The position numbers and the translations under genes were made by a program. From Haliotis asinina (lineage: Eukaryota; Mollusca; Gastropoda; Lepetellida; Haliotidae), in the NCBI RefSeq assembly GCF_037392515.1, contig NC_090281.1, positions 52,740,753 to 52,804,752 on the forward strand: a stretch of DNA of 64,000 bases, read 5' to 3'. The notes under the pieces are model-generated. The model ran no database searches. It saw only the letters and a program-made list of their open reading frames with translations, and was not told where the DNA came from. Positions 1 through 64,000 of this stretch are shown piece after piece (within the stretch, counting starts at the first letter, position 1; each line of letters opens with the position of its first letter).

Positions 1-2270
1 TCCTTCATGTAACAGGATCATCTATGTCCTTACTCTCCTTCATGTAACAGGAACACCTATGTCCTTACTTTCCTTCATGTAACAGGATCATCTATGTCCT
101 TACTTTCCTTCATGTAACAGGATCATCTATGTCCTTACTCTCCTTCATGTAACAGGATCATCTATGTCCTTACTTTCCTTCATGTAACAGGATCATCTAT
201 GTCCTTACTTTCCTTCATGTAACAGGATCATCTATGTCCTTACTTTCATTCATGTAACAGGATCATCTATGTCCTTACTTTCTGTCATGTAACAGGATCA
301 TCTATGTCCTTACTCTCCTTCATGTAACAGGATCATCTATGTCCTTACTCTCCTTCATGTAACAGGAACACCTATGTCCTTACTCTGCTTCATGTAACAG
401 GATCATCTATGTCCTTACTTTCCTTCATGTAACAGGATCATCTATGTCCTTACTCTCCTTCATGTAACAGGATCATCTATGTCCTTACTTTCCTTCATGT
501 AACAGGATCATCTATGTCCTTACTCTGCTTCATGTAACAGGATCATCTATGTCCTTACTTTCCTTCATGTAACAGGATCATCTATGTCCTTACTTTCCTT
601 CATGTAACAGGATCATCTATGTCCTTACTCTCCTTCATGTAACAGGATCATCTATGTCCTTACTTTCCTTCATGTAACAGGATCATCTATGTCCTTACTT
701 TCCTTCATGTAACAGGATCATCTATGTCCTTACTTTCCTTCATGTAACAGGAACACCTATGTCCTTACTCTCCTTCATGTAACAGGATCATCTATGTCCT
801 TACTTTCCTTCATGTAACAGGAACACCTATGTCCTTACTCTCCTTCATGTAACAGGATCATCTATGTCCTTACTTTCCTTCATGTAACAGGATCATCTAT
901 GTCCTTACTTTCCTTCATGTAACAGGATCATCTATGTCCTTACTTTCCTTCATGTAACAGGATCACCTATGTCCTTACTTTCATTCATGTAACAGGATCA
1001 CCTATGTCCTTACTTTCCTTCATGTAACAGGATCATCTATGTCCTTACTCTCCTTCATGTAACAGGATCATCTATGTCCTTACTCTCCTTCATGTAACAG
1101 GAACACCTATGTCCTTACTCTCCTTCATGTAACAGGATCATCTATGTCCTTACTTTCCTTCATGTAACAGGATCATCTATGTCCTTACTTTCCTTCATGT
1201 AACAGGATCATCTATGTCCTTACTCTCCTTCATGTAACAGGAACACCTATGTCCTTACTTTCCTTCATGTAACAGGATCATCTATGTCCTTACTTTCCTT
1301 CATGTAACAGGATCATCTATGTCCTTACTCTCCTTCATGTAACAGGATCATCTATGTCCTTACTTTCCTTCATGTAACAGGAACACCTATGTCCTTACTT
1401 TCCTTCATGTAACAGGATCATCTATGTCCTTACTTTCCTTCATGTAACAGGAACACCTATGTCCTTACTCTCCTTCATGTAACAGGATCATCTATGTCCT
1501 CACTCTCCTTCATGTAACAGGAACATCTATGTCCTTACTCTCCTTCATGTAACAGGATCATCTATGTCCTTACTTTCCTTCATGTAACAGGAACACCTAT
1601 GTCCTTACTCTCCTTCATGTAACAGGATCATCTATGTCCTTACTCTCCTTCATGTAACAGGATCATCTATGTCCTTACTCTCCTTCATGTAACAGGAACA
1701 CCTATGTCCTTACTCTCCTTCATGTAACAGGATCATCTATGTCCTTACTTTCCTTCATGTAACAGGAACACCTATGTCCTTACTCTCCTTCATGTAACAG
1801 GATCATCTATGTCCTTACTCTCCTTCATGTAACAGGATCATCTATGTCCTTACTCTCCTTCATGTAACAGGATCATCTATGTCCTTACTTTCCTTCATGT
1901 AACAGGATCATCTATGTCCTTACTCTCCTTCATGTAACAGGATCATCTATGTCCTTACTTTCCTTCATGTAACAGGATCATCTATGTCCTTACTTTCCTT
2001 CATGTAACAGGATCATCTATGTCCTTACTTTCCTTCATGTAACAGGATCATCTATGTCCTTACTTTCCTTCATGTAACAGGATCATCTATGTCCTTACTT
2101 TCCTTCATGTAACAGGATCATCTATGTCCTTACTTTCATTCATGTAACAGGATCATCTATGTCCTTACTCTCCTTCATGTAACAGGATCATCTATGTCCT
2201 TACTCTGCTTCATGTAACAGGATCATCTATGTCCTTACTCTCCTTCATGTAACAGGAACACCTATGTCCT
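1..2270. repeat. 35-bp minisatellite, about 65 copies, built from a 3' splice site
   Basis: A near-perfect tandem array of 35-bp units (12 units per 420 bases of sequence) that continues past the left window edge. Each unit holds a branch-point-like CTTAC, a pyrimidine run TCTCCTTC, the acceptor GTAACAG, then 8 bases reading GATCATCT or GAACACCT. The second form is identical to the first 8 bases of the exon at 2367, so the unit is a copy of that exon's 3' splice junction. Variation is mostly confined to a few sites (TTCC/CTCC/CTGC, ATCAT/ACACC). There are no unique spacers, so it is not a CRISPR array. It sits in the last intron of the gene ending at 2836. Confidence 0.97.
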
Positions 2271-2366
2271 TACTCTTTCCTCCACTGTAGCAGAAACACC
2301 TATGTCCTTCTCTCCTTCACTGTGACAGAAATACCTATGTCCTTACTCTCTCCTTCATTGTAACAG
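2271..2366 (+). other. Diverged exon-proximal repeat copies and the real 3' splice site
   Basis: The last three repeat copies before the exon differ from the array consensus: acceptor-like ends read GTAGCAG, GTGACAG and finally TTGTAACAG. The AG at 2365-2366 is the inferred functional acceptor because the open frame downstream starts here in a consistent phase. Copies next to the exon are more diverged than those further upstream, as expected if new copies are added and homogenised inside the array while the edge copy is held by selection. Confidence 0.7.
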
Positions 2367-2836
2367 GAACACCTCTCATCGTCAGCAATGCAGGGAAGGG
2401 TGGTCAGAACATCCAGGTGGTTCGGACTGTGTTGTCCCAGCAGGCTGGACTGAAGCCAGGGCAAGCCACCATCCTCATCTCGCAGCCCACCCTCCAGCAG
2501 AACCCAGCCACCATGATGTCCACATCCCAGGTCATCCACACCACCAAGTCCGTCCGCGGCTCACCCAAAGGCAAACCACAGCCAGTGTATGCTCGTATCA
2601 TTACACCACCACCAGGGATGAAGCTGACAAACGTGCCTCAAGGAACATCTGTCGGTGCCTCTGGTGTTAGTGTTATACAGACTGTAGGGAAACTTGTGAA
2701 CAGTGTGACAACAGCTACTGCACATCATCCTACGGTGACTACAGTGACAGTGGCCACCCCTCCATCAACACCATTAGCATCTGTGGACATCGGAGACGGA
2801 ACAGGAAAGACAGATTCAGGAGAAAGTAAACCTTAG
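2367..2836 (+). CDS. Last coding exon of a nuclear cofactor-like protein (upstream exons outside window)
   Basis: The open frame runs from the acceptor AG at 2365-2366 to the TAG stop at 2834-2836. Two bases (GA) complete a split codon, followed by 155 codons. The frame is therefore longer than the ATG-initiated part at 2417. The encoded tail is rich in Thr, Val, Ser, Gln and Pro with few charges: it begins TPLIVSNAGKGGQNIQVVRT, has a LISQPTLQQNP stretch and a basic VRGSPKGKPQPVYAR segment near the middle. This composition is typical of intrinsically disordered tails of transcription or chromatin cofactors. NFRKB (INO80 complex) is one candidate by feel only; I cannot confirm it. No catalytic domain is visible. 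The exon is GC-richer than its surroundings and lacks repeats, which supports real coding sequence. Confidence 0.75.
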
Positions 2837-4189
2837 GGTATGTTTAGGATCGACTATTCAGGCGTTGTAGTCTTCATCATCTACACAGACTACTGTTGTT
2901 TAACAACTCTCGGAACATCAATGATATTGTATGTGTCTGGTGTGCTTGTTCAGCAGAACATCTCCAGATTTGGAACAACTGGAGAGAATGTCTGAAAGAA
3001 CACTGAAATTGTTAATTTTGTTGGGAATTTCAATATTCAGTATCACTGTGTTAAAGAGAACAGAAAGTGTAATACATATTATCTAGCTGTTAGTTCAAGG
3101 AGATGCTGGTTCAATGCATGTACAGTCGTATCGGACATCGGGACAATTCCATATCTGCATTGTTAACAGGCAGAAATCATGAAAATCTAGGAGTGATCTG
3201 CATTGAAAACTAGGAATGATGTTCATGCAGTCGAATGAGATGAAGCAGTGTGAGCCTGGCTTGCCCGAGGTGTGTCATAATTGTGTTCAAGATGACACTG
3301 TCTCATGCCATTTGACTCAACTAGAATCACCCCTCTAAGTAATCACACCTATCACACGTAGACTTGTGGCTGTCATAACACTACATTTGCTTGTAGAATG
3401 GAACCAAGGGCTGCCTTCGTCTACATTTTCACATCTGCCAAACATAGACTTATGACTTTTGTAACAATATGACTGCTTTGTGGAATGGAACCCAGGGCAG
3501 CATTCCTATGTTTTCACAGCTACCATACATAGATTTACGACTGTCGTAACTCTATGATTGCGTTTTGGAACCAGGCTGAGGGTTGCATTCCAGTACGTAA
3601 TAACATTACATAGACTTCTGAACAGTGCTGTCTTAATTGTTTGAACAAACAGGGTGAACAGGGTGGTTCTAGACTTGCCCAACCCATATCTGTTGTTGTT
3701 GTGAATTGTACACATTATAAGCATTATTCACTGTTAAATTTCCTTTTTACTTTAAATTCCTATCTTGTTGTGGATTTTGTTGAGTGTTTTTGTTCAGTGA
3801 ATGCATCCTATTACGTAGGCTTCCTAACTTGTTGGTTGTTCTTGCTTCAGTTCATTGTATGTTCAGTATCCAGATTCTCAAAATTGGTGTGCCAAGTTAA
3901 GGGCTCCAGGCAGCTTACATACAAATACAAATGAAGATTGTGAAAACCACCAACACTCTGCCAAACTTACAAGTCCTATTTCACATGAATTTTGAAAGGT
4001 TTCTTTTAGTACTCAGTATAATATGACTGGCTGACAAGGCGGTTGGGTGTCTCTGTATAAAGGGGTTAATATTTTTGTAACAAAATATTTTTTGTGAAAT
4101 GCAGTTGTGTCCCGTTGATGTGTTTTCTCATACTGCATCGAGTATATCATGTTGCTTCATGTTATGTCAACTTACCACAGTGACAAACT
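2837..4189 (+). other. Probable 3' UTR of the gene ending at 2836
   Basis: AT-rich, with no open frame I would trust. It includes three degenerate 85-bp tandem copies (3359-3612). I found no clear AATAAA close to the stop, so the transcript end cannot be placed. Confidence 0.4.
3359..3612. repeat. Three degenerate tandem copies of about 85 bp
   Basis: Copies start with TAGACT or TAGATT at 3359, 3445 and 3530 and a fourth begins at 3611. Shared landmarks in each are GTAACA-like, GGAATGGAACC(C/A)AGGG and TTTTCACA. It lies in the presumed 3' UTR. Function unknown. Confidence 0.65.
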
Positions 4190-4412
4190 GTGAAGGTCTA
4201 GGTTAGAACTGATCTTCAGTAACCCATGCTTGTCGCAAGAGGCGACCAATGGGATCGGGTAGTCAGGTTCGCTAACTTTGTTAATGCATGTCATGTTATC
4301 CCAGATGTGTGGAACAATGATGTTGATCACTGTATTGTCTGGTCTAGACTCAATTATTTACAGACCACCACCATTTAGCTGGTACACTGCTGAGTGCGGC
4401 ATTAAACAACTA
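4190..4412 (+). repeat. SINE family 2, plus orientation
   Basis: Starts with the family head (GGTTAGAACTGATCTTCAG, AACCCATGCTTGTCGCAAGA, then GGGATCGGGTAGTCAGG), passes through TGATCACTGTATTGTCTGG and ends TTTAGCTGG and TGCTGAGTGCGGC. The same modules recur in full at 43883-44158. Confidence 0.85.
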
Positions 4413-6313
4413 CCATAACAGTGACAAATATAACATCTGATCAACAATATGACACATGAAAGATGTCTTCATACCATCTCTATGTATTAATCACAACATT
4501 CTCGTATGTGTGATGCCTGTATTGTACTATCAATGAAAACATACAGATATGGAAGATAAACAGGATACATTAAATGATTGCACGGGAGATTTTTCTTTAT
4601 CAGGGTCGTCATTTGTATTTGTACTTAAGTTATGGTGTATTAATTAGGTAGTGAGGATTTCTCTGAAAAACAATTTCGTCTTGGTTTACAAAACTCTCAC
4701 ATTTGCAAGAACGCAACAAACTAGGGCAGAAGTGTCTGCATGGTACTGAGGAGCTTGGAAACCGTGAAGCAGTTCTCCCTGAAAAGTCACTGGTCATATT
4801 AGGTAGTACTTCTTACGTGATAGTTGTGAAAATAGGAATGATAGGTCATAGTTCAGAGTGTTGGCCAAACTGGTACCATCATTTGTAACTTTGTGATGTT
4901 GAATACAAGCAAACTGATACTAAACTACTAACTTTCATTGTTTAGCAAGGATTAACAAATACCTAATGGCTGTGGATCCACAATGTGATCTTAGCACTAC
5001 AATGATAATAAGCTTAAGCATGGGAGTTATCACTAAGATGGCTTTGCTGCAAGTGGGCTCAGATCAGTTTTCTAAAGCACTGCCAGAAGAACTTGAACAT
5101 TTGGAACAACCATGCCTGAAACGTTTCATGGTTACAGTTAAAGCTTCTTTCTGTAAGTGGTCAACGTGATTTAGCTCCAAGAAACAATTTCACTCCCATG
5201 GAACCCTTCAAATGTTTTTGATGTTCATGTCCTGCAATGTAACTCGTGTGAATCAGGGGCTCCTTTCATGAAGAAACCTTTACCTTACCTCCCTTTATGT
5301 AACATTGCGCTAAGGTTACATTAGTGACTTATGATCACCTTAGTGCTTTGTGAAAGGAGCGCCAGGTAGTTCATTAGGACATGCAGTATATTGCGTTTTA
5401 CTTATGACGCTTATTCAGGAATCTGTAGTGTGTGAAGTGATTTGTGTGTGTGTTTGTATGTGTGTATCCATGTGTGTGTCTGTACATCTGTACGTGTTCT
5501 TACATGCCTGCTGGTTCAGGTGTTGAGTGTATCTGTGTTTAACCATCATCATTTGCAGAACCATCACTGATTATATGGCACGCATCTATAGAGGCACTTG
5601 CATGACGTTACAGAAATTTGTAAAGATCATTCGTTCAAGTAAATGCAATGACTTTCTGAAAATAATTTCTCTAACAGAACATTTACTGATTGGTCCCTAA
5701 TTTTTAAAGCATTTGATAATGGAAAAGATCCCTATAGGCTATACAGTAAAACTATTAATGTCTGGAAAACAAAATCATAATCTCCACCATCCTCTTCATC
5801 ATCATCAACCAGTCATTTAACATGTTTATGAGTCATGTTTTTCACACTTTCTGTTTCAGTGAAACAGTTGTCTATGGCTCTTGTTGTCAGTGTCATATAG
5901 ACTTCTATGAAGGATCACTTAGTTTCAGAGATCACTTTGTTCAACTTGTTCATTTAGTTGAATTTTGTATGCTGTTACGTATTATTTATGTTGAAGCCAC
6001 CTTGGCTTTCTGTGCTATAGTCTCTTTGTGTCTAATCCAGGGACTCGGGTGTTGTTGAGAGAACTATCACAGATGAATGCGTGAGTGAGTGAATGAGTTT
6101 CCACTCCAGTATAGTGAATGATATTAGCTCAGTTGTATATGCAGTAACTGAAGAAATTGTGTATTGTGATATATTGTAAATATGTACATTTTCCAAAACT
6201 CACTTTGAGTCTCTGCTGATGAGAAGTACTGACAATTGAAATATAATTTATTAGATATGTTGGTTTGTGTATTGTCTTTTGTTCTGTTTTTGTCACAGCA
6301 TGTGGAGCATGAA
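4413..6313. other. Intergenic or 3' UTR sequence without a recognisable gene
   Basis: AT-rich, with short open frames below chance-significant length, a foldback element at 5256-5364 and a TG-rich patch near 5443-5490. Confidence 0.5.
5256..5364. mobile_element. Small foldback element with CTCCTTTCA / TGAAAGGAG ends
   Basis: The ends form an inverted repeat (GGGGCTCCTTTCATGAAG against CTTTGTGAAAGGAGCGCC), with internal complementary stretches CTAAGGT and ACCTTAG. It belongs with the foldback elements at 33137-33281 and 37104-37194, which share the CAAAG-centred terminal design. No coding capacity. Confidence 0.55.
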
Positions 6314-6505
6314 ATTGGATTGATGACACCAGATAAAAATTGTGTCACTGGATTGGGGACAAGGCCAAATAGTGTCATTGGATTGATGACACCAGACCAA
6401 ATGGTGTCACTGGATTGATGACACCAGACCAAATGGTGTCACTGGATTGATGACACCAGGCCAAATGGTGTCACTGGATTGATGACACCAGGCCAAATGG
6501 TGTTG
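6314..6505. repeat. 32-bp minisatellite, about 6 copies
   Basis: The unit contains GGATTGATGACACCAG(A/G)CC and AAATGGTGTCACT; the phase is exact at 6381, 6413 and 6445, with degenerate copies at both ends. It reads open across several units on both strands, but the period is not a multiple of three, so this is a repeat artefact. No exon boundary is recognised beside it. Confidence 0.85.
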
Positions 6506-7777
6506 ATGGACTGGTTTGCCACCAGATGAAATGATGACAATGGACTGTCATCCACAAAATGGAGATCTGACAACCTTATCCCATGACCTTTATCAATAAC
6601 AACAAATATCATGCAATTTTTGCAAAGGATTTATATATAAATGGTAAACAAACAAGCACGTTGAGCAAGATATCACCTCTGGACTTGATTCTATGTACAG
6701 TATTGCTTCATGTTTTGTACATCATGTCAAGGATGGAACATTTAACCACATATAATATGAGGTTTTCTTTGATCTACAAATGTAAAAAAAATGTTTCTCA
6801 AAATACTTTCTAGACACTATTATCAACATGATCAATATGGAAAATTAGTTGGTTTTTCAATACACAGGTGATAAGAAAACATGATCAAAGGTGATTAACA
6901 CATTATGCACAATAGAAATGTTTAGAGACTAAGCACTTGGGCAATGTGATATTAACGATTGTTTCCATCTACACGCAGGTATGAAGTGAAGCACCTTCAG
7001 GTAGAAGTGTGGTCAAACATGGAGATTTTAAAAATAAGTAACTGAAGAAAGCCCTAAGATACATATTATTTTGCCTCAAACATTCTCTTCCCACAGAGGG
7101 TACTTGTCATACCTTCCTATAAACCTCTTGTACGGCCATATTTCTTGGTTTTCATAAAATCCCCCAGCGGCAAAAAATTACAAGACAAATTATCTCCCTT
7201 CTTTCTTTCCAATCAGAATGTGTTACTAATACAAGCAAATGTGAGGCAATAGAGTTCTCCCAAGGGACTGCTGTTGATGCGACATAGAAGACATTTAATG
7301 GTTAACTTGTCCATTCTTAATCATGACAATGGAGATGCCATTGATCCGCCATTACATGACTGAGTTCTGTCTAAAACAGCATCGCTGTGGTGAAGAGGTT
7401 CTTGTTTTCTTGAAGCATACGGAAATTATCGAGGCCTTACGAATGATCACTTTTGAAACGTCACTGATTGTACAACTAAATCTTATTGCAACTAATCATT
7501 AATCCTGAACACTTGCACACTGAAAGGGCCGTATTAGAACAGAGGTTGTTAGAAGTACCTTCTGTGGGAGGAGAATGTGCCTCCAGTTGAAACAAACATT
7601 TTAGATCTCACTAGCTTTGGGTTATAAGAAACAATTCAAATATTCAAAATTTAAATGGATGGCTTTGAAATTCATTTAATTATTTACTCATGAAAGGGAA
7701 GAATCTATTATGTTAAGATTGTGCGTCCACTACTATTAATGCGTGAATTTAGCCGTAGAGACGAATGAAGGAAATGG
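6506..7777. other. Intergenic, no gene seen
   Basis: AT-rich sequence with no coding signal on either strand. It may include the 3' UTR of the minus-strand Ly6 gene that stops at 8177. Confidence 0.5.
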
Positions 7778-8052
7778 ATGGTCAAACTATTGTACTTGAT
7801 TGATGCAGTGTGCAACCAAGTTTAGCTGTACACCGCACTCTCCAATATTCCCGCTATGTGGTGGCGGTCTGTAAATGATCATGTCTGGAACAGACAATAC
7901 AGCAATCAACAGCATGAGCATCAATCTGCGCAACTGGGATATGATGAAGTGTCAATCAGGTCAGTGAGTGTGGCCATCTGATACCGTTAGACACCACTTA
8001 CGACAAGCATCGGTTGCTGAAGACTGATTCTAACCCATATCTTCATGGGTTC
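7778..8052 (-). repeat. SINE family 2, minus orientation
   Basis: Reverse-complement order of the family modules: CCGCACTC and CAATATTCC, then GGTGGCGGTCTGTAAATGAT, CAGCATGAGCATCAATCTG, GGTTGCTGAAGA and the head at the right end. It lies 125 bases beyond the stop of the Ly6 gene, probably within its 3' UTR. Confidence 0.85.
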
Positions 8053-8176
8053 CACAATCAACAGACTGAAGACATGAAACTGATCACACTCAATTTCAGT
8101 TGAAAATGAAGATTAAAAGCTTCCGATGATTTGGTGGGTTATCCCCAGTATTATTTCTTGTGAAAAGAAAATCAAT

Positions 8177-8373
8177 TCACAATGACAAGTATATTGCCAT
8201 GATACCAGTGACCGTCAACCATGATGCAATGAGGCTGTTGCCGTGGTTACAGTAGTTGGAGTTACATGCACATCGAGTTGTTTTAATGCCGTTGTACATT
8301 ACATCATTAGCACAGCCTTCCGTCATCTGGGCCCCACACACTCGGTAAACCTCCACATTCCGAACAGATCCGG
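8177..8373 (-). CDS. Ly6 gene exon 3 (third finger and GPI signal)
   Basis: The acceptor is ATCTTCAG; two bases complete a Ser codon, then 64 codons to TGA. It carries five cysteines, ending CACNSNYCN, and a hydrophobic tail of about 19 residues. No Asn-X-Ser/Thr glycosylation site is evident in this exon. Confidence 0.82.
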
Positions 8374-11300
8374 CTGAAGATGAAGAGAGAATATGTAAGA
8401 GTATGAGCTGGGTATAACTTCACACACTAACTCCAATTTTGTCATGCTGCATAAAATTGTGGAATTTGAGTCTACAAGGAGTCCTTTTTTTAAAAATAAG
8501 TTTTACCATCAGCTTCCCAGCGGCTGGAACAAACCCAAACTGCATAATCTGCAAGTCCACATTCAAGACAATAATTTCTTCTGAACACTCCATGGTTCTA
8601 CCAGTGTATGAGATATCTGGGCTGCTAAAATAAAAATGTTACCAGCCAAAAAAGTGGATTAAGCTGATCAGACAATCCCAAGAAAATAACTCAATTTTTA
8701 GTTACAATGAATTAATTAATGAACCTGAGGTGTGTATGTACTCTGTGCATCAGTAAGTGTTGCTGTTTTAGTGGTAATATCATCCTCGATATCTCCAGGG
8801 TATACATTCCGATAAGTCTCCACTATACCCTGGACGCATCTACGACTCTGCCAGATAAATTTATTACCTCCCTTTGCTGGCTCCGCCTTCTCACACTAGC
8901 CAATCAGCTAGGCCGCCGTTATAACAGAGATTGGCAGTGTCAACAAAGGTAGCGGTCGCAACTGCGAAGGTTTGCCCACAGTGCGTCCCAGATTTTAGGG
9001 AAATCATACAAACAAATTGACAGGTCCGAAACTTTAAAACAACATATGCAAGAACGCCTTCTACCTCTTCCAGAGAACCTCTGCATGGTTTCTGGTGCCA
9101 AGTATAATCGGTTAGATAATTAAAAAAACGAAAGTGAGTTGTGATTGGTTCGCTCAACTTCCCAGCGTAGACACCTGACTGGATGAAAAGACAGTCAAGG
9201 GAGGTAATAAATTTATCTGGCAGAGCCGATGCGTCCAGGGTATAGTGGAGACTTATCGGAACGTATACCCTGGAGATATCAAGGATGTGGTAATATATAC
9301 TGTGGGAAAAAATAAGGGATCACACAGAAGCACAATTATTCCTTTATTTTTTTCTAGGTTTTTCACAAGTTTTGCATCTCACAGCTTGTGAAGAAACCTG
9401 GCAAACAATAATGGAACACTTGTGCTTTTTTGGGATTCCTTATTTTTTTCCCCTCAGTATATGTCAGCAGTGTGCTTTGAGCTTGCAATACCATAGTTCA
9501 ATATTCAAACAGAAATTGTCAGCTCGGTTTGAAAAATATATTTTAGGATATGGTGAATTTACTCAGATGTATGGAACATGTTATCTAAAATGGTTTACTA
9601 AACTGTTATGATGGCAAACTGAAAATTTAGACCATCCATCAGAAATCTAGCCCATCTCAGGTGGTTGGACAGGCCTTATTTCAAACACTCAGGTTCCACT
9701 TACACCAGCGTTCTCCCCTAATCTTGAGACATGAACCACTGCAGAAAGAGGTGGGCACCAGGGGCTGGAAGTCATCCCCACACCCTTTGTCAGGGTACAG
9801 GCAGGTATAGCAGATGAAGGTCGACTTCACTGAAACAAGGAAGGGTGAAGTGAAGTTCAGTTGTGTGTGCATCTAAACATTAGCCAACAGGTAGGAGCTC
9901 AGCCCTTAACCCCTCCACCCATATCAAAACCAAAATTACAAACTGACATGCATACCTCACCCTAAATATACACTCAATAAACTAGAACAGGTATAAAAAA
10001 CAATCAATGAACTTATTTCAGTGTTGGAGTATTACACAGGGGAAGGTGGAATCATTTATGTAAAACGAGAACTCTTTCCTATTACAATGGGTAAGGACTC
10101 CCCTTGAGGAAATTTACTATGTGAAAAGAGGAGGGTAGGGAGCGGAACTCTTTCCATACAAAGTTGAGAGACTATATTGTTAGTAAGCATGGTTTGTTGA
10201 TACCATATTGTATTGATATTGATTTAAATTTTATAGTAGCCACTGAAATGTCATGTCATGTCATGAATTATTCATGACATTCTACATGGCGACTCATTCC
10301 GAAATAGCACAGAGTCTAGTTTAGCTAGCTAACTACACAGTGTCGAGCTAAGAGTAGCAAGTCCACACTAAGTGAGTTGCCAAGGGACGTAACTCTGTAG
10401 TACTCATGAAAACCTGGTCCAATTTTGGGGGTCCTTGTGTTACGCGTTCTGGCTTTATCCACGATGTATTTGGGTGAAAAACAACGACTGGTCCCTTCAG
10501 AAGATATTCCCGCGTTGGCGCCATTGGCAAAAAAGGTTGGTCTGCTCTGTTCTTTCATAGTTTTCCAACAATTTAAAATATTGCTGAACATTGAAATTTG
10601 TTTTATCAATCGATGGCACACTTTAGATTATTTTTATCATAAGCACACATCAATCCTCTCCATTATAAAACAAATTTTAACTTAATGTAACCAGGGATGC
10701 ACATTTCAGATAGATTTGTGTGAGGGAGGGGTGTATTGCCAGGGGCAGACAACTCCATGTGTGAATCCAGCTAACAATGATCGTGTCATTAACTCATTCA
10801 TTGAGTAATTTTATTTAACATGCTTAATATGTTTTAAAGTGTTCAAATGTGTGTACTTTGATTATTAAACAGGTAGGAAAGCATTATTTGTTTCAAATAC
10901 CTTGCGCAATATGTATGTTATTTTCAGATTTACATGTATTTTCTGTCTGTATCCAAAAGTGACAGCCATAGAACACAAAATTGTGGCTAATAATAGTAAT
11001 ATTTGAAAACTGACAATATTTTATTGATCTTTTAATTTAAGCAGAATTCAGCATTATTCATTTGTGGATGTCATAGCACTTACATAAACACATGATGTAG
11101 ATTTGGGTAGAGAGTGAGTATTTTTTGCACATTACAGCATCACAACACACGCGCAACATACACTGATATAATTCAGCATCAGATTTGCTTCAGGTTTGAA
11201 ACATGGTATCTTCAGCACTGTCTTTAAAAGCACAGTGTAAATTGAATCTTCAACACTGGTGATACAGGTTTAAGATTAGAATATATGAAAACATGTTACA

Positions 11301-12097
11301 ATCTTAAGTTCATCTTAACTGATTAAAAACAAAGGTAGCACTTCATAATCTTGACTCTAACTTGAATCTGTTTCAATAATTTAGTGTTTAGATACTGATT
11401 TTGCCAACATTGACACTGTACATCAGTCATGATGTTTAATGAACCGTTTCTTTCTTCTTCTGCAGACCTGAAACATACGTTGATTCGAAGTTCTAGGATG
11501 TTCAAAGAAGACGTATAATTCCAGATGAAACATTTTTCCTCTGGAAAGCACTGTGCTGATAGAAAAGACTATTAATATATTTGTGGTTCAACAACATTTA
11601 CTTAAAATAGTTTGGTACTTGAAATAAATAGGTGTGACGTTTTTTTCACAAAAATGGAAATGTGGACATTTCTCAGAGTTGACAGTAGTTGACTTGATCA
11701 CCTTGTTGATCAAGAACGGATGGACAGAATTTAATCAGGTAAAGTTTGTTGCAATGCTGATGTATCAACAAACCTTGGCAAAATAGTTTTAAAAATCTGA
11801 ACCGTTGATCTAAAAATGGTGTGGACTTGCTACTAAGAGGAGTAGCTCAGTGCTGTTTGTTCACGCCGCACTCAGCAATATTCTAGCTATATATTCCAGC
11901 AACTCCGAAACTTTGAGTTAAACTTTCTGGGACTGTCAGATTGTCCCATACCTGGATGTGGTTAACTCTTCAATTTGACTCAACGCCATAAGTTACAAGA
12001 TGTTAACAAAATATATTTATTTTAACACCAACTCACCTGATGAAATTAGACAAAGGCTAATAACGAAGAGGCCGATATGATATTCCGTCTTCGCCAT
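8177..12097 (-). CDS. Ly6/uPAR three-finger protein, secreted and probably GPI-anchored (3 exons)
   Basis: Coding exons, reading leftwards, are 12097-12037, 9829-9704 and 8373-8177, joined in matching phase into 127 residues. Residues 1-23 form a signal peptide. Ten cysteines (27, 30, 37, 50, 54, 75, 83, 97, 99, 104) follow: an opening CYTC, a closing CACNSNYCN and the spacing typical of the Ly6/uPAR fold. Residues 109-127 are hydrophobic to the end, as in GPI-attachment signals. All three donors/acceptors match consensus (GTGAGT, TTTCAG, GTAAGT, CTTCAG). Known members act as extracellular or membrane-tethered modulators of channels, receptors or cell contacts; the invertebrate Quiver/Sleepless group is the closest in style, but the target is unknown here. 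It lies about 1 kb from, and divergent to, the gene at 13895. It contains no residues suggesting a venom role. Confidence 0.82.
8781..9287. mobile_element. MULE-like MITE, 507 bp, long TIRs, 9-bp target duplication
   Basis: The left arm 8781-8877 and the right arm ending at 9287 are inverted copies of about 97 bp, differing by a few substitutions and one 3-base gap. Both outer ends read CATCCT inwards. The element is flanked by identical 9-bp copies of TGGTAATAT (8772-8780 and 9288-9296). A 9-bp duplication with TIRs of about 100 bp fits the Mutator-like superfamily. The interior has no coding capacity, with mirrored CCAATCA / TGATTGG motifs near the arms. It lies in intron 2 of the Ly6 gene. 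Confidence 0.85.
9300..9457. mobile_element. Palindromic Tc1/mariner-type MITE, 158 bp, TA flanks
   Basis: Begins CTGTGGGAAAAAATAAGG and ends CCTTATTTTTTTCCCCTCAG. The complementarity continues to the centre, so the whole element folds as one hairpin with arms of about 75 bases. TA dinucleotides flank it (9298-9299 and 9458-9459). It starts 13 bases beyond the MULE-like MITE. No coding capacity. Confidence 0.75.
9704..9829 (-). CDS. Ly6 gene exon 2 (first two fingers)
   Basis: The acceptor is CTTGTTTCAG, then two bases finishing the split codon and 41 codons starting KSTFICYTCLYPDKGCG, with five cysteines. The donor GTAAGT follows TGG T. Reading past this donor gives a stop soon after. Confidence 0.82.
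9901..11835. other. Ly6 intron 1, no further gene seen
   Basis: AT-rich intron sequence with a short hairpin at about 10248-10283 (ATGTCATG repeats facing CATGACAT). The overlapping open frames around 10325-10685 have no splice context or recognisable domain. Confidence 0.5.
11836..11905 (-). repeat. SINE family 2 fragment
   Basis: Carries the reverse complement of the shared SINE tail (CACGCCGCACTCAGCAATAT, TCTAGCTATAT) and then breaks off. Confidence 0.65.
12037..12097 (-). CDS. Ly6 gene exon 1 (signal peptide)
   Basis: Begins ATG GCG AAG at 12097 and encodes MAKTEYHIGLFVISLCLISS, a classic signal peptide, then one base of a split codon. The donor reads TCAG then GTGAGT on the minus strand. 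Too short for ORF finding. Confidence 0.78.
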
Positions 12098-12272
12098 GAT
12101 ATAACATTACATGAAGCTACTTACTACCTGTCACCTGACGAGCAATATTTCTTCCATTGCTTTGTGACAGCTAGTTTCACACCTGCCCGGTAGGTGTCGC
12201 TCGCATCACTTCCGCCCTCGTTTATATGGTCTCTACGGCAAGACTATGCTATAACGATGCTATCAACATTCA

Positions 12273-12432
12273 TGATGTTCAAAATCGCGGGATACAGCAA
12301 TAATGCCCAGATACAATTTCGATATGCAGGGTCGAACATGTCAGTCAGGCTGGAATATTGGTAATTCTTTTGTACAAAGATATAGTTTTGGTCATTTTGG
12401 TTCATACATAATTTTACACATGATAGCTATAG
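12273..12432. repeat. Direct repeat, left copy (about 160 bp)
   Basis: Matches 13485-13639 at roughly 85% by eye, from TGATGTTCAAAATCGCGGGA through GGAATATTGGTAATTCTTTT to ACATGATAG. The copies lie about 1.2 kb apart and flank the putative first exon and CRE of the gene at 13895. Confidence 0.8.
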
Positions 12433-13084
12433 AAGGCATGGATGTTTTATGGGTACCAGTTTTAATCGAATTAAAATCAAATGAACGTTTCAGAAGTAAA
12501 TTATTTTTTTCCATTGAACTCTATCCTTAGGACAGATTTAATACAAACTGACTCTAGGAGCAGAAGTAACAACAGCTGCGTGTTTTGTTGTAACGCAGAA
12601 CTTAAAGTCTTCCATGCGTTTCACTGTTTAATAAATCTGCTATTCCATCGTTTCCTAAGTAAAACGCTTGAAAATTCTAAATAACGCGCAATACATCAGA
12701 GCATCAAAATATGTTGACTTTGAATTTTATATCAACGATTAAAATCACGCACGCACACACCATCAACATACACATATACAATGTATATGTATGTATGGCG
12801 TGATGAATTTTTGAAACAATTATTTATTTATGTTTCAGTGGATACATTCTACATAATTTTAATTGGTTTTAACTAACATGACGCTTGAAGATTCCCGCAA
12901 ACAAAGAACCAGACCCTCGAATTCCGTAGGTAGGTGTGTGGAACAATTTGGCACATCCAAATCGGACTTAAATCAGTTACCATGAGTTAACATTATCCAG
13001 CAAAGGTTAACTTGTTTTAATGTTAGTCAACATTGGTGCGCCCGGGACAATCGGGCCTGTGAAAGGGGAATATTATTTTGTGTA

Positions 13085-13202
13085 TGACGTCATAATGCAT
13101 CATAGCGACGTCGTCATTATTGAGACAAGGCAAGTCAGAGCGGCGCGTATTTTGAAGAAGTTCTCATCGTTTAAAACTGCCACGTACACCGTTGCAGTAA
13201 AG
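13085..13202 (+). promoter_or_regulatory. Putative promoter and 5' UTR exon of the gene at 13895
   Basis: A full palindromic cAMP-response element TGACGTCA lies at 13085-13092, with a second GACGTCG motif at about 13107. A strong donor (AAAG then GTAAGT, GT at 13203) ends a possible untranslated exon at 13202. The acceptor CTTTCTAG at 13888 would receive it. The transcription start is not determined. Confidence 0.4.
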
Positions 13203-13484
13203 GTAAGTTGTAATGCTCGTACATAGACAATGTATCTATAATTATAAACACAAATGTTTTGAACCGTGTTTTATACATTATACGTGAAACGCCTGCTGTG
13301 ACCCAGCTCATGGAAAACGTGGAGATAGTTGAAATGTTCCCGGAGAGCACGAGCCACATGTAACCACGTTAGAGCCAAACTCTCACCAGAGAGCAGAAAA
13401 TCGCTTTCTTAGACTATATCATTAGACTTTAAATTGACTCAACACCGAACTATTCAGTGACCATTACGTTGTCTGCTGTGATAC

Positions 13485-13639
13485 TGATGTTCAAAATCGC
13501 GGGATACAGCAATAATGCCTAGATACAATTTCGTTAAGCTGGGTCGATCCTGTCAGTCATGCTGGAATATTGGTAATTCTTTTGTATAAAGATATAGTTT
13601 TTGTCATTGTGGGTCATACGTAATGTTATACATGATAGA
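13485..13639. repeat. Direct repeat, right copy (about 155 bp)
   Basis: Partner of 12273-12432. The order and orientation are the same. It could be a local duplication or the short terminal repeats of a small retroelement; no primer-binding or polypurine site was recognised. Confidence 0.8.
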
Positions 13640-13894
13640 TACGCAGTTTTAAATACGCACAAAGCCATCATAAACTGGTGTTCGCAATCACGAAAATATA
13701 TAACCAGGCGACACAGAAATACAATTTTAATTCTTTTCTTTACTTTTTTTTGTTTGTTATATATAATGTCTTGTGTCGTAGTCCTGAATTTTTATCAATA
13801 GAATTAGAAATAAAACCATTGGAAAATATTTTGCCGTTTATCGCAGTCATTGTAATAGCTGAATGCGACTTTGGACAACTCTTTCTAGGTGAAT

Positions 13895-14096
13895 ATGTCT
13901 CTGGCATTAATAGACCTTGAGATGGAGAGCCACGTGAGCGATACTGAAAGCACCAGAAAGAAACCTAAAGTGTCACCTTTAGGGTTCAAAACCACAACTG
14001 ATATCATTGAACACGCCAGCCTCAGGGGTCATTGCCACATGGATCTCAAAACAGTCAAGGCTGAGAATAAGGATCAAAACAAGGACCAAGTAAATG
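13895..14096 (+). CDS. Orphan gene coding exon A
   Basis: Sixty-seven codons from ATG plus one base; the donor is AATG then GTAAGT. An acceptor at 13887-13888 lies just before the ATG, so the exon may start at 13889 with a 6-base leader. If an upstream coding exon exists, the frame VNMSL would continue. Confidence 0.65.
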
Positions 14097-17000
14097 GTAA
14101 GTGGCATCAGCTATTTCCAGAGTATCCCAGATGAAGCCTTTGTAATCTCAAGAATTATAGGAAACAGCCACAATCACATGGAACGGACTAAAATCGTCCT
14201 CCAGCGAACCATATCAGCCATAAGAGACAAATGAAGGTAACGGGTTGTGAAACTATCGTGCTTGATTGATGCAGTGAGTGAACTTAGTTTTACGCTACAC
14301 TCAGCAATTTTTCATCTATATGGCGGCGGTCTGTAAATAATCGACCAGACAATCTAGTGATCAACAGCATGAGCATTGAGAACCGATGATGTGTCAATCA
14401 AGTCAGCGAGCCTGACCACCCGATCCCGTTAGTCGCCTCTTATGACAAGCATAGTCGCCTTTTGTGGCATGCATGGGTTGCTGAAGATCTATTCTACCCC
14501 GGATCTTCACGGGTCACGGATGCAAGTCATCGTACCCCAAGCGACGGTGCTCATGGTATCAATGGCTATGGTGCCAAGTCCAAACTTGTCTGTTTACTGA
14601 CAGCCGTCACTGAGTTGGATTATTGCTAAATGGCGTTATACAACAAGCCATGAAACAGACAGTAATATCAGATCTAGTTCAAAGAAAATATTTTTCATTG
14701 TTTTGTGTCATAAAAGCACACGAACAATATTAATAAAACCTTATCTCCTAATAGGGATTAACAACGCCAAAGAGAAGAGAAAATGCAAGAAGGTAAAAGA
14801 TGCACAGAAGACAAAGAATGCAAAATATGCAAAGAAGGCGAAAGATGCCCAGAAGGAAAAGGATGCAAAGAAGGCAAACGATGCACAGAAGGAAAGGGAT
14901 GCAAAGAAGGCAAAAGATGCACAGAAGGAAAAGGATGCAAAGAAGGGGAAAAAGCGAGACACGGAAAAGGTGGTGAAGGACGCCAAGTGGGGAACCCTCT
15001 GCCGTGTCCTACAAGTAAGGCCACGTCAAACTAGGCTTCTGTTTGTGGCAATCACCGCTTCCCTTTTGGGTACACACAATTTAGTTGGATGATGATTGTA
15101 CGAAGAGACGTTAATGCTCTACAAACCGTTCCCTGTTAAATCAACAAACTCTCACCGACTCCATATGTCGGTATGTAGATAACACATAGCTAAACAATAC
15201 GCATATAAGATGAATGCCACAATCGGTTCCATTAGGCTATATCGCCGTTCCAAAGGCACGGAATGTCAAGTCACAAGAATAAAAATTCTAAATTTCTCAG
15301 TTCAGTATTATGTATGGCCGCCCCGTGCACTCACCACTGCCAAATTCCGTCTCCTCATCGACTGCCTGATGTTTGTGAACACTTGGTTGGGGATTCTGCG
15401 TCATTGCTCTTGCAAGGCAACGCCAAGTTCCTGCAAATTCTGAGGTTGGTTCCCAAGACCACGAAGCAGTGAATCCCACATGTGCTCTATTGGATTAAGG
15501 TCAGGGGACCTCAATGGCCAGTCCATCACGTTGATTTCAGCGTTTTGAAGGAAATTTCGTGTCAACATCGCGGTATGCGGCCGAGCATTATCATGCTGGA
15601 ACTGTAGACCTGGGCCATGAGCCGCCATGAAAGGAACGAGTTCAGGGGTGAGCAGTTGGTCGCGGTAAGCAGCAGGTGCGAGGTTTCCACGGATGACCTG
15701 AAGTCGGGAACGGTTGTTCCCACAGAAAGCACCCCACACCATGCAACTTACACCCCCGAACCTGTCGACTTCCTATACACAACATTTTGCATACCGTTCA
15801 CGACGTCGTCCGCGATTCCTGTCTCTCTGGGTCCATCGGAGGTGACGTTGGGCCCACAGCAGACGTTGACGTTGATGAAACGGCGTCAATATTGGCCCAC
15901 AATATAGACGTCGAGAATGGAGATTGGCAACCTACAACCGATTTCGAATGGTCTGTGAGGACAGTCGACCTCTAAACATCTCGACCCTGGTTCGTGTAGC
16001 CAGCAGAAATCTGTCACGTAGGTGACGTAGCACGATTTGACGGTCGCCTGCTCGTGACGTCACACGTGGACGACCCGACCTTGGGCGATCAGAGGTGGAG
16101 TCAGTTTGTTGTAGACGACCTCGCAAGTCATACACAGTACGACGGCTGCATCCCATTGTTCTTGCGACGTCAATAACTGATTTCCCGCTTGCAACATGCC
16201 AACGGCACGTTCACGTTGTACATTTGACAATCGTGGCATTTAAAGTACCGTTAGAACTGTGGTTGAAAAAAATTGGCACAATTCTTGAGGCCAATGCAAA
16301 CACGTACACATGAAGAAAACTTCGATGCAAAGATCACATGATCGATTGCACGTGCAAACCCTGATTTGGCACTAACGTCATTTGCACGACGAATGGATGG
16401 GTTTGAGTGGGTTTTGCTAACGTTTTTCTAGAGTCGGAAGATAGGGATCCCATTTCGGATACACAGATGTCTAGATAATAGAGAAAAATTATTCATTATT
16501 TTTTAAAATTACATTTTGTGAAGTTTCTATTTTGACTCAGTATATTACCTATGAAGTGTAATATACATCACAAATATTTTCACTTTCACAAACCCGTCGA
16601 ACTTTTAAGCTCTGTTGACATTGGCGTCACCTTCCGCAGGCAGTTAGCAAGCCATTTTTTTTGTGTAAGCGCGATTTTATTCAGATAGTATTGAGGGCTT
16701 TTCCAACCCTTTTAGCAGCAATCATGTGAAACCTGGGCTTTTTTCATATTGTTAGCAGATCCGGAAGCTAGAGGCTCAGGTGATTGCTGGAATACACCGT
16801 ATTCCATTGCACGAGATGCTTTTCGTCATTTGCCATTACTACATCCCTGTATCGGCAACTCCAAATTCTCACATAAGTGATAAACGTGTATGGTAGCCGT
16901 TGTATGTTTCCAGGAATCACCTCCTAACAGGTGTGATTTTTGTGCAGGCGTTAACGCTATGGGGACCTGCCACGTTCACGTCTCCACTCAACTGTGATGA

Positions 17001-17509
17001 CTTCGGGTGCGACGACATCAGTTTTGATGGTAAGCGTTCAGGATATCAGAGTATTAGCTCTGTAGAAGTATTCTAGAAATGTGTTCAGAAAACAATTTTT
17101 ATGAGTAGTCTAACTGACAAACATACGAAGTCCCTACGAGATACACCTTGAGTTTTGAGTGAATAGGAGTCAGGTTACAACGTAAATACAATTTCATGAA
17201 CTGTTTTAGCTCTGTTCACTTACGCCCCTCGTTATACCACCTTGACGTGTTCATATCACACGTGAGTTTCTATCACCTCTTTAGTAAACTCTTCTGTTCA
17301 GGTCACCTGTTCCACTACTCTCCTTAATATACTGCATCTTCTGTTTAGGTCACCTGTTTGAATACGCCTCTCGCCCCCCTGTCATCCCAAAGGTTGACGT
17401 TCCCCGTCTCCGCCTGCGGCCGACGCTCAAGGAGAGACTTTACAACATCGCCCACAACATTTTCCGATGTGGATCAATGAAACAAAACAACCAATATACA
17501 TTGGATTAG
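13895..17509 (+). CDS. Unrecognised Lys-rich repeat protein, 234 residues (4 coding exons)
   Basis: Coding exons are 13895-14096, 14755-15014, 16948-17029 and 17349-17509. Phases agree (1, 0, 1) and every junction has GT-AG. Residues 1-68 are mixed and polar. Residues 69-154 are strongly basic, with 12-residue repeats of the type KDAQKEKDAKKA, probably helical. Residues 155-181 are acidic (CDDFGCDDISFD). Residues 183-234 are basic and Pro-rich, then helical, ending NNQYTLD. There is no signal peptide, membrane segment or known domain that I recognise, so the function is unknown. A lysine-repeat protein with a CRE in its presumed promoter could be germline-expressed, but that is speculation. 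The gene is divergent from the Ly6 gene. Confidence 0.65.
14240..14513 (-). repeat. SINE family 2, minus orientation, in orphan gene intron
   Basis: Modules in reverse order: TTTACGCTACACTCAGCAAT, GGCGGCGGTCTGTAAATAAT, CAGCATGAGCATTGAG, GATCCCGTTAGTCGCC, GGGTTGCTGAAGATC and the head GATCTTCACGGGTC. Confidence 0.88.
14755..15014 (+). CDS. Orphan gene coding exon B with Lys-rich repeats
   Basis: The acceptor is CTCCTAATAG; the exon ends CAA followed by GTAAGG. Eighty-six codons follow the split Gly. The coding strand is almost entirely purine plus GCA/GCC codons, giving many GAA/AAG motifs that usually act as exonic splicing enhancers. Open frames on the other frames and strand are shadows of the 36-bp repeat. 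Confidence 0.7.
14829..14960. repeat. 36-bp coding minisatellite in exon B
   Basis: About 3.5 tandem units encoding 12-residue blocks (KDAQKEKDAKKA, NDAQKERDAKKA, KDAQKEKDAKKG). The period is a multiple of three, so copy-number change keeps the frame. Confidence 0.85.
15302..16239 (-). pseudogene. Broken Tc1/mariner (IS630-family) transposase
   Basis: Read leftwards from ATG at 16239-16237. An N-terminal HTH region (GCSRRTVYDLRGRLQQT, then RPRSGRPRVTS), the DDE-domain motif HDNARPHTA and the C-terminal motif SPDLNPIEHMWD are evident. A frameshift separates the first 20 residues from the HTH. The stretch that normally carries the first catalytic Asp (DESRF) is deleted between RWTQRD and RRRERYA. 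A TGA replaces Trp in EQWRRIP near 15400, and another stop lies at the end (RGGHT then stop). It cannot encode an active enzyme. It lies antisense in intron 2 of the orphan gene. Confidence 0.9.
16240..16947. other. Remainder of orphan gene intron 2
   Basis: No gene or recognised repeat; AT-rich intron sequence leading to the acceptor at 16947. Confidence 0.5.
16948..17029 (+). CDS. Orphan gene coding exon C
   Basis: The acceptor is TTTTTGTGCAG; there are 27 codons (starting ALTLWGPATF) and one base; the donor is GATG then GTAAGC. Two cysteines sit in an acidic stretch. Confidence 0.65.
17291..17358 (+). repeat. Two-copy tandem duplication of a 3' splice site (47-bp step)
   Basis: CTTCTGTTCAG followed by GTCACCTGTT at 17291-17311 recurs as CTTCTGTTTAG followed by GTCACCTGTT at 17338-17358, 20 of 21 identical. 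The second copy is the real acceptor plus the first bases of exon D. Use of the first would add 47 bases, shift the frame and hit TAA after eight codons. Confidence 0.85.
17349..17509 (+). CDS. Orphan gene last coding exon D
   Basis: The acceptor is TTCTGTTTAG at 17347-17348. Two bases finish Gly, then 52 codons to TAG at 17507-17509 with many Pro, Arg and Leu. A near-identical copy of its acceptor lies 47 bases upstream. Confidence 0.68.
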
Positions 17510-18168
17510 AACCGGGTCATTTGTTCTTGTTGTTTTCCCTAGTACCACGTTACAATATGATGGTGACCTGGCTGAGTGTATGTTACAGTACCCCAGCAGC
17601 GTGGATGGGTGGTCATACTATCAATCACTAATTTCCTGTCCCAGGCAGCCGCGAAACTGCTGGAACATGTCTGACTGCGGCGTCAAACAACACTCACTCG
17701 TATTGTTACTGTATAGTTTTGAAGTTAGATTTGTAAATTGTATTTAGACCTATGGATTATGTACGCTAAGGCATCAGTACCTTGTTAAAGATGAAAAAAA
17801 ATGTCACTTTAATATATTGTAAAGTCATTTTTAAGAATTTATGTTTAACAATATTCTTTATAATGCGACATGAGTAAATGCTTCCTCCGAACTTTTTTCT
17901 GATTATTGTGTTTATGATAGACCAGTCCATCCAGGAATGTTATGATGGGGTCTCTTATGTTGATAGATATTGATAATAAGTTTCATCATTGGTGCTAGTG
18001 AGGGACAAGCGGATTATTTATTATCTCCTTGGTTATAAATCTGCCTTTATGAAGGCTGAAAATCTACATGAATTTTGTCTTGCGTTCTGTTTTCCATCGT
18101 AAGTGTTTCAAATCAACCAACCAGTGAGTTGATCAGTTCCAATACTGTTGTAGTTAATATAATGTATA

Positions 18169-18170
<2 letters not shown>

Positions 18171-18209
<39 letters not shown>
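18171..18209. repeat. (GT)n microsatellite
   Basis: Nineteen uninterrupted GT repeats. Confidence 0.98.
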
Positions 18210-18211
<2 letters not shown>

Positions 18212-18250
18212 ATAGTGATTAATATTAATTGAAGGACCTAACACACCTAT

Positions 18251-18280
18251 ACGCACACGCACGCACGCACACACACACAC

Positions 18281-18360
<80 letters not shown>
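18251..18360. repeat. (AC)n-(AT)5-(GT)35 compound microsatellite
   Basis: CGCACG/ACAC repeats pass through five AT units into thirty-five GT units. The AC and GT arms are complementary around the AT centre, so the segment can fold as a hairpin. Open frames coding for Cys-Val repeats here are artefacts. Confidence 0.95.
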
Positions 18361-18362
<2 letters not shown>

Positions 18363-18408
18363 TAAAAACATATAGACGACAAAACCGAAGAAAATTTATT
18401 AATGTATT

Positions 18409-18490
18409 AACGATCCTTACTATTATGAGGACTATAACGATCCTTACTATTATGAGGGCTATAACGATCCTTACTATTATGAGGGCTATA
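18409..18490. repeat. 27-bp tandem repeat, 3 copies
   Basis: The unit is AACGATCCTTACTATTATGA plus 7 bases (GGRCTAT). The three copies are nearly identical. Confidence 0.9.
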
Positions 18491-18587
18491 AGTCTCCCTA
18501 CACAGTCTGACCATTAAGGGTTCCGTACTATTCGTGGCATTGTTCAATGTAGTCTACATCTACTCAATGTTCCAACGGACCTGTAAA

Positions 18588-18885
18588 GATCCGAGTTTGA
18601 ATTGGTCTTCAACAACCCATGGTTGTCTTCAGGGGCGATTTACAGGATCAGGTGGTCAGGCCCGCTAGCCTGGTTGACACATGTCATCGTATCCTATTGC
18701 ACAGATCGATGCTCCTACTGTTGATCACTGGTTTGTCTAGTCCACACTCGATTACTTACTTATCCCCATCTATTTACACAAAATACAGTGCGTGTATTTT
18801 TCAGCAGAGCTATCGTTCTTGTCAAATTAGCAATCACTAGTTTGTCGCCATATAGCTTTCTCTGAGTGAGGCGTTAAACAGCAAG
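18588..18885 (+). repeat. SINE family 2, plus orientation, with internal insertion
   Basis: The head (GAATTGGTCTTCAACAACCC), GATCAGGTGGTCAGGCCCGC and TGATCACTGG modules are present. About 60 unrelated bases interrupt it before CCATATAGCTTT and GAGGCGTTAAAC. Confidence 0.8.
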
Positions 18886-19150
18886 CAAGACCATCAACAT
18901 GCTGATCAGAACTAATGAATCGAAAAACGATACTGCAATACGCTAGGCTATCTTAAGTGATAAAAAAAACACTCCCATTCAGGGAATTGTGAAATGTGAT
19001 AACAATGCCAAAATGAAATGTGGTACTACAAGGAAATACATAACAATATTTGGAAAGGAACCAACCAAATGTAACGGATATAAAGACAACCATTCTTATT
19101 TCGTTTCCTAGCTTCAGAAACGTTCACCAGAAAAATGAAACATACCATTC

Positions 19151-19236
19151 AAGGGCAGATAACTCTAATATTCCCTAACAGCTGATAGGGATATTGATCG
19201 AGTCATTGACAACTCGACTGTTCACGTCCCGGACAG
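19151..19236 (+). other. Putative NUDT6 5' UTR exon
   Basis: A strong donor, GGACAG then GTAAGA, has its GT at 19237-19238; the acceptor TTTTGTCAG at 19821 lies 17 bases before the NUDT6 ATG. The pair predicts a 585-bp 5' UTR intron. The start of the exon is not determined. Confidence 0.45.
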
Positions 19237-19838
19237 GTAAGAAGACGACATATTCACGAGCAGTATTTTAGTTACAGAACAAGGAGGTAATTAGTCGTAT
19301 TTTGTTAAAACTCAAATTAAGCAATAACAACACGACAACGAAAACCTTCCGAGTTGCATAACCACCTGTACGTACCATACAAGGATCGCAATTGTCGTCT
19401 GCTACTGACGTCTCCAAAGTTTGAATCAATGGAAAATATGGTTGAATGCAACCCTCATCTTTAGTTGCATGCCACTGTATTCAGAAAGATCCCTAGAAAG
19501 AGGTGACACTTAATGGTTAGACGATGACCCTATATATTATATTGTATTTAATTTTGGGTCTTTTAGTTGTTTTTGCGAGTTCTCTAGTGATTGCTGTGTA
19601 ATGGTTTGTGGGCCCTGGTTTGTTAATAATTTTAGGATATATTAATTTATAAGTGTTATTTGGGATTGGGGATCCAGATCCCAATAATTCAGTCGCAAAA
19701 CATTGCCAATCATCTCCAACGTTAGTCAATATTCACTGTGGAATATTTCAGTAAGATCTTGAATCAAATTAAACAAGACTGTTATGCATTCCAGTGTCAC
19801 TACCTGTTTGTCTTTTGTCAGCATTCACTGTTTGGAAG

Positions 19839-20028
19839 ATGGCACTGTGTAAGACAGCTGGCATGCATGTCCTAAGATGTATGAGATGTCGGCTGCCATT
19901 GTTGACGTCAGTCAGGCGAGGAGTTACTAGTCTGGAATATGAGAAGGATCAACACAATGGTGTGACTGTCAACCTTGCCCAGCTTCCATCCAACACAACA
20001 GAGAAACAATTCCACACACAACTAAAAG
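19839..20028 (+). CDS. NUDT6: NUDT6 coding exon 1
   Basis: ATG at 19839-19841 is chosen because the in-frame codons upstream lie beyond the acceptor-like TTTTGTCAG at 19821 and contain no other ATG. Sixty-three codons plus G; the donor is AAAAG then GTACTG, weaker than average. Encodes the basic N-terminus and NGVTVNLAQLPSNTT. Confidence 0.85.
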
Positions 20029-23000
20029 GTACTGAACAGTTCCCCATACAAACTTGAAAGTACCATAGGACTTAAAGATACACCACGGTTGGGTGGTTGT
20101 TTGTTTGTTTAACACCATGCCAAGTAGTATCACTGCTATATGGTGACTGTCTGTTAATAATCTAGTCTTGGCCAGACAATCCAGTGATCAACATCATTAG
20201 CATCAATTTATACAACTGGGATATGATGACAAGTGTCAACCATATCCGCAAGCCTGAAGGGCACAAAATGTTGTTAGTTTCATATGCATAAATTTTGCTG
20301 TCAGGAAAATTCCATGTTATATTAAAGTGGCCACAAAATATAGCTGTTGATGACATGGGCAAGGATGACACGATGCCAAGGCATCAGTTTGTGCATTGTA
20401 ACATGGACACAGTTGCTTGCCTGTAGTATTGTCAAAATTAAAATCATATTCTTGTTAAAGCGCCTGCTGTCCTGTAACATTACCAACATATTGTTGGAGC
20501 ATCTTTAGTCCTGGGGTGTTATTGCTATATTATTACATGAAGTGCCTACATACCTGGGTTGTTACTGCTATGTTATTACACAGAGTGCCTACAGACATGG
20601 GGTGTTATTGCTATGTTATTACACACAGTGCCTACGGACAGGATGTTGCTGCTGTATTATTTCAAACAGTGGCCTACAGAGCTGGGATGCTCCTGCTATA
20701 TTATTACACAGAGAACGAATTGTATTTTTTTTCTAAGATGATGTATTTAATAATTTCTAAGCCTAATTTCTATTAATCTATGGCAGAAAACAAACGACGG
20801 TGTCTGTGACCTGAATTAAGAATCCTCGCACAGGGCTAACTGATGCGCTGTTCTTTTGACGTGTCAGCCCCCTACGTTAAGACAAACGTTACTAGAAAAA
20901 CAAATGATGAACAGTTTGGTGAAAGTTTATGTTCAGGTTAAATATCTTCTCTAGATCATTTTAATTTCATCTGTGATTCTCTTAAACCATACAAGGCAAA
21001 ATGACCGTCTCATTTCTACTACCAACGAAAGTTTAGATCAGTACATTTAGCTGAAGCTGACTAGTCATGCAACATTCCACGATTGCATTGTGGGAATGTA
21101 AACATTGCAAACATGAACGTGTCTCTGTAAAGTTTTGAGTTGAACTATGAGGCATTTTATCCTTCTGAAAACATAAACATAATGTTTCCACTGGTGATGT
21201 TAGCTGTGTGATGCAGCTGCAAACCGAAAAACGGGCATCAGTTTACTGTGGGAGTCTGTACGAGGGGATGGCAACTGACATCCATTGTGACGTTGGTTAC
21301 ATTGTGACGTAATGCAAAAAAGTTCGATTACGAGGGGGCAGACTGAAATGGCGCAGCGACGTCAACACATTGTGATGTAATGCAAAAAGTGTACATTATG
21401 GTGCGATAAAGTATTGTCGGTGCCTTTGATCTTTCACCGAAGCATCTTAGAAATTACTACAGAGTGCCTACAGACTTGGGGTGTTATTGCTATATTATTA
21501 CACAGAGTGCCTGCAAATCTGGGATGCTCCTGCTATATTATTAGACAGTGTGCCTACAGACCTGGGATGTTACTGCTGTATTACTACACAGAGTGCCTAC
21601 AGAGCTGGTATGTTACTGCTATGTGACTACACAGAGCGCCTACACAGAGTGCCGTGGGGTGTTATTGCTATATTGTTACACAGAGTGCCTACAGACATGA
21701 GGTGTTACTGCTATATTATTACACAGAGTGCCTACAGAGATAGGATGCTCCTGCTGCATCATTACACAGAGTGCCTACAGACTTGGGATGTTACTGCTAT
21801 GTTACTACACAGAGTGCCCTCAGACGTGGGGTGTTACTGCTATATTATTACACAGAGTGCCTGCAGACCTGGGGTGTTATTGCTATATTGTTACACAGAG
21901 TGCCTACAGACATGAGGTGTTACTGCTAAATTATTTCACACAGTGCCTACAGAGCTGGGATGCTCCTGCTACATAATTACACAGAGTGCCTACAGACATG
22001 AGGTGTTGGTGCTATATTATTACACAGAGTGCCTACAGAGTTGGAATGCTCCTGCTACATTATTACTCAGTGCGCCTGCAGGCCTGTGGTGCTATTGCTA
22101 TATTATTACACACAGTGTCTACAGACTTTGGGTGCTACTGCTATGTTATTACACGGAAGGGCCTACAGAGCTGGGATGCTCCTGCTGTATTATTACACAA
22201 AGAGCCTGCGGACCTTGCGTGTTACTGCTATATTATTACTCACAGTGCCTACAGACCTGGCGTGCTACTGCTGTATTATTACACAGAGTGCCTGCAGGCC
22301 TGAGGTGTTATTGCTATATTATTACACACTGTGCCTGCAAATCTGGGATGCTCCTGCTATATTATTAGACAGAGTGCCTACAAACTTGGGGTGTTAATGC
22401 TATATTACTACACAGAGTGCCTACAGACTTTGGGTGTTGCTGCTATATTATTACACAGAGTGCCTACAGAGCTGGGATGTTACTGCCATATTACTACACA
22501 GAGTGCCTACAGAGCTGGGATGTTGTTGCTATGTTACTACACTGAGTGCCTACAGATATGGGATGTTACTGAAATATTATTACACATTATTGCTCTATCA
22601 TTACACAGAGTGCCTTTGCTATATCATTACACAGAGTGCCTGCAGTCCTGGCAAGCGGAAGATAGGTCAGCAGTATGGCTGCAGGTGCCTCTCACACACA
22701 GTCGACTGATTGCTGCTGCAGTAGAACACGGCTTCACATTTCACCATGCAGAGGGGGACAAGGCCATGCTGAAACTGTGGCTCCACCCATCCCAGTCTGA
22801 CAGAACACCTCGGTTTGCTACCCACCAAATTGGAGCTTCAGGTATCTCCAATAGTACACAGGGATATTCCAAAGGTTGCAGTATTCCAGAAGACCTCATT
22901 TTCTCTGTGTGCGTGTGCGTGTGCGTGTGCGCGTGCGCGTGCGCGTGCGCGTGCGTGTGCGCACGCCTTTTAGGAATATTGCACCAATATCACTGCTGGG

Positions 23001-26000
23001 GACACCAGAAAAGGTTTTGTATAATTTTTCATAATTTCTGGTGACCAGAGTGAAAAAAGACCATGCTTTTCACTCCATATGTAAGAATGGTTTTCACATA
23101 AAATGTTTTTTGAGTTAGTAGACTTGTAAAAGTTTCAAAAGAAGTACTGTTAAAAGTTTACTTGTTTTATCTATTTTAATCAGGTCTCAACCTCTTATGT
23201 AGATATGTGAGTAAAATGGAGAACTTTATATGTTTTTCAAATGGGTTTCTTAGAAATATCATATATCATGTGTGTTAACTCTTTACTTCAGGGTTTGTTG
23301 TCAGAGAAGATCTTGAACAGGTGCTAGTCATAAAAGACAAAAACAGCAAAGTAAGTAATAAAAGTTAATATATAAAGAAAAATATTGCACTGCTAGTGAT
23401 ATATTGTGCTCAAAGTATTGCACATGCTAAATCAGTGCTCATGAAATGACTTGAGCAAAGACTTTAACATCAAGGGGAGTCAAATCTTAGGACACTTATG
23501 TTCATGGTAATGCTAAAAGGGGCTTGAGTCATTGTCAGTTTTTGTTGCTGCCAATTATTGTTTAATAACAATTAATTAAGAGTATAATTTTCCTTTTCTG
23601 AATGATTAATGCAAAAGTAGTTTGATTTGATGTATTAAGTAGACTAATTGATAAATCAAAAATCAGTATATTACTATTTCTTGTTTGGTGCAAGATGTTT
23701 AGGCAATAACAGTTCTGTTACACCATTTACTGATATTTGTCAAACAAACAGTTTATGTGGAGCTCGGTAGGTGATAACTCTAATGGGAAAATAGTTCTTT
23801 AGGCTGGTTGCCTTTGTTTGACTTCTTGCTACTGTTGAATGTGGACTGGTGTCAAACTTTTACAGTAACATGTTCTCAGAAAGCTTGTAGTAGCCAGCGC
23901 AACTACTACTTACATGCTGGTTTTATCCATTTAATTTAATCAATCATAGATGAAGTGTTCAGGCAATCAAAGCAAGTTTTCTTTGTCATTGTGGCTTGTT
24001 GTCTAAAACCTAAAACTGAAAAATAAACATGCTGAAATGTGTCATCATAGTTTTTTTTTTCCATTTTGAAACTTTTATGTTAAATTGTACTTAGTTCAAG
24101 TGAAGTGGTAAGTCAAGTTAATTTTATTTGAGACAGGAAGAACAGTCTTTAACTGTTAACTCAAATCTTATGTGTTTGAAAGTGGCATTCAGAAGTTATA
24201 CATCTAATACAGAGACAGTGGGAATGTTCACACAGGTAATACCAGTAGTTAATAAATCTTGACTAAGACGGGCACTAGATTATATATAGATTATGGTTTG
24301 TTGTGCAAGGTGATGACTAGGATTGATTGGTTAGACGGCGTGACTGATACTTTTTGATGCATTGTATTCCAATCATATGCATTGATGCTCATTGCATCTA
24401 TCACTGGATTGTCAGGCCTTGACATGGTAAGTGTGACCACAATATACAGACTGCCACCACATAGCTGGAAATATATAAACAACATTCAAAGTCCTACTGA
24501 AAACGTTGATTTGCTGGTTTGCGGTCTATGGTTGCACTCAGCAATATTCCAGTTATACAGTGGTGGTCTGTAATTAACCAAATGTGGACCAGACATTCCA
24601 GTGAGTAACATCATGAGCACTGATCTATGTCATTAGGACACAAAGACATGTGCAACCATGTCAGCAAGCCTGGCCACCCAATCCCATTTGTTGCCTCTTA
24701 CAACAAGCATTGGTGACTAAAGACCTGTTCTAACTAAGATCTTTGTGTGGAAAACAGCAAGGATCTAGGATAAGGTCAAAATGAGTGAAGCTCCAGTAAA
24801 ATAAGTCTAATGCCTGTTTTTCCTTGTGATTTTCTGACCCTGTTGCTCTTTTCAGTTCAATTTGTGGAAATTCCCTGGCGGGTTGTCAGATCTAGGAGAG
24901 GATATAGGTAGGTACATTATTCACTCTAGGGTGAGGTTATAGGGAGGTACATATTCACTCTACTGTGAGGATATAGGTAGGTACATATTCACTCTAGGGT
25001 GAGGATATAGGTGGGTACATTATTCGCTCTAGGGTGAGGATATAGGTGGGTACATTATTGACTTGAGGGGGAGGATATCAGTAAGTACATTATTCACTCT
25101 AGGATGAGGATATAGGTAGGTACATTATTCACTCTAGGGTGAGGTTATAGGGAGGTACATATTCACTCTACTGTGAGGATATAGGTAGGTACATATTCAC
25201 TCTAGGGTGAGGATATAGGTGGGTACATTATTTGCTCTAGGGTGAGGATATAGGTGGGGAGGATATCAGTAAGTACATTATTCACTCTAGGATGAGGATA
25301 TAGGTAGGTACATTATTCACTCTAGGGTGAGGTTATAGGGAGGTACATATTCACTCTACTGTGAGGATATAGGTAGGTACATATTCACTCTAGGGTGAGG
25401 ATATAGGTGGGTACATTATTCACTCTAGTGGGGAAATTGGTAGGCACATTCTTGACTTGAGGGGGAGGATATCAGTAATTACATTATCCACTTTAGAGGA
25501 GGAAACAGATATGTACATCATTTACTCTAGGGGAGAATACATTCAGGTACAATATTCACCCTAGGGGAGGATATAGGTACGTACAGCATTTAGTCTAGGG
25601 TGAGGATATAGGTAGGTACATTATTCACTCTAGGGGAGTATATAGGAAAGTACATTATTCACTCTAGGGGAGTATATAGGAAAGTACATTATTCACTCTA
25701 GGGGAGGAACTGTGTAGGAGAAACCACGACTACAAGGGTTTCCGACTCTCAGGGTTCACAATCTCTTGTAAACCTTAGTGGGAGTCTTTATCTGCGGAAT
25801 GCATATGCTCTGCACACGCTACCCTTGAGAGAGAATGGGTTGCCGGTTTGAAACCAGGTATATTGGAACTTTCTGATAATGTGATATTTTACTAACAGTG
25901 ATAGCAAGACAAAGTTATTTCAAAACCTAGACTTAGAAATTGTCAGTGCAAAGTCACATTTCAGGGATTTCAATACACTTCCCATGGATTTACAATTCAC

Positions 26001-29000
26001 ATCCCGGAGATTTACAATACACAGCCCAGGGATTTACAAAACACAGCCCGGGGATTTACAATACACATCTCTGATTATTTGGTGTAACCATGTGATACAA
26101 TCTTGAAACGACTGTCTGAGACGACTGTTATACATGGTCCAGGCTGACAAAGGCAGGTGCATTATTCACTCTGGGGAGTGTGAATTCACTGTGTACACAT
26201 TTACTTGACTGACTTTCACTGCTTAATTTAAGTAAGCTATCTTATACACTGAATTGTGTGCACACTCAATTTAAACATTATTAAACATTTTTATAGCAGT
26301 TTTAAGTTTGTCAGAATATATTCCACTCATTTTAAAAATCAAGTTGAGAGGCATTTTGTTTACATATAGTCAGTAGTGATATTCCAAATAAAATAAAAAG
26401 GTATTTTTTCCATATAACATGGTTGTATGGTAAACATGTGTGTATCCTTATCCCTTGGAGTGTATGGTCTCATGTACCCCTCATTGTAGCAGTGTGATCA
26501 TGTGCCTGCCGGCTTGGTTAACACTGCTACAAAGAGGAGTACATCAAAATGTGTTACCCTTGAGGAAAGCATACAACTTATTATTAAAACTTTTTTTATG
26601 AATTAGCCAAGTCTCAAAATGTGAAATGTGACAAAGAAGAAAATGCTAACTGTATATATTCGGCCCACAGAACATAAGCAAAATGTTACAAAACTTATTT
26701 ACAATTTGCTGTCAATATGAGTTAATTATTTGATATAACTATGATTAAAACCATTCTTGTTTTCATCTCTAACATTTCAGAGTACAGTGAATTACCCAAC
26801 ACACACTCGAATTATGACAAATGTGTACCATCCAACACTCACACTCCTCCGTCACTGACTCAAATGCACAGTTTTGGGAAACTTTGAAAATTAAAATCAA
26901 ACATAATATTTTATATAAATCACTAAACTTTCAGTGTTAGAAACAGTAATCCTTACATTCTTTATTTCATGCCATTCAATTTTGATTAGTGATGCTGGTC
27001 TATGAAGCATGCATAAAATCTGCAAAATTTGCCATGGTCTTGTTCAGCCTCACTGACGTTTGTGGTGTTGTGCCAGTATATCAAGGGTTTACTGTCAGTG
27101 TTCTCAAATGAGTCTGGAGATAAAAGACCCCAAAAAGATGTTACAATAAAAATACTGTTATTTATGTGAAAGAATCTCATGTTAGAGGCAGGAGCACATA
27201 GCTCATCTGCGCAGTCATGCTACAAACATATGTCTGAAAACAACATATATAATTTTCATTGAGATGGATCATGTTTTAATGAATTTTAAAAAGGATAAAT
27301 ATTTCTACAAATATTTGCAAATTTTATAGAGATGGTGGAGTAGCTTAGGGCTTGAAACATTTGTTTGTCACACTGAAGACCCAGGTTCGATTCCTGACAT
27401 GCGTACAATGTGTGAAAATCTGATGTTCTCTGCCATGATATTGATGGAATATTGCTGTAAGCAGAGTGAAACCCAACTCACTCACTCAATACAACTTTCT
27501 TAATACTCAGTCAGTAATTCATGCTTATGCTTCAAAAATGAGTGTTAATGCAGAAAATGCAGAATGTGAAGCAGAAATTCACTTGACACTGTAGTTGTTA
27601 ACGTTATGTAGGGTGGTCAAGAAGTTGTCAAAGAAGGGTTCCATGTTTAATTTTGCTGGTGGTTTGCAAATCCACCACACTGAAAAGTAGAAAAAGAAAA
27701 CCAAAAAAACAAAATAAAATACCATTCTTGGCAATGTTAAATTGAGATAAAGAATGAGATAATGTTAAATATCATTGTAAATGGTTTCTTTGAAAGAGGA
27801 TTCACTGCTAAAAACAAATACATAGTGCTTGAAATAATACCGATCCAAATGAGCCATGTCCTTATCTATTCTTGTAGTCTGATAGAAGTAAAAATTGTGA
27901 CATCCATGTGCCTTCTGAGTGCACTTACAGTGTTCACGAATAGTGTCTGACCCTCTGACAAATCTGGCAGATTTGCCAACGGTCAGACAAAAGTCCCCAA
28001 CCTGCTGGCCCCAGTGTCTGACTGAATATGTCACAATAACTTTTGTCTGAAGTTGTTATTTGTGGCATGTAATACTTGTTCACTGTTTCTAAATTTATGT
28101 TTATAATGTTTGTCATTATATAATGTTAATAATTTCAAAACCAATAATGAGAAATGTGAAATCTGAAGTGTGTGTTTAATTTTATCCTGTGGGTCCTGTG
28201 AATTTTCACTGGGTCAGACAGACATCTGAAAGGATCCAATGTCCTGTGACTGTGAAACACCATTCGTTAACACTGCACTTAAGTGGCATAGATTTAGGAA
28301 ACTGATAACGATGATTTGCTAAACTCTTATTTCAAGCACTGATATGCTCAAATGGAGACAAAATGTACATTGTAAAGGTATACATGTAACTGAAATTTGT
28401 AAACAAATCCCCATATCAAAATTTCAGAATGTTTAGGATTGACTGGCTCAGTAATTGTCTTGTTGCGAATGTAACCTGTAATCCACTGCCATTGTGTGTG
28501 ACCTGTACAATAAAAATCAGGACAATATTCACAGAACCTTTTGAATTTCTTCATTTCATTCATTCACTCTTTGTCCTCACAAATGGACTCCCTCCATTGA
28601 GCCATGTTTCTATTAATCACACAGCACCTAAATGCCATTGTCATATGCCCTATAAAAATACCACAGCATTTGAAAAGAATTCAATGACTCCATCTTCACC
28701 CATAGCAGAAACACTGTTACTTTGTCCATTCTTCATTGACAGCGTAAGTCCCCAAATCCCTGTCTACTGCTTCAACTATTATTTAATGATGATAAATAGT
28801 TCCTAATCAAACCTCTTTGTGACTTCAAAGGTGTGAGTAGAACTCCACAGCTCAGCCTAGCCACTCAGACATTTCAAGTAGAGAATTAGTATAGATAATT
28901 TCCAATCTACAATAGACGCATGTAAGACAGGGAACTCTCCTCTTTGATGTACAAAGCGTTGAAGGCATTTTGGGTACCACAAGGACCAGGTCAATGTTGG

Positions 29001-32000
29001 GGTAACATAGTCCTTGTTTTGACGTACGTGTTCGTCTCAAGTCTTGTTAGTTGCGGGTGTATCGGAAGATAATTCGTACCTCTTAAACAGGATAGAGGGA
29101 GATAATCATCCACTTAAACTAAGCTTTTGTTTCAACCAGTGAGTGAAGGAAAGTTATGTATTGGCTGTCTTGCATTATTCACAATTGACATTCAAGCAAA
29201 AATCAATTCTTTTTGTCCTTAGAGGGACATTTTTTGTGATGTTTATGACAGCTGTTAGCTTACAGATTTGAGTTTTGGTTTGTTTTTTTCGTAAGATCTA
29301 CATTTCTAGAATGTAATGTGGTACATATGTCCCTGAACTGAGATGACCTGCAAATGTATATAACATGCTGTGATATAGCCAGTATGCCTTTTTCTCTAAT
29401 TTTTTCTGCTTACTTTTTCAAGGAACTTACAGATCAGGTGCTTATTAGGGTTGTAGGAAAAAAGTCCTCGGTACAAAAATCCTTTTGTGATAATAAGTGA
29501 TTTAGTTATATCTATTTGACAAACTTGATTTTAAATGCCTGGTGCTTGTTAGGGACATGGCACTTATTGCACTTACTGGATGTACCATAATGAACTGTTA
29601 GTGAGCATTACATACAAGTACCCAGTGCTTATTTCTTAAACAGCTGCTTTGCCCCAATACTTATTTGAGACCCTCGCTTATCAGAGGAAATATGGTACTG
29701 CTGAATACAGCATTAAACAAACCTCACTTACTCACTCATCTCTTCATACAGGCAAAAGATTAACTTGACAATTGCTATAAGACTCTGGACACACAACAGT
29801 TTGTAATGAATACCAAACCACACCAGCAGATATTATAATGGTTAATGAATTGTTAAATAGATCCAAATAAACATGTGCACACTTAATTAAACAAAAGTGT
29901 GTTCAGTGCTTTCAAAAAAGTGCACCTTGCTGCTCAATATATGATTATCTGCTGGCACGATCATCTGTCTGAGAATGGTAATGACAAATCATCTCAGTTA
30001 ACAAATATTGCTTATCCAACATTTTTGTGTTTAAAAGTGAAATATGCAATGACAGTTTATCTTTTCTGATGATATCCAACTAAATATCAGACATCCTTAC
30101 CAGGGTTTAACATATTCTGTTAAATAAACTACACATTGAATTGTTTGGATAAGGCTAATACAGGCAGTTTTTCTGTAAGGCAAAAGAGATTTACATTCTT
30201 TTTGAAAGATAAGCTTTGCAGTAGATATGAAGCTGTTTTTTATGCTTATGGCTTCGTCATAATATGCTCAGTTAAGTGAGGTAGAACATTTCTCAGCGTA
30301 TACAAGATCTCAATGATTGGCAGACAGCAGTAAAGCATACTGCACACCTTGTAGAAGTGCAGGGTATGAATGTCTGTTTCACTAAGTGGCAGCTGACTAC
30401 ACAAGTGGCAGGTCAGGATTAGAAACTTATGTTAATTGTATACATGCTTGACAGATTTGTCTGTACTGTGAATGGAGATCCATTAATGAGGAACTATTTG
30501 AAATGTTATGTTTGTAACAGGGAAAAAATGAATGAACATGCTACTTTTGTCACCTAACTCCATATAGATAGACTATTTATCTTAATCTATCATGCTGTCA
30601 CCCTTAATTTGCTCCACCCATTAATTTAAAAAATGATCTGTTTAGCAATGAAATTGTTTCATGTCTGTGATAAACTAGTAACAGATGTTACATGTCTTGA
30701 ACAGAAACAAGACTAATTATTCAGAAAACATATGTACATTTGTTAACTATATATAGTACAAGCAGTCAAAAAATGTTACAGGGAATGCAAAACATATTTA
30801 CAATAATGAAGTATATATTTACTGAGGTAAAACAGTTGTTTAACTTGTTCTGAAGTGTTTCCATTGAAGTTTTTCGTAAACATTTTTTTCATGAAAATAG
30901 TATTTAAGATTGATCGAGAATTTATAGTATCTATATAGTGAAATAGACTACTTACTTGATGTGTTTGTGCAAAATATGTAGTGAAATGTAGACAATGATT
31001 TTTGGATGCGCCTAGCATTCGAAATTAATGTTGGTCCTTTGGCCCAAAGCCAACTGAAAACCACGTGGACCCAGACGTTTTGTTTTTGCTCAGCGTTTGC
31101 AGCTTTTCAGGGTAAGGGCAAACACTGAATGCACAAGTTAAATGTTCACCTCATTCAGCACTGACAGTCTGTCTTACAGTCCCTAAGCACATTATTGTCC
31201 CTATTGCCTATCCCTCCCTGCAGTGCTGAAGCTCTAAAAGACGCAAGTCTGGATTTCTTGAGTTCTGAATCTCACATCTGACAGGGGCTCCTTTTCAGTG
31301 TAAATGGGTTTATTTGTTACTATCAAATTTACTAATATTCATAGATGAAGCATTAGTCTGAACCACTGAGAATTTATGCATCCCCTTTCACAGAAAAGTG
31401 ACCAACTGAGTGAATGATAGCAATGGTCACTTGATCAAAGTGACAAGATATATACAATAAACAAGCCAGCTCCATGATAAGACTAATACAGCGAGATTTA
31501 TGGAAAGATGATTCCTTCATAATAAAGATACTGTGCTAACAATATGATTGCATTAGTTAGAAAGCCGGCTTTGTGTGGTTGAAACTTTCTCCAGTATTGT
31601 AGTCATAGGAGTTAAGTGTGACATTTGTGATAATAACCCAATTTGAAGGAGGCCATGTCGAAGCTAAGATCCTCAGACTTTTCAGTTGAAGGATGATCTT
31701 CTGGCCAGACAGATAAAGTGCGACTGTATTGGAAATAAACAATGTAATCTTCAAGGCCTGTCTGTTGTGGGAAGACTAAAGACTGTAATATATGTCTGTA
31801 CATTTCACACGTTTCTGATCCAGTGTCATTCCCAAGCTTTATGAAACATGTCTATCTCAATTACACTCTTCTAAGTGCCTGTTTCCATGTACTCTAAGAT
31901 ACCCACAGTGACAATTTGACATGTAATTGCCATTCTAGATTGAATGTGTGCATACCTACCTTTGTACTTACTTGATACAAACCAACATCAAAGGAATATA

Positions 32001-35000
32001 CAAACATATATACTCAAGTTAATCTCAAATGTAATATTCTTTTTCCCTTTCCTAGGAGTAGAAGTTATGCTGTTAATGTAATAATCAATGGCAATTGTGT
32101 TTCTTTTATAAAGCTTTACCATTTCTTGTCTAGGGGATAGCTAAGTTACTGGCATGAAGGTAATTCTGTACAAGACTTATCACCTAGTGGAGGGGTGGAG
32201 AGATTTGAGGGGGCAGACAAAAAATTGATAACACTGGTGTTGTTGTGGGGCTGCAAGGGGCATGTGTGACCTGTTGGTGTACGTCACTGTATCTCATTTC
32301 GGAGAGTTTGAATCTTCAGCTGATTTATACATAGGTTCTGGGTTTCAACAATGTCCATAAAGTGCTTCACTGAGAGGGACCGCTGGGGTAGCCTTACGGT
32401 TTAAGCATCTGCTCGTCACCTGACGACCTGGATTTGTTTCCCTACATGGGCACAATGTGTGATGTCTACCTCAGGTGTTCCCAGTCAAGATATTGCTGAA
32501 ATATTGCTAAAAGTGACATAAGACTAAATTAACACACTCACTTTAGGGCATTACACCCACATTTAGCAGGCCCTTCAGAACTAACACTTTATTACTGAAA
32601 TAGCTAATAGCTGAAAGTGGCATTAAAGTCATTCACTTACTCTCTCTAAATCCCCTAGATAAAAGGATTGTGATCCCAGGTATTGTGAATTTATTTATTG
32701 TACTTGGTATGTGTTTCCCAACTGCTGAACACCCCCTGTTTGGCCACTCATCAACCAAAGGACACTCATGTAATCATAAACTCAACAGCTGACCCAAAAG
32801 TCAGGGACTGCTCACTTACTCAACTTGCCCACCACTTACAACACACACACATGCTCACCCTGTCCCTCAACTGGTCAACCATAAACACACTGCTCACGCA
32901 CTTGTCTACTACCAATACTCACTCAATATTTTCCAATACCCATTCATGAACTCATTGTTTTTTGTTGTAGGTGATACAGCAGTAAGAGAGGTATTTGAAG
33001 AAACAGGTGTTAAAACAGGTAACACAATTATGCATATATAATCTTCTGAGACACGATCCACAAACCTGTGCACTATGCCATTCATAGGCCAATGATGAAG
33101 TATAGAGTTCTGATATGTATAGTAATGTTATGATCAGGGCTCTGTTTCACAAAGTTCTCGTTAGTCTATGATCTCATCACTTTTCTTGTAGCATTGAAGC
33201 TTCCTATGTTACAGTGTAGGTGTGTAGGCTATGAGGAAAGTTACGATATCTTAGGCATACAAGAGCTTTGTGCAACGGGCTGAGGACCCTGAATAAATTC
33301 CTTGAGGAGCAATCCATGCAAGGTACAACCCACTGTCCCAAGAAACAATGAACACCTGGAGAACATGGTGACTCACACTCATAAGTGCCATTTGTCAGTA
33401 TGGTTGCAGTTGAGAGAAAATGCATCCTGACAGTGATTGTTAGTCATGTGACAGTGAAAATGGTCAATCTTTGCAAAATATTGGTCTTTGTGAATATTAA
33501 GTATTTCAATGAGATTTTGTCATGAGACAGGCCATGATCACACAATTACATTTACAAAGTGGTCAAATGTAACATATGTTATATTCAGGATATTCTCAGT
33601 AAAGCACAGATCTTAGTACTTTTGTTGCATAGAGTCCCACCTAATCAGCAGCCTACAAATTCAGACATCTAACTTACCCTGCCACCGCCACTGAGGCAGA
33701 TCATTGTTTTTTTTTGTTTCATGGACTGTTTCTGAGGCCATTATTCCAATACTCTTTAGAAAAGTACTAGCAAGTGTCACTGGATTGATTTACGATAAAA
33801 CATCTATTCAAGTAGAAGTTAAGCAATCATGCAAATAATGTGGAAAATAACTTTTTTTTTATTATAAAACAAAACTTTTTTTGAAAAGAAAACTTCAATT
33901 AGATTTAAAATATTTTGCACAAAAATGTTCCCTAAGATATGGCTGATATAGACAGATAAGAAAGTCTAGTATGATATTTGTTTAGAAATATGTGTTTTGC
34001 GTATTTGGGAAAGTTCACACCAACAGTTCTAAAGACTTTGTCCCAACAATTACAGATGTCTTTGAAAATGAACAAATGAACTGTTCCTTTGATTTACTGT
34101 CAGGTTGATAAGCCTGTCGATCACACATCAGAGGCAGTACTGATTGTGCTGAACATGCTATTTGTTATCTTTAAGTTGTTATGAGAAAACTACTTACACC
34201 TGAAGGATATTTACAATAAAATGCTTAGCAGGATAATTTGTTTTGTCACATTGGATGGAGAGTTGGAGAGACATCACCCAAGTGAAGAATCACCAATCAG
34301 CACAAACTTAATCATTTAATGAGATAACCTCTGTCACTGACACTGACACCTCTGCTCCATGCCAGTCACTTCAAGAAGCATTGAACCATCATGGGCTCTC
34401 TACATGTTGTGTGGGGAAGGAGCTAGACTTGGGCAGCCATGCTTTCCTAATGTCTCATGATGACCCAAATTTAATTACCTTTATGATGTTGACACAATTC
34501 ATGATGGCATGACCAAATTTCCAGTGGTGATGTTCCAAATAATACTGATTGTGCTGTTGTGACAGTACTGATAGTGCCTGTGTTGTGACATTACTGATGA
34601 TGACACTTGTTGTGACATTACTGATATTGACACCTATTGTAACATTACTGATGATTACACACATTTTAACTGATGGCACCTGTTCACCTGTTGTGACATT
34701 ACTGATGATGACACTTGTTGTGAAATCACTGCTGAGGACACCTGTTGTGCTGATGTCAGGTGTTATAACATTACTGATAATGACACCTGTTGTAACATTA
34801 CCAATAATGACACCTGTTGTGGCATTACCAATAACAACACCTGTTGTGACATTGCTTGTAATGACACTTGTGATATTACTGATGACACTTGTGATATTAC
34901 TGAAATACTATTGATAATGGTAGCACCTGTCACAGTGATGTCACTGAGTATGTATGTAACATCTACTAGTATATGCACTTACAGTCATGTTCCCATACAG

Positions 35001-38000
35001 GGAAGTGATATCCCAAAGGCCAAAAATCTCTCTTCCTGTAAACAGCTTTCAAGCAAAAGGAAACGTGTACCGGTACAATTTTGATATATGAATATTTTAC
35101 CTTTGTGCATGATTAAATGAACTTACTACATCTATCTGTATCCCACCTTCCAATAGAGACTAAAATTATGTGCACTCTGTTACACAGGACTGTATTAGCC
35201 ATGTGCATGATTGCCAGAACTAAGAAAACTTGTCTGTAAATCCACCCATCTTTTTCAGTAGAAGGGAAAACTTGTGTGTGTGCGTGTGTGTGCGTGCGTG
35301 CGTGCGTGTGTATTTTTCTGTCATAAGTCTTTATCAAACCAAGGGTACTGACATATGCACTGTAGTGTATCTTTCACCTTCACGCCACTCAGCCCCATAT
35401 ACAGGGTTTGACATTACGTGTGGTCTATTATGGTCTCCAGATATCACGTGGGTGCGCCGTCAAAACGTGTGCTAGTTTTTCCCCCGAGCATAATATACAA
35501 CAACTTTCGATAAGAAAAGTCAATATACCAAGGACAAGATCTGTCAGCCTGCAGACTTCACACTTTACTGTTATCGTCAATGCAGGAACTAACCCACCGT
35601 ACGAAACGTGTGAAAGTTACAGGGGAGACAACTCCCATTTAGGCTGTAATATTCAGCAACTTCAAAGTCGGAGACAGTGCAACGTTCGTCCTTGGGCTCG
35701 GCCCATTCATATATACACTTCATTCATTCCCTCACTTCAATGTTTATTTTATCTACATAATGTTCTGACCTAGTCGCATTATTAGAGACACAAAGATTCA
35801 AACGTGTATTCTTACGCGCTCACAATAAATTTCTTCTATGTCCAAGTTGGAAAGATTTAAGACGTCAAGCCAATGATATCCGGCTAAACTATATCAAGCG
35901 CTTATACGTATGTAGAGGTGTATTTAACGAGTCTGGAATATTTTATTTTCACTGTAGGGATTATGAGTCTGCCTAAATCACATTATGTTTGCCATAAAAT
36001 GTCGGAATTTGTTTGCCAAGCACGTGTCTCCCGAGCTCTTTTCAATGAACAATACTGTAAGCTGTAGTGTACCTATCAACGCATTGCCGCTCCCATACTC
36101 GTATTGCGTATAAGCCGACAAGTTGAGCCGATCTGAGGCTGTTTGTATCCGAAGTTCAATATCGGCGATCATGTGATCGACCATTCATACTAACTCAGAG
36201 TAATGTATTCTTTATCAAATTCCAAATTCGATCTTTCTAAATAGTTTGTATACATAGTGGGGAAAGGATATAGTTTCATGGTGGATTGTCCAGTCATTCT
36301 TTCAGCTTTTGGGTTGGTGAAATACTGAAAATCTAAAAAGTATTTCTTTGGTATTTTCCTGTTGGTTGGAGTATCCTGAATCTGCAAAGACAAATGAATG
36401 TTTGTAAATTAATTGTAAATCTGGATTGAGAGCCTTCTTTGTGTTTATGAATGTTTCTCAGATTGAGTTTACGACAGTCACAGGTGTACGGTGTTTCAAG
36501 TTCCACGGACAGAATGGATTTAGTGTTCTAAATGTCTTTCAACTGTTGTACAGGAAAAAAAACTTTCAGTATTTTATAAACAGACTCACAGGTCGGGAGG
36601 ACAGCTGCCACCAGTAACTGGAGCTTAAAATAGAGGATCCAACTCATCAGATTTTGCATGTGTGACCTTGTGGGGAGATACACACTTGCCTGGGTTTATT
36701 TCGTTCAGGTTTGGTGTAAGGTCGGGGTTCGAAACTCCGACCGCGATACTGGATTGTGGCCGACCCTCACCCTTCTCGTAGTGTACCAGCTTTGTGACCC
36801 TGAACTTTTTTTCGAGACCATCGCAGACATTCGTAGCATAATCCAGCTGATCATCACAAACAAGCAGTTATGTGCAGTTGGGACACGTCACAAACAAGTA
36901 GTGATGTGGGACATGTGTCGGGGTTCTCGGGTCAAATATACTGACATCATTTCCTAGCTTACCCTGTGACTGTCACCAATGTGCTTGTGAAGAGCATCCT
37001 TCAATTTTACAGTAGTGTGACTTTTACGCCGACCGTTTTGAAAACCTGTCTCAGAAATGCCTCTGAATATCTGCATCAACAAAATAACATGTGATTAGCG
37101 AGCCGATCCTCAAAGCGTTCGTGACGTTACGACCTGTCGCAACTCCATAGTTTATCATAGACGTATGTCGTAGCCCTACGAACGCTTGTGGATCACTACC
37201 TCGAACTTTAAGTTACGGTTTGATCAGTGCAGGACGTTTTCGTAGAGCAATGCGTTTTCATCGCAACCATATTCTTAAGTCGTTATATGGATATCATTGG
37301 ACCAAGTCAACTGGTCACATGGACCCAAAGCATACCAGACGGGCGGGTGGTGATTGGGCTTGTGGTTATTGTGTTCGCGAAGATGCGGATTGAAATTAAT
37401 TATGTTCAACCTGGTGGATACCCACATTTCTCTTAACCTGAGCTTTGATAGAGATGTGGACATCGTTTGTACATATGATTACAACAAACAGATCTATTAT
37501 GTATTGTTGCTTGGACTCGAAACATATTTGAAAGATATACTTGACAAGAAACATCTCAGCGCCTTGACACGACTTTGTCTGAATTTCTACATGCAAAGTC
37601 TAAAATATTGGCGGAAGGTTGCCTATTGCTAACTTCACTGAACTTGAAATGAGCTCAATGCCCAAGATGCGTTTAGTTCCCTACTAATGCTTACTGAATA
37701 TCGAATTCTGAGCAATGAGGCATGTCATTTAGACATCATACACTGACGAGACCTTTTATATCTGAGCGTCAGGCAGGGTAAGGACAAGGACCATTATCGA
37801 TTAGGATAGTATCTTGGTATGACGCAGCCGTGGGTCGAACCCCCGATACTCAACTGTCCGGGAAAGCATTCTAGCCACAAATCACTGCGGCGGGCTAAAT
37901 CCATGCGTAGACTTTGACACCATGGATACCTGGCTGTGGAGCGTTACCCGCAGGTCGGAGGTCAAACGCACCTCAAAATCATTTCATTTTCGACTTTGAT

Positions 38001-41000
38001 TCCCTGCATATGCTTTAAGCAGGGATATTGCTCGAGGCAGCGTACGTCCATGCTGACGTGATGTATTTGATGTACAAGTTCGATTCCCCATATGGGTAAA
38101 GCGTGTTAAGACCATTTCAGGTGCCCATGCCATAACATTGCTGAGATACTGCTGAAAACAGCTAAAACTATACTCACTGCCTAAACTCTAGTTTAATGAT
38201 TTCATGTCACGTCAGTAACCGTGCACTAATCATCTGATGATAATCTTACTGGATAATCAGTTCTGTATCATTATATTAGTAGAAATACATTTTGTTATTT
38301 TGAAAGAGGGAATGCGCTGTTTCGAACAAGGGCATTTAGTGTTCTGACGTCGATGACTGAAGGCCGCTAGGTACGCTGGTCTCCCGAAGTAGATGACCAC
38401 GTAACAAAAGATGCGTTGCGGTCGGTCCACAACCTATGGTATAGATTCTACACGTCGATGACATGTACGTTTGTCGGACTGTCAATCACTCCACAAGTAG
38501 GTCGAGGTCACAATGGCAGGTGCGCAGTTATGCAAATGTCATGTCATATGTACCAAAGAGGGGTACTTAGTTATGTCACAGTACACAGGTTAACGTGACA
38601 TTTAAATCTCTTGTCCTGATTAAGGACCGGCTCTAATGTTAAAAGCTAGGATGTGAAATACAAAATGTGGCTTTTTATAGCCCTAGTTTTGAGTTAACTG
38701 TCTCTAAAGTTTGAGTCTACTTTATGACAGATCAAACATAGTCTATGATGAATGCGATATGCCTAGTTTTATTTCCGACATGTATTTTTGAACGATTTGT
38801 CATGTAAAAGTATGATGATGTCCCCGAGCAAGCAAATCTTACAGCGCAGTAATCCAGACTCAAACGATGTAAGTACACTGTTTATTGTGGCATCACAAAA
38901 CAATATTAAAATCAACAAATACTTTATTAGCCCAGACGGTTTGTTTCTCACAGACTTGCACATGCAAGGTAAACGGAGTGTTGATACACGGCTACGACAA
39001 CATAAAAAGTTCAAAGCACAAAAAGCAGTGTTTGTTGTTGGTAACAGTTCCTTCTCTCGCAAACGCAAGGAAAGACGGGAAACAGAACCACGACCCAACG
39101 TAAAGTCTCCTCAGATATTACCAGCTACAATGCTTGATCAATCCGTTTTGCCAAGGTCAGAGAAAAAAACTTGTATTTTTCTTTCAAAACACTGTTGACT
39201 TTGAAAATCAACTACAATGAAGTCTTAAACACCTGCCTAAAAGCGCCCCCTTTGATGTGTAATCAATGTGTTTGTGACAAGGTGTGCCCACCTGGAAGCT
39301 GCCCGCTCAGTGTTGCTAGAAAGGGTCCCTCCCTGCTTTGTTAAAGTAGCCCAACAGCGTAATCTAGCAAACCGTTTGCTTAATACAGCCAAATTAGCCC
39401 AATCCTTCTGTAAATTTGTTTCATTTGAGCGTCATGGGTTGATCCTGTTCTTGCGGTCTGAGGCTGCCCAGTCGTCTTCCCATTGAGCACATGTGCTTCA
39501 TTTGCTATCAAATATTGCAACATTTACTCTCCGTCTCTTTCATCTTTATGATCATGGAGGCAGTGTAAATTAGCCTTAACGATCTCGAGGAGTCTGTCCG
39601 GTAATTCTACACCGTCTGAGCCGGAAAGATTGTTATAGAAAATATGATTATAAAATGTATCAAGCCCTTTTAAAAAAGTGCACAGTTCAAGTCAACATGA
39701 AGGGACGTTGACTTTAGCAGATCAGTTTGACAATTCAAAGGTTGTGTACTCTCGGTTTCTGTCGAGTTACAGATGTACATTGACCATAGTACATACAACC
39801 TTGCAGCACATATTCATTACTTAGTAGCACGTGCATTTGAGAATTATGAAATATCTCACTGAGATTGATGAAATTGAAGTTAATAGCGAAATAATGACAA
39901 CCGTCTGTGTCATTAGTATTTATCTGCGACCATCCGCACAGTTTCACGGCATTTTTATGCCAATTTTGGTATTTGTCGATGTGTCATATTTTCAGGATAC
40001 ATTTAATTTATGAGAGATATATTTTATAATTCTTACATCTGTTATTTCACTTAACAGTATCCCGTGAAGAACATGCGGGTTAGAACTAATATTCAGTAAA
40101 CCATGCGTGGTGTAAGAGGCGACTAACAGGATCAGGTGGCCAGGTTCGCTGACCTGATTGACACGTCATCGTATCCCTGTTGCAAAGATCGATACTCATG
40201 CTCTTGATCAGTGGATCGTCTGATCCAGACCCGATTATTACAGACCGCCATACAGCTGAAATATTAAAATGAAAAATAAAACTCACCCACACATTCACGT
40301 AACAGTACTGTACAAGTCAGACCACGCTTCTGATATTTATTTGAACAGACAGCATACACACGCATGCACGCACGCACGCGCACTTTTCAGGTGTGCAGAT
40401 ACACGCGTGATATGCTCCAATCCGGCAATTTACCTTGCAGTATTTAGGTGTAGGTGTGTGACTGAATAATGCAGGTATGTGGTTGAATGTCATTATAATC
40501 CATGGGAGGCAGCGACCTAATAGTTGTACCTACCTTTCGTTCATAAAAGAAGTCAAACAGTCCTGAGGCTTAATGGGCCAGGATATTATGCTGTAGGCAA
40601 GTCTGATACCCAATACCCGTGAGGCTGAAATTTGGCATACAGTGTTCACTCCTGAGCTATAATTAATTGTTATGCTGTGCTATCTTTTTATAATGATCAC
40701 ATCGGTCGTCATATCTTAAGTCACAGTTGGAACTATTTATTGATCCTTTATTTCGTCTGAATAGTCGCTACTTTAGATCTTGTGTCACGGCACACATTAA
40801 CACAGCTAGGAGCAATATGAGTTTCTGTTTACAACACCCCTTGCCAAGGGTCAGAAACTGAAATGCAAAACAACATGAATTCTCCGTGTCTAGTCATTGA
40901 GAATGCATTGTTAAATACTTGCACACCCCAACAGGAAACAGTATTTGCATTATTAAACCATTTTGACAAAAACACATTCATCAGGCACATATTTCGAATG

Positions 41001-44000
41001 GGCATACGTTGACGGTTCTTTGATTAGAAGCCACGGAATCATAACTCCATTCAGGTGAGTTGCTATTTCTCAATGAATCAGCGCACTGATCTACAGGGCA
41101 TGTATTTATCTAATTTACCTTTCATAATAGGCATATTTAGTATTGTTAACATTATATTTTTTATCGGTGTTCGTTCTGTTAAAGAAAATTCCTATGTAAG
41201 TTATTCTGTGTGTGGGCAGGACTGGGCATGGGGATCAAGTTTTGGACGCCATGCTTTCCTAAGTCATCATCTTTCCCGGAAAATGCCATTGTCCGTCCCT
41301 TAGGAATGATTGTATTGACACGAACTTGATGGAGAGGTGCATCTCATTTACGACTTACCTGAAAGGTATAAGAACACAATCACATGTGCGGTATCATTAT
41401 AACGCAGGAAATGTAATGTTTTCCATTTGAACTCAGTTATGGCACCTTTAGTACCCAATAAAGAATTAAGACGTACATTGAGGATGTCTTGTACGCTACT
41501 TCCCTGCTGAGGGCTGATATAACCGCCTAAGTCAATACATTAAACGCGTGGTAAAGATTCCGCACTTATACATCGGCAGGTAACGGGTGTGGAACTGTTT
41601 CTGTGATATATGGAGGTCAAAAAGATATGTGGCCATGTTGTGTCACGTATATTGTCACGGTGTACACCAATGGTCGTCTTGTCCAATTCAGCTCAGTCGA
41701 ATTTGTAAAGCGACTTGACAGGAATATTATTTACTGTATAGTTGAAGATCCGGCGAGGTGTAGACAAAGAAAGTCTATCTCCTGTGGTAGGTAAAATCTG
41801 GCTTTGTCAGCAAACAGCTGATCTGTCCACGTGTCAAGCAGACTATAAAATCCCTTGAATTGCTTGGTAGTCCTTAAGTGTTGTATGCTAACGTTAACAA
41901 GTCCGTAGATCATGATATAGATGCGTCTTTGTTCGACGTGATTGTTGACTGGTAGACATGGGCAGTGCGCCAGATCGGTTAACAAATGCCGACCTTATTG
42001 AGTATTATGACATTCTTCACAAGACGTGTTTGAATCAGCGGTATAATTTCCTAAAAAGATGTGGAAAAATACCTGCCAAAAATACCCGAGACTCGATACT
42101 TCTTCAGATGTTTCACGTTTACCAAAATTGAGATTAACATTTTTAATAAATGTTATGCCACGGACGCCATCAAGCATGGCTTTCGCATTTATGTTGAACA
42201 TTTTATAACGGATGATATATTTCAAAGCAATAACTTTGTTATGTATGTTTTTCTTTTTGCATAAGATGATTATATGTTTCAAGGTTGGAGTAATAGATAA
42301 CAGGCGCCAGTTATGTCATATTTGGCATTTCTTTCGAAACGCATGATACTGAATGTCGGAATTCGGCGAAGTGCTCATAAAATTTTGTCACTGTTGTCGA
42401 AAACTTTGTGTTCAGCTAGTGTATGTGATTACTCAAAACTGACAGGACCAGTCAAATTAAAATATATAAGTCTGAGACGAATACTGGTGATGATAACTTT
42501 TATTTCATAAAATCTGGTTAACATTACAACATTAACAGGCTTAAAAACCTCTTTCTGAAGATTTATCGACCCGAAAACGTCAACGACATACACATCAACG
42601 TTGAACGCTTAATCCGGGGTGTATATCTTTTCAGACGACTTGCACTGAGAGAGGAACAAACTTACCGTAGGCGTCGTTACTTTGGTGAAATATGACGTTG
42701 CATGGGTGATGTTTCAAGCGACAGTGACGTGGTTTGTTCATATTAATTTGGTTAAAATATTGATATTAATTAGAAATATCACAGCCCCCCTCACAATGTA
42801 ATGTTTGCATAGTTGTGCTGTCATGGAAATGCAACTTGGTATGCGTGGTGGTCTGTATGAAAAACTATGATTATTTTTGTTCGTTTGTCTAAAACTTCAC
42901 TCTGCAATATTCCAGCTACAGACCCGTGCCTGTTATATTCGGATATTTGACGTAATTTCCATATACTTACATTTTATTTCAGTGTAGCATAAACAATTTT
43001 CTTGAACTGAGTTTAGGATGTGGCTTTGTAAAATTTGACCGGGAAATATGAAATCATACCTGCCTTGCACACATAATTTCTTTTTGTTTGTTTTTCAATC
43101 TCAAGAACACATAATGTACTAGATGTACGTAGCAAACTTTGATTCTGACATGATGTTCAGTTTCATCTAAACGTGCCTCTGTTAGAATAAATGAGTGGCG
43201 AGGTAGCCATCAATCACCCTGTGTATGCCAACAAAGAAGCTGAACTTATGAAATAAGAACGTCCAGACAGCACATACCTGTCCAAGATTCCCGGAGGGCA
43301 ACTGTTCTAAGGGTCGCTGAACTGTGCAAGGTCCAGTATGCGCAAAGCGAGCTCAAAGTGTCGCCTGTTGTAAGGATGAGCTGACTTCGTTTTGTGCATG
43401 CGACCCCTGGATTCCCTCGATCGGTACAGCTGTCTGTCCGCAGCGGACACCCTTGATGGCCTAATCAGTAGTCAATGGTGGTGGCACGTGATCTTTGGTG
43501 TAAGCCTCTACATAGGTGGCGTTTAAGCAGGTCGTGGTGTCGCCCTTAGTTTGTGGCCTTCCTCGATTCGTTCGTTCGTTCGTTCGTTCGTTCGTTCGTT
43601 CATTTATTTATGTGCCGTCATTTAAAGGCGACTCACAGCCAGCAAGGGTTGTATAATCCCCAGGGAGATGATAAAGGAAATCGAGTACATACTGGTTCAG
43701 TGACGTTGTAATGGTAAGGTGAGTGAGTGAGTTTGTTGTGCGCCGCTTTTAACAATATTCCAGCAACATCACGGCGGGGACATCAGAAGTGGGCTTGAAA
43801 CATTGTGGCAAACCGAACCCGTCTCACCCGAGCCAACGCTTTAACCACTAGGCTACCCTATCGCCCTGTATTGGTATGGTGGTGACCCGTGAAGGTCCCG
43901 GGGTAGAATAGGCCTTCAGCAACCCATGCGTGCCATAAAAGGTGACTATGCTTGTCGTAAGAGGCGACTAACGGGATCGGGTGGTCAGCCTCGCTGACTT

Positions 44001-47000
44001 GGTTGACACATGTCATCGGTTCCCAATTGCGCAGATCGATGCTCATGTTGTTGGTCACTGGATTGTCTGGTCCAGACTCGATTATTTACAGACCGCCGCC
44101 ATATAGCTGGAATATTGCTGAGTGCGGCGTAAAACTAAACTCACTCACTCACTCACTGGTATGGTGTTATTAGTACATTTGAGGAGATTGGAAGAAGTGC
44201 ACGTTATACGCTTAGTGAAATCACTTATAATCTGCTTGCTCATCGCATTGCATAGGCACAACAAAAACACATTCAAAACGCGCGCGCACGTACACACATT
44301 TACATATTACAAGCACACAACAGATAGCTGATGGCCATTCACCAAGGCAACTGTGTGTATTGTTGAATGATAATTTCCTGAAGATCGTTCAGTCATTGGT
44401 CTACTAACTGGTCCTCACTGCCAGCTTGTCCGGCGAGTTAGCCTAGTGGGTAAAGCGTTACCATGTCACGTCCAACACTCGCCTTCGATTCTCTACATGG
44501 GTACAATGTGTGATGCCCATTTCTTGTCTCGCCGCCGTGGTATTGCTGGAATATTGCTAAAAGCACCGTAAAACCATACTCACACACTGATGTAACGAGC
44601 AGTTTGTATGGAATTTGTATTTCATATTGACCGCGTTTATCGTTGTTCATGTTATCAAACTCTTACGTACGCTCTATATCCATAAATCGCTCACACGCAG
44701 TGATATGACTTCAATACAGTATAGAGCGTCCAAAGCCCAACTCACAAGGACAAACTCACACTCCCTAACCTTTAGAATGAATGCACTGTGACAAGGTAAG
44801 ATATCACGTCCCCAAATCTGAATTAAAGGGCGTATGTCCTCTGTGATATATTGCAAATGGTGTATGGCTGCTTTCCCATAGAATGCTATCAATCTCGAAC
44901 TTTCGTCTACCACCCATCAAGTCACAGACAGTCAACCAGCGGAAATTGCTGTATCATCGTACACGATGGTATCAATGGGGTCGACCTGTCATTCAACATT
45001 TTCCCGTCTTCAAAAAACACTGATATGTCACATGTCAATCAGATGTTTTGATTGACACAAACTGTGAGTGTATGTTGCGCTTGTTTTTCATTGTGTCGTT
45101 AGCACTTTGTACTTTCACAGTTCGGTTGCTTGCCCAGTACAGTCGTAAGCACGGATAATTTCCTCTTTTGGTGACCTAGACGTTATCTACCGGCCCGAGC
45201 ACCTGGTCTACTTAGCTCATTTATTTAGACTCAAGGGGCGACTGACTGGGTAAAGCGTTCGCTCGTCACGCCAAAATCCGGGTTCGATTCTCTGAGCCCC
45301 ATTTGTGTGTCCCCTGCCGTGTTATTGATGGAATATAATTAAACTCACTCGCAAATTATCTCATACAGTCTAGTTCAAACCCACCATTTGACCCTTCCAG
45401 ATAACGATTATGTAGGCGCTAACGACCAAGCATATCACGTCAGAACCAAGCAGTCCATACGGACAAGAAGAACTTGAAATTAACATCATTACGATCATTT
45501 GAGAAACTAGACATCAGCTATTACATGGTTTAAGTCAGAGAAATCCGTTGAATCTGTTAAAGTAGAATCAACAGATTATCATCATTTCGCTAGTACGGAT
45601 TAGGCACAGAAAGGTTTAAGATAGCTTGTGTCTTCATGGGAACGTTTTGTAGGTATTCCTGGAGAGTAGGTACATGCATTACATGCACGTGTGTGTGTAT
45701 GAGAAACGTATGGTCACAATGGCTATTGAACACACGGAGCGACCATCTTGGGGTTATTGCCTGCAATCATGTTCGCTGGAAATGTCGGCCCTATAAATAA
45801 CTGTTCTATTCCCCTTCCACAGAAAATTAACACATGTTCTGAAATCGGGTTATGACCAGACTACCTCAGTATTTTCTTATCCCAAGCAAAATCACTATGG
45901 CTTGTAGATGATCGGAGTAGGGACCGGCAAACCACTTGCTGGTGCATTATCCAACCTTCCAAGCCCTCGTGGAACGACGACCCTGTGAGCCGTTACGTTA
46001 CGTCAGTTACGTTTACGTGTATTCTATTGCGCCGCATTCAGCAATGTCTGTATATGACAGCTGTCTGTAAATAGTTGAATCTGGAGCAGAAAATCCAGTG
46101 ATTTATATCATCAACATCGACCTGCGCAATTGGGATAATCGTGTACCGCCAGTCGGTCCGTAAGACGGGAACAATATGTTTGATGTCCTTGATGGTGATC
46201 ATGGTTGAGCACTCCTTTGAGACACGTGCGAAGCAGTTGAAACCGGAATGTTACAGATTCCAGATTAAATCCAATACACAGATAGCTTATTTTTTTCCAA
46301 CCTTTGGCCTTTTTTCATCAATCTTTTCGATTGGTTTCAATATTATCTCGCAGGACTCTTGGTGTTAACGTGTAATTACTTTGTTGGTTAGATAAAGATC
46401 TATACCCCCTGGCACGTGATCAGGTTTGTGGATGCATTGTGGGAAATACACTTAATAGGATCAACCACAACCACGGTGTATAGTAACACAAACATTTGGT
46501 TCAGATACGTTCAGTGATAATTACTCTACTTATTTTGCTATTCCATGCTCTCTGAGCAGCCGCTCCCACCCACCAAGAACACGTTAGGCAGGAGTCTACA
46601 CATCAGCAGTATCGGAGCGCCTCATCCCCACGAGTTGAAGGCTGGATGCACGGTGCACCGCCTGCCTTTATGATGCAATCGCGTGTGTTTCTTCATGTCT
46701 GGCCCCGTCGCGATCGTGACGTTGTTTCTACCTGACCCCCGACTTCAGCAACACGCCAAAACAAAACCTAGAAAAGGATACTACTGTAGAAAAATAAAAC
46801 CCTTCACCTCCTCCTCAAGATCGTACATGTGTATAAACATGGGAAGGAGAAGTGTCGATTCTTCCATCATTGTATTTCCAACTTCGTTGTCGCGTGCGGG
46901 ACTCGCTCCCGGAGTTGTCACGTAAGCGTGCTGTCGTGTGCGTTCAGCGTTGAATACGTGCAGTTAGGGCACATATCTTTATGTACAAATGGACGGTTTT

Positions 47001-50000
47001 TTTTCAATACCATATTTTTTACTTTAGTCATCTGAGTGTCTATGCCAGAGCTGCGTAGGTGTCAGTAAGAAACTTTAAAACAATTCGTGGTTACTGTGAA
47101 ATATCTTCTCTAAAGAGACAGCTTTGACATCGCAAAGGGTTCAAGCGCAGATGTGGCGGTAGCCTAGTGGTGAATGCGTTCGCTCGTCAACAGTCGGGTT
47201 CGATTCTCCACGTGTGTGCATTGTGCAATTCCCGACATGGGTGCAGTGTGTTAAGGTATTCCTGGTGTTCCCCGCCGTGATATTGCTTGAATATTGCTTA
47301 AAGCGGCGTAAAACTCAACTCACTTACTCATTTCTTAGGTTAATACAGGATATGGTTCCCTTTGTATACAGGACCCGTTAAGGTCCGGGGAAGAACAGAT
47401 CTTCAGCAACCCATGCTTGCCATAAAACGCGACTATGCATGTCTGGATCTGGTGGTCAGGCTCGCTGACCTGGTTGAGTAGTGGAGTGTAACGAAAAGTA
47501 CTGAGACTAAGTTTACTTAGACTGTTCAATGACTGACGCAATGGTCATGATGGAAATTGACATTAGATGACATCAACGTTAAGACAATGAACCTGACCAC
47601 CCGATCTCATACCACAAGCACAGCTCGCTGAAAACTCTGATCCGGAACTTTACGGGATGTTTACTAGTATTTTAGGTGACACGTACACTGGTTTAGACGA
47701 GAGTTCTTGGCCTAGATACAGTGATTCAGTGTTAATAATCCACTTATTCCCCCCCAGCAGGGAATATAGTATTAGGCTCATCCGCCTGTACATCCGTCTG
47801 TCAGCACGTACGAACTGGAATATTTTAAGAACCGTTGACCAAATTCTTATCATATTTGTCACCTATTTTCATCGCATTATGAGAAAGGTCACTGTTAGGT
47901 TCGGCGACCTTGACCTTTATTTCAAGGTCACACAGGCCCTCTAACATTTTACCCTTGTCAGCGACGTATCTCAAGAACCATTGGTTTTCTTCATATTCAA
48001 CACCAGGCTTCATCAAAGGAAGGAACAGGGCACAGTTGATTTTGGTAACCTTTATCTGTTATTCAAGGTCACAGCGACACATTGAATATTTCAGTTTGTT
48101 AACTTACATGTTCGCCTTGTCAGCAAGACATTTCACAAACGATTCGCTGTATTTTCTTCACACTTGACACAAAGCATCATCTTGGTAACGTACAGGTTGA
48201 CTGATCATGCTTTTGTTGACGTTATCGTAAAGTACAACCTTCACTTTCATTACCTGTTAAGTTTGATTTGATAATTTGCGGTGGGGGATTATGTCGCCTT
48301 AGTGGCAGTGCTAGTTACATCTACAATCAGATTGACTTTCAGTATTCTGAACTATTTCCAATACTATGCGAAAGTTACATGTTTCTCTATTTGACTGGCG
48401 TATATCATATTTACCACCGCAGTCTAATCGTAAAAAGTGCAAGTGAATATGATGCTAAGAAAAGACTATAACGAGGCTGTCACTTTATTGTAATATCTTT
48501 AACAATTTCGATAGCGATTTTACTGACATGATACTGAAAGGCAAGTATGCAAAGAATACATGACCTTTAGTGACTGACAAATTGATTTATCTGATAACAC
48601 GGACAACATCACCCGAACACATTCACCCTCAGAAACATCATGCAACGTGTGTGGCATGAATGTGCTCCACTCTTCACACATGCACCCTGACAGGTGTAAA
48701 CCTACTTGTCGTCATTCCTCTGGCACAACGAGCGGGTCCTGACTTCAGTGTTTGGGATGACAATGCCCGTCCATGGATGATATGACCGAGAAATGGATGT
48801 TAACGGTGTTGTTTAGATCAACAGCATCACGCATATGGCCTAACCTGCAAATCACTTGATCTTAATCCCACTGGAAATGCCTGGGACATTACTAGAAGTT
48901 GTGAATACGATCTCCATGTTCACACCGAGACTCTGGATAGCCTTGAGCAAGCGTCAAAGAGAGAACGACAGAGCATTCCACAACAACGTTACAGGCTCAT
49001 TTGGTCAATGCAAAGACGCGTAGAAGCTTGCCATGATTGTTACACGCGTTGCCGAACAGTGTTTCACTGTCCCTATCTGACTTGAACCTTAATGTTAACA
49101 TTTTGCTCCATCAGTGCAGCATATTTTGCACGACTGTTTCGCGAGAACATGTTTTTGATGATTTGTAAGTCTCTAATTGCCCCATACCATTTCATTTCAT
49201 GCTGTTAATCGTTTGTACATATGTTTCACCTTTTTGTTGCAACATTGCATTATTTGCAATTTCAGTAATTGAAAATGCAATGAGACCACATACATATGTT
49301 GCTTAACTTTTTGTGAGGAGTATAAATAACAGTATCTAACATTAGTGTCAGTCAGAAGAGAAAAAGTCTTTGCGCTCATAAATTTAACTGAGACTGCAGC
49401 CATCAGGGATAAATGACTTTGTAGTCATTATCCCTTTTTCAGCATACACAACCTCTGTGAGGTCATTCGATTGTTGTCTGTTTGTTGTTGACGGCGTTTG
49501 CTCCGTTCAGCAATATTATAGCTATATGGCCACTGCCCGTAGATAATCGACCTGACAATACAGTGGTCGACATTATGAACGTCGATCTGCGCAACAGAGA
49601 TACGACATCTGCCAACCACAAGTTTAAGAAATAAAGTTTTGTACCCATGTATATATACATTCTGTGTTCTTAAAAATTATATAGTTTGGAACATTCCCAC
49701 TCCTCAAAAATCAGGAAATGAGGGTTAGCTCTTGTACCTTAGTTACCAACGATTTGAAATAAGGTTTTGTTGGGAAAACGATGTTTTTAAGGAACTATGT
49801 GTCATCTGTCATATTTTGATTCATGCACATCAGTGATGGCTTAATCCCTGGAGATCAGTGGTGGTTACGACCGACAGTATTTAAATCAAACACCCAGAGG
49901 GCTTGTCTTCAGATCATATGAAATTCATCAAGAATCCCTTTAATCAAATTAAGTAGTTGTGTATATCCAATGGTGTCATATCACGTCGAACAATTTCAAC

Positions 50001-53000
50001 ATCTTGGCATCGACTCCTTGTGAACACCTGGTGTCATTGCTGTTTGAAAGTGATTGAAGGGATATAGTCGGAACCGTACAACCATACTCTCTTAGCAGAG
50101 AAGATTTATGTTGTGGAAAAAAGATACTAGAATTTGTAAACTTGCAGTTTGCTAAATAAGTGTAATCCCAAATGTGACATGTTGTATTTGACCTTTTTAA
50201 CAAGGCATTATGTATTCATGACTTCGGCCCCATGGAGCTGGACAGTTGACACATGTCTTAGTGTTCATAAAGTACATTGACTACCAGTTGAAGGTGCAGT
50301 GGTTGAAAGGGTAAGATGGCGATTAGATCCCCCACTCCAAGAGGATCGGTTCGAATCCCGGATAGGACTCAACCCTCAAACGTAATAGCACTATTCTACT
50401 GACAAAGTGTAATCCCTATAGGACATATCTAACAAAGCTTTTGGTTCTGTCTACTTCGACCTCATAGCGGTAGCCACATGTAAGCGCAAAATGAAAATAG
50501 CCAGCGGTGGTATAGCTGTGAAGTGAATGCACTCCAGTGACTGTCGCCAGTGTGGTTTATATGTGTATTGCTGACGTCATGCTGTTTGAATAATCTCATT
50601 TTTCAACATGTGCGGAATCCTGCGGTATATTTGATATGCTCCCTACGTATTGTTTTGACGTGATTTGCTCAGCTTCAAGCCATTAGTTCATTAACAAAAT
50701 ATAATGACGTCAAAACATACTTTTATGCCACCGTTGTCAATCAAATAATCGTGAAATATGACCCTGTGAAATTTCATACACATCTAATCAGGACCACATG
50801 TTCCTGTTTGAAATCATTCATTGGTTTGTGAACGTTTGATTTGTCCGAAGGCTATATACTACTGGGCATTGTCAGAATAGATTCTTTTACAGGGCATCGC
50901 GCCTGGCGGTGTGACAGCCCAGTCACGTGACTTACAATGATTGATACCCGGTTGCACAAGACTGCCGGCGGTTGCCTGTTGGGACTCATCTGTCACAATT
51001 ATTGCCACTAAATATTGTCATGTATAGTTCCTTTTTAATGGCATCGAGTATAGACATGTGCCATCGTCGCCAGCATTGAGGTACACGCCCAAATATATGA
51101 CTGCTGGTAGGTCATCAGTCGGAGTCGACAGCAGTGGGAGATCGAACAGTGTTCGCGATAGACCGACGTTCAATGTGTGAGGCTGCTTCTGGAGTAGCAA
51201 CACCAATAAATAGCAGTGCAGTTCATTGTTCAGTGCAGGACAACAAACAATCAACAAACAAAATCAAGTGGGAAGATTCAACACTCTTTTAAGTGCTCTA
51301 CCCAACTTCAATTTAGATTCATGTCCTTAGAGCAAGTACATGTGATTAGACGGAAGTAGATGTAGGATGTTTTATATACCGCAGCCAGGAGCTGACCAGG
51401 TCCAGACAGAGGGTGATAGCATGAGCAGGTTTCACGTTGCTGGTAAACCATGACACATTGCAATCAGATTACACATTGTCACAAGTCGATTCCTATTTTA
51501 ACAACTTGGATCTTACAAAAATGACTTTCATGAAAAATATTTATGTTACACTAAATTAACATGTAAGTCTATAGAAATTACGTCAGGTGTCCGAATATAA
51601 ATGGCACGGGTCTGTACAACGATCGTATCGCTGCGATAGCTATGTGAAACGGGGCCCGGTGATCAGGATCGGTGACATGGTTTATGATATGCCATCGTCA
51701 CCCAATAACGTTTTCCTCGTTGCTCATGATGTCGAACACATGTTCTGTTATTTACATACGATCGTAGTATAATATTGACGAGTACTTTTTCAAACACCAT
51801 ATAAAGAATCAGATTTATCATATTTTGGGTAACAAACACCAAAATAGGACAACAGTCCTTGTAAAACCTTAACTGCCACACACACCTTTATCACGTAGGA
51901 CGAAGTGATATGCGTGACGACTGAGACCTTTATTTGTAGCTCAAATATGTTTTCGCCTCAACTACAAAAGCGAGATAGATGTTTTGATGTTAAGGAGCAT
52001 GATGTTTTCAAACTGTGGTCACAGGTGTCTGTCTGCCATCTAATTACAGCTTCTGCTTCCATAGATAGACTGTCCTTGTCGCGACAACACAGTGGTACTT
52101 CCGGTTTGCCGGTTGTCACGTTATGCCTGTGTATCCCCGCCCATGCTTATGGGACCAAAAAAGGCCACTCAAGGAATGGTTCCACATGCGATCTAGACGA
52201 TTGTCAACAACTTTTGGCCGTTTACGACAAATACCGGTGCCTCATTCCGCCTACACTTACCAATTCAACTTTTCAATACAACCGTTTCGTAATCGCCGGG
52301 TTATTGTCGTTGACCAGGGGTCGAATTTCTTGCTTTCCGTTTTTAGTGATTCACCGAAAAATGATGACAAAGTTAGCACGTATGGTGCGTGCTCGGCTTC
52401 GAGAGATGTTTTGATTTAACGGGGCAAGCATCTTGAAAAGATAAAGTGGTGATATTTCCACCAGGCAAGCACCACTCACTGTCGCCACTGGGCCCTAATT
52501 AACATCCCAGATGCCCAGCACACACGCCATGTTTCTATGTAACAAATACACACTTTTGTTGCAATGTTGTGCTTTCACACGTGTGAGTTGCATCGCAGTA
52601 GAAACAATGTGTTTTCAAGACGATCATTAACGTGAGGCATGTACTCTCAGCTCGTATTGTTGGAAAAGTAGAGCCCACACCCAGTTGTGACTTAGACTGG
52701 GTTTATAATAGAGGGACGGGCTTGACAGTTGTTTCTTGCCAAGTGAGCACTGTTTCCGGTCGGACATCACGAAATATCCATTTCAAAATGACAGTCCGTT
52801 CCGCCCTACTCGGATTCCAGTCCAGTCTGCCCATAGGTGTATGTCTGTTCCACCTACACCTCACTCACCCCCCCACCCCCCACCCCCCCTGTGCACGTGT
52901 TTTCCCCCAAGGTCTATTCTTAGAAGCTTTTGAAACATTTCTGTTTATTCGTAATAAGACAACTCTCATGTGTAAATTAGATTTATATTGTTTTCTGTTT

Positions 53001-56000
53001 CTTTTAACATTGTAATGGGGATCTACCGTTGTGCATCCCTGAACAATCAGTGGTGGGTTAATTGGCGTTAGAACTATTCGTTATCGTTGGAATCGAGGTA
53101 GGCGTTGGCTGCTGACGGTTGTCATCAACTTTTTCAATTTTTAAAGTGTAGTGTAATTCTTCGCAGGCCCTTGTACAACTGGGGAAGGGGGTATTATTGA
53201 TTTCAACCTATGTGTTGGTTTGTTAACCTAGTCTTTATGTTTCTATTAATGATTGTGATCATTTAGAAAGAGAACACGAAAACAACTTAATGTCGAAGGA
53301 CGGCCTCTAAATTTGAGAGTTAGACGTTTTAGTTATTTCAGATCTTAATAGACCTTGATGTAAATCATAAAATCGCATGATTGTGTTTTTGGCCGACGAA
53401 CGTTGACATTTGTCATCTTTTTATGTCTCATTTATTGGGTACATCTCGGCGTTTATTGGGTGTTTGGAAACAAATTATTTTGTACCATTTGCTATTGGCT
53501 CGGACATTTTGATTAACATTAAGTGTGTGTAGAGTGTTTTGAGCAGCAAACCGATGTAACCGATCCTGACAGTGAGGCCGTAAGCGGTGGCGGATGTTGA
53601 ACTGTATTATTTGTCAGTGAGTGGACCTTCAGCACCTGTCGGGGAACATCCGACTTTACAATAGCAATATAGTTTAGATAGTAGTGTCGCTTCATAACTG
53701 TCTGTGCTTGGATATCTGAAAAGCTGTCAATACAAACTAAAGGAACTCACATCGTTGTTTTAAGAGAAAACGTTATCCGAAGATTATATAGTGAGTCCGG
53801 ATGGTCATATAGGTTTGAGTGAGCGAGAGGTCAGACCAACATTTGATTCAAACGGACATTCACATATGTGCGTCAGGCCGACTTGCCGGTGTCTGTGAAG
53901 AAATGGAATAAGAAACACATAATTACTACCAGGATATGAACAAAATCCTATTGCAATCTATCTATAGATATTACAGCAATCAGGCGCCTTAACTACACTC
54001 AAATGGTAACCACAGTACCATGATATCAGTGCTTCGTGGCGGGGAACGCGATATCGGCAGAAAAACACATAAGGTAATGTGTTACCGCGGCTGGACTGTG
54101 GGCTGGGGTAGTTCCGTCTGGCATTTCATGAAAGCCACCACCATTCACGAATAGGAAATGAGAAAATCAAGAAAATGTGTTTTTTGTAACGACTATCGTG
54201 AGGGGTGGTGTCGTTGATGACGTCATCGGCAGCGTTAGCGGCAACACACTGACGCGGTGCCACACGTGACAAAGGAGGGGAGTTTGTTAGATGGGGAGTT
54301 CCAGCATGTGGGGGGCGTGTGTGTAAGGGCATTTATAGGTAGTTTAATACAATAACAAATGTTAGTTACATGTCCTATTCTGTGAAATATATTTAAATAG
54401 CTTATTTTTAAACCCCGTCGCGCGTTTAGCACGAAGAGGGGGATATAGTATTAGGCTCCGTCCGTACCTCTGTACGTACGTACGAATTGGAATATCCTAA
54501 GAACCATTTACTAAATTCTCTCCATATTTGGTACCTAGGTCCATCATAGTAAAGGACAGGTATCATTCAGGTTTGGTTACTTTTACCTTCATTTCAAGGT
54601 CACAAGGGGATTTTAACCTTTTACCCTTGTCAGCGAGAACTGTTCTCTGGATTTTCTTCACGTTCGACATCAAGCTTCATCTAGGAAAGGTGCAGTACAT
54701 TTTGGTGACCTTCACTTAATGTTCAAGATCACGGAGACACTTTGATGATTCAGCATGTTCACCTGCAGGTTGAGCTTGTCGATATCTCAAGACCTGTTCA
54801 CTGGATTTTCTTATTCATCACAAAGCTTCATCTTGGAAAGGCGCATTTAACTTCATCTTACCCTACTTTCATTTTCATTACCTTTTAAGTTTAGTTGGTT
54901 AATTTGCGGCACGGGATTATGTCACCTTAGAGACAATGCGTGTTAAAACCCATCCGAAGAGGGTGAGTATCTACCAAATGCTAAACTTATGTTCTAGAAA
55001 ATACATAATGATTAATGTTGCCTGTAAACAAAACAGTGTAAATATGACAAAAATCAAATAGTGGCGTTTCTGTGATCCATGGATATTTATATAGTTATGT
55101 TATCGGAAGCAGTGATGTTGGGTGTAAAGCAACTATAAATACGGAACCCCTTGTTGAGGGTGTCTTATGTGTGTAATATCATAAATATAATGTGGTCTTA
55201 TCGTCGCTTCGGGGCGGTGGGGTAGCCTAGTGGTTAAAGCGTTCGCTCGTCACGCCGAAGACCCGGGTTCGATTCCCCACATGGGTACAATGTGTGAAGC
55301 CCATTTTCTGGTGTCCCTCGCTGTGATATTGCTGGAATATTGCTAAAAAGCGGCGTAAAATTAAACTCACTCTCTCACTCACTTACCGTCGATTCACTTT
55401 AGCTGTAACTGAATGAATTCAATGCTGTTACTGAACACGGTAAAGACGTTAAAGACGCGATTACAACAAACAAATAATCAAGTGCTCACAAGATCGGAAA
55501 TACATGTTGTATCAGTATGTGCATAGCGTTACAATCAGTTAGAAATGAAATTGAAGTGGAAATATTCAAACTATTATTGGCAGTAATTTCCACATTAGTA
55601 CTGACAGGGAGCACTATCATCGCTGCGATTCTTCCTGGGCGGTTCAGCCTTTGCTCTATTCAAACGAGCGAGACAACATACAGTAGCATGAGTCTAACAA
55701 TAAACGACAAATAACTCAATATCGAACAAACAGCTCAGTTGTTCCTGGCCCACCTACAGCTTTGATGGACTCACGCGCGCTTGTTGTTGAATTTTCTAAC
55801 AAATGGTGCCCCCTTTGTTCGGGGCATTCGCTGGTGATGGGAGGGTGGATCCGACAGGCGTTAGCCCAGTCCACTCTGGCCATGGCCCAGTATTGGGAGT
55901 TGAGGGTCTCTGGCGATTGCTCGACAACATCAATTTATCTATAGATAAGAATATTTCCTATATGCCCAGGTCATCCAAATATTTAGGCAAATCATAGTCG

Positions 56001-59000
56001 GATTACATAGCTTCGTGCTTTTGGCTTATATCGGTAGCCACACGGGTAACGTAAGTACCGTTCATTGTGACTATACTCTAAGGAACATTTGAAGGTTTCA
56101 GTATGTAGAATACACAGGCATTTAGAAGACGTATTAGCTAGTCTGTGGTATGTTAGTAAGAACACATGTTCGGAGACTGAGGTCATCGTGTGAAGATTGT
56201 TATCATATCAGATGACTTGTCAGCTGAGTTTTTGCCTTGCTGTGTTGACTTGTAATTTTTCATTGTGGCTTTGTCATACTGGTTGAAGAACGAGGGCGGC
56301 TATGTCATACTGGTTGAGACAGGGTGTTTCTGTCATACTGTTACAAGGTCGAGGGTGGTTCTGTCATACTGGTTGAAAAAGCGAGGGTGGTTCTGTGACA
56401 TTAGTGTGGGAGTTAGACTGTTCTGTTATACTGGTTGGCGTGGGTAGTTAAGGAAGATGGAGTAAAAATCACAAAGTGATAATCATGTCTTAATGACGAT
56501 AAGGCAGGATGCACTTTCTCTTTTGCGAACACCCGGTGTCATCGCTGATCGTTTGTGGTTCTTGAATATGATTTGACAGCTGCTTTGTCCTTTACGCCAA
56601 ATGAAATCTGTTCCTGAATCAAATTATGTATTACTTTGACCCAACGTTCTACATTTGCAGACATTCAAAACGTTATTCAGAGATTCTTGGTCACATAATA
56701 TCACTATCAACATGAAAGCTTCAAACAGAGTTAAACAGTCGTGGTCGTGAACATCTTTTTATGAAAGTGCCTTTGAAAAGTTGACTTGGAAAAATGATTC
56801 ATACGTTTTATGAATAAAATTATAGTAAACTAATGTTCCGTATGATTTCTTATCGTCGAGTGCACTTCACAAATTAGTGAAATATATGATTCTAGTGCTA
56901 TTAATGTAATTCTTTATGACAAACACAGTGACAAATCGACCTGAAAGTTAAATTCAGCATTAATGTAATGAGTAATAACCTATGTAACATAAATCTGTTT
57001 CTCACCTAATTTCTATTGTCCATTCCGAGTAATAATTGGGTGCATGTAATAGTCTATAATTTCATAGCAAAAGTCACTGACCCGGGTACATCCGGGTTAG
57101 AATTGGTCTTCATTTGATCGTAAGATACGACTAATTGGATCGGGTGGTCAGGCTAACTCGCTTTTGCAATAAATATGTTGATGTTTCTATTCGCCACATG
57201 GGTACAAAGTGTGAAGCCCATTTCTGATCTCCCCAGCTGTGATATTGCTGGAATATTGCTAAACGCGGCGTTAAACCATACTCACCTACCTAAGCGTCAT
57301 AACGTCAATGTACACAACCCTGATAATTGAGTGGATAAGCGACTGAGTGACCCAATGTTTGGAAACTAACCGAGGTCTTCAGTGCACGTTTGTCAACATG
57401 ACACCTTTACCTCCAGGGAACCTCACCGCTGCTACGTCCTACTAGAGAGTTGATACGTACTTAATGTCACAAGCACCTCTGATACTTTGCAGCAGTAGAC
57501 ACACGTTGTATTCCGATGATGGACACGGTTAATTTTGAATTCAGTGAAGTGAAAAAGATAACCTCTTCACCTAAAATGAAGAAATTGGAAGGATTTCTCG
57601 CCATGGTAGCTGTAACATTTGTTTAGGAGCAACGTATTCTGCATTTGGATCTCAGTAAAGTACAGGGGCGGTGTGGTACCTCAGTGGTTAAAGCGTTCGC
57701 TAGTACAGCCGAAGACCCGGGTTCTATTACCCATATGGGTACATTGTGTGGAGCCCATTTCTAGTGTTCCCCGCCTTGATATTGCTGGGATACTGCTAAA
57801 AGAGGCCATCCGGGATTCGAACCCACACCCTCATTACAGTCAGGCACCTAATCGCCTATTATAAACCACTGCGGTGTTAAAGGTAATATATATACTTGTT
57901 ATCGTGCTTCCCGTTGCGATAAACCTAGAACACCCGTTACTGAGAGTACTGATCCAGAAGCCATTGGTAATCACCCAGTCTGGAAATGCCGAGTACGAAT
58001 GTGTTTGTAGGACGCAGTTTGACATCAGGCCTCACAGGAGGGTCCATGACGTCACGCGTACCCTGTCCCAGATGGGCTGACCTTTAATCCAGTACCGGTA
58101 TATATGTCAGGTGCGCGGTATATTCCTACCTGGCTGCAACTCTATACTAATCCTTTAGGGAACTGTCTGTAATCACGAGGGGGTGGGAGCGCGGTGGGTC
58201 CCGATCCACAAGGCTTTATGCAGGAAGGCATGCTGAGGCTTCATAGCAGTATTTGCAATGGTCATCAGTGTAAAGGGAGGCGTACCATGTTAGGCTTGTA
58301 TGGTCCACAGTCTTATGAGTTCAGAGCGAATGAATCTTATCTTACCTCACACATGAATGTCGCTTTCCGATTGGCTAAGCGCTATTCTATTATTTTCAAT
58401 GTACCCTGCTTACAGGCGATACTATTATTTTCAATGTACACCGCTGGGAATTCCGAACTCTCCTGGTGCTTCGTGGTAGTACTTCTTTGTCTCGAATAAC
58501 ATTGAATCACGCATCAAGCACGGAAATTATCGATGTTTTGCGATTGAAATCGATGGAAGGGAGATCACTCTAAATCTGCTTACCTTATGTCGTCTGCAAA
58601 AGGGCGTCCATCAGAAGTGCTTCAAACAGTTCAAAATTAAAATTTAGGTGTTCCGTAAGATAAATACGTTGTCACTGGTCCCTCGGGGTCCATGGGCGCA
58701 TGTACCCTCGAGGTGTGTTTATGTTCCCCGAGCCCGCCTCGTGACCAGTGAACAACGTTTATTGTTATCCTCGTCAGTGGCATTACAACGACGGTGTGGC
58801 ATCTTGGAAGTTTACTACTCAAAAGAAGTTAAGAGTATTCAAGGACGTGTCAATCAGGACGTGTTGTAACAAGAAACTAGAGTCTAGTCTAGAGACTCTA
58901 TTGTAACAGAAAGACTCGCGTGACCCTTTACTTAATTTGGGTGGTATAATTCCGAATCAAGCAAATCAGAGATTGAGTAGCTATCAGTTCTCTGGATCTT

Positions 59001-60554
59001 TTCTCCAATGCTTGTTGTGTAAGAGGCGACCAACGGGATCGGGTGGTCAGGTTCCCTCACTTGGTTGACACGTCATCGTATCTCATTTGCGTACATTGAT
59101 AATCATGCTGTTGATCACTGGATTGTCTAGTCCAGACTCGATTCCTTAGAGACCACCGCCATATAGCTGGAATGTTGCAACCAACCAACCGACGATACAG
59201 TATTAGTGAAAGTGATTAATTGTTATGTATGAAATGACGCTATGTTAATTCAATTGCCCCAATTCTTCAAACAGCGACTGCTGAGTGCACACCTTGAACT
59301 ATGACGTGATGAAAGTTTTGTGGTCGGGGATGACGGTTAGGGATAGGGGATTGTGTTGAGTGTTACGTCAGCACATCATTCAAGGGGCGCGGACAAGTAC
59401 GACATACGTTAGATCCCCAATAACGCTCGGGTGATCGTAACTCCTCATCGGTGGTCTCTCACCGTACAGAGTAGATGAGTGTAGTTTTATGTCGCTTTTA
59501 GAACACAAGTGACAACACAAATGTACACATTTGGGGAACCGAACACGGGTTTTCAGTGAAGAGTCAACAGTCTAACTAAGTAGCTACCGCTTAAACGCCA
59601 TGTTGAATCCATTAATATAGCTTTTCACGACATATATGCTCCTGACTACCCCGACATAGCGAGTATATAGAGGATTCCGGGTAGAATGCTTCTGGTCTTA
59701 TCTGGTGTCCCAGACGATTACACGAATCGGGTGGTCGGTGTCGTCTCTTCAATCAAATTTCCAGGCCTCTATCATATCGATCAATGCGTCTTCTTTGGAT
59801 ACATAAGAAAGAAGGCATTTTTTATAAAGCTTATATATACGAATTGGTTTGTTTATTGTTTTAAGCCACACTTAGCAATATTGCCGCTACACGTTGGTAG
59901 TCAGTGAATAATCGAGACTGGACCAGACAATCCAATGATCAACAGCATGAGCATCGATCTCCGCAACTGGGGTCCGTTGCTTGCGGTGATCTGGCAGTAT
60001 GATAACTCTATGGGTCAAGCGGTGCTGTCATAAAGCTACATGAGGACGTTTTTATATCCACCCTTACAAGTGTTAATTTTAGATTGATGGTTAAGGCGTT
60101 GTTTCTCTACCCACATCCATTCTTCAGATGCCGTTAACTGAAAACTAAAGACATCGCAGAACTCGACTCACTAAGGTCTAGTTACGCTCTTGCTCACCTT
60201 GCTTTGCATCTTTTTCCAGAATTCCAATCCATCCTGGCATTCCGACAGCAACATCAGCAACCCGGAGCCTTCGGTCGCTCCGACATATACGTCGTCTGCC
60301 GTTTGCGACCTCTCACCTTTGAACTGTCACCGTGCAGCGCAGAGGTGAAGGCTTGCCAATGGATGCCACTGGAACAGCTCCAGAACGAAATGGCTCGCTC
60401 TCCTATCACCAAACGTCTGGTCGACATCGGTAGGTTCGGACTAGAAGAGGGGTTCGACAACGTCGACATTTTGTCGGAACAGATGGCGTCAGTGTATAAA
60501 GGGTTAACGTATAAACTGTACCACCGAAGTTTGCCGAAGAACTGGAAGGTTTGA
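19839..60554 (+). CDS. NUDT6: NUDT6, Nudix hydrolase 6 (6 coding exons over 41 kb)
   Basis: Coding exons are 19839-20028, 22635-22841, 23292-23350, 24856-24907, 32971-33018 and 60220-60554, joined in phase into 296 residues (human NUDT6 is 316). Residues 1-30 are rich in Arg and hydrophobics without acids, resembling a mitochondrial presequence. An N-terminal NUDT6-specific region contains AVWLQVP and GFTFHHAEGD. Next come LWKFPGG and a perfect Nudix box (GX5EX7REUXEEXGU) at residues 161-183, with the metal-binding REVFEE. RQQHQQPGAFGRSD and YKLYHRSLP match the family closely. Nudix enzymes hydrolyse nucleoside diphosphate derivatives; the exact substrate of NUDT6 is poorly defined. Vertebrate NUDT6 overlaps FGF2 antisense; no FGF is evident here. 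Two of its splice junctions are amplified into minisatellites. Confidence 0.95.
20097..20262 (-). repeat. SINE family 2, minus orientation (NUDT6 intron)
   Basis: Contains TTTAACACCATGCCAAGTA, TATATGGTGACTGTCTGTTA, GGCCAGACAATCCAGTGATC and CAACTGGGATATGATGACAA. Diverged and truncated at the head. Confidence 0.75.
20505..20713. repeat. 43-bp minisatellite, left block, about 5 copies
   Basis: Same unit as 21454-22634, with modules CTGGGGTGTTATTGCTATAT, TATTACACAG and AGTGCCTAC. It is cut off from the main array by an unrelated segment of about 740 bp. Confidence 0.92.
20730..21453. mobile_element. Possible 724-bp insertion splitting the 43-bp array
   Basis: Bounded by an exact 11-bp inverted repeat, TTTCTAAGATG (20730-20740) and CATCTTAGAAA (21443-21453), and flanked on both sides by the same minisatellite. 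An internal pair of CATTGTGACGTAATGCAAAA-like copies lies near 21300 and 21369. No clear target duplication and no coding capacity were found, so the transposon reading is tentative. Confidence 0.4.
21454..22634. repeat. 43-bp minisatellite built from the NUDT6 exon-2 acceptor, about 27 copies
   Basis: Each unit reads AGTGCCTACAGACCTGGG, then ATGTTACTGCTATATTATTA, then CACAG. Its first 17 bases match the start of NUDT6 exon 2 (AGTGCCTGCAGTCCTGG) with one mismatch. The remaining 26 match the intron end ATTACACAG. The array runs directly into the exon, and the final copy is the functional acceptor (AG at 22633-22634). The unit has no stop in any plus frame, which explains the overlapping repeat-coded open frames. 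Confidence 0.95.
22635..22841 (+). CDS. NUDT6: NUDT6 coding exon 2
   Basis: The acceptor is TCATTACACAG. AG completes a Glu codon, followed by 68 codons (CLQSWQAEDRSAVWLQVP and onward) and one base. The start at 22635 is chosen over the nearby CTGCAG at 22644 because only it restores the phase left by exon 1. The donor is TTCAG then GTATCT. Contains HHAEGDKA and ATHQIGASG, conserved in NUDT6. Confidence 0.92.
22903..22965. repeat. (GTGTGC)n/(GCGTGC)n microsatellite 60 bases after an exon donor
   Basis: Alternating purine-pyrimidine run with many CG steps, a sequence prone to Z-DNA, starting 61 bases past the NUDT6 exon-2 donor. Confidence 0.95.
22966..23291 (+). other. NUDT6 intron 2, remainder
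   Basis: AT-rich intron sequence ending in the acceptor ACTTCAG; nothing else recognised. Confidence 0.6.
23292..23350 (+). CDS. NUDT6: NUDT6 coding exon 3
   Basis: A 59-base microexon: GG finishing Gly, then 19 codons FVVREDLEQVLVIKDKNSK. The donor GTAAGT is a perfect consensus. It forms the first strand of the Nudix fold. Confidence 0.93.
23351..24355 (+). other. NUDT6 intron 3, first part
   Basis: AT-rich sequence with no gene or repeat recognised. Confidence 0.6.
24356..24480 (+). repeat. SINE family 2 fragment, plus orientation
   Basis: Contains TTGATGCTCATTGCATCTAT, CACTGGATTGTCAGG and GACTGCCACCACATAGCTGG; head and tail are missing. Confidence 0.65.
24518..24745 (-). repeat. SINE family 2, minus orientation
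   Basis: Contains GCACTCAGCAATATTCCAGT, GGTGGTCTGTAATTAACC, GACCAGACATTCCAGTGA and the head GACCTGTTCTAACT. It lies 110 bases before NUDT6 exon 4. Confidence 0.85.
24856..24907 (+). CDS. NUDT6: NUDT6 coding exon 4 (first half of the Nudix box)
   Basis: A 52-base exon: FNLWKFPGGLSDLGEDI plus one base. The acceptor is CTCTTTTCAG; the donor is GATATAG then GTAGGT. The Nudix box is interrupted after its glutamate, and the donor region is the founder of the array that follows. Confidence 0.94.
24894..25700. repeat. 35-bp minisatellite built from the NUDT6 exon-4 donor, about 23 copies
   Basis: The unit reads TCTAGGGTGAGGATATAG then GTAGGTACATTATTCAC. The first part corresponds to the last 17 bases of exon 4 with one extra base, the second to the first 17 bases of the intron. 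Many copies keep an intact GATATAG/GTAGGT donor. A higher-order block of six units recurs, with exact junction copies at 25116 and 25304 (spacings 208 and 188). Copies decay towards 25700. Confidence 0.95.
25701..27330 (+). other. NUDT6 intron 4, proximal part
   Basis: AT-rich, with a short four-copy repeat at 25984-26075 (unit with GGATTTACAATACACAGCCC). No nested gene recognised. Confidence 0.5.
25984..26075. repeat. Short tandem repeat, about 24 bp x 4
   Basis: Units contain GATTTACAA(T/A)ACACA and CCC(A/G)G, differing by single bases. Confidence 0.8.
27331..27487 (+). repeat. SINE family 1 (tRNA-derived), plus orientation
   Basis: An A-box-like TAGCTTAGGGCTTGAAAC, a B-box AGGTTCGATTCCTG, the linker GTACAATGTGTGAA and the tail GGAATATTGCTGTAAGCAG and ACTCACTCACTC. 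Confidence 0.85.
27488..32382 (+). other. NUDT6 intron 4, middle part
   Basis: AT-rich. Contains a small palindrome at about 27950-27990 (AAATCTGGCAGATTT). Open frames of 60-125 codons on both strands (for example at 28429-28806) lack splice context and family resemblance. Confidence 0.5.
32383..32545 (+). repeat. SINE family 1, plus orientation, diverged
   Basis: GGGGTAGCCTTACGGTTTAA, CTGCTCGTCACCTGACGACC, ACATGGGCACAATGTGTGA and TGCTGAAATATTGCTAAAAG mark the family. Confidence 0.8.
32971..33018 (+). CDS. NUDT6: NUDT6 coding exon 5 (second half of the Nudix box)
   Basis: A 48-base exon: GT finishing Gly, DTAVREVFEETGVKT, then one base. The acceptor is TTTTTGTTGTAG; the donor is AACAG then GTAACA. 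Carries the REVFEE metal-binding core. Confidence 0.95.
33137..33281. mobile_element. Foldback element with GTTTCACAAAG ends
   Basis: GGGCTCTGTTTCACAAAG at the left faces CTTTGTGCAACGGGC at the right. The arms pair imperfectly over about 30 bases. It resembles the elements at 5256 and 37104. Confidence 0.6.
33282..34547 (+). other. NUDT6 intron 5, start
   Basis: AT-rich intron, no gene seen. Confidence 0.55.
34548..34910. repeat. 27-bp degenerate minisatellite, about 13 copies
   Basis: The unit is close to GTTGTGACATTACTGATGAT plus GACACCT, and codes 9-residue blocks such as TPVVTLLMM on the plus strand. The period divides by three, which gives a long repeat-coded frame, but Val/Leu/Thr-rich filler without a splice context argues against a gene. 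Confidence 0.85.
34911..36189 (+). other. NUDT6 intron 5 segment
   Basis: Contains a GT/CGTG microsatellite at 35273-35312. The open frames here lack coding evidence. Confidence 0.5.
36190..36381 (-). CDS. Possible terminal exon of an unidentified minus-strand gene
   Basis: On the minus strand a strong acceptor CATTTGTCTTTGCAG precedes 63 codons in phase 0 that end at TAG (36192-36190). The peptide begins IQDTPTNRKIPKKYFLDFQY and ends with Tyr-rich sequence NLEFDKEYITLS. It is hydrophilic, with lysines and tyrosines, like a cytoplasmic tail, but matches no family I know. No upstream partner exon was found to the right, so it may be chance or the relic of a nested gene. Confidence 0.25.
   Translation of the reverse strand: MQDTPTNRKIPKKYFLDFQYFTNPKAERMTGQSTMKLYPFPTMYTNYLERSNLEFDKEYITLS
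37104..37194. mobile_element. Small foldback element, GATCC(T/A) ends
   Basis: GATCCTCAAAGCGTTCGT at the left pairs with ACGAACGCTTGTGGATC at the right, with ACGTTACGAC / GTCGTAG inside. About 91 bp, no coding capacity. Confidence 0.65.
37822..37894 (-). repeat. SINE family 3 (tRNA-like) fragment
   Basis: The reverse complement has a B-box-like GGGTTCGACCCAC and A-box region CCGCAGTGATTTGTGGCTAG. Related to 50293-50370 and 57803-57875. Confidence 0.5.
38060..38185 (+). repeat. SINE family 1 fragment
   Basis: GTTCGATTCCCCATATGGGT, GGTGCCCATGCCATAACATT and GCTGAGATACTGCTGAAAAC show a diverged 3' two-thirds of the family. Confidence 0.65.
38186..40075 (+). other. NUDT6 intron 5 segment without recognised genes
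   Basis: Overlapping plus and minus open frames at 38769-39198 have no domain, paired splice sites or family resemblance. Confidence 0.5.
40076..40262 (+). repeat. SINE family 2, plus orientation
   Basis: GGGTTAGAACTAATATTCAG, AAGAGGCGACTAACAGGATC, TTGACACGTCATCGTATCCC and GATTATTACAGACCGCC are in order. Confidence 0.88.
40263..43566 (+). other. NUDT6 intron 5 segment
   Basis: An AC/CG microsatellite at 40355-40382, an isolated donor-like CAG/GTGAGT at about 41054 and a SINE tail scrap near 42895. No gene recognised. Confidence 0.5.
43567..43600. repeat. (TTCG)n microsatellite
   Basis: Eight to nine tandem TTCG units. Confidence 0.97.
43719..43868 (-). repeat. SINE family 1, minus orientation, near full length
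   Basis: Reverse order: GTGAGTGAGTGAGTTTG tail, GCCGCTTTTAACAATATTCC, CCACTAGGCTACCCTATCGC at the tRNA head. Confidence 0.9.
43883..44158 (+). repeat. SINE family 2, full-length reference copy
   Basis: GACCCGTGAAGGTCCCGGGG, CTTCAGCAACCCATGCGTGC, AAGAGGCGACTAACGGGATC, CGATGCTCATGTTGTTGGTC, GACTCGATTATTTACAGACC, ATATAGCTGGAATATTGCTG and GCGGCGTAAAACTAAACTCA followed by ACTC repeats. It is the cleanest copy in the window and was used to judge the others. Confidence 0.95.
44429..44588 (+). repeat. SINE family 1, plus orientation
   Basis: The A-box GTTAGCCTAGTGGGTAAAGC, the B-box region TTCGATTCTCTACATGGG and the tail GGAATATTGCTAAAAGCACC. Confidence 0.9.
45234..45355 (+). repeat. SINE family 1, plus orientation, shortened
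   Basis: GACTGGGTAAAGCGTTCGCT, CCGGGTTCGATTCTCTGAG and ATTAAACTCACTCGC; the middle is deleted. Confidence 0.8.
46019..46142 (-). repeat. SINE family 2 fragment, minus orientation
   Basis: TTGCGCCGCATTCAGCAATG, CTGTCTGTAAATAGTTGAAT and GACCTGCGCAATTGGGATAA; the head is missing. Confidence 0.8.
47151..47331 (+). repeat. SINE family 1, plus orientation, with duplicated linker
   Basis: TGGCGGTAGCCTAGTGG, CGGGTTCGATTCTCCACGTG and GGCGTAAAACTCAACTCACT. The linker (GTGTGCATTGTG, GGGTGCAGTGTG) occurs twice. Confidence 0.88.
47375..47480 (+). repeat. SINE family 2 head fragment
   Basis: GTTAAGGTCCGGGGAAGAAC, CTTCAGCAACCCATGCTTGC and GGTCAGGCTCGCTGACCTGG. An inverted head fragment follows at 47565-47655. 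Confidence 0.8.
47565..47655 (-). repeat. SINE family 2 head fragment, inverted
   Basis: CCTGACCACCCGATCTCAT, GCTGAAAACTCTGATCCGGA; it can pair with 47375-47480. Confidence 0.65.
47761..48312. repeat. Dispersed repeat carrying TCAAGGTCA motifs, copy 1
   Basis: Aligns end to end with 54435-54940, from GGAATATAGTATTAGGCTC to GGGGGATTATGTCGCCTTAG. Exact TCAAGGTCA occurs at 47922-47930 and 48063-48071, and the inverted partial GACCTTGA at 47906-47913. TCAAGGTCA is the extended half-site known for ERR and NR5A nuclear receptors. Internal phrases recur about every 150-170 bases (ACCCTTGTCAGCGA, TTCTTCA, AAGCATCATCTTGG). Confidence 0.85.
48620..49065 (+). pseudogene. Degenerate Tc1/mariner transposase 3' fragment
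   Basis: DNARP (GACAATGCCCGTCCA), a SLDLNPTGNAWD motif near 48858-48893 and a C-terminal IPQQRYRLIWSMQRRVEA stretch appear in plus orientation in differing frames with stops (TGA soon after DNARPW). Only the second half of the enzyme remains. Confidence 0.8.
49492..49620 (-). repeat. SINE family 2 fragment, minus orientation
   Basis: GTTCAGCAATATTATAGCTA, GATAATCGACCTGACAATAC and GTCGATCTGCGCAACAGAG. Confidence 0.82.
50293..50370 (+). repeat. SINE family 3 (tRNA-like) head
   Basis: GTGCAGTGGTTGAAAGGG (A-box region) and GGTTCGAATCCCGGATAGG (B-box). The same head occurs inverted at 57803-57875. There is no cloverleaf good enough for a functional tRNA. Confidence 0.55.
50371..54434 (+). other. 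NUDT6 intron 5 segment without recognised genes
   Basis: The longest open frame (169 codons, 51905-52414) starts at GTG and has no domain or splice context. A CCCCACC-rich patch lies at 52868-52892. No repeats stand out otherwise. Confidence 0.5.
54435..54940. repeat. Dispersed repeat carrying TCAAGGTCA motifs, copy 2
   Basis: Partner of 47761-48312. One exact TCAAGGTCA at 54594-54602; the second site is mutated to TCAAGATCA. Ends GGGATTATGTCACCTTAG. Both copies lie in NUDT6 intron 5 in the same orientation. Confidence 0.85.
55211..55384 (+). repeat. SINE family 1, full-length reference copy
   Basis: GGTAGCCTAGTGGTTAAAGC (A-box), GACCCGGGTTCGATTCCCCA (B-box), ATGGGTACAATGTGTGAAGC, GGAATATTGCTAAAAAGCGG, CGTAAAATTAAACTCACTC. 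Cleanest member of the family here. Confidence 0.95.
55385..57077 (+). other. NUDT6 intron 5 segment
   Basis: Apart from a degenerate repeat of about 34 bp at 56262-56440, nothing recognised; the GC-richer stretch at 55740-55960 has no supported frame. Confidence 0.5.
56262..56440. repeat. Degenerate tandem repeat of about 34 bp, 5 copies
   Basis: Units share TTCTGTCATACTGGTTGA and CGAGGGTGG. Confidence 0.8.
57078..57297 (+). repeat. Chimeric SINE: family 2 head joined to family 1 body
   Basis: 57078-57156 holds the family 2 head (TCCGGGTTAGAATTGGTCTT, GATCGGGTGGTCAGGCTAAC). About 28 bases later, 57185-57297 is the family 1 body (CGCCACATGGGTACAAAGTG, GCTGGAATATTGCTAAACGC) with tail. Confidence 0.7.
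57665..57802 (+). repeat. SINE family 1, plus orientation, tail replaced
   Basis: GTACCTCAGTGGTTAAAGCG, GACCCGGGTTCTATTACCC and TGGGATACTGCTAAAAGA; the tail is cut by an inverted family 3 head at 57803. Confidence 0.88.
57803..57875 (-). repeat. SINE family 3 (tRNA-like) head, minus orientation
   Basis: The reverse complement contains CACCGCAGTGGTTTATAATA, then GGGTTCGAATCCCGGATGG. Confidence 0.6.
59010..59188 (+). repeat. SINE family 2, plus orientation
   Basis: AAGAGGCGACCAACGGGATC, GGTTGACACGTCATCGTATC, CTGTTGATCACTGGATTGTC and CGCCATATAGCTGGAATGTT. Confidence 0.9.
59858..59972 (-). repeat. SINE family 2 fragment, minus orientation
   Basis: CACACTTAGCAATATTGCCG, GGACCAGACAATCCAATGAT and CAGCATGAGCATCGATCTCC. 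Confidence 0.85.
60220..60554 (+). CDS. NUDT6: NUDT6 last coding exon (6)
   Basis: The acceptor CTTTTTCCAG is followed by AA finishing Glu, then 110 codons to TGA at 60552-60554. Encodes RQQHQQPGAFGRSDIYVVCR, CQWMPLEQL, SPITKRL, EEGFDNVDI and YKGLTYKLYHRSLPKNW, all hallmarks of NUDT6 beyond the Nudix box. Confidence 0.96.
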
Positions 60555-61604
60555 CGTCAGTAATGCCTGTAGGCACGAAGCAACGTTGAGCAGGTTGATT
60601 ATTGGCATTGATTAGCCTATTTACTCCCAATTAATGTCTTTCGTTATTTCAATCAGGGCGTAGGTCTGTGGGTGGAGCTATATTCGTAAAAACTATGCAA
60701 GAGTTTGAATGTGTTTTAAATCTGTAGTTGTGAATCATATCTTGCTTCCGATAGGGTGTTGGTAGTCTCGCTGTGAAAGTATTCAAGGACGACTGAAATT
60801 AAAGAACAGCAGGGGTGCTTCTTCGTCTTTTGTGAAGTAACTTTTAGAGTCAAGGAATCAACACTGGAAAGGTTTTGTAATAATGGTTGTACCTACAGTG
60901 TTGAATAGTTTACTTTTATCTGGCATCAAACATTATGTTGAATTCAGTAATTCAGTGGTTTTATTGAATTTGCTAATTCAGACACATTGGTTAATGGTCT
61001 CCTAAAAGTGCAGAAAGCGACGCAAATTCGCATATGACGGAATATTTTGACATGTATTATAATAATTTGTTTTGCCTTATGCAAGTCACATGTACATGGC
61101 CGGGAAGGATGCTATCTGTGTTAACGGACTGCTGAGAGTGTAAAGTTTTCGACACAATGACTTGAAGTATTAGGGTAAAGGGTTTGTTTTACATTTTGAT
61201 TGGCATTTAAGTACAAAGTGTGCTTGGAAAACTCGTTTTGTTATTGTCCTTTCTACATTGTGTATTTCTGATTGGTTTACAACACGATGACTTAAAATAT
61301 TTGGGTCACGGGTACGTCTTTCATGTTGATTTCACAGTTGGCTCATTCCTGTGATGCCTAATACGTACACGATGCGATGTTGCAATCCATATATGGTGAG
61401 ATTTGCGGGAAGCAGTTTTTATGCAACTGGGTGCCCAGCCAGTATCTGTCCCATGCAACATGGTTTAGTTGAGAATATAATTATTGATATCCAGTGACAG
61501 AAACAAATATTTTGAAGTTGTATCCGGCCGTTGGCAGACCTACTGTTTACGGGGGCGGCTGGGAGTATTGAATGCATTGTGAATGTATGTATATTTATAA
61601 TAAA
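60555..61604 (+). other. NUDT6 3' UTR with candidate poly(A) signal
   Basis: AATAAA lies at 61599-61604, about 1.05 kb past the stop; an ATTAAA-like sequence near 60799 could give a shorter transcript. No antisense coding exon was seen. Confidence 0.55.
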
Positions 61605-61840
61605 CAGTTTTACCTTTACCATTGACCTGGGTAGTGTTTATGGTTATCGTTTATGTCACTATGCTTGAACATCCTCATTCCTGGATATACTGTCAGAGTA
61701 GTCTGGTATCAGAGCTTGCCTGGGCGTCTGCAAACCACGATGATAGAGCATTCCATACAACTGAGTAATTGGCGTAAATCCTCTGGCCGTGGGTACACGA
61801 TGTGCTGAAAATACACCCGTCAATTTATTTGCTAAAGTGC

Positions 61841-61897
61841 GGACAACATCATTTTGCAAATACACAAAATGGTAACATTCCAAACACATACGGCTCG
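61841..61897. repeat. Segment of about 57 bp repeated at 63347-63403
   Basis: Both copies contain ATTTTGCAAATACACAAAAT, TAACATTCCAA/TTACATTCCAA and CACATACGGCTCG. Probably pieces of one dispersed repeat. Confidence 0.85.
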
Positions 61898-62032
61898 ATT
61901 GAAGTAAATCCTCTTCTTATTAATACTTGGAAGGGAAGCCCACTGTCAATATTACATAATATAACTCGGGTATGTCACCAGTGCGGACTGCGGGTGAAAT
62001 TAGGTCCCACAAAGTGGAAATGAGTAAGTTTG

Positions 62033-62170
62033 AATTTATGCCGCTTTTAGCAGTATTCCAGCAATATCACGACGGGGGCATCAGAAATAGGCTGCACACA
62101 AAGAACTCATCGAACCCGAGGCATAGGCGTGACGAGGGAACGGTTTAACCACTGGGCTACCCCGCCACCC
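62033..62170 (-). repeat. SINE family 1, minus orientation
   Basis: GCCGCTTTTAGCAGTATTCC, CAGCAATATCACGACGGGGG and GGTTTAACCACTGGGCTACC at the head. Confidence 0.9.
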
Positions 62171-62171
62171 T

Positions 62172-62350
62172 AAGTGGCGACGAACTGGATGGGATGGTTA
62201 GTTTCAATGAGTCCGTAGAATCTAATCGTAGTCAAAATGCATGGATCGATGCTCATGATGGCAATCACTGGATTGTCCCGCCCAAACTCGATCACTCACA
62301 GACCCCCATCATATAGTTGTAATGTTGCTAACTGTGATGTGCATTAAAGA
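62172..62350 (+). repeat. SINE family 2, plus orientation, diverged
   Basis: AAGTGGCGACGAACTGGATG, CGATGCTCATGATGGCAATC, CACTGGATTGTCCCGCCC and ATCATATAGTTGTAATGTTG. Confidence 0.82.
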
Positions 62351-63963
62351 TAAAAAATATGAACCACTGAAGTGTTGATTTCAGAGAATGCCTGACAGTT
62401 TAGTTAAACCATTACGTGTGTTTATCTAAATATGTAATTGACCGTTTGTGTCTTGAGGTTAAACCTGTTTTCGATAGCTGTTGACGAACATCGTATCAAC
62501 AAGTTCAGCTGTTTGCGCTCAATACGAAATAACGTTGGTCTGTTAAATCTAATTCTACAACTGGCAAGCCGTTATATTACTTTTCTTCGTGAATTGAAAT
62601 GTTTGAGAACTTTGGTATCTGTGGCATTGAGAGTTCCGGGGCACGCTCCCGCCCACAGTGAGTGGTAGGCGTTCTCTGCAATCATTCAGTTGAGGCAAAA
62701 ACAGCGAATTGTATGTTTTTATCCCTTTTCCACGAAGGGGTGAATGATTATTTATCCCTCAAGATAAAATATTCTCAAAACATCAAGGTCATGGAATATT
62801 CACAAACAAATTTATCAGTAATACGTATCACAAAGGATGCTGAAGATATTCTTGATGTTGCACGAATACTGAGAAAATAAATTCTAAACTGAATTTCGTC
62901 AACACTGATAACATTCTTCCTTTATCTCTGTTTCAGAATACGTTTCAGCTTCCAGTGTTATCAACTGAAGTTTTAAAATACCTTCATGTTTCATGAATAC
63001 TGAAAGAATTGTAAAGTGCCACGTTATATCATCAAACAGGATCGTCAAGAAACAGATCATATATTTTTCTGCTTTATTTCAGCATAATATATTCCAAACA
63101 AGATCTGGATGCAGTTGACCACTGTATATCTTTTATATAACCGCATAACTGTATTATAGGCCACTAGGCCGATATTTACGCAAATAAACTGTCTGTCTTT
63201 TATCAGCACTAAGAATGTTAACATTACAAGGTCTTCATTTATCTGTTTTAATGTTTCACCTTCACGATTATCCATTATATTGTTAAACCATATCCTTCCT
63301 GTGAAGAACACCCTGTGAAGCTAGTCAGCTGTATTTCCTACAATATGGACAACAACATTTTGCAAATACACAAAATGGTTACATTCCAAGCACATACGGC
63401 TCGTTGACCGCATCAACACTCGAACCCATCAACCCTGACTTAAGGGTAAAACAACTGGCTTCAGAGAATACGCAAGCAGGATGATTGTCGACATTTGTTT
63501 CAAAACAAATTGGATTTCCCCGCGAACCATTTGTCCTCCCCCGCTAACAGGAGTTACGGGGTTTGTTAGTGTGGGAGGATTCGATATTCAACGGTTCCCA
63601 TCACGCCGAACTCCCCCGAAACTCCATGATGAAAAGACAACAGGTCGAATGTTCCAAGAGGCAGATGTTTCCAGTCAATGAGAGGTTGTTTTCTGACACA
63701 AGCAAGCTATTAAACAAGATGAACACGGATTGAGTTTCTCTGTGGTGACTGTAAGCCATCTGTAATCGATACCACCGTGAGCCTGTACAGTAACCTACGT
63801 CTATACTGAACACGGTTATCAAAAAGTGATCGGTGGTATGGTGATAGGATGGTTTTTCGGTCCCGTCAACATAAAATTTACTCAAAATGCTTACAGCGAA
63901 CTGCGGTTATTACGAACTGATATTACTAGTCTGTTTGAACACGTTTAACCGTAGGTGTGGCAA

Positions 63964-64000
63964 GGGGCGGGTAGGTGTGGGATAACCTAGGGGTTACGAT
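63964..64000 (+). repeat. SINE family 1 head, cut by the window edge
   Basis: GGGGCGGGTAGGTGTGGGAT and AACCTAGGGGTTAC match the family A-box region. Confidence 0.6.

Follow-up and report, generated by a model that had tools for sequence, protein, structure and literature searches.

The closest described systems are the mirages of amphioxus, which the excerpts of the reports cited here place in Adh3 and the globin genes BflGb6 and BflGb9 (PMC3087553) and also in PGBD5 and troponin C (PMC3902484), with 6 and 3 units in two haplotypes at BflGb6. In the literature examined, these little-studied repeats have so far been single-gene curiosities of amphioxus, and no paper applying that name to repeats of animals other than cephalochordates was found, although this does not prove that there are none. 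Related phenomena include intron gain by tandem duplication in the potato RdRp gene and in Drosophila (PMC4974935, PMC2891723), internal tandem repeats at exon-intron boundaries in human segmental duplications (PMC2812944) and ordinary intronic minisatellites such as, in the excerpt cited, a 27-bp array in intron 3 of an abalone TSSK1-like gene (PMC6905558).

We analysed a 64,000-nucleotide stretch of the Haliotis asinina genome (the window; features are given on the forward strand) in which a sequence-only reading had described four tandem repeats, each copying the exon-intron junction that it adjoins. Copied exon edges are real at all four loci, and this was confirmed with 8 exonic bases copied in a 35-bp array, 17 in a 43-bp array, 17 in a 34-bp array and 10 in a two-copy duplication. 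Three of the four are arrays detected by TRF, but the fourth, at 17348, is a two-copy duplication that yields no TRF array. The same reading knew of no named class for such repeats. A name exists, however: the window arrays are tandem, minisatellite-like and built, like the kinesin cases described below, of units that span an exon-intron boundary and include exonic bases, as in the amphioxus mirages. They are very probably of the mirage type, that is, the product of a tandem duplication across an exon edge that was then amplified. A comparison with Rfam at gathering scores found no match.

The 43-bp and 34-bp arrays, two of the three large ones, sit in NUDT6. Joining at consensus sites, together with protein matches, predicted exon 1 (19839..20028, from an assumed start codon), exon 2 (22635..22841), exon 3 (23292..23350), exon 4 (24856..24907, ending in the codons ...LGEDI(G)), exon 5 (32971..33018) and the last exon, exon 6 (60220..60554). 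This predicted splicing gives a complete 296-aa protein matching PDB chains of NUDT6 (3h95, E 9e-61; 3fxt) and of Nudix hydrolase 7 (4zb3), which we take to be human and plant proteins, respectively. Wrong exon calls for NUDT6 were considered and rejected in view of the complete predicted protein and the PDB matches.

The acceptor array at NUDT6 exon 2, reported by TRF at 20510-20710 and 21453-22641, consists of a distal part of 4.7 copies (20510..20710) and an intronic part reaching the exon (21453..22634), with a unit of 26 intronic and 17 exonic bases. Sequence comparison showed that the two parts are split by an unrelated insert (20711..21452, no strand assigned), around which 14-nt inverted repeats lie at 20748-20761 and 21446-21459. 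At the junction 22634|22635, set by joining exons at consensus sites, exonic homology ends at +17, and the edge was identical to one chosen inner copy in 33/35 columns across the junction. The donor array (24891..25708, TRF) has a unit of about 17 exonic and 17 intronic bases; at its junction (24907|24908, set in the same way) exonic homology ends at -17, and 42/43 columns were identical between the edge and one chosen inner copy. A 190-208-bp block, repeated three times in this array, begins with the exon edge, and its repeats carry the final 17 exonic bases with hardly any change; the edge copy was itself part of the block duplication. In the donor array the exonic bases encode LGEDI, which corresponds to EDI in the alignment with 3h95 and to GEDI in that with 4zb3, and those of the acceptor array encode CLQSW, with identical Q and W in 3fxt and L and W in 4zb3. 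Since related proteins can be aligned over the copied parts of the exons, the exon sequence is older than the array, and the NUDT6 junction was copied into the intron. The alignments show this direction of copying at the donor and, less strongly, at the acceptor.

The largest array adjoins the presumed last exon of NFRKB (2367..2836), an assignment resting on strand, position and coding signal, with NFRKB winged-helix exons found upstream of the window in two further loci (L004 and L003). Its intronic part occupies 1..2366, with a unit of 27 intronic and 8 exonic bases, and TRF reported it at 1-2368 within the window. At 2366|2367, again set by consensus joining, exonic homology ends at +8, and 35/38 columns across the junction were identical between the edge and one chosen inner copy. 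In this array, the pair of inner copies closest to the exon appears to have escaped homogenisation. Judged by coordinates only, three upstream arrays (-13962, -11110 and -8927) fall short of the NFRKB exon hits there. A range of 2 to about 65 copies had been noted for the window repeats, but once the DNA to the left of the window was read, the 35-bp array extended to position -2842, totalling 148.7 copies over 5.2 kb. A second copy of the region, 98-99% identical where aligned, was found at C2:49371113-49441112 in the 1.14 Gb of genome searched. It carries 17.7 units of the NFRKB acceptor array vs 148.7 in the window copy, and 28.4 units of the NUDT6 donor array vs 23.4; the NUDT6 acceptor array is equal in both. 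Since the second copy could represent either a paralogue or a haplotype left unmerged, the difference in unit number is only possibly allelic. The contrast between 148.7 and 17.7 units in two near-identical locus copies helps the proposal that the repeats are stages of one process, which we regard as plausible.

The two-copy acceptor duplication (17290..17358) has a 22-base core at an offset of 47, with 21/22 bases identical, and its score was matched by 0/5000 shuffles and 0/1344 background block pairs. It lies at the edge of a putative last exon (17349..17509) of a second gene, which has another putative exon at 16948..17029. Coding signal points weakly to both, and neither had a match in Pfam or PDB.

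For the 14 junctions assigned (10 in NUDT6, 1 in NFRKB and 3 in gene 2), an edge copy of at least 15/16 within 250 bp was found at 4/14, vs 2.9% of 1500 random positions (3000-61000). Random placement of the 11 arrays against these junctions predicted 0.06 straddling arrays and three were observed, giving P(3 or more) = 1.5e-5 (200000 trials), a post hoc value for a picked window. Kinesin exons elsewhere in the same genome were also examined, 100 of 128 hits being sampled from this one gene family, with some loci overlapping. Recurrence beyond the four loci was borne out: 7/100 hits had arrays straddling an edge, with 27-82 exonic bases inside. Five loci (L035, L044, L061, L110 and L122) with arrays near an edge that do not copy it were excluded from the count, and L118, whose array is that of L098, was left out of the null. 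In L066 the array passes through the boundary, yet the matches of its inner copies to the boundary core all stay below 17/24. Both sides of introns are affected, namely the acceptors at 2366, 17348, 22634 and kinesin locus L053, and the donors at 24907 and six kinesin loci.

Two readings of these frequencies compete. That ordinary minisatellites arise at random positions of a genome rich in repeats, straddling edges by chance in a window picked by eye, has in our estimate nearly even chances. It is consistent with the 43 merged arrays in 194 kb and with a rate of about 0.6% per edge which, for an assumed 300000-400000 edges, would yield about 2000 cases by chance; yet it is exceeded by the event-level counts in the independent kinesin sample. 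There, seven straddling arrays compare with about 1.3 expected by random placement (P about 0.0003), a value derived from the flank array density (17 arrays) or the 194-kb context (39 arrays), and with 1.9-2.6 under harsher nulls (P 0.003-0.018, the harshest giving 2.6 and 0.018). The edges number at most 200, an upper bound given the overlap between some loci and the fact that some hits end elsewhere than at an exon edge. These counts, and the post hoc 3/11 straddling arrays of the window, favour the second reading, a genuine mutational hot spot at exon edges, where tandem duplications would begin more often than in other parts of introns owing, for example, to the chromatin, R-loops or splicing-coupled repair found at junctions. 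A position-level check pointed in the opposite direction, towards random seeding: local repeats occurred at 10/200 edges vs 23/200 flank points 180 bp away, although 6/23 of the flank-point hits fall within the bodies of straddling kinesin arrays. The units of straddling arrays are also longer, which a simple size bias would predict, and the sample is a single gene family with overlapping loci. We place the hot spot somewhat below even odds, and more doubtful still is its stronger form, with mirage arrays at several per cent of all exon edges, far more than random seeding would give. The expected excess over chance was thus suggestive for array events but absent at the position level in the kinesin sample.

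The sequence-only reading had also named, as one possible outcome, that the inner copies are decoys that titrate or proofread splicing. Many do retain AG or GT: 65/65 in the 35-bp array (1-2275), 22/30 in the 43-bp array and 15/22 in the 34-bp array. The splice columns scored 0.93/0.77 vs 0.85 for other columns in the 43-bp array and 0.91/0.73 vs 0.82 in the 34-bp array, and the AG columns 1.0 vs 0.97 in the 35-bp array, which is too uniform to discriminate. In the two arrays that have diverged further, inner splice sites thus show no clear advantage in conservation over other columns of the unit, which argues against selected decoys; we rejected this reading as very improbable. Use of the inner NUDT6 donor positions would introduce a stop at residue 181 in 22/22 cases, and inner acceptor positions an early stop in 28/30, with 2/30 in frame. 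One in-frame inner acceptor, 219 nt upstream of the edge, retains AG, so a longer NUDT6 isoform, with 73 additional residues, is possible. Given these stops in NUDT6, extra copies should persist only where they lie within the intron. The polarity noted earlier, with extra copies in the intron and an intact edge copy, therefore follows almost of necessity.

Mobile elements or introners that brought splice sites with them and created exon edges on arrival would explain repeats that hold splice signals and sit at junctions, but we rejected this origin as scarcely credible: each unit matches its own edge only (scores of 49-87 vs 9-19 with the other 13 edges), pairwise scores of 8-18 among 8 arrays reveal no clear mutual similarity and no dispersed sequence family of the introner kind, and the protein positions encoded by the copied parts of the NUDT6 exons can be aligned with those of distant relatives.

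We favour tandem duplication across the exon edge. Slippage or unequal exchange with breakpoints flanking the edge would generate the duplication, and the unit would then be amplified into the neighbouring intron; in the three large arrays, the copies of one array have a common exonic breakpoint. Selection on the protein and its reading frame would preserve the exon-most copy, and arrays would be tolerated because that copy remains intact. Extra copies, being intronic and removed with the intron, would drift and be homogenised like any minisatellite. We infer this mechanism, the use of the edge copy in mRNA and the neutrality of inner copies.

Mirages appear to be common in the Haliotis asinina genome, and the 7/100 kinesin hits suggest a widespread source of splice-site copies. 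The cases are numerous enough for testing whether introns are gained by tandem duplication and how cells tolerate dozens of nearly identical splice sites next to a single exon. If the stronger hot-spot reading is true, this lineage would offer a living series that starts with a single duplicated splice site and leads to giant arrays, isoforms and new introns.

As in the amphioxus mirages, the edge copy is continuous with the exon and AG or GT persists in many inner copies; copy number also varies, here between two near-identical copies of the region. The animal is different, and frequency was counted here across one gene family; the 148.7 copies over 5.2 kb also contrast with the 6 and 3 units of BflGb6. 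Intron gain by duplication likewise uses ready splice signals, and the duplicated stretch in potato crosses an intron-exon boundary, but here an existing intron grows, unlike in the potato and Drosophila cases. Closest to such gain is kinesin L085, whose 35-bp unit includes 34 exonic bases. The human boundary repeats are similarly minisatellites with units of about 30 bp that alter gene structure, yet they are transcript-defined, lie in recent paralogues and average about four units. The abalone TSSK1-like array, as far as the excerpt of its report describes it, resembles ours in being intronic, in having tens of units and in its polymorphic length, and differs in that the excerpt reports no exon-edge copying (PMC6905558).

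Two of the four copied junctions lie in NUDT6, whose six exons (19839-60554), spliced at consensus sites, yield a complete 296-residue protein. This product contains the Pfam domains Nudix_hydro and NUDIX and matches the PDB chains 3h95 (E 9e-61) and 3fxt, both named NUDT6, as well as 4zb3 (Nudix hydrolase 7); we take the first two to be human and the last to be a plant protein. Homology and reading frame thus support the exon 2 acceptor at 22634 and the exon 4 donor at 24907. The exon at 2367-2836 lies downstream of, and on the same strand as, the NFRKB winged-helix exons (Pfam PF14465 and PF25793, in the genome loci L004 and L003), and the codon signal of its open frame (0.128 bits per codon) was above the 99.9% level (-0.082) of an intron-based null. 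The exon itself yielded no direct homology; from strand, position and codon signal, it is presumed to be the last exon of NFRKB. The gene 2 exons around 17348 were without a Pfam or PDB match, and their codon signal fell below the 95% point of the null for exon A and just above it for exon B.

The sequence-only reading had claimed that tandem repeats copy the exon edge at these sites, and three arrays found by TRF, together with a two-copy duplication at 17348 (21 of 22 bases matching at an offset of 47), bear this out. The unit comprises 8 exonic and 27 intronic bases in the 35-bp array at the NFRKB acceptor (1-2368 within the window), 17 and 26 in the 43-bp array at the NUDT6 acceptor (20510-20710 and 21453-22641), and about 17 of each in the 34-bp array at the NUDT6 donor (24891-25708). 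Identity to the exon ended abruptly, at +8, +17 and -17, respectively. The three arrays scored 49-87 against their own edges versus 9-19 against the remaining 13 edges, and unit-to-unit scores among eight arrays were 8-18. In the donor array, a 190-208-bp block opened by the last 17 exonic bases is repeated three times, its first part nearly unaltered. The insert separating the two parts of the 43-bp array (20711-21452, about 740 bp) has 14-nt inverted repeats near both ends and is perhaps a short DNA transposon.

Of the inner copies, those within the intron, all 65 counted over 1-2275 in the 35-bp array retain AG, as do 22 of 30 in the 43-bp array; GT is retained by 15 of 22 in the 34-bp array. 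Splice columns were not better conserved than other columns in the 43-bp and 34-bp arrays; the 35-bp array, which is very uniform, had them at 1.0 versus 0.97. In computed splicing of NUDT6, each of the 22 inner donor positions next to exon 4 would bring a stop at residue 181, and an early stop would follow from 28 of the 30 inner acceptor positions before exon 2; the other two are in frame, of which only that 219 nt upstream retains AG. Given these stops, the edge copy must serve most NUDT6 transcripts, provided that the protein is made. The proposed polarity, with the functional site at the exon edge and the extra copies in the intron, follows from such use.

The exonic bases copied in the NUDT6 donor array encode LGEDI, which aligns with EDI in 3h95 and GEDI in 4zb3. 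The exonic stretch copied in the acceptor array encodes CLQSW, with Q and W identical in 3fxt, or L and W in 4zb3. Since these residues align with protein relatives, the exon sequence predates the array, an argument that is strong for exon 4 and less so for exon 2.

Followed leftwards past the window, the NFRKB array extends from -2842 to 2368 (148.7 copies). Within the 1.143-Gb assembly searched, where the window is C2 52740753-52804752, a second copy of its left part and the preceding DNA lies 3.3 Mb off, within C2:49371113-49441112 (loci L005-L009, L019 and L020), with 98-99% identity where aligned and some rearrangement. This is either a segmental duplication (a paralogous block) or an unmerged haplotype. 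There, 17.7 units make up the NFRKB array (versus 148.7) and 28.4 the NUDT6 donor array (versus 23.4); the NUDT6 acceptor array has equal numbers. A 32-bp tandem unit at 6316-6503, itself nearly palindromic (TGACACCAGACCAAATGGTGTCA), also has the same copy number in both.

Other repeats and elements were recorded nearby. To the right of the window, coordinates 86181-123519 (loci L012-L014 and L022) are very dense in long minisatellites (41 bp x 64, 48 bp x 54, 72 bp x 42 and 25 bp x 33). A perfect TTCG repeat of 8.8 copies (TRF) lies at 43567-43601, and a minus-strand transposase piece with a DDE_3 domain at 15401-15772; the minus-strand frame beside it (15932-16210) looks like the helix-turn-helix part of that transposase. 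The scattered sequence at 4226-4420, 18590-18780 and 24400-24760 is presumably SINE-like, as in abalone genomes.

Within the window, a close edge copy at most 250 bp away was found for 4 of 14 assigned junctions, and at 2.9% of 1500 random positions (3000-61000). When 11 arrays were placed at random against 14 junctions (200000 trials), 0.06 straddled one on average, and three or more did so in a fraction of 1.5e-5. Both comparisons concern a picked window and are post hoc. Elsewhere in the genome, a kinesin motor domain search gave at least 128 exon-wise matches (122 scored, of 226 candidates), and the first 100 of 128 by listing order were taken with 350 flanking bases each. TRF arrays straddled the match edge in 7 of these 100, upholding the implied recurrence outside the four loci: one at an acceptor (L053, 106-bp unit) and six at donors (L066, 105 bp; L069, 71 bp; L085, 35 bp with 34 exonic bases, positions 440-832; L096, 35-41 bp; L098, 43 bp; L109, 146 bp). 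By sequence and translation, each contains the splice site and 27-82 exonic bases, and in all but L066 further copies of the boundary core reach at least 17/24. In L085, nine inner donor-boundary copies score 21-24 of 24; its intron is a candidate case of growth or gain through tandem duplication. Several of the copied stretches coincide with what we take to be familiar kinesin motifs. Five near-miss loci were examined by sequence and excluded from the count.

The seven arrays, on at most 200 kinesin edges, correspond to a rate of 3.5% (95% interval 1.4-7.1%). Array density, in the flanks or a 194-kb context, predicts 1.3 (P about 0.0003); a harsher null, using the straddlers' long units and including them as background, predicts 2.6 (P 0.018). 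Against an edge preference, local repeats were rarer at edges (10 of 200) than at flank points (23 of 200, of which 6 are bodies of straddling arrays) in a position-level comparison. We read edge-straddling arrays as a common process; a mutational preference for exon edges, the strongest claim beyond this, is suggestive and unproven.

The suggestion that such repeats form no named class did not stand: boundary-spanning tandem repeats were named mirages in amphioxus, in Adh3 (units of 10-72 bp) and the globins BflGb6 and BflGb9 (PMC3087553), and a PGBD5 mirage is described with troponin C cited alongside (PMC3902484). The amphioxus mirages are unstable in length, an intron-gain model was proposed for them, and RT-PCR of Adh3 and the globins reportedly found regular splicing undisturbed (PMC3087553). 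Related cases are a potato intron gained via duplication across an acceptor (PMC4974935), Drosophila introns arising from tandem duplication (PMC2891723) and human tandem repeats at exon-intron boundaries (PMC2812944). Abalone has a polymorphic intronic minisatellite (27 bp, 62 units as drawn; PMC6905558), and the accessible portions of PMC4039745 and PMC3152781 describe no copied exon edges. The copying of exon edges in tandem repeats is confirmed and belongs to a class that already has a name; as far as our literature searches go, what is new is the animal, the array size and the frequency estimate in one gene family.
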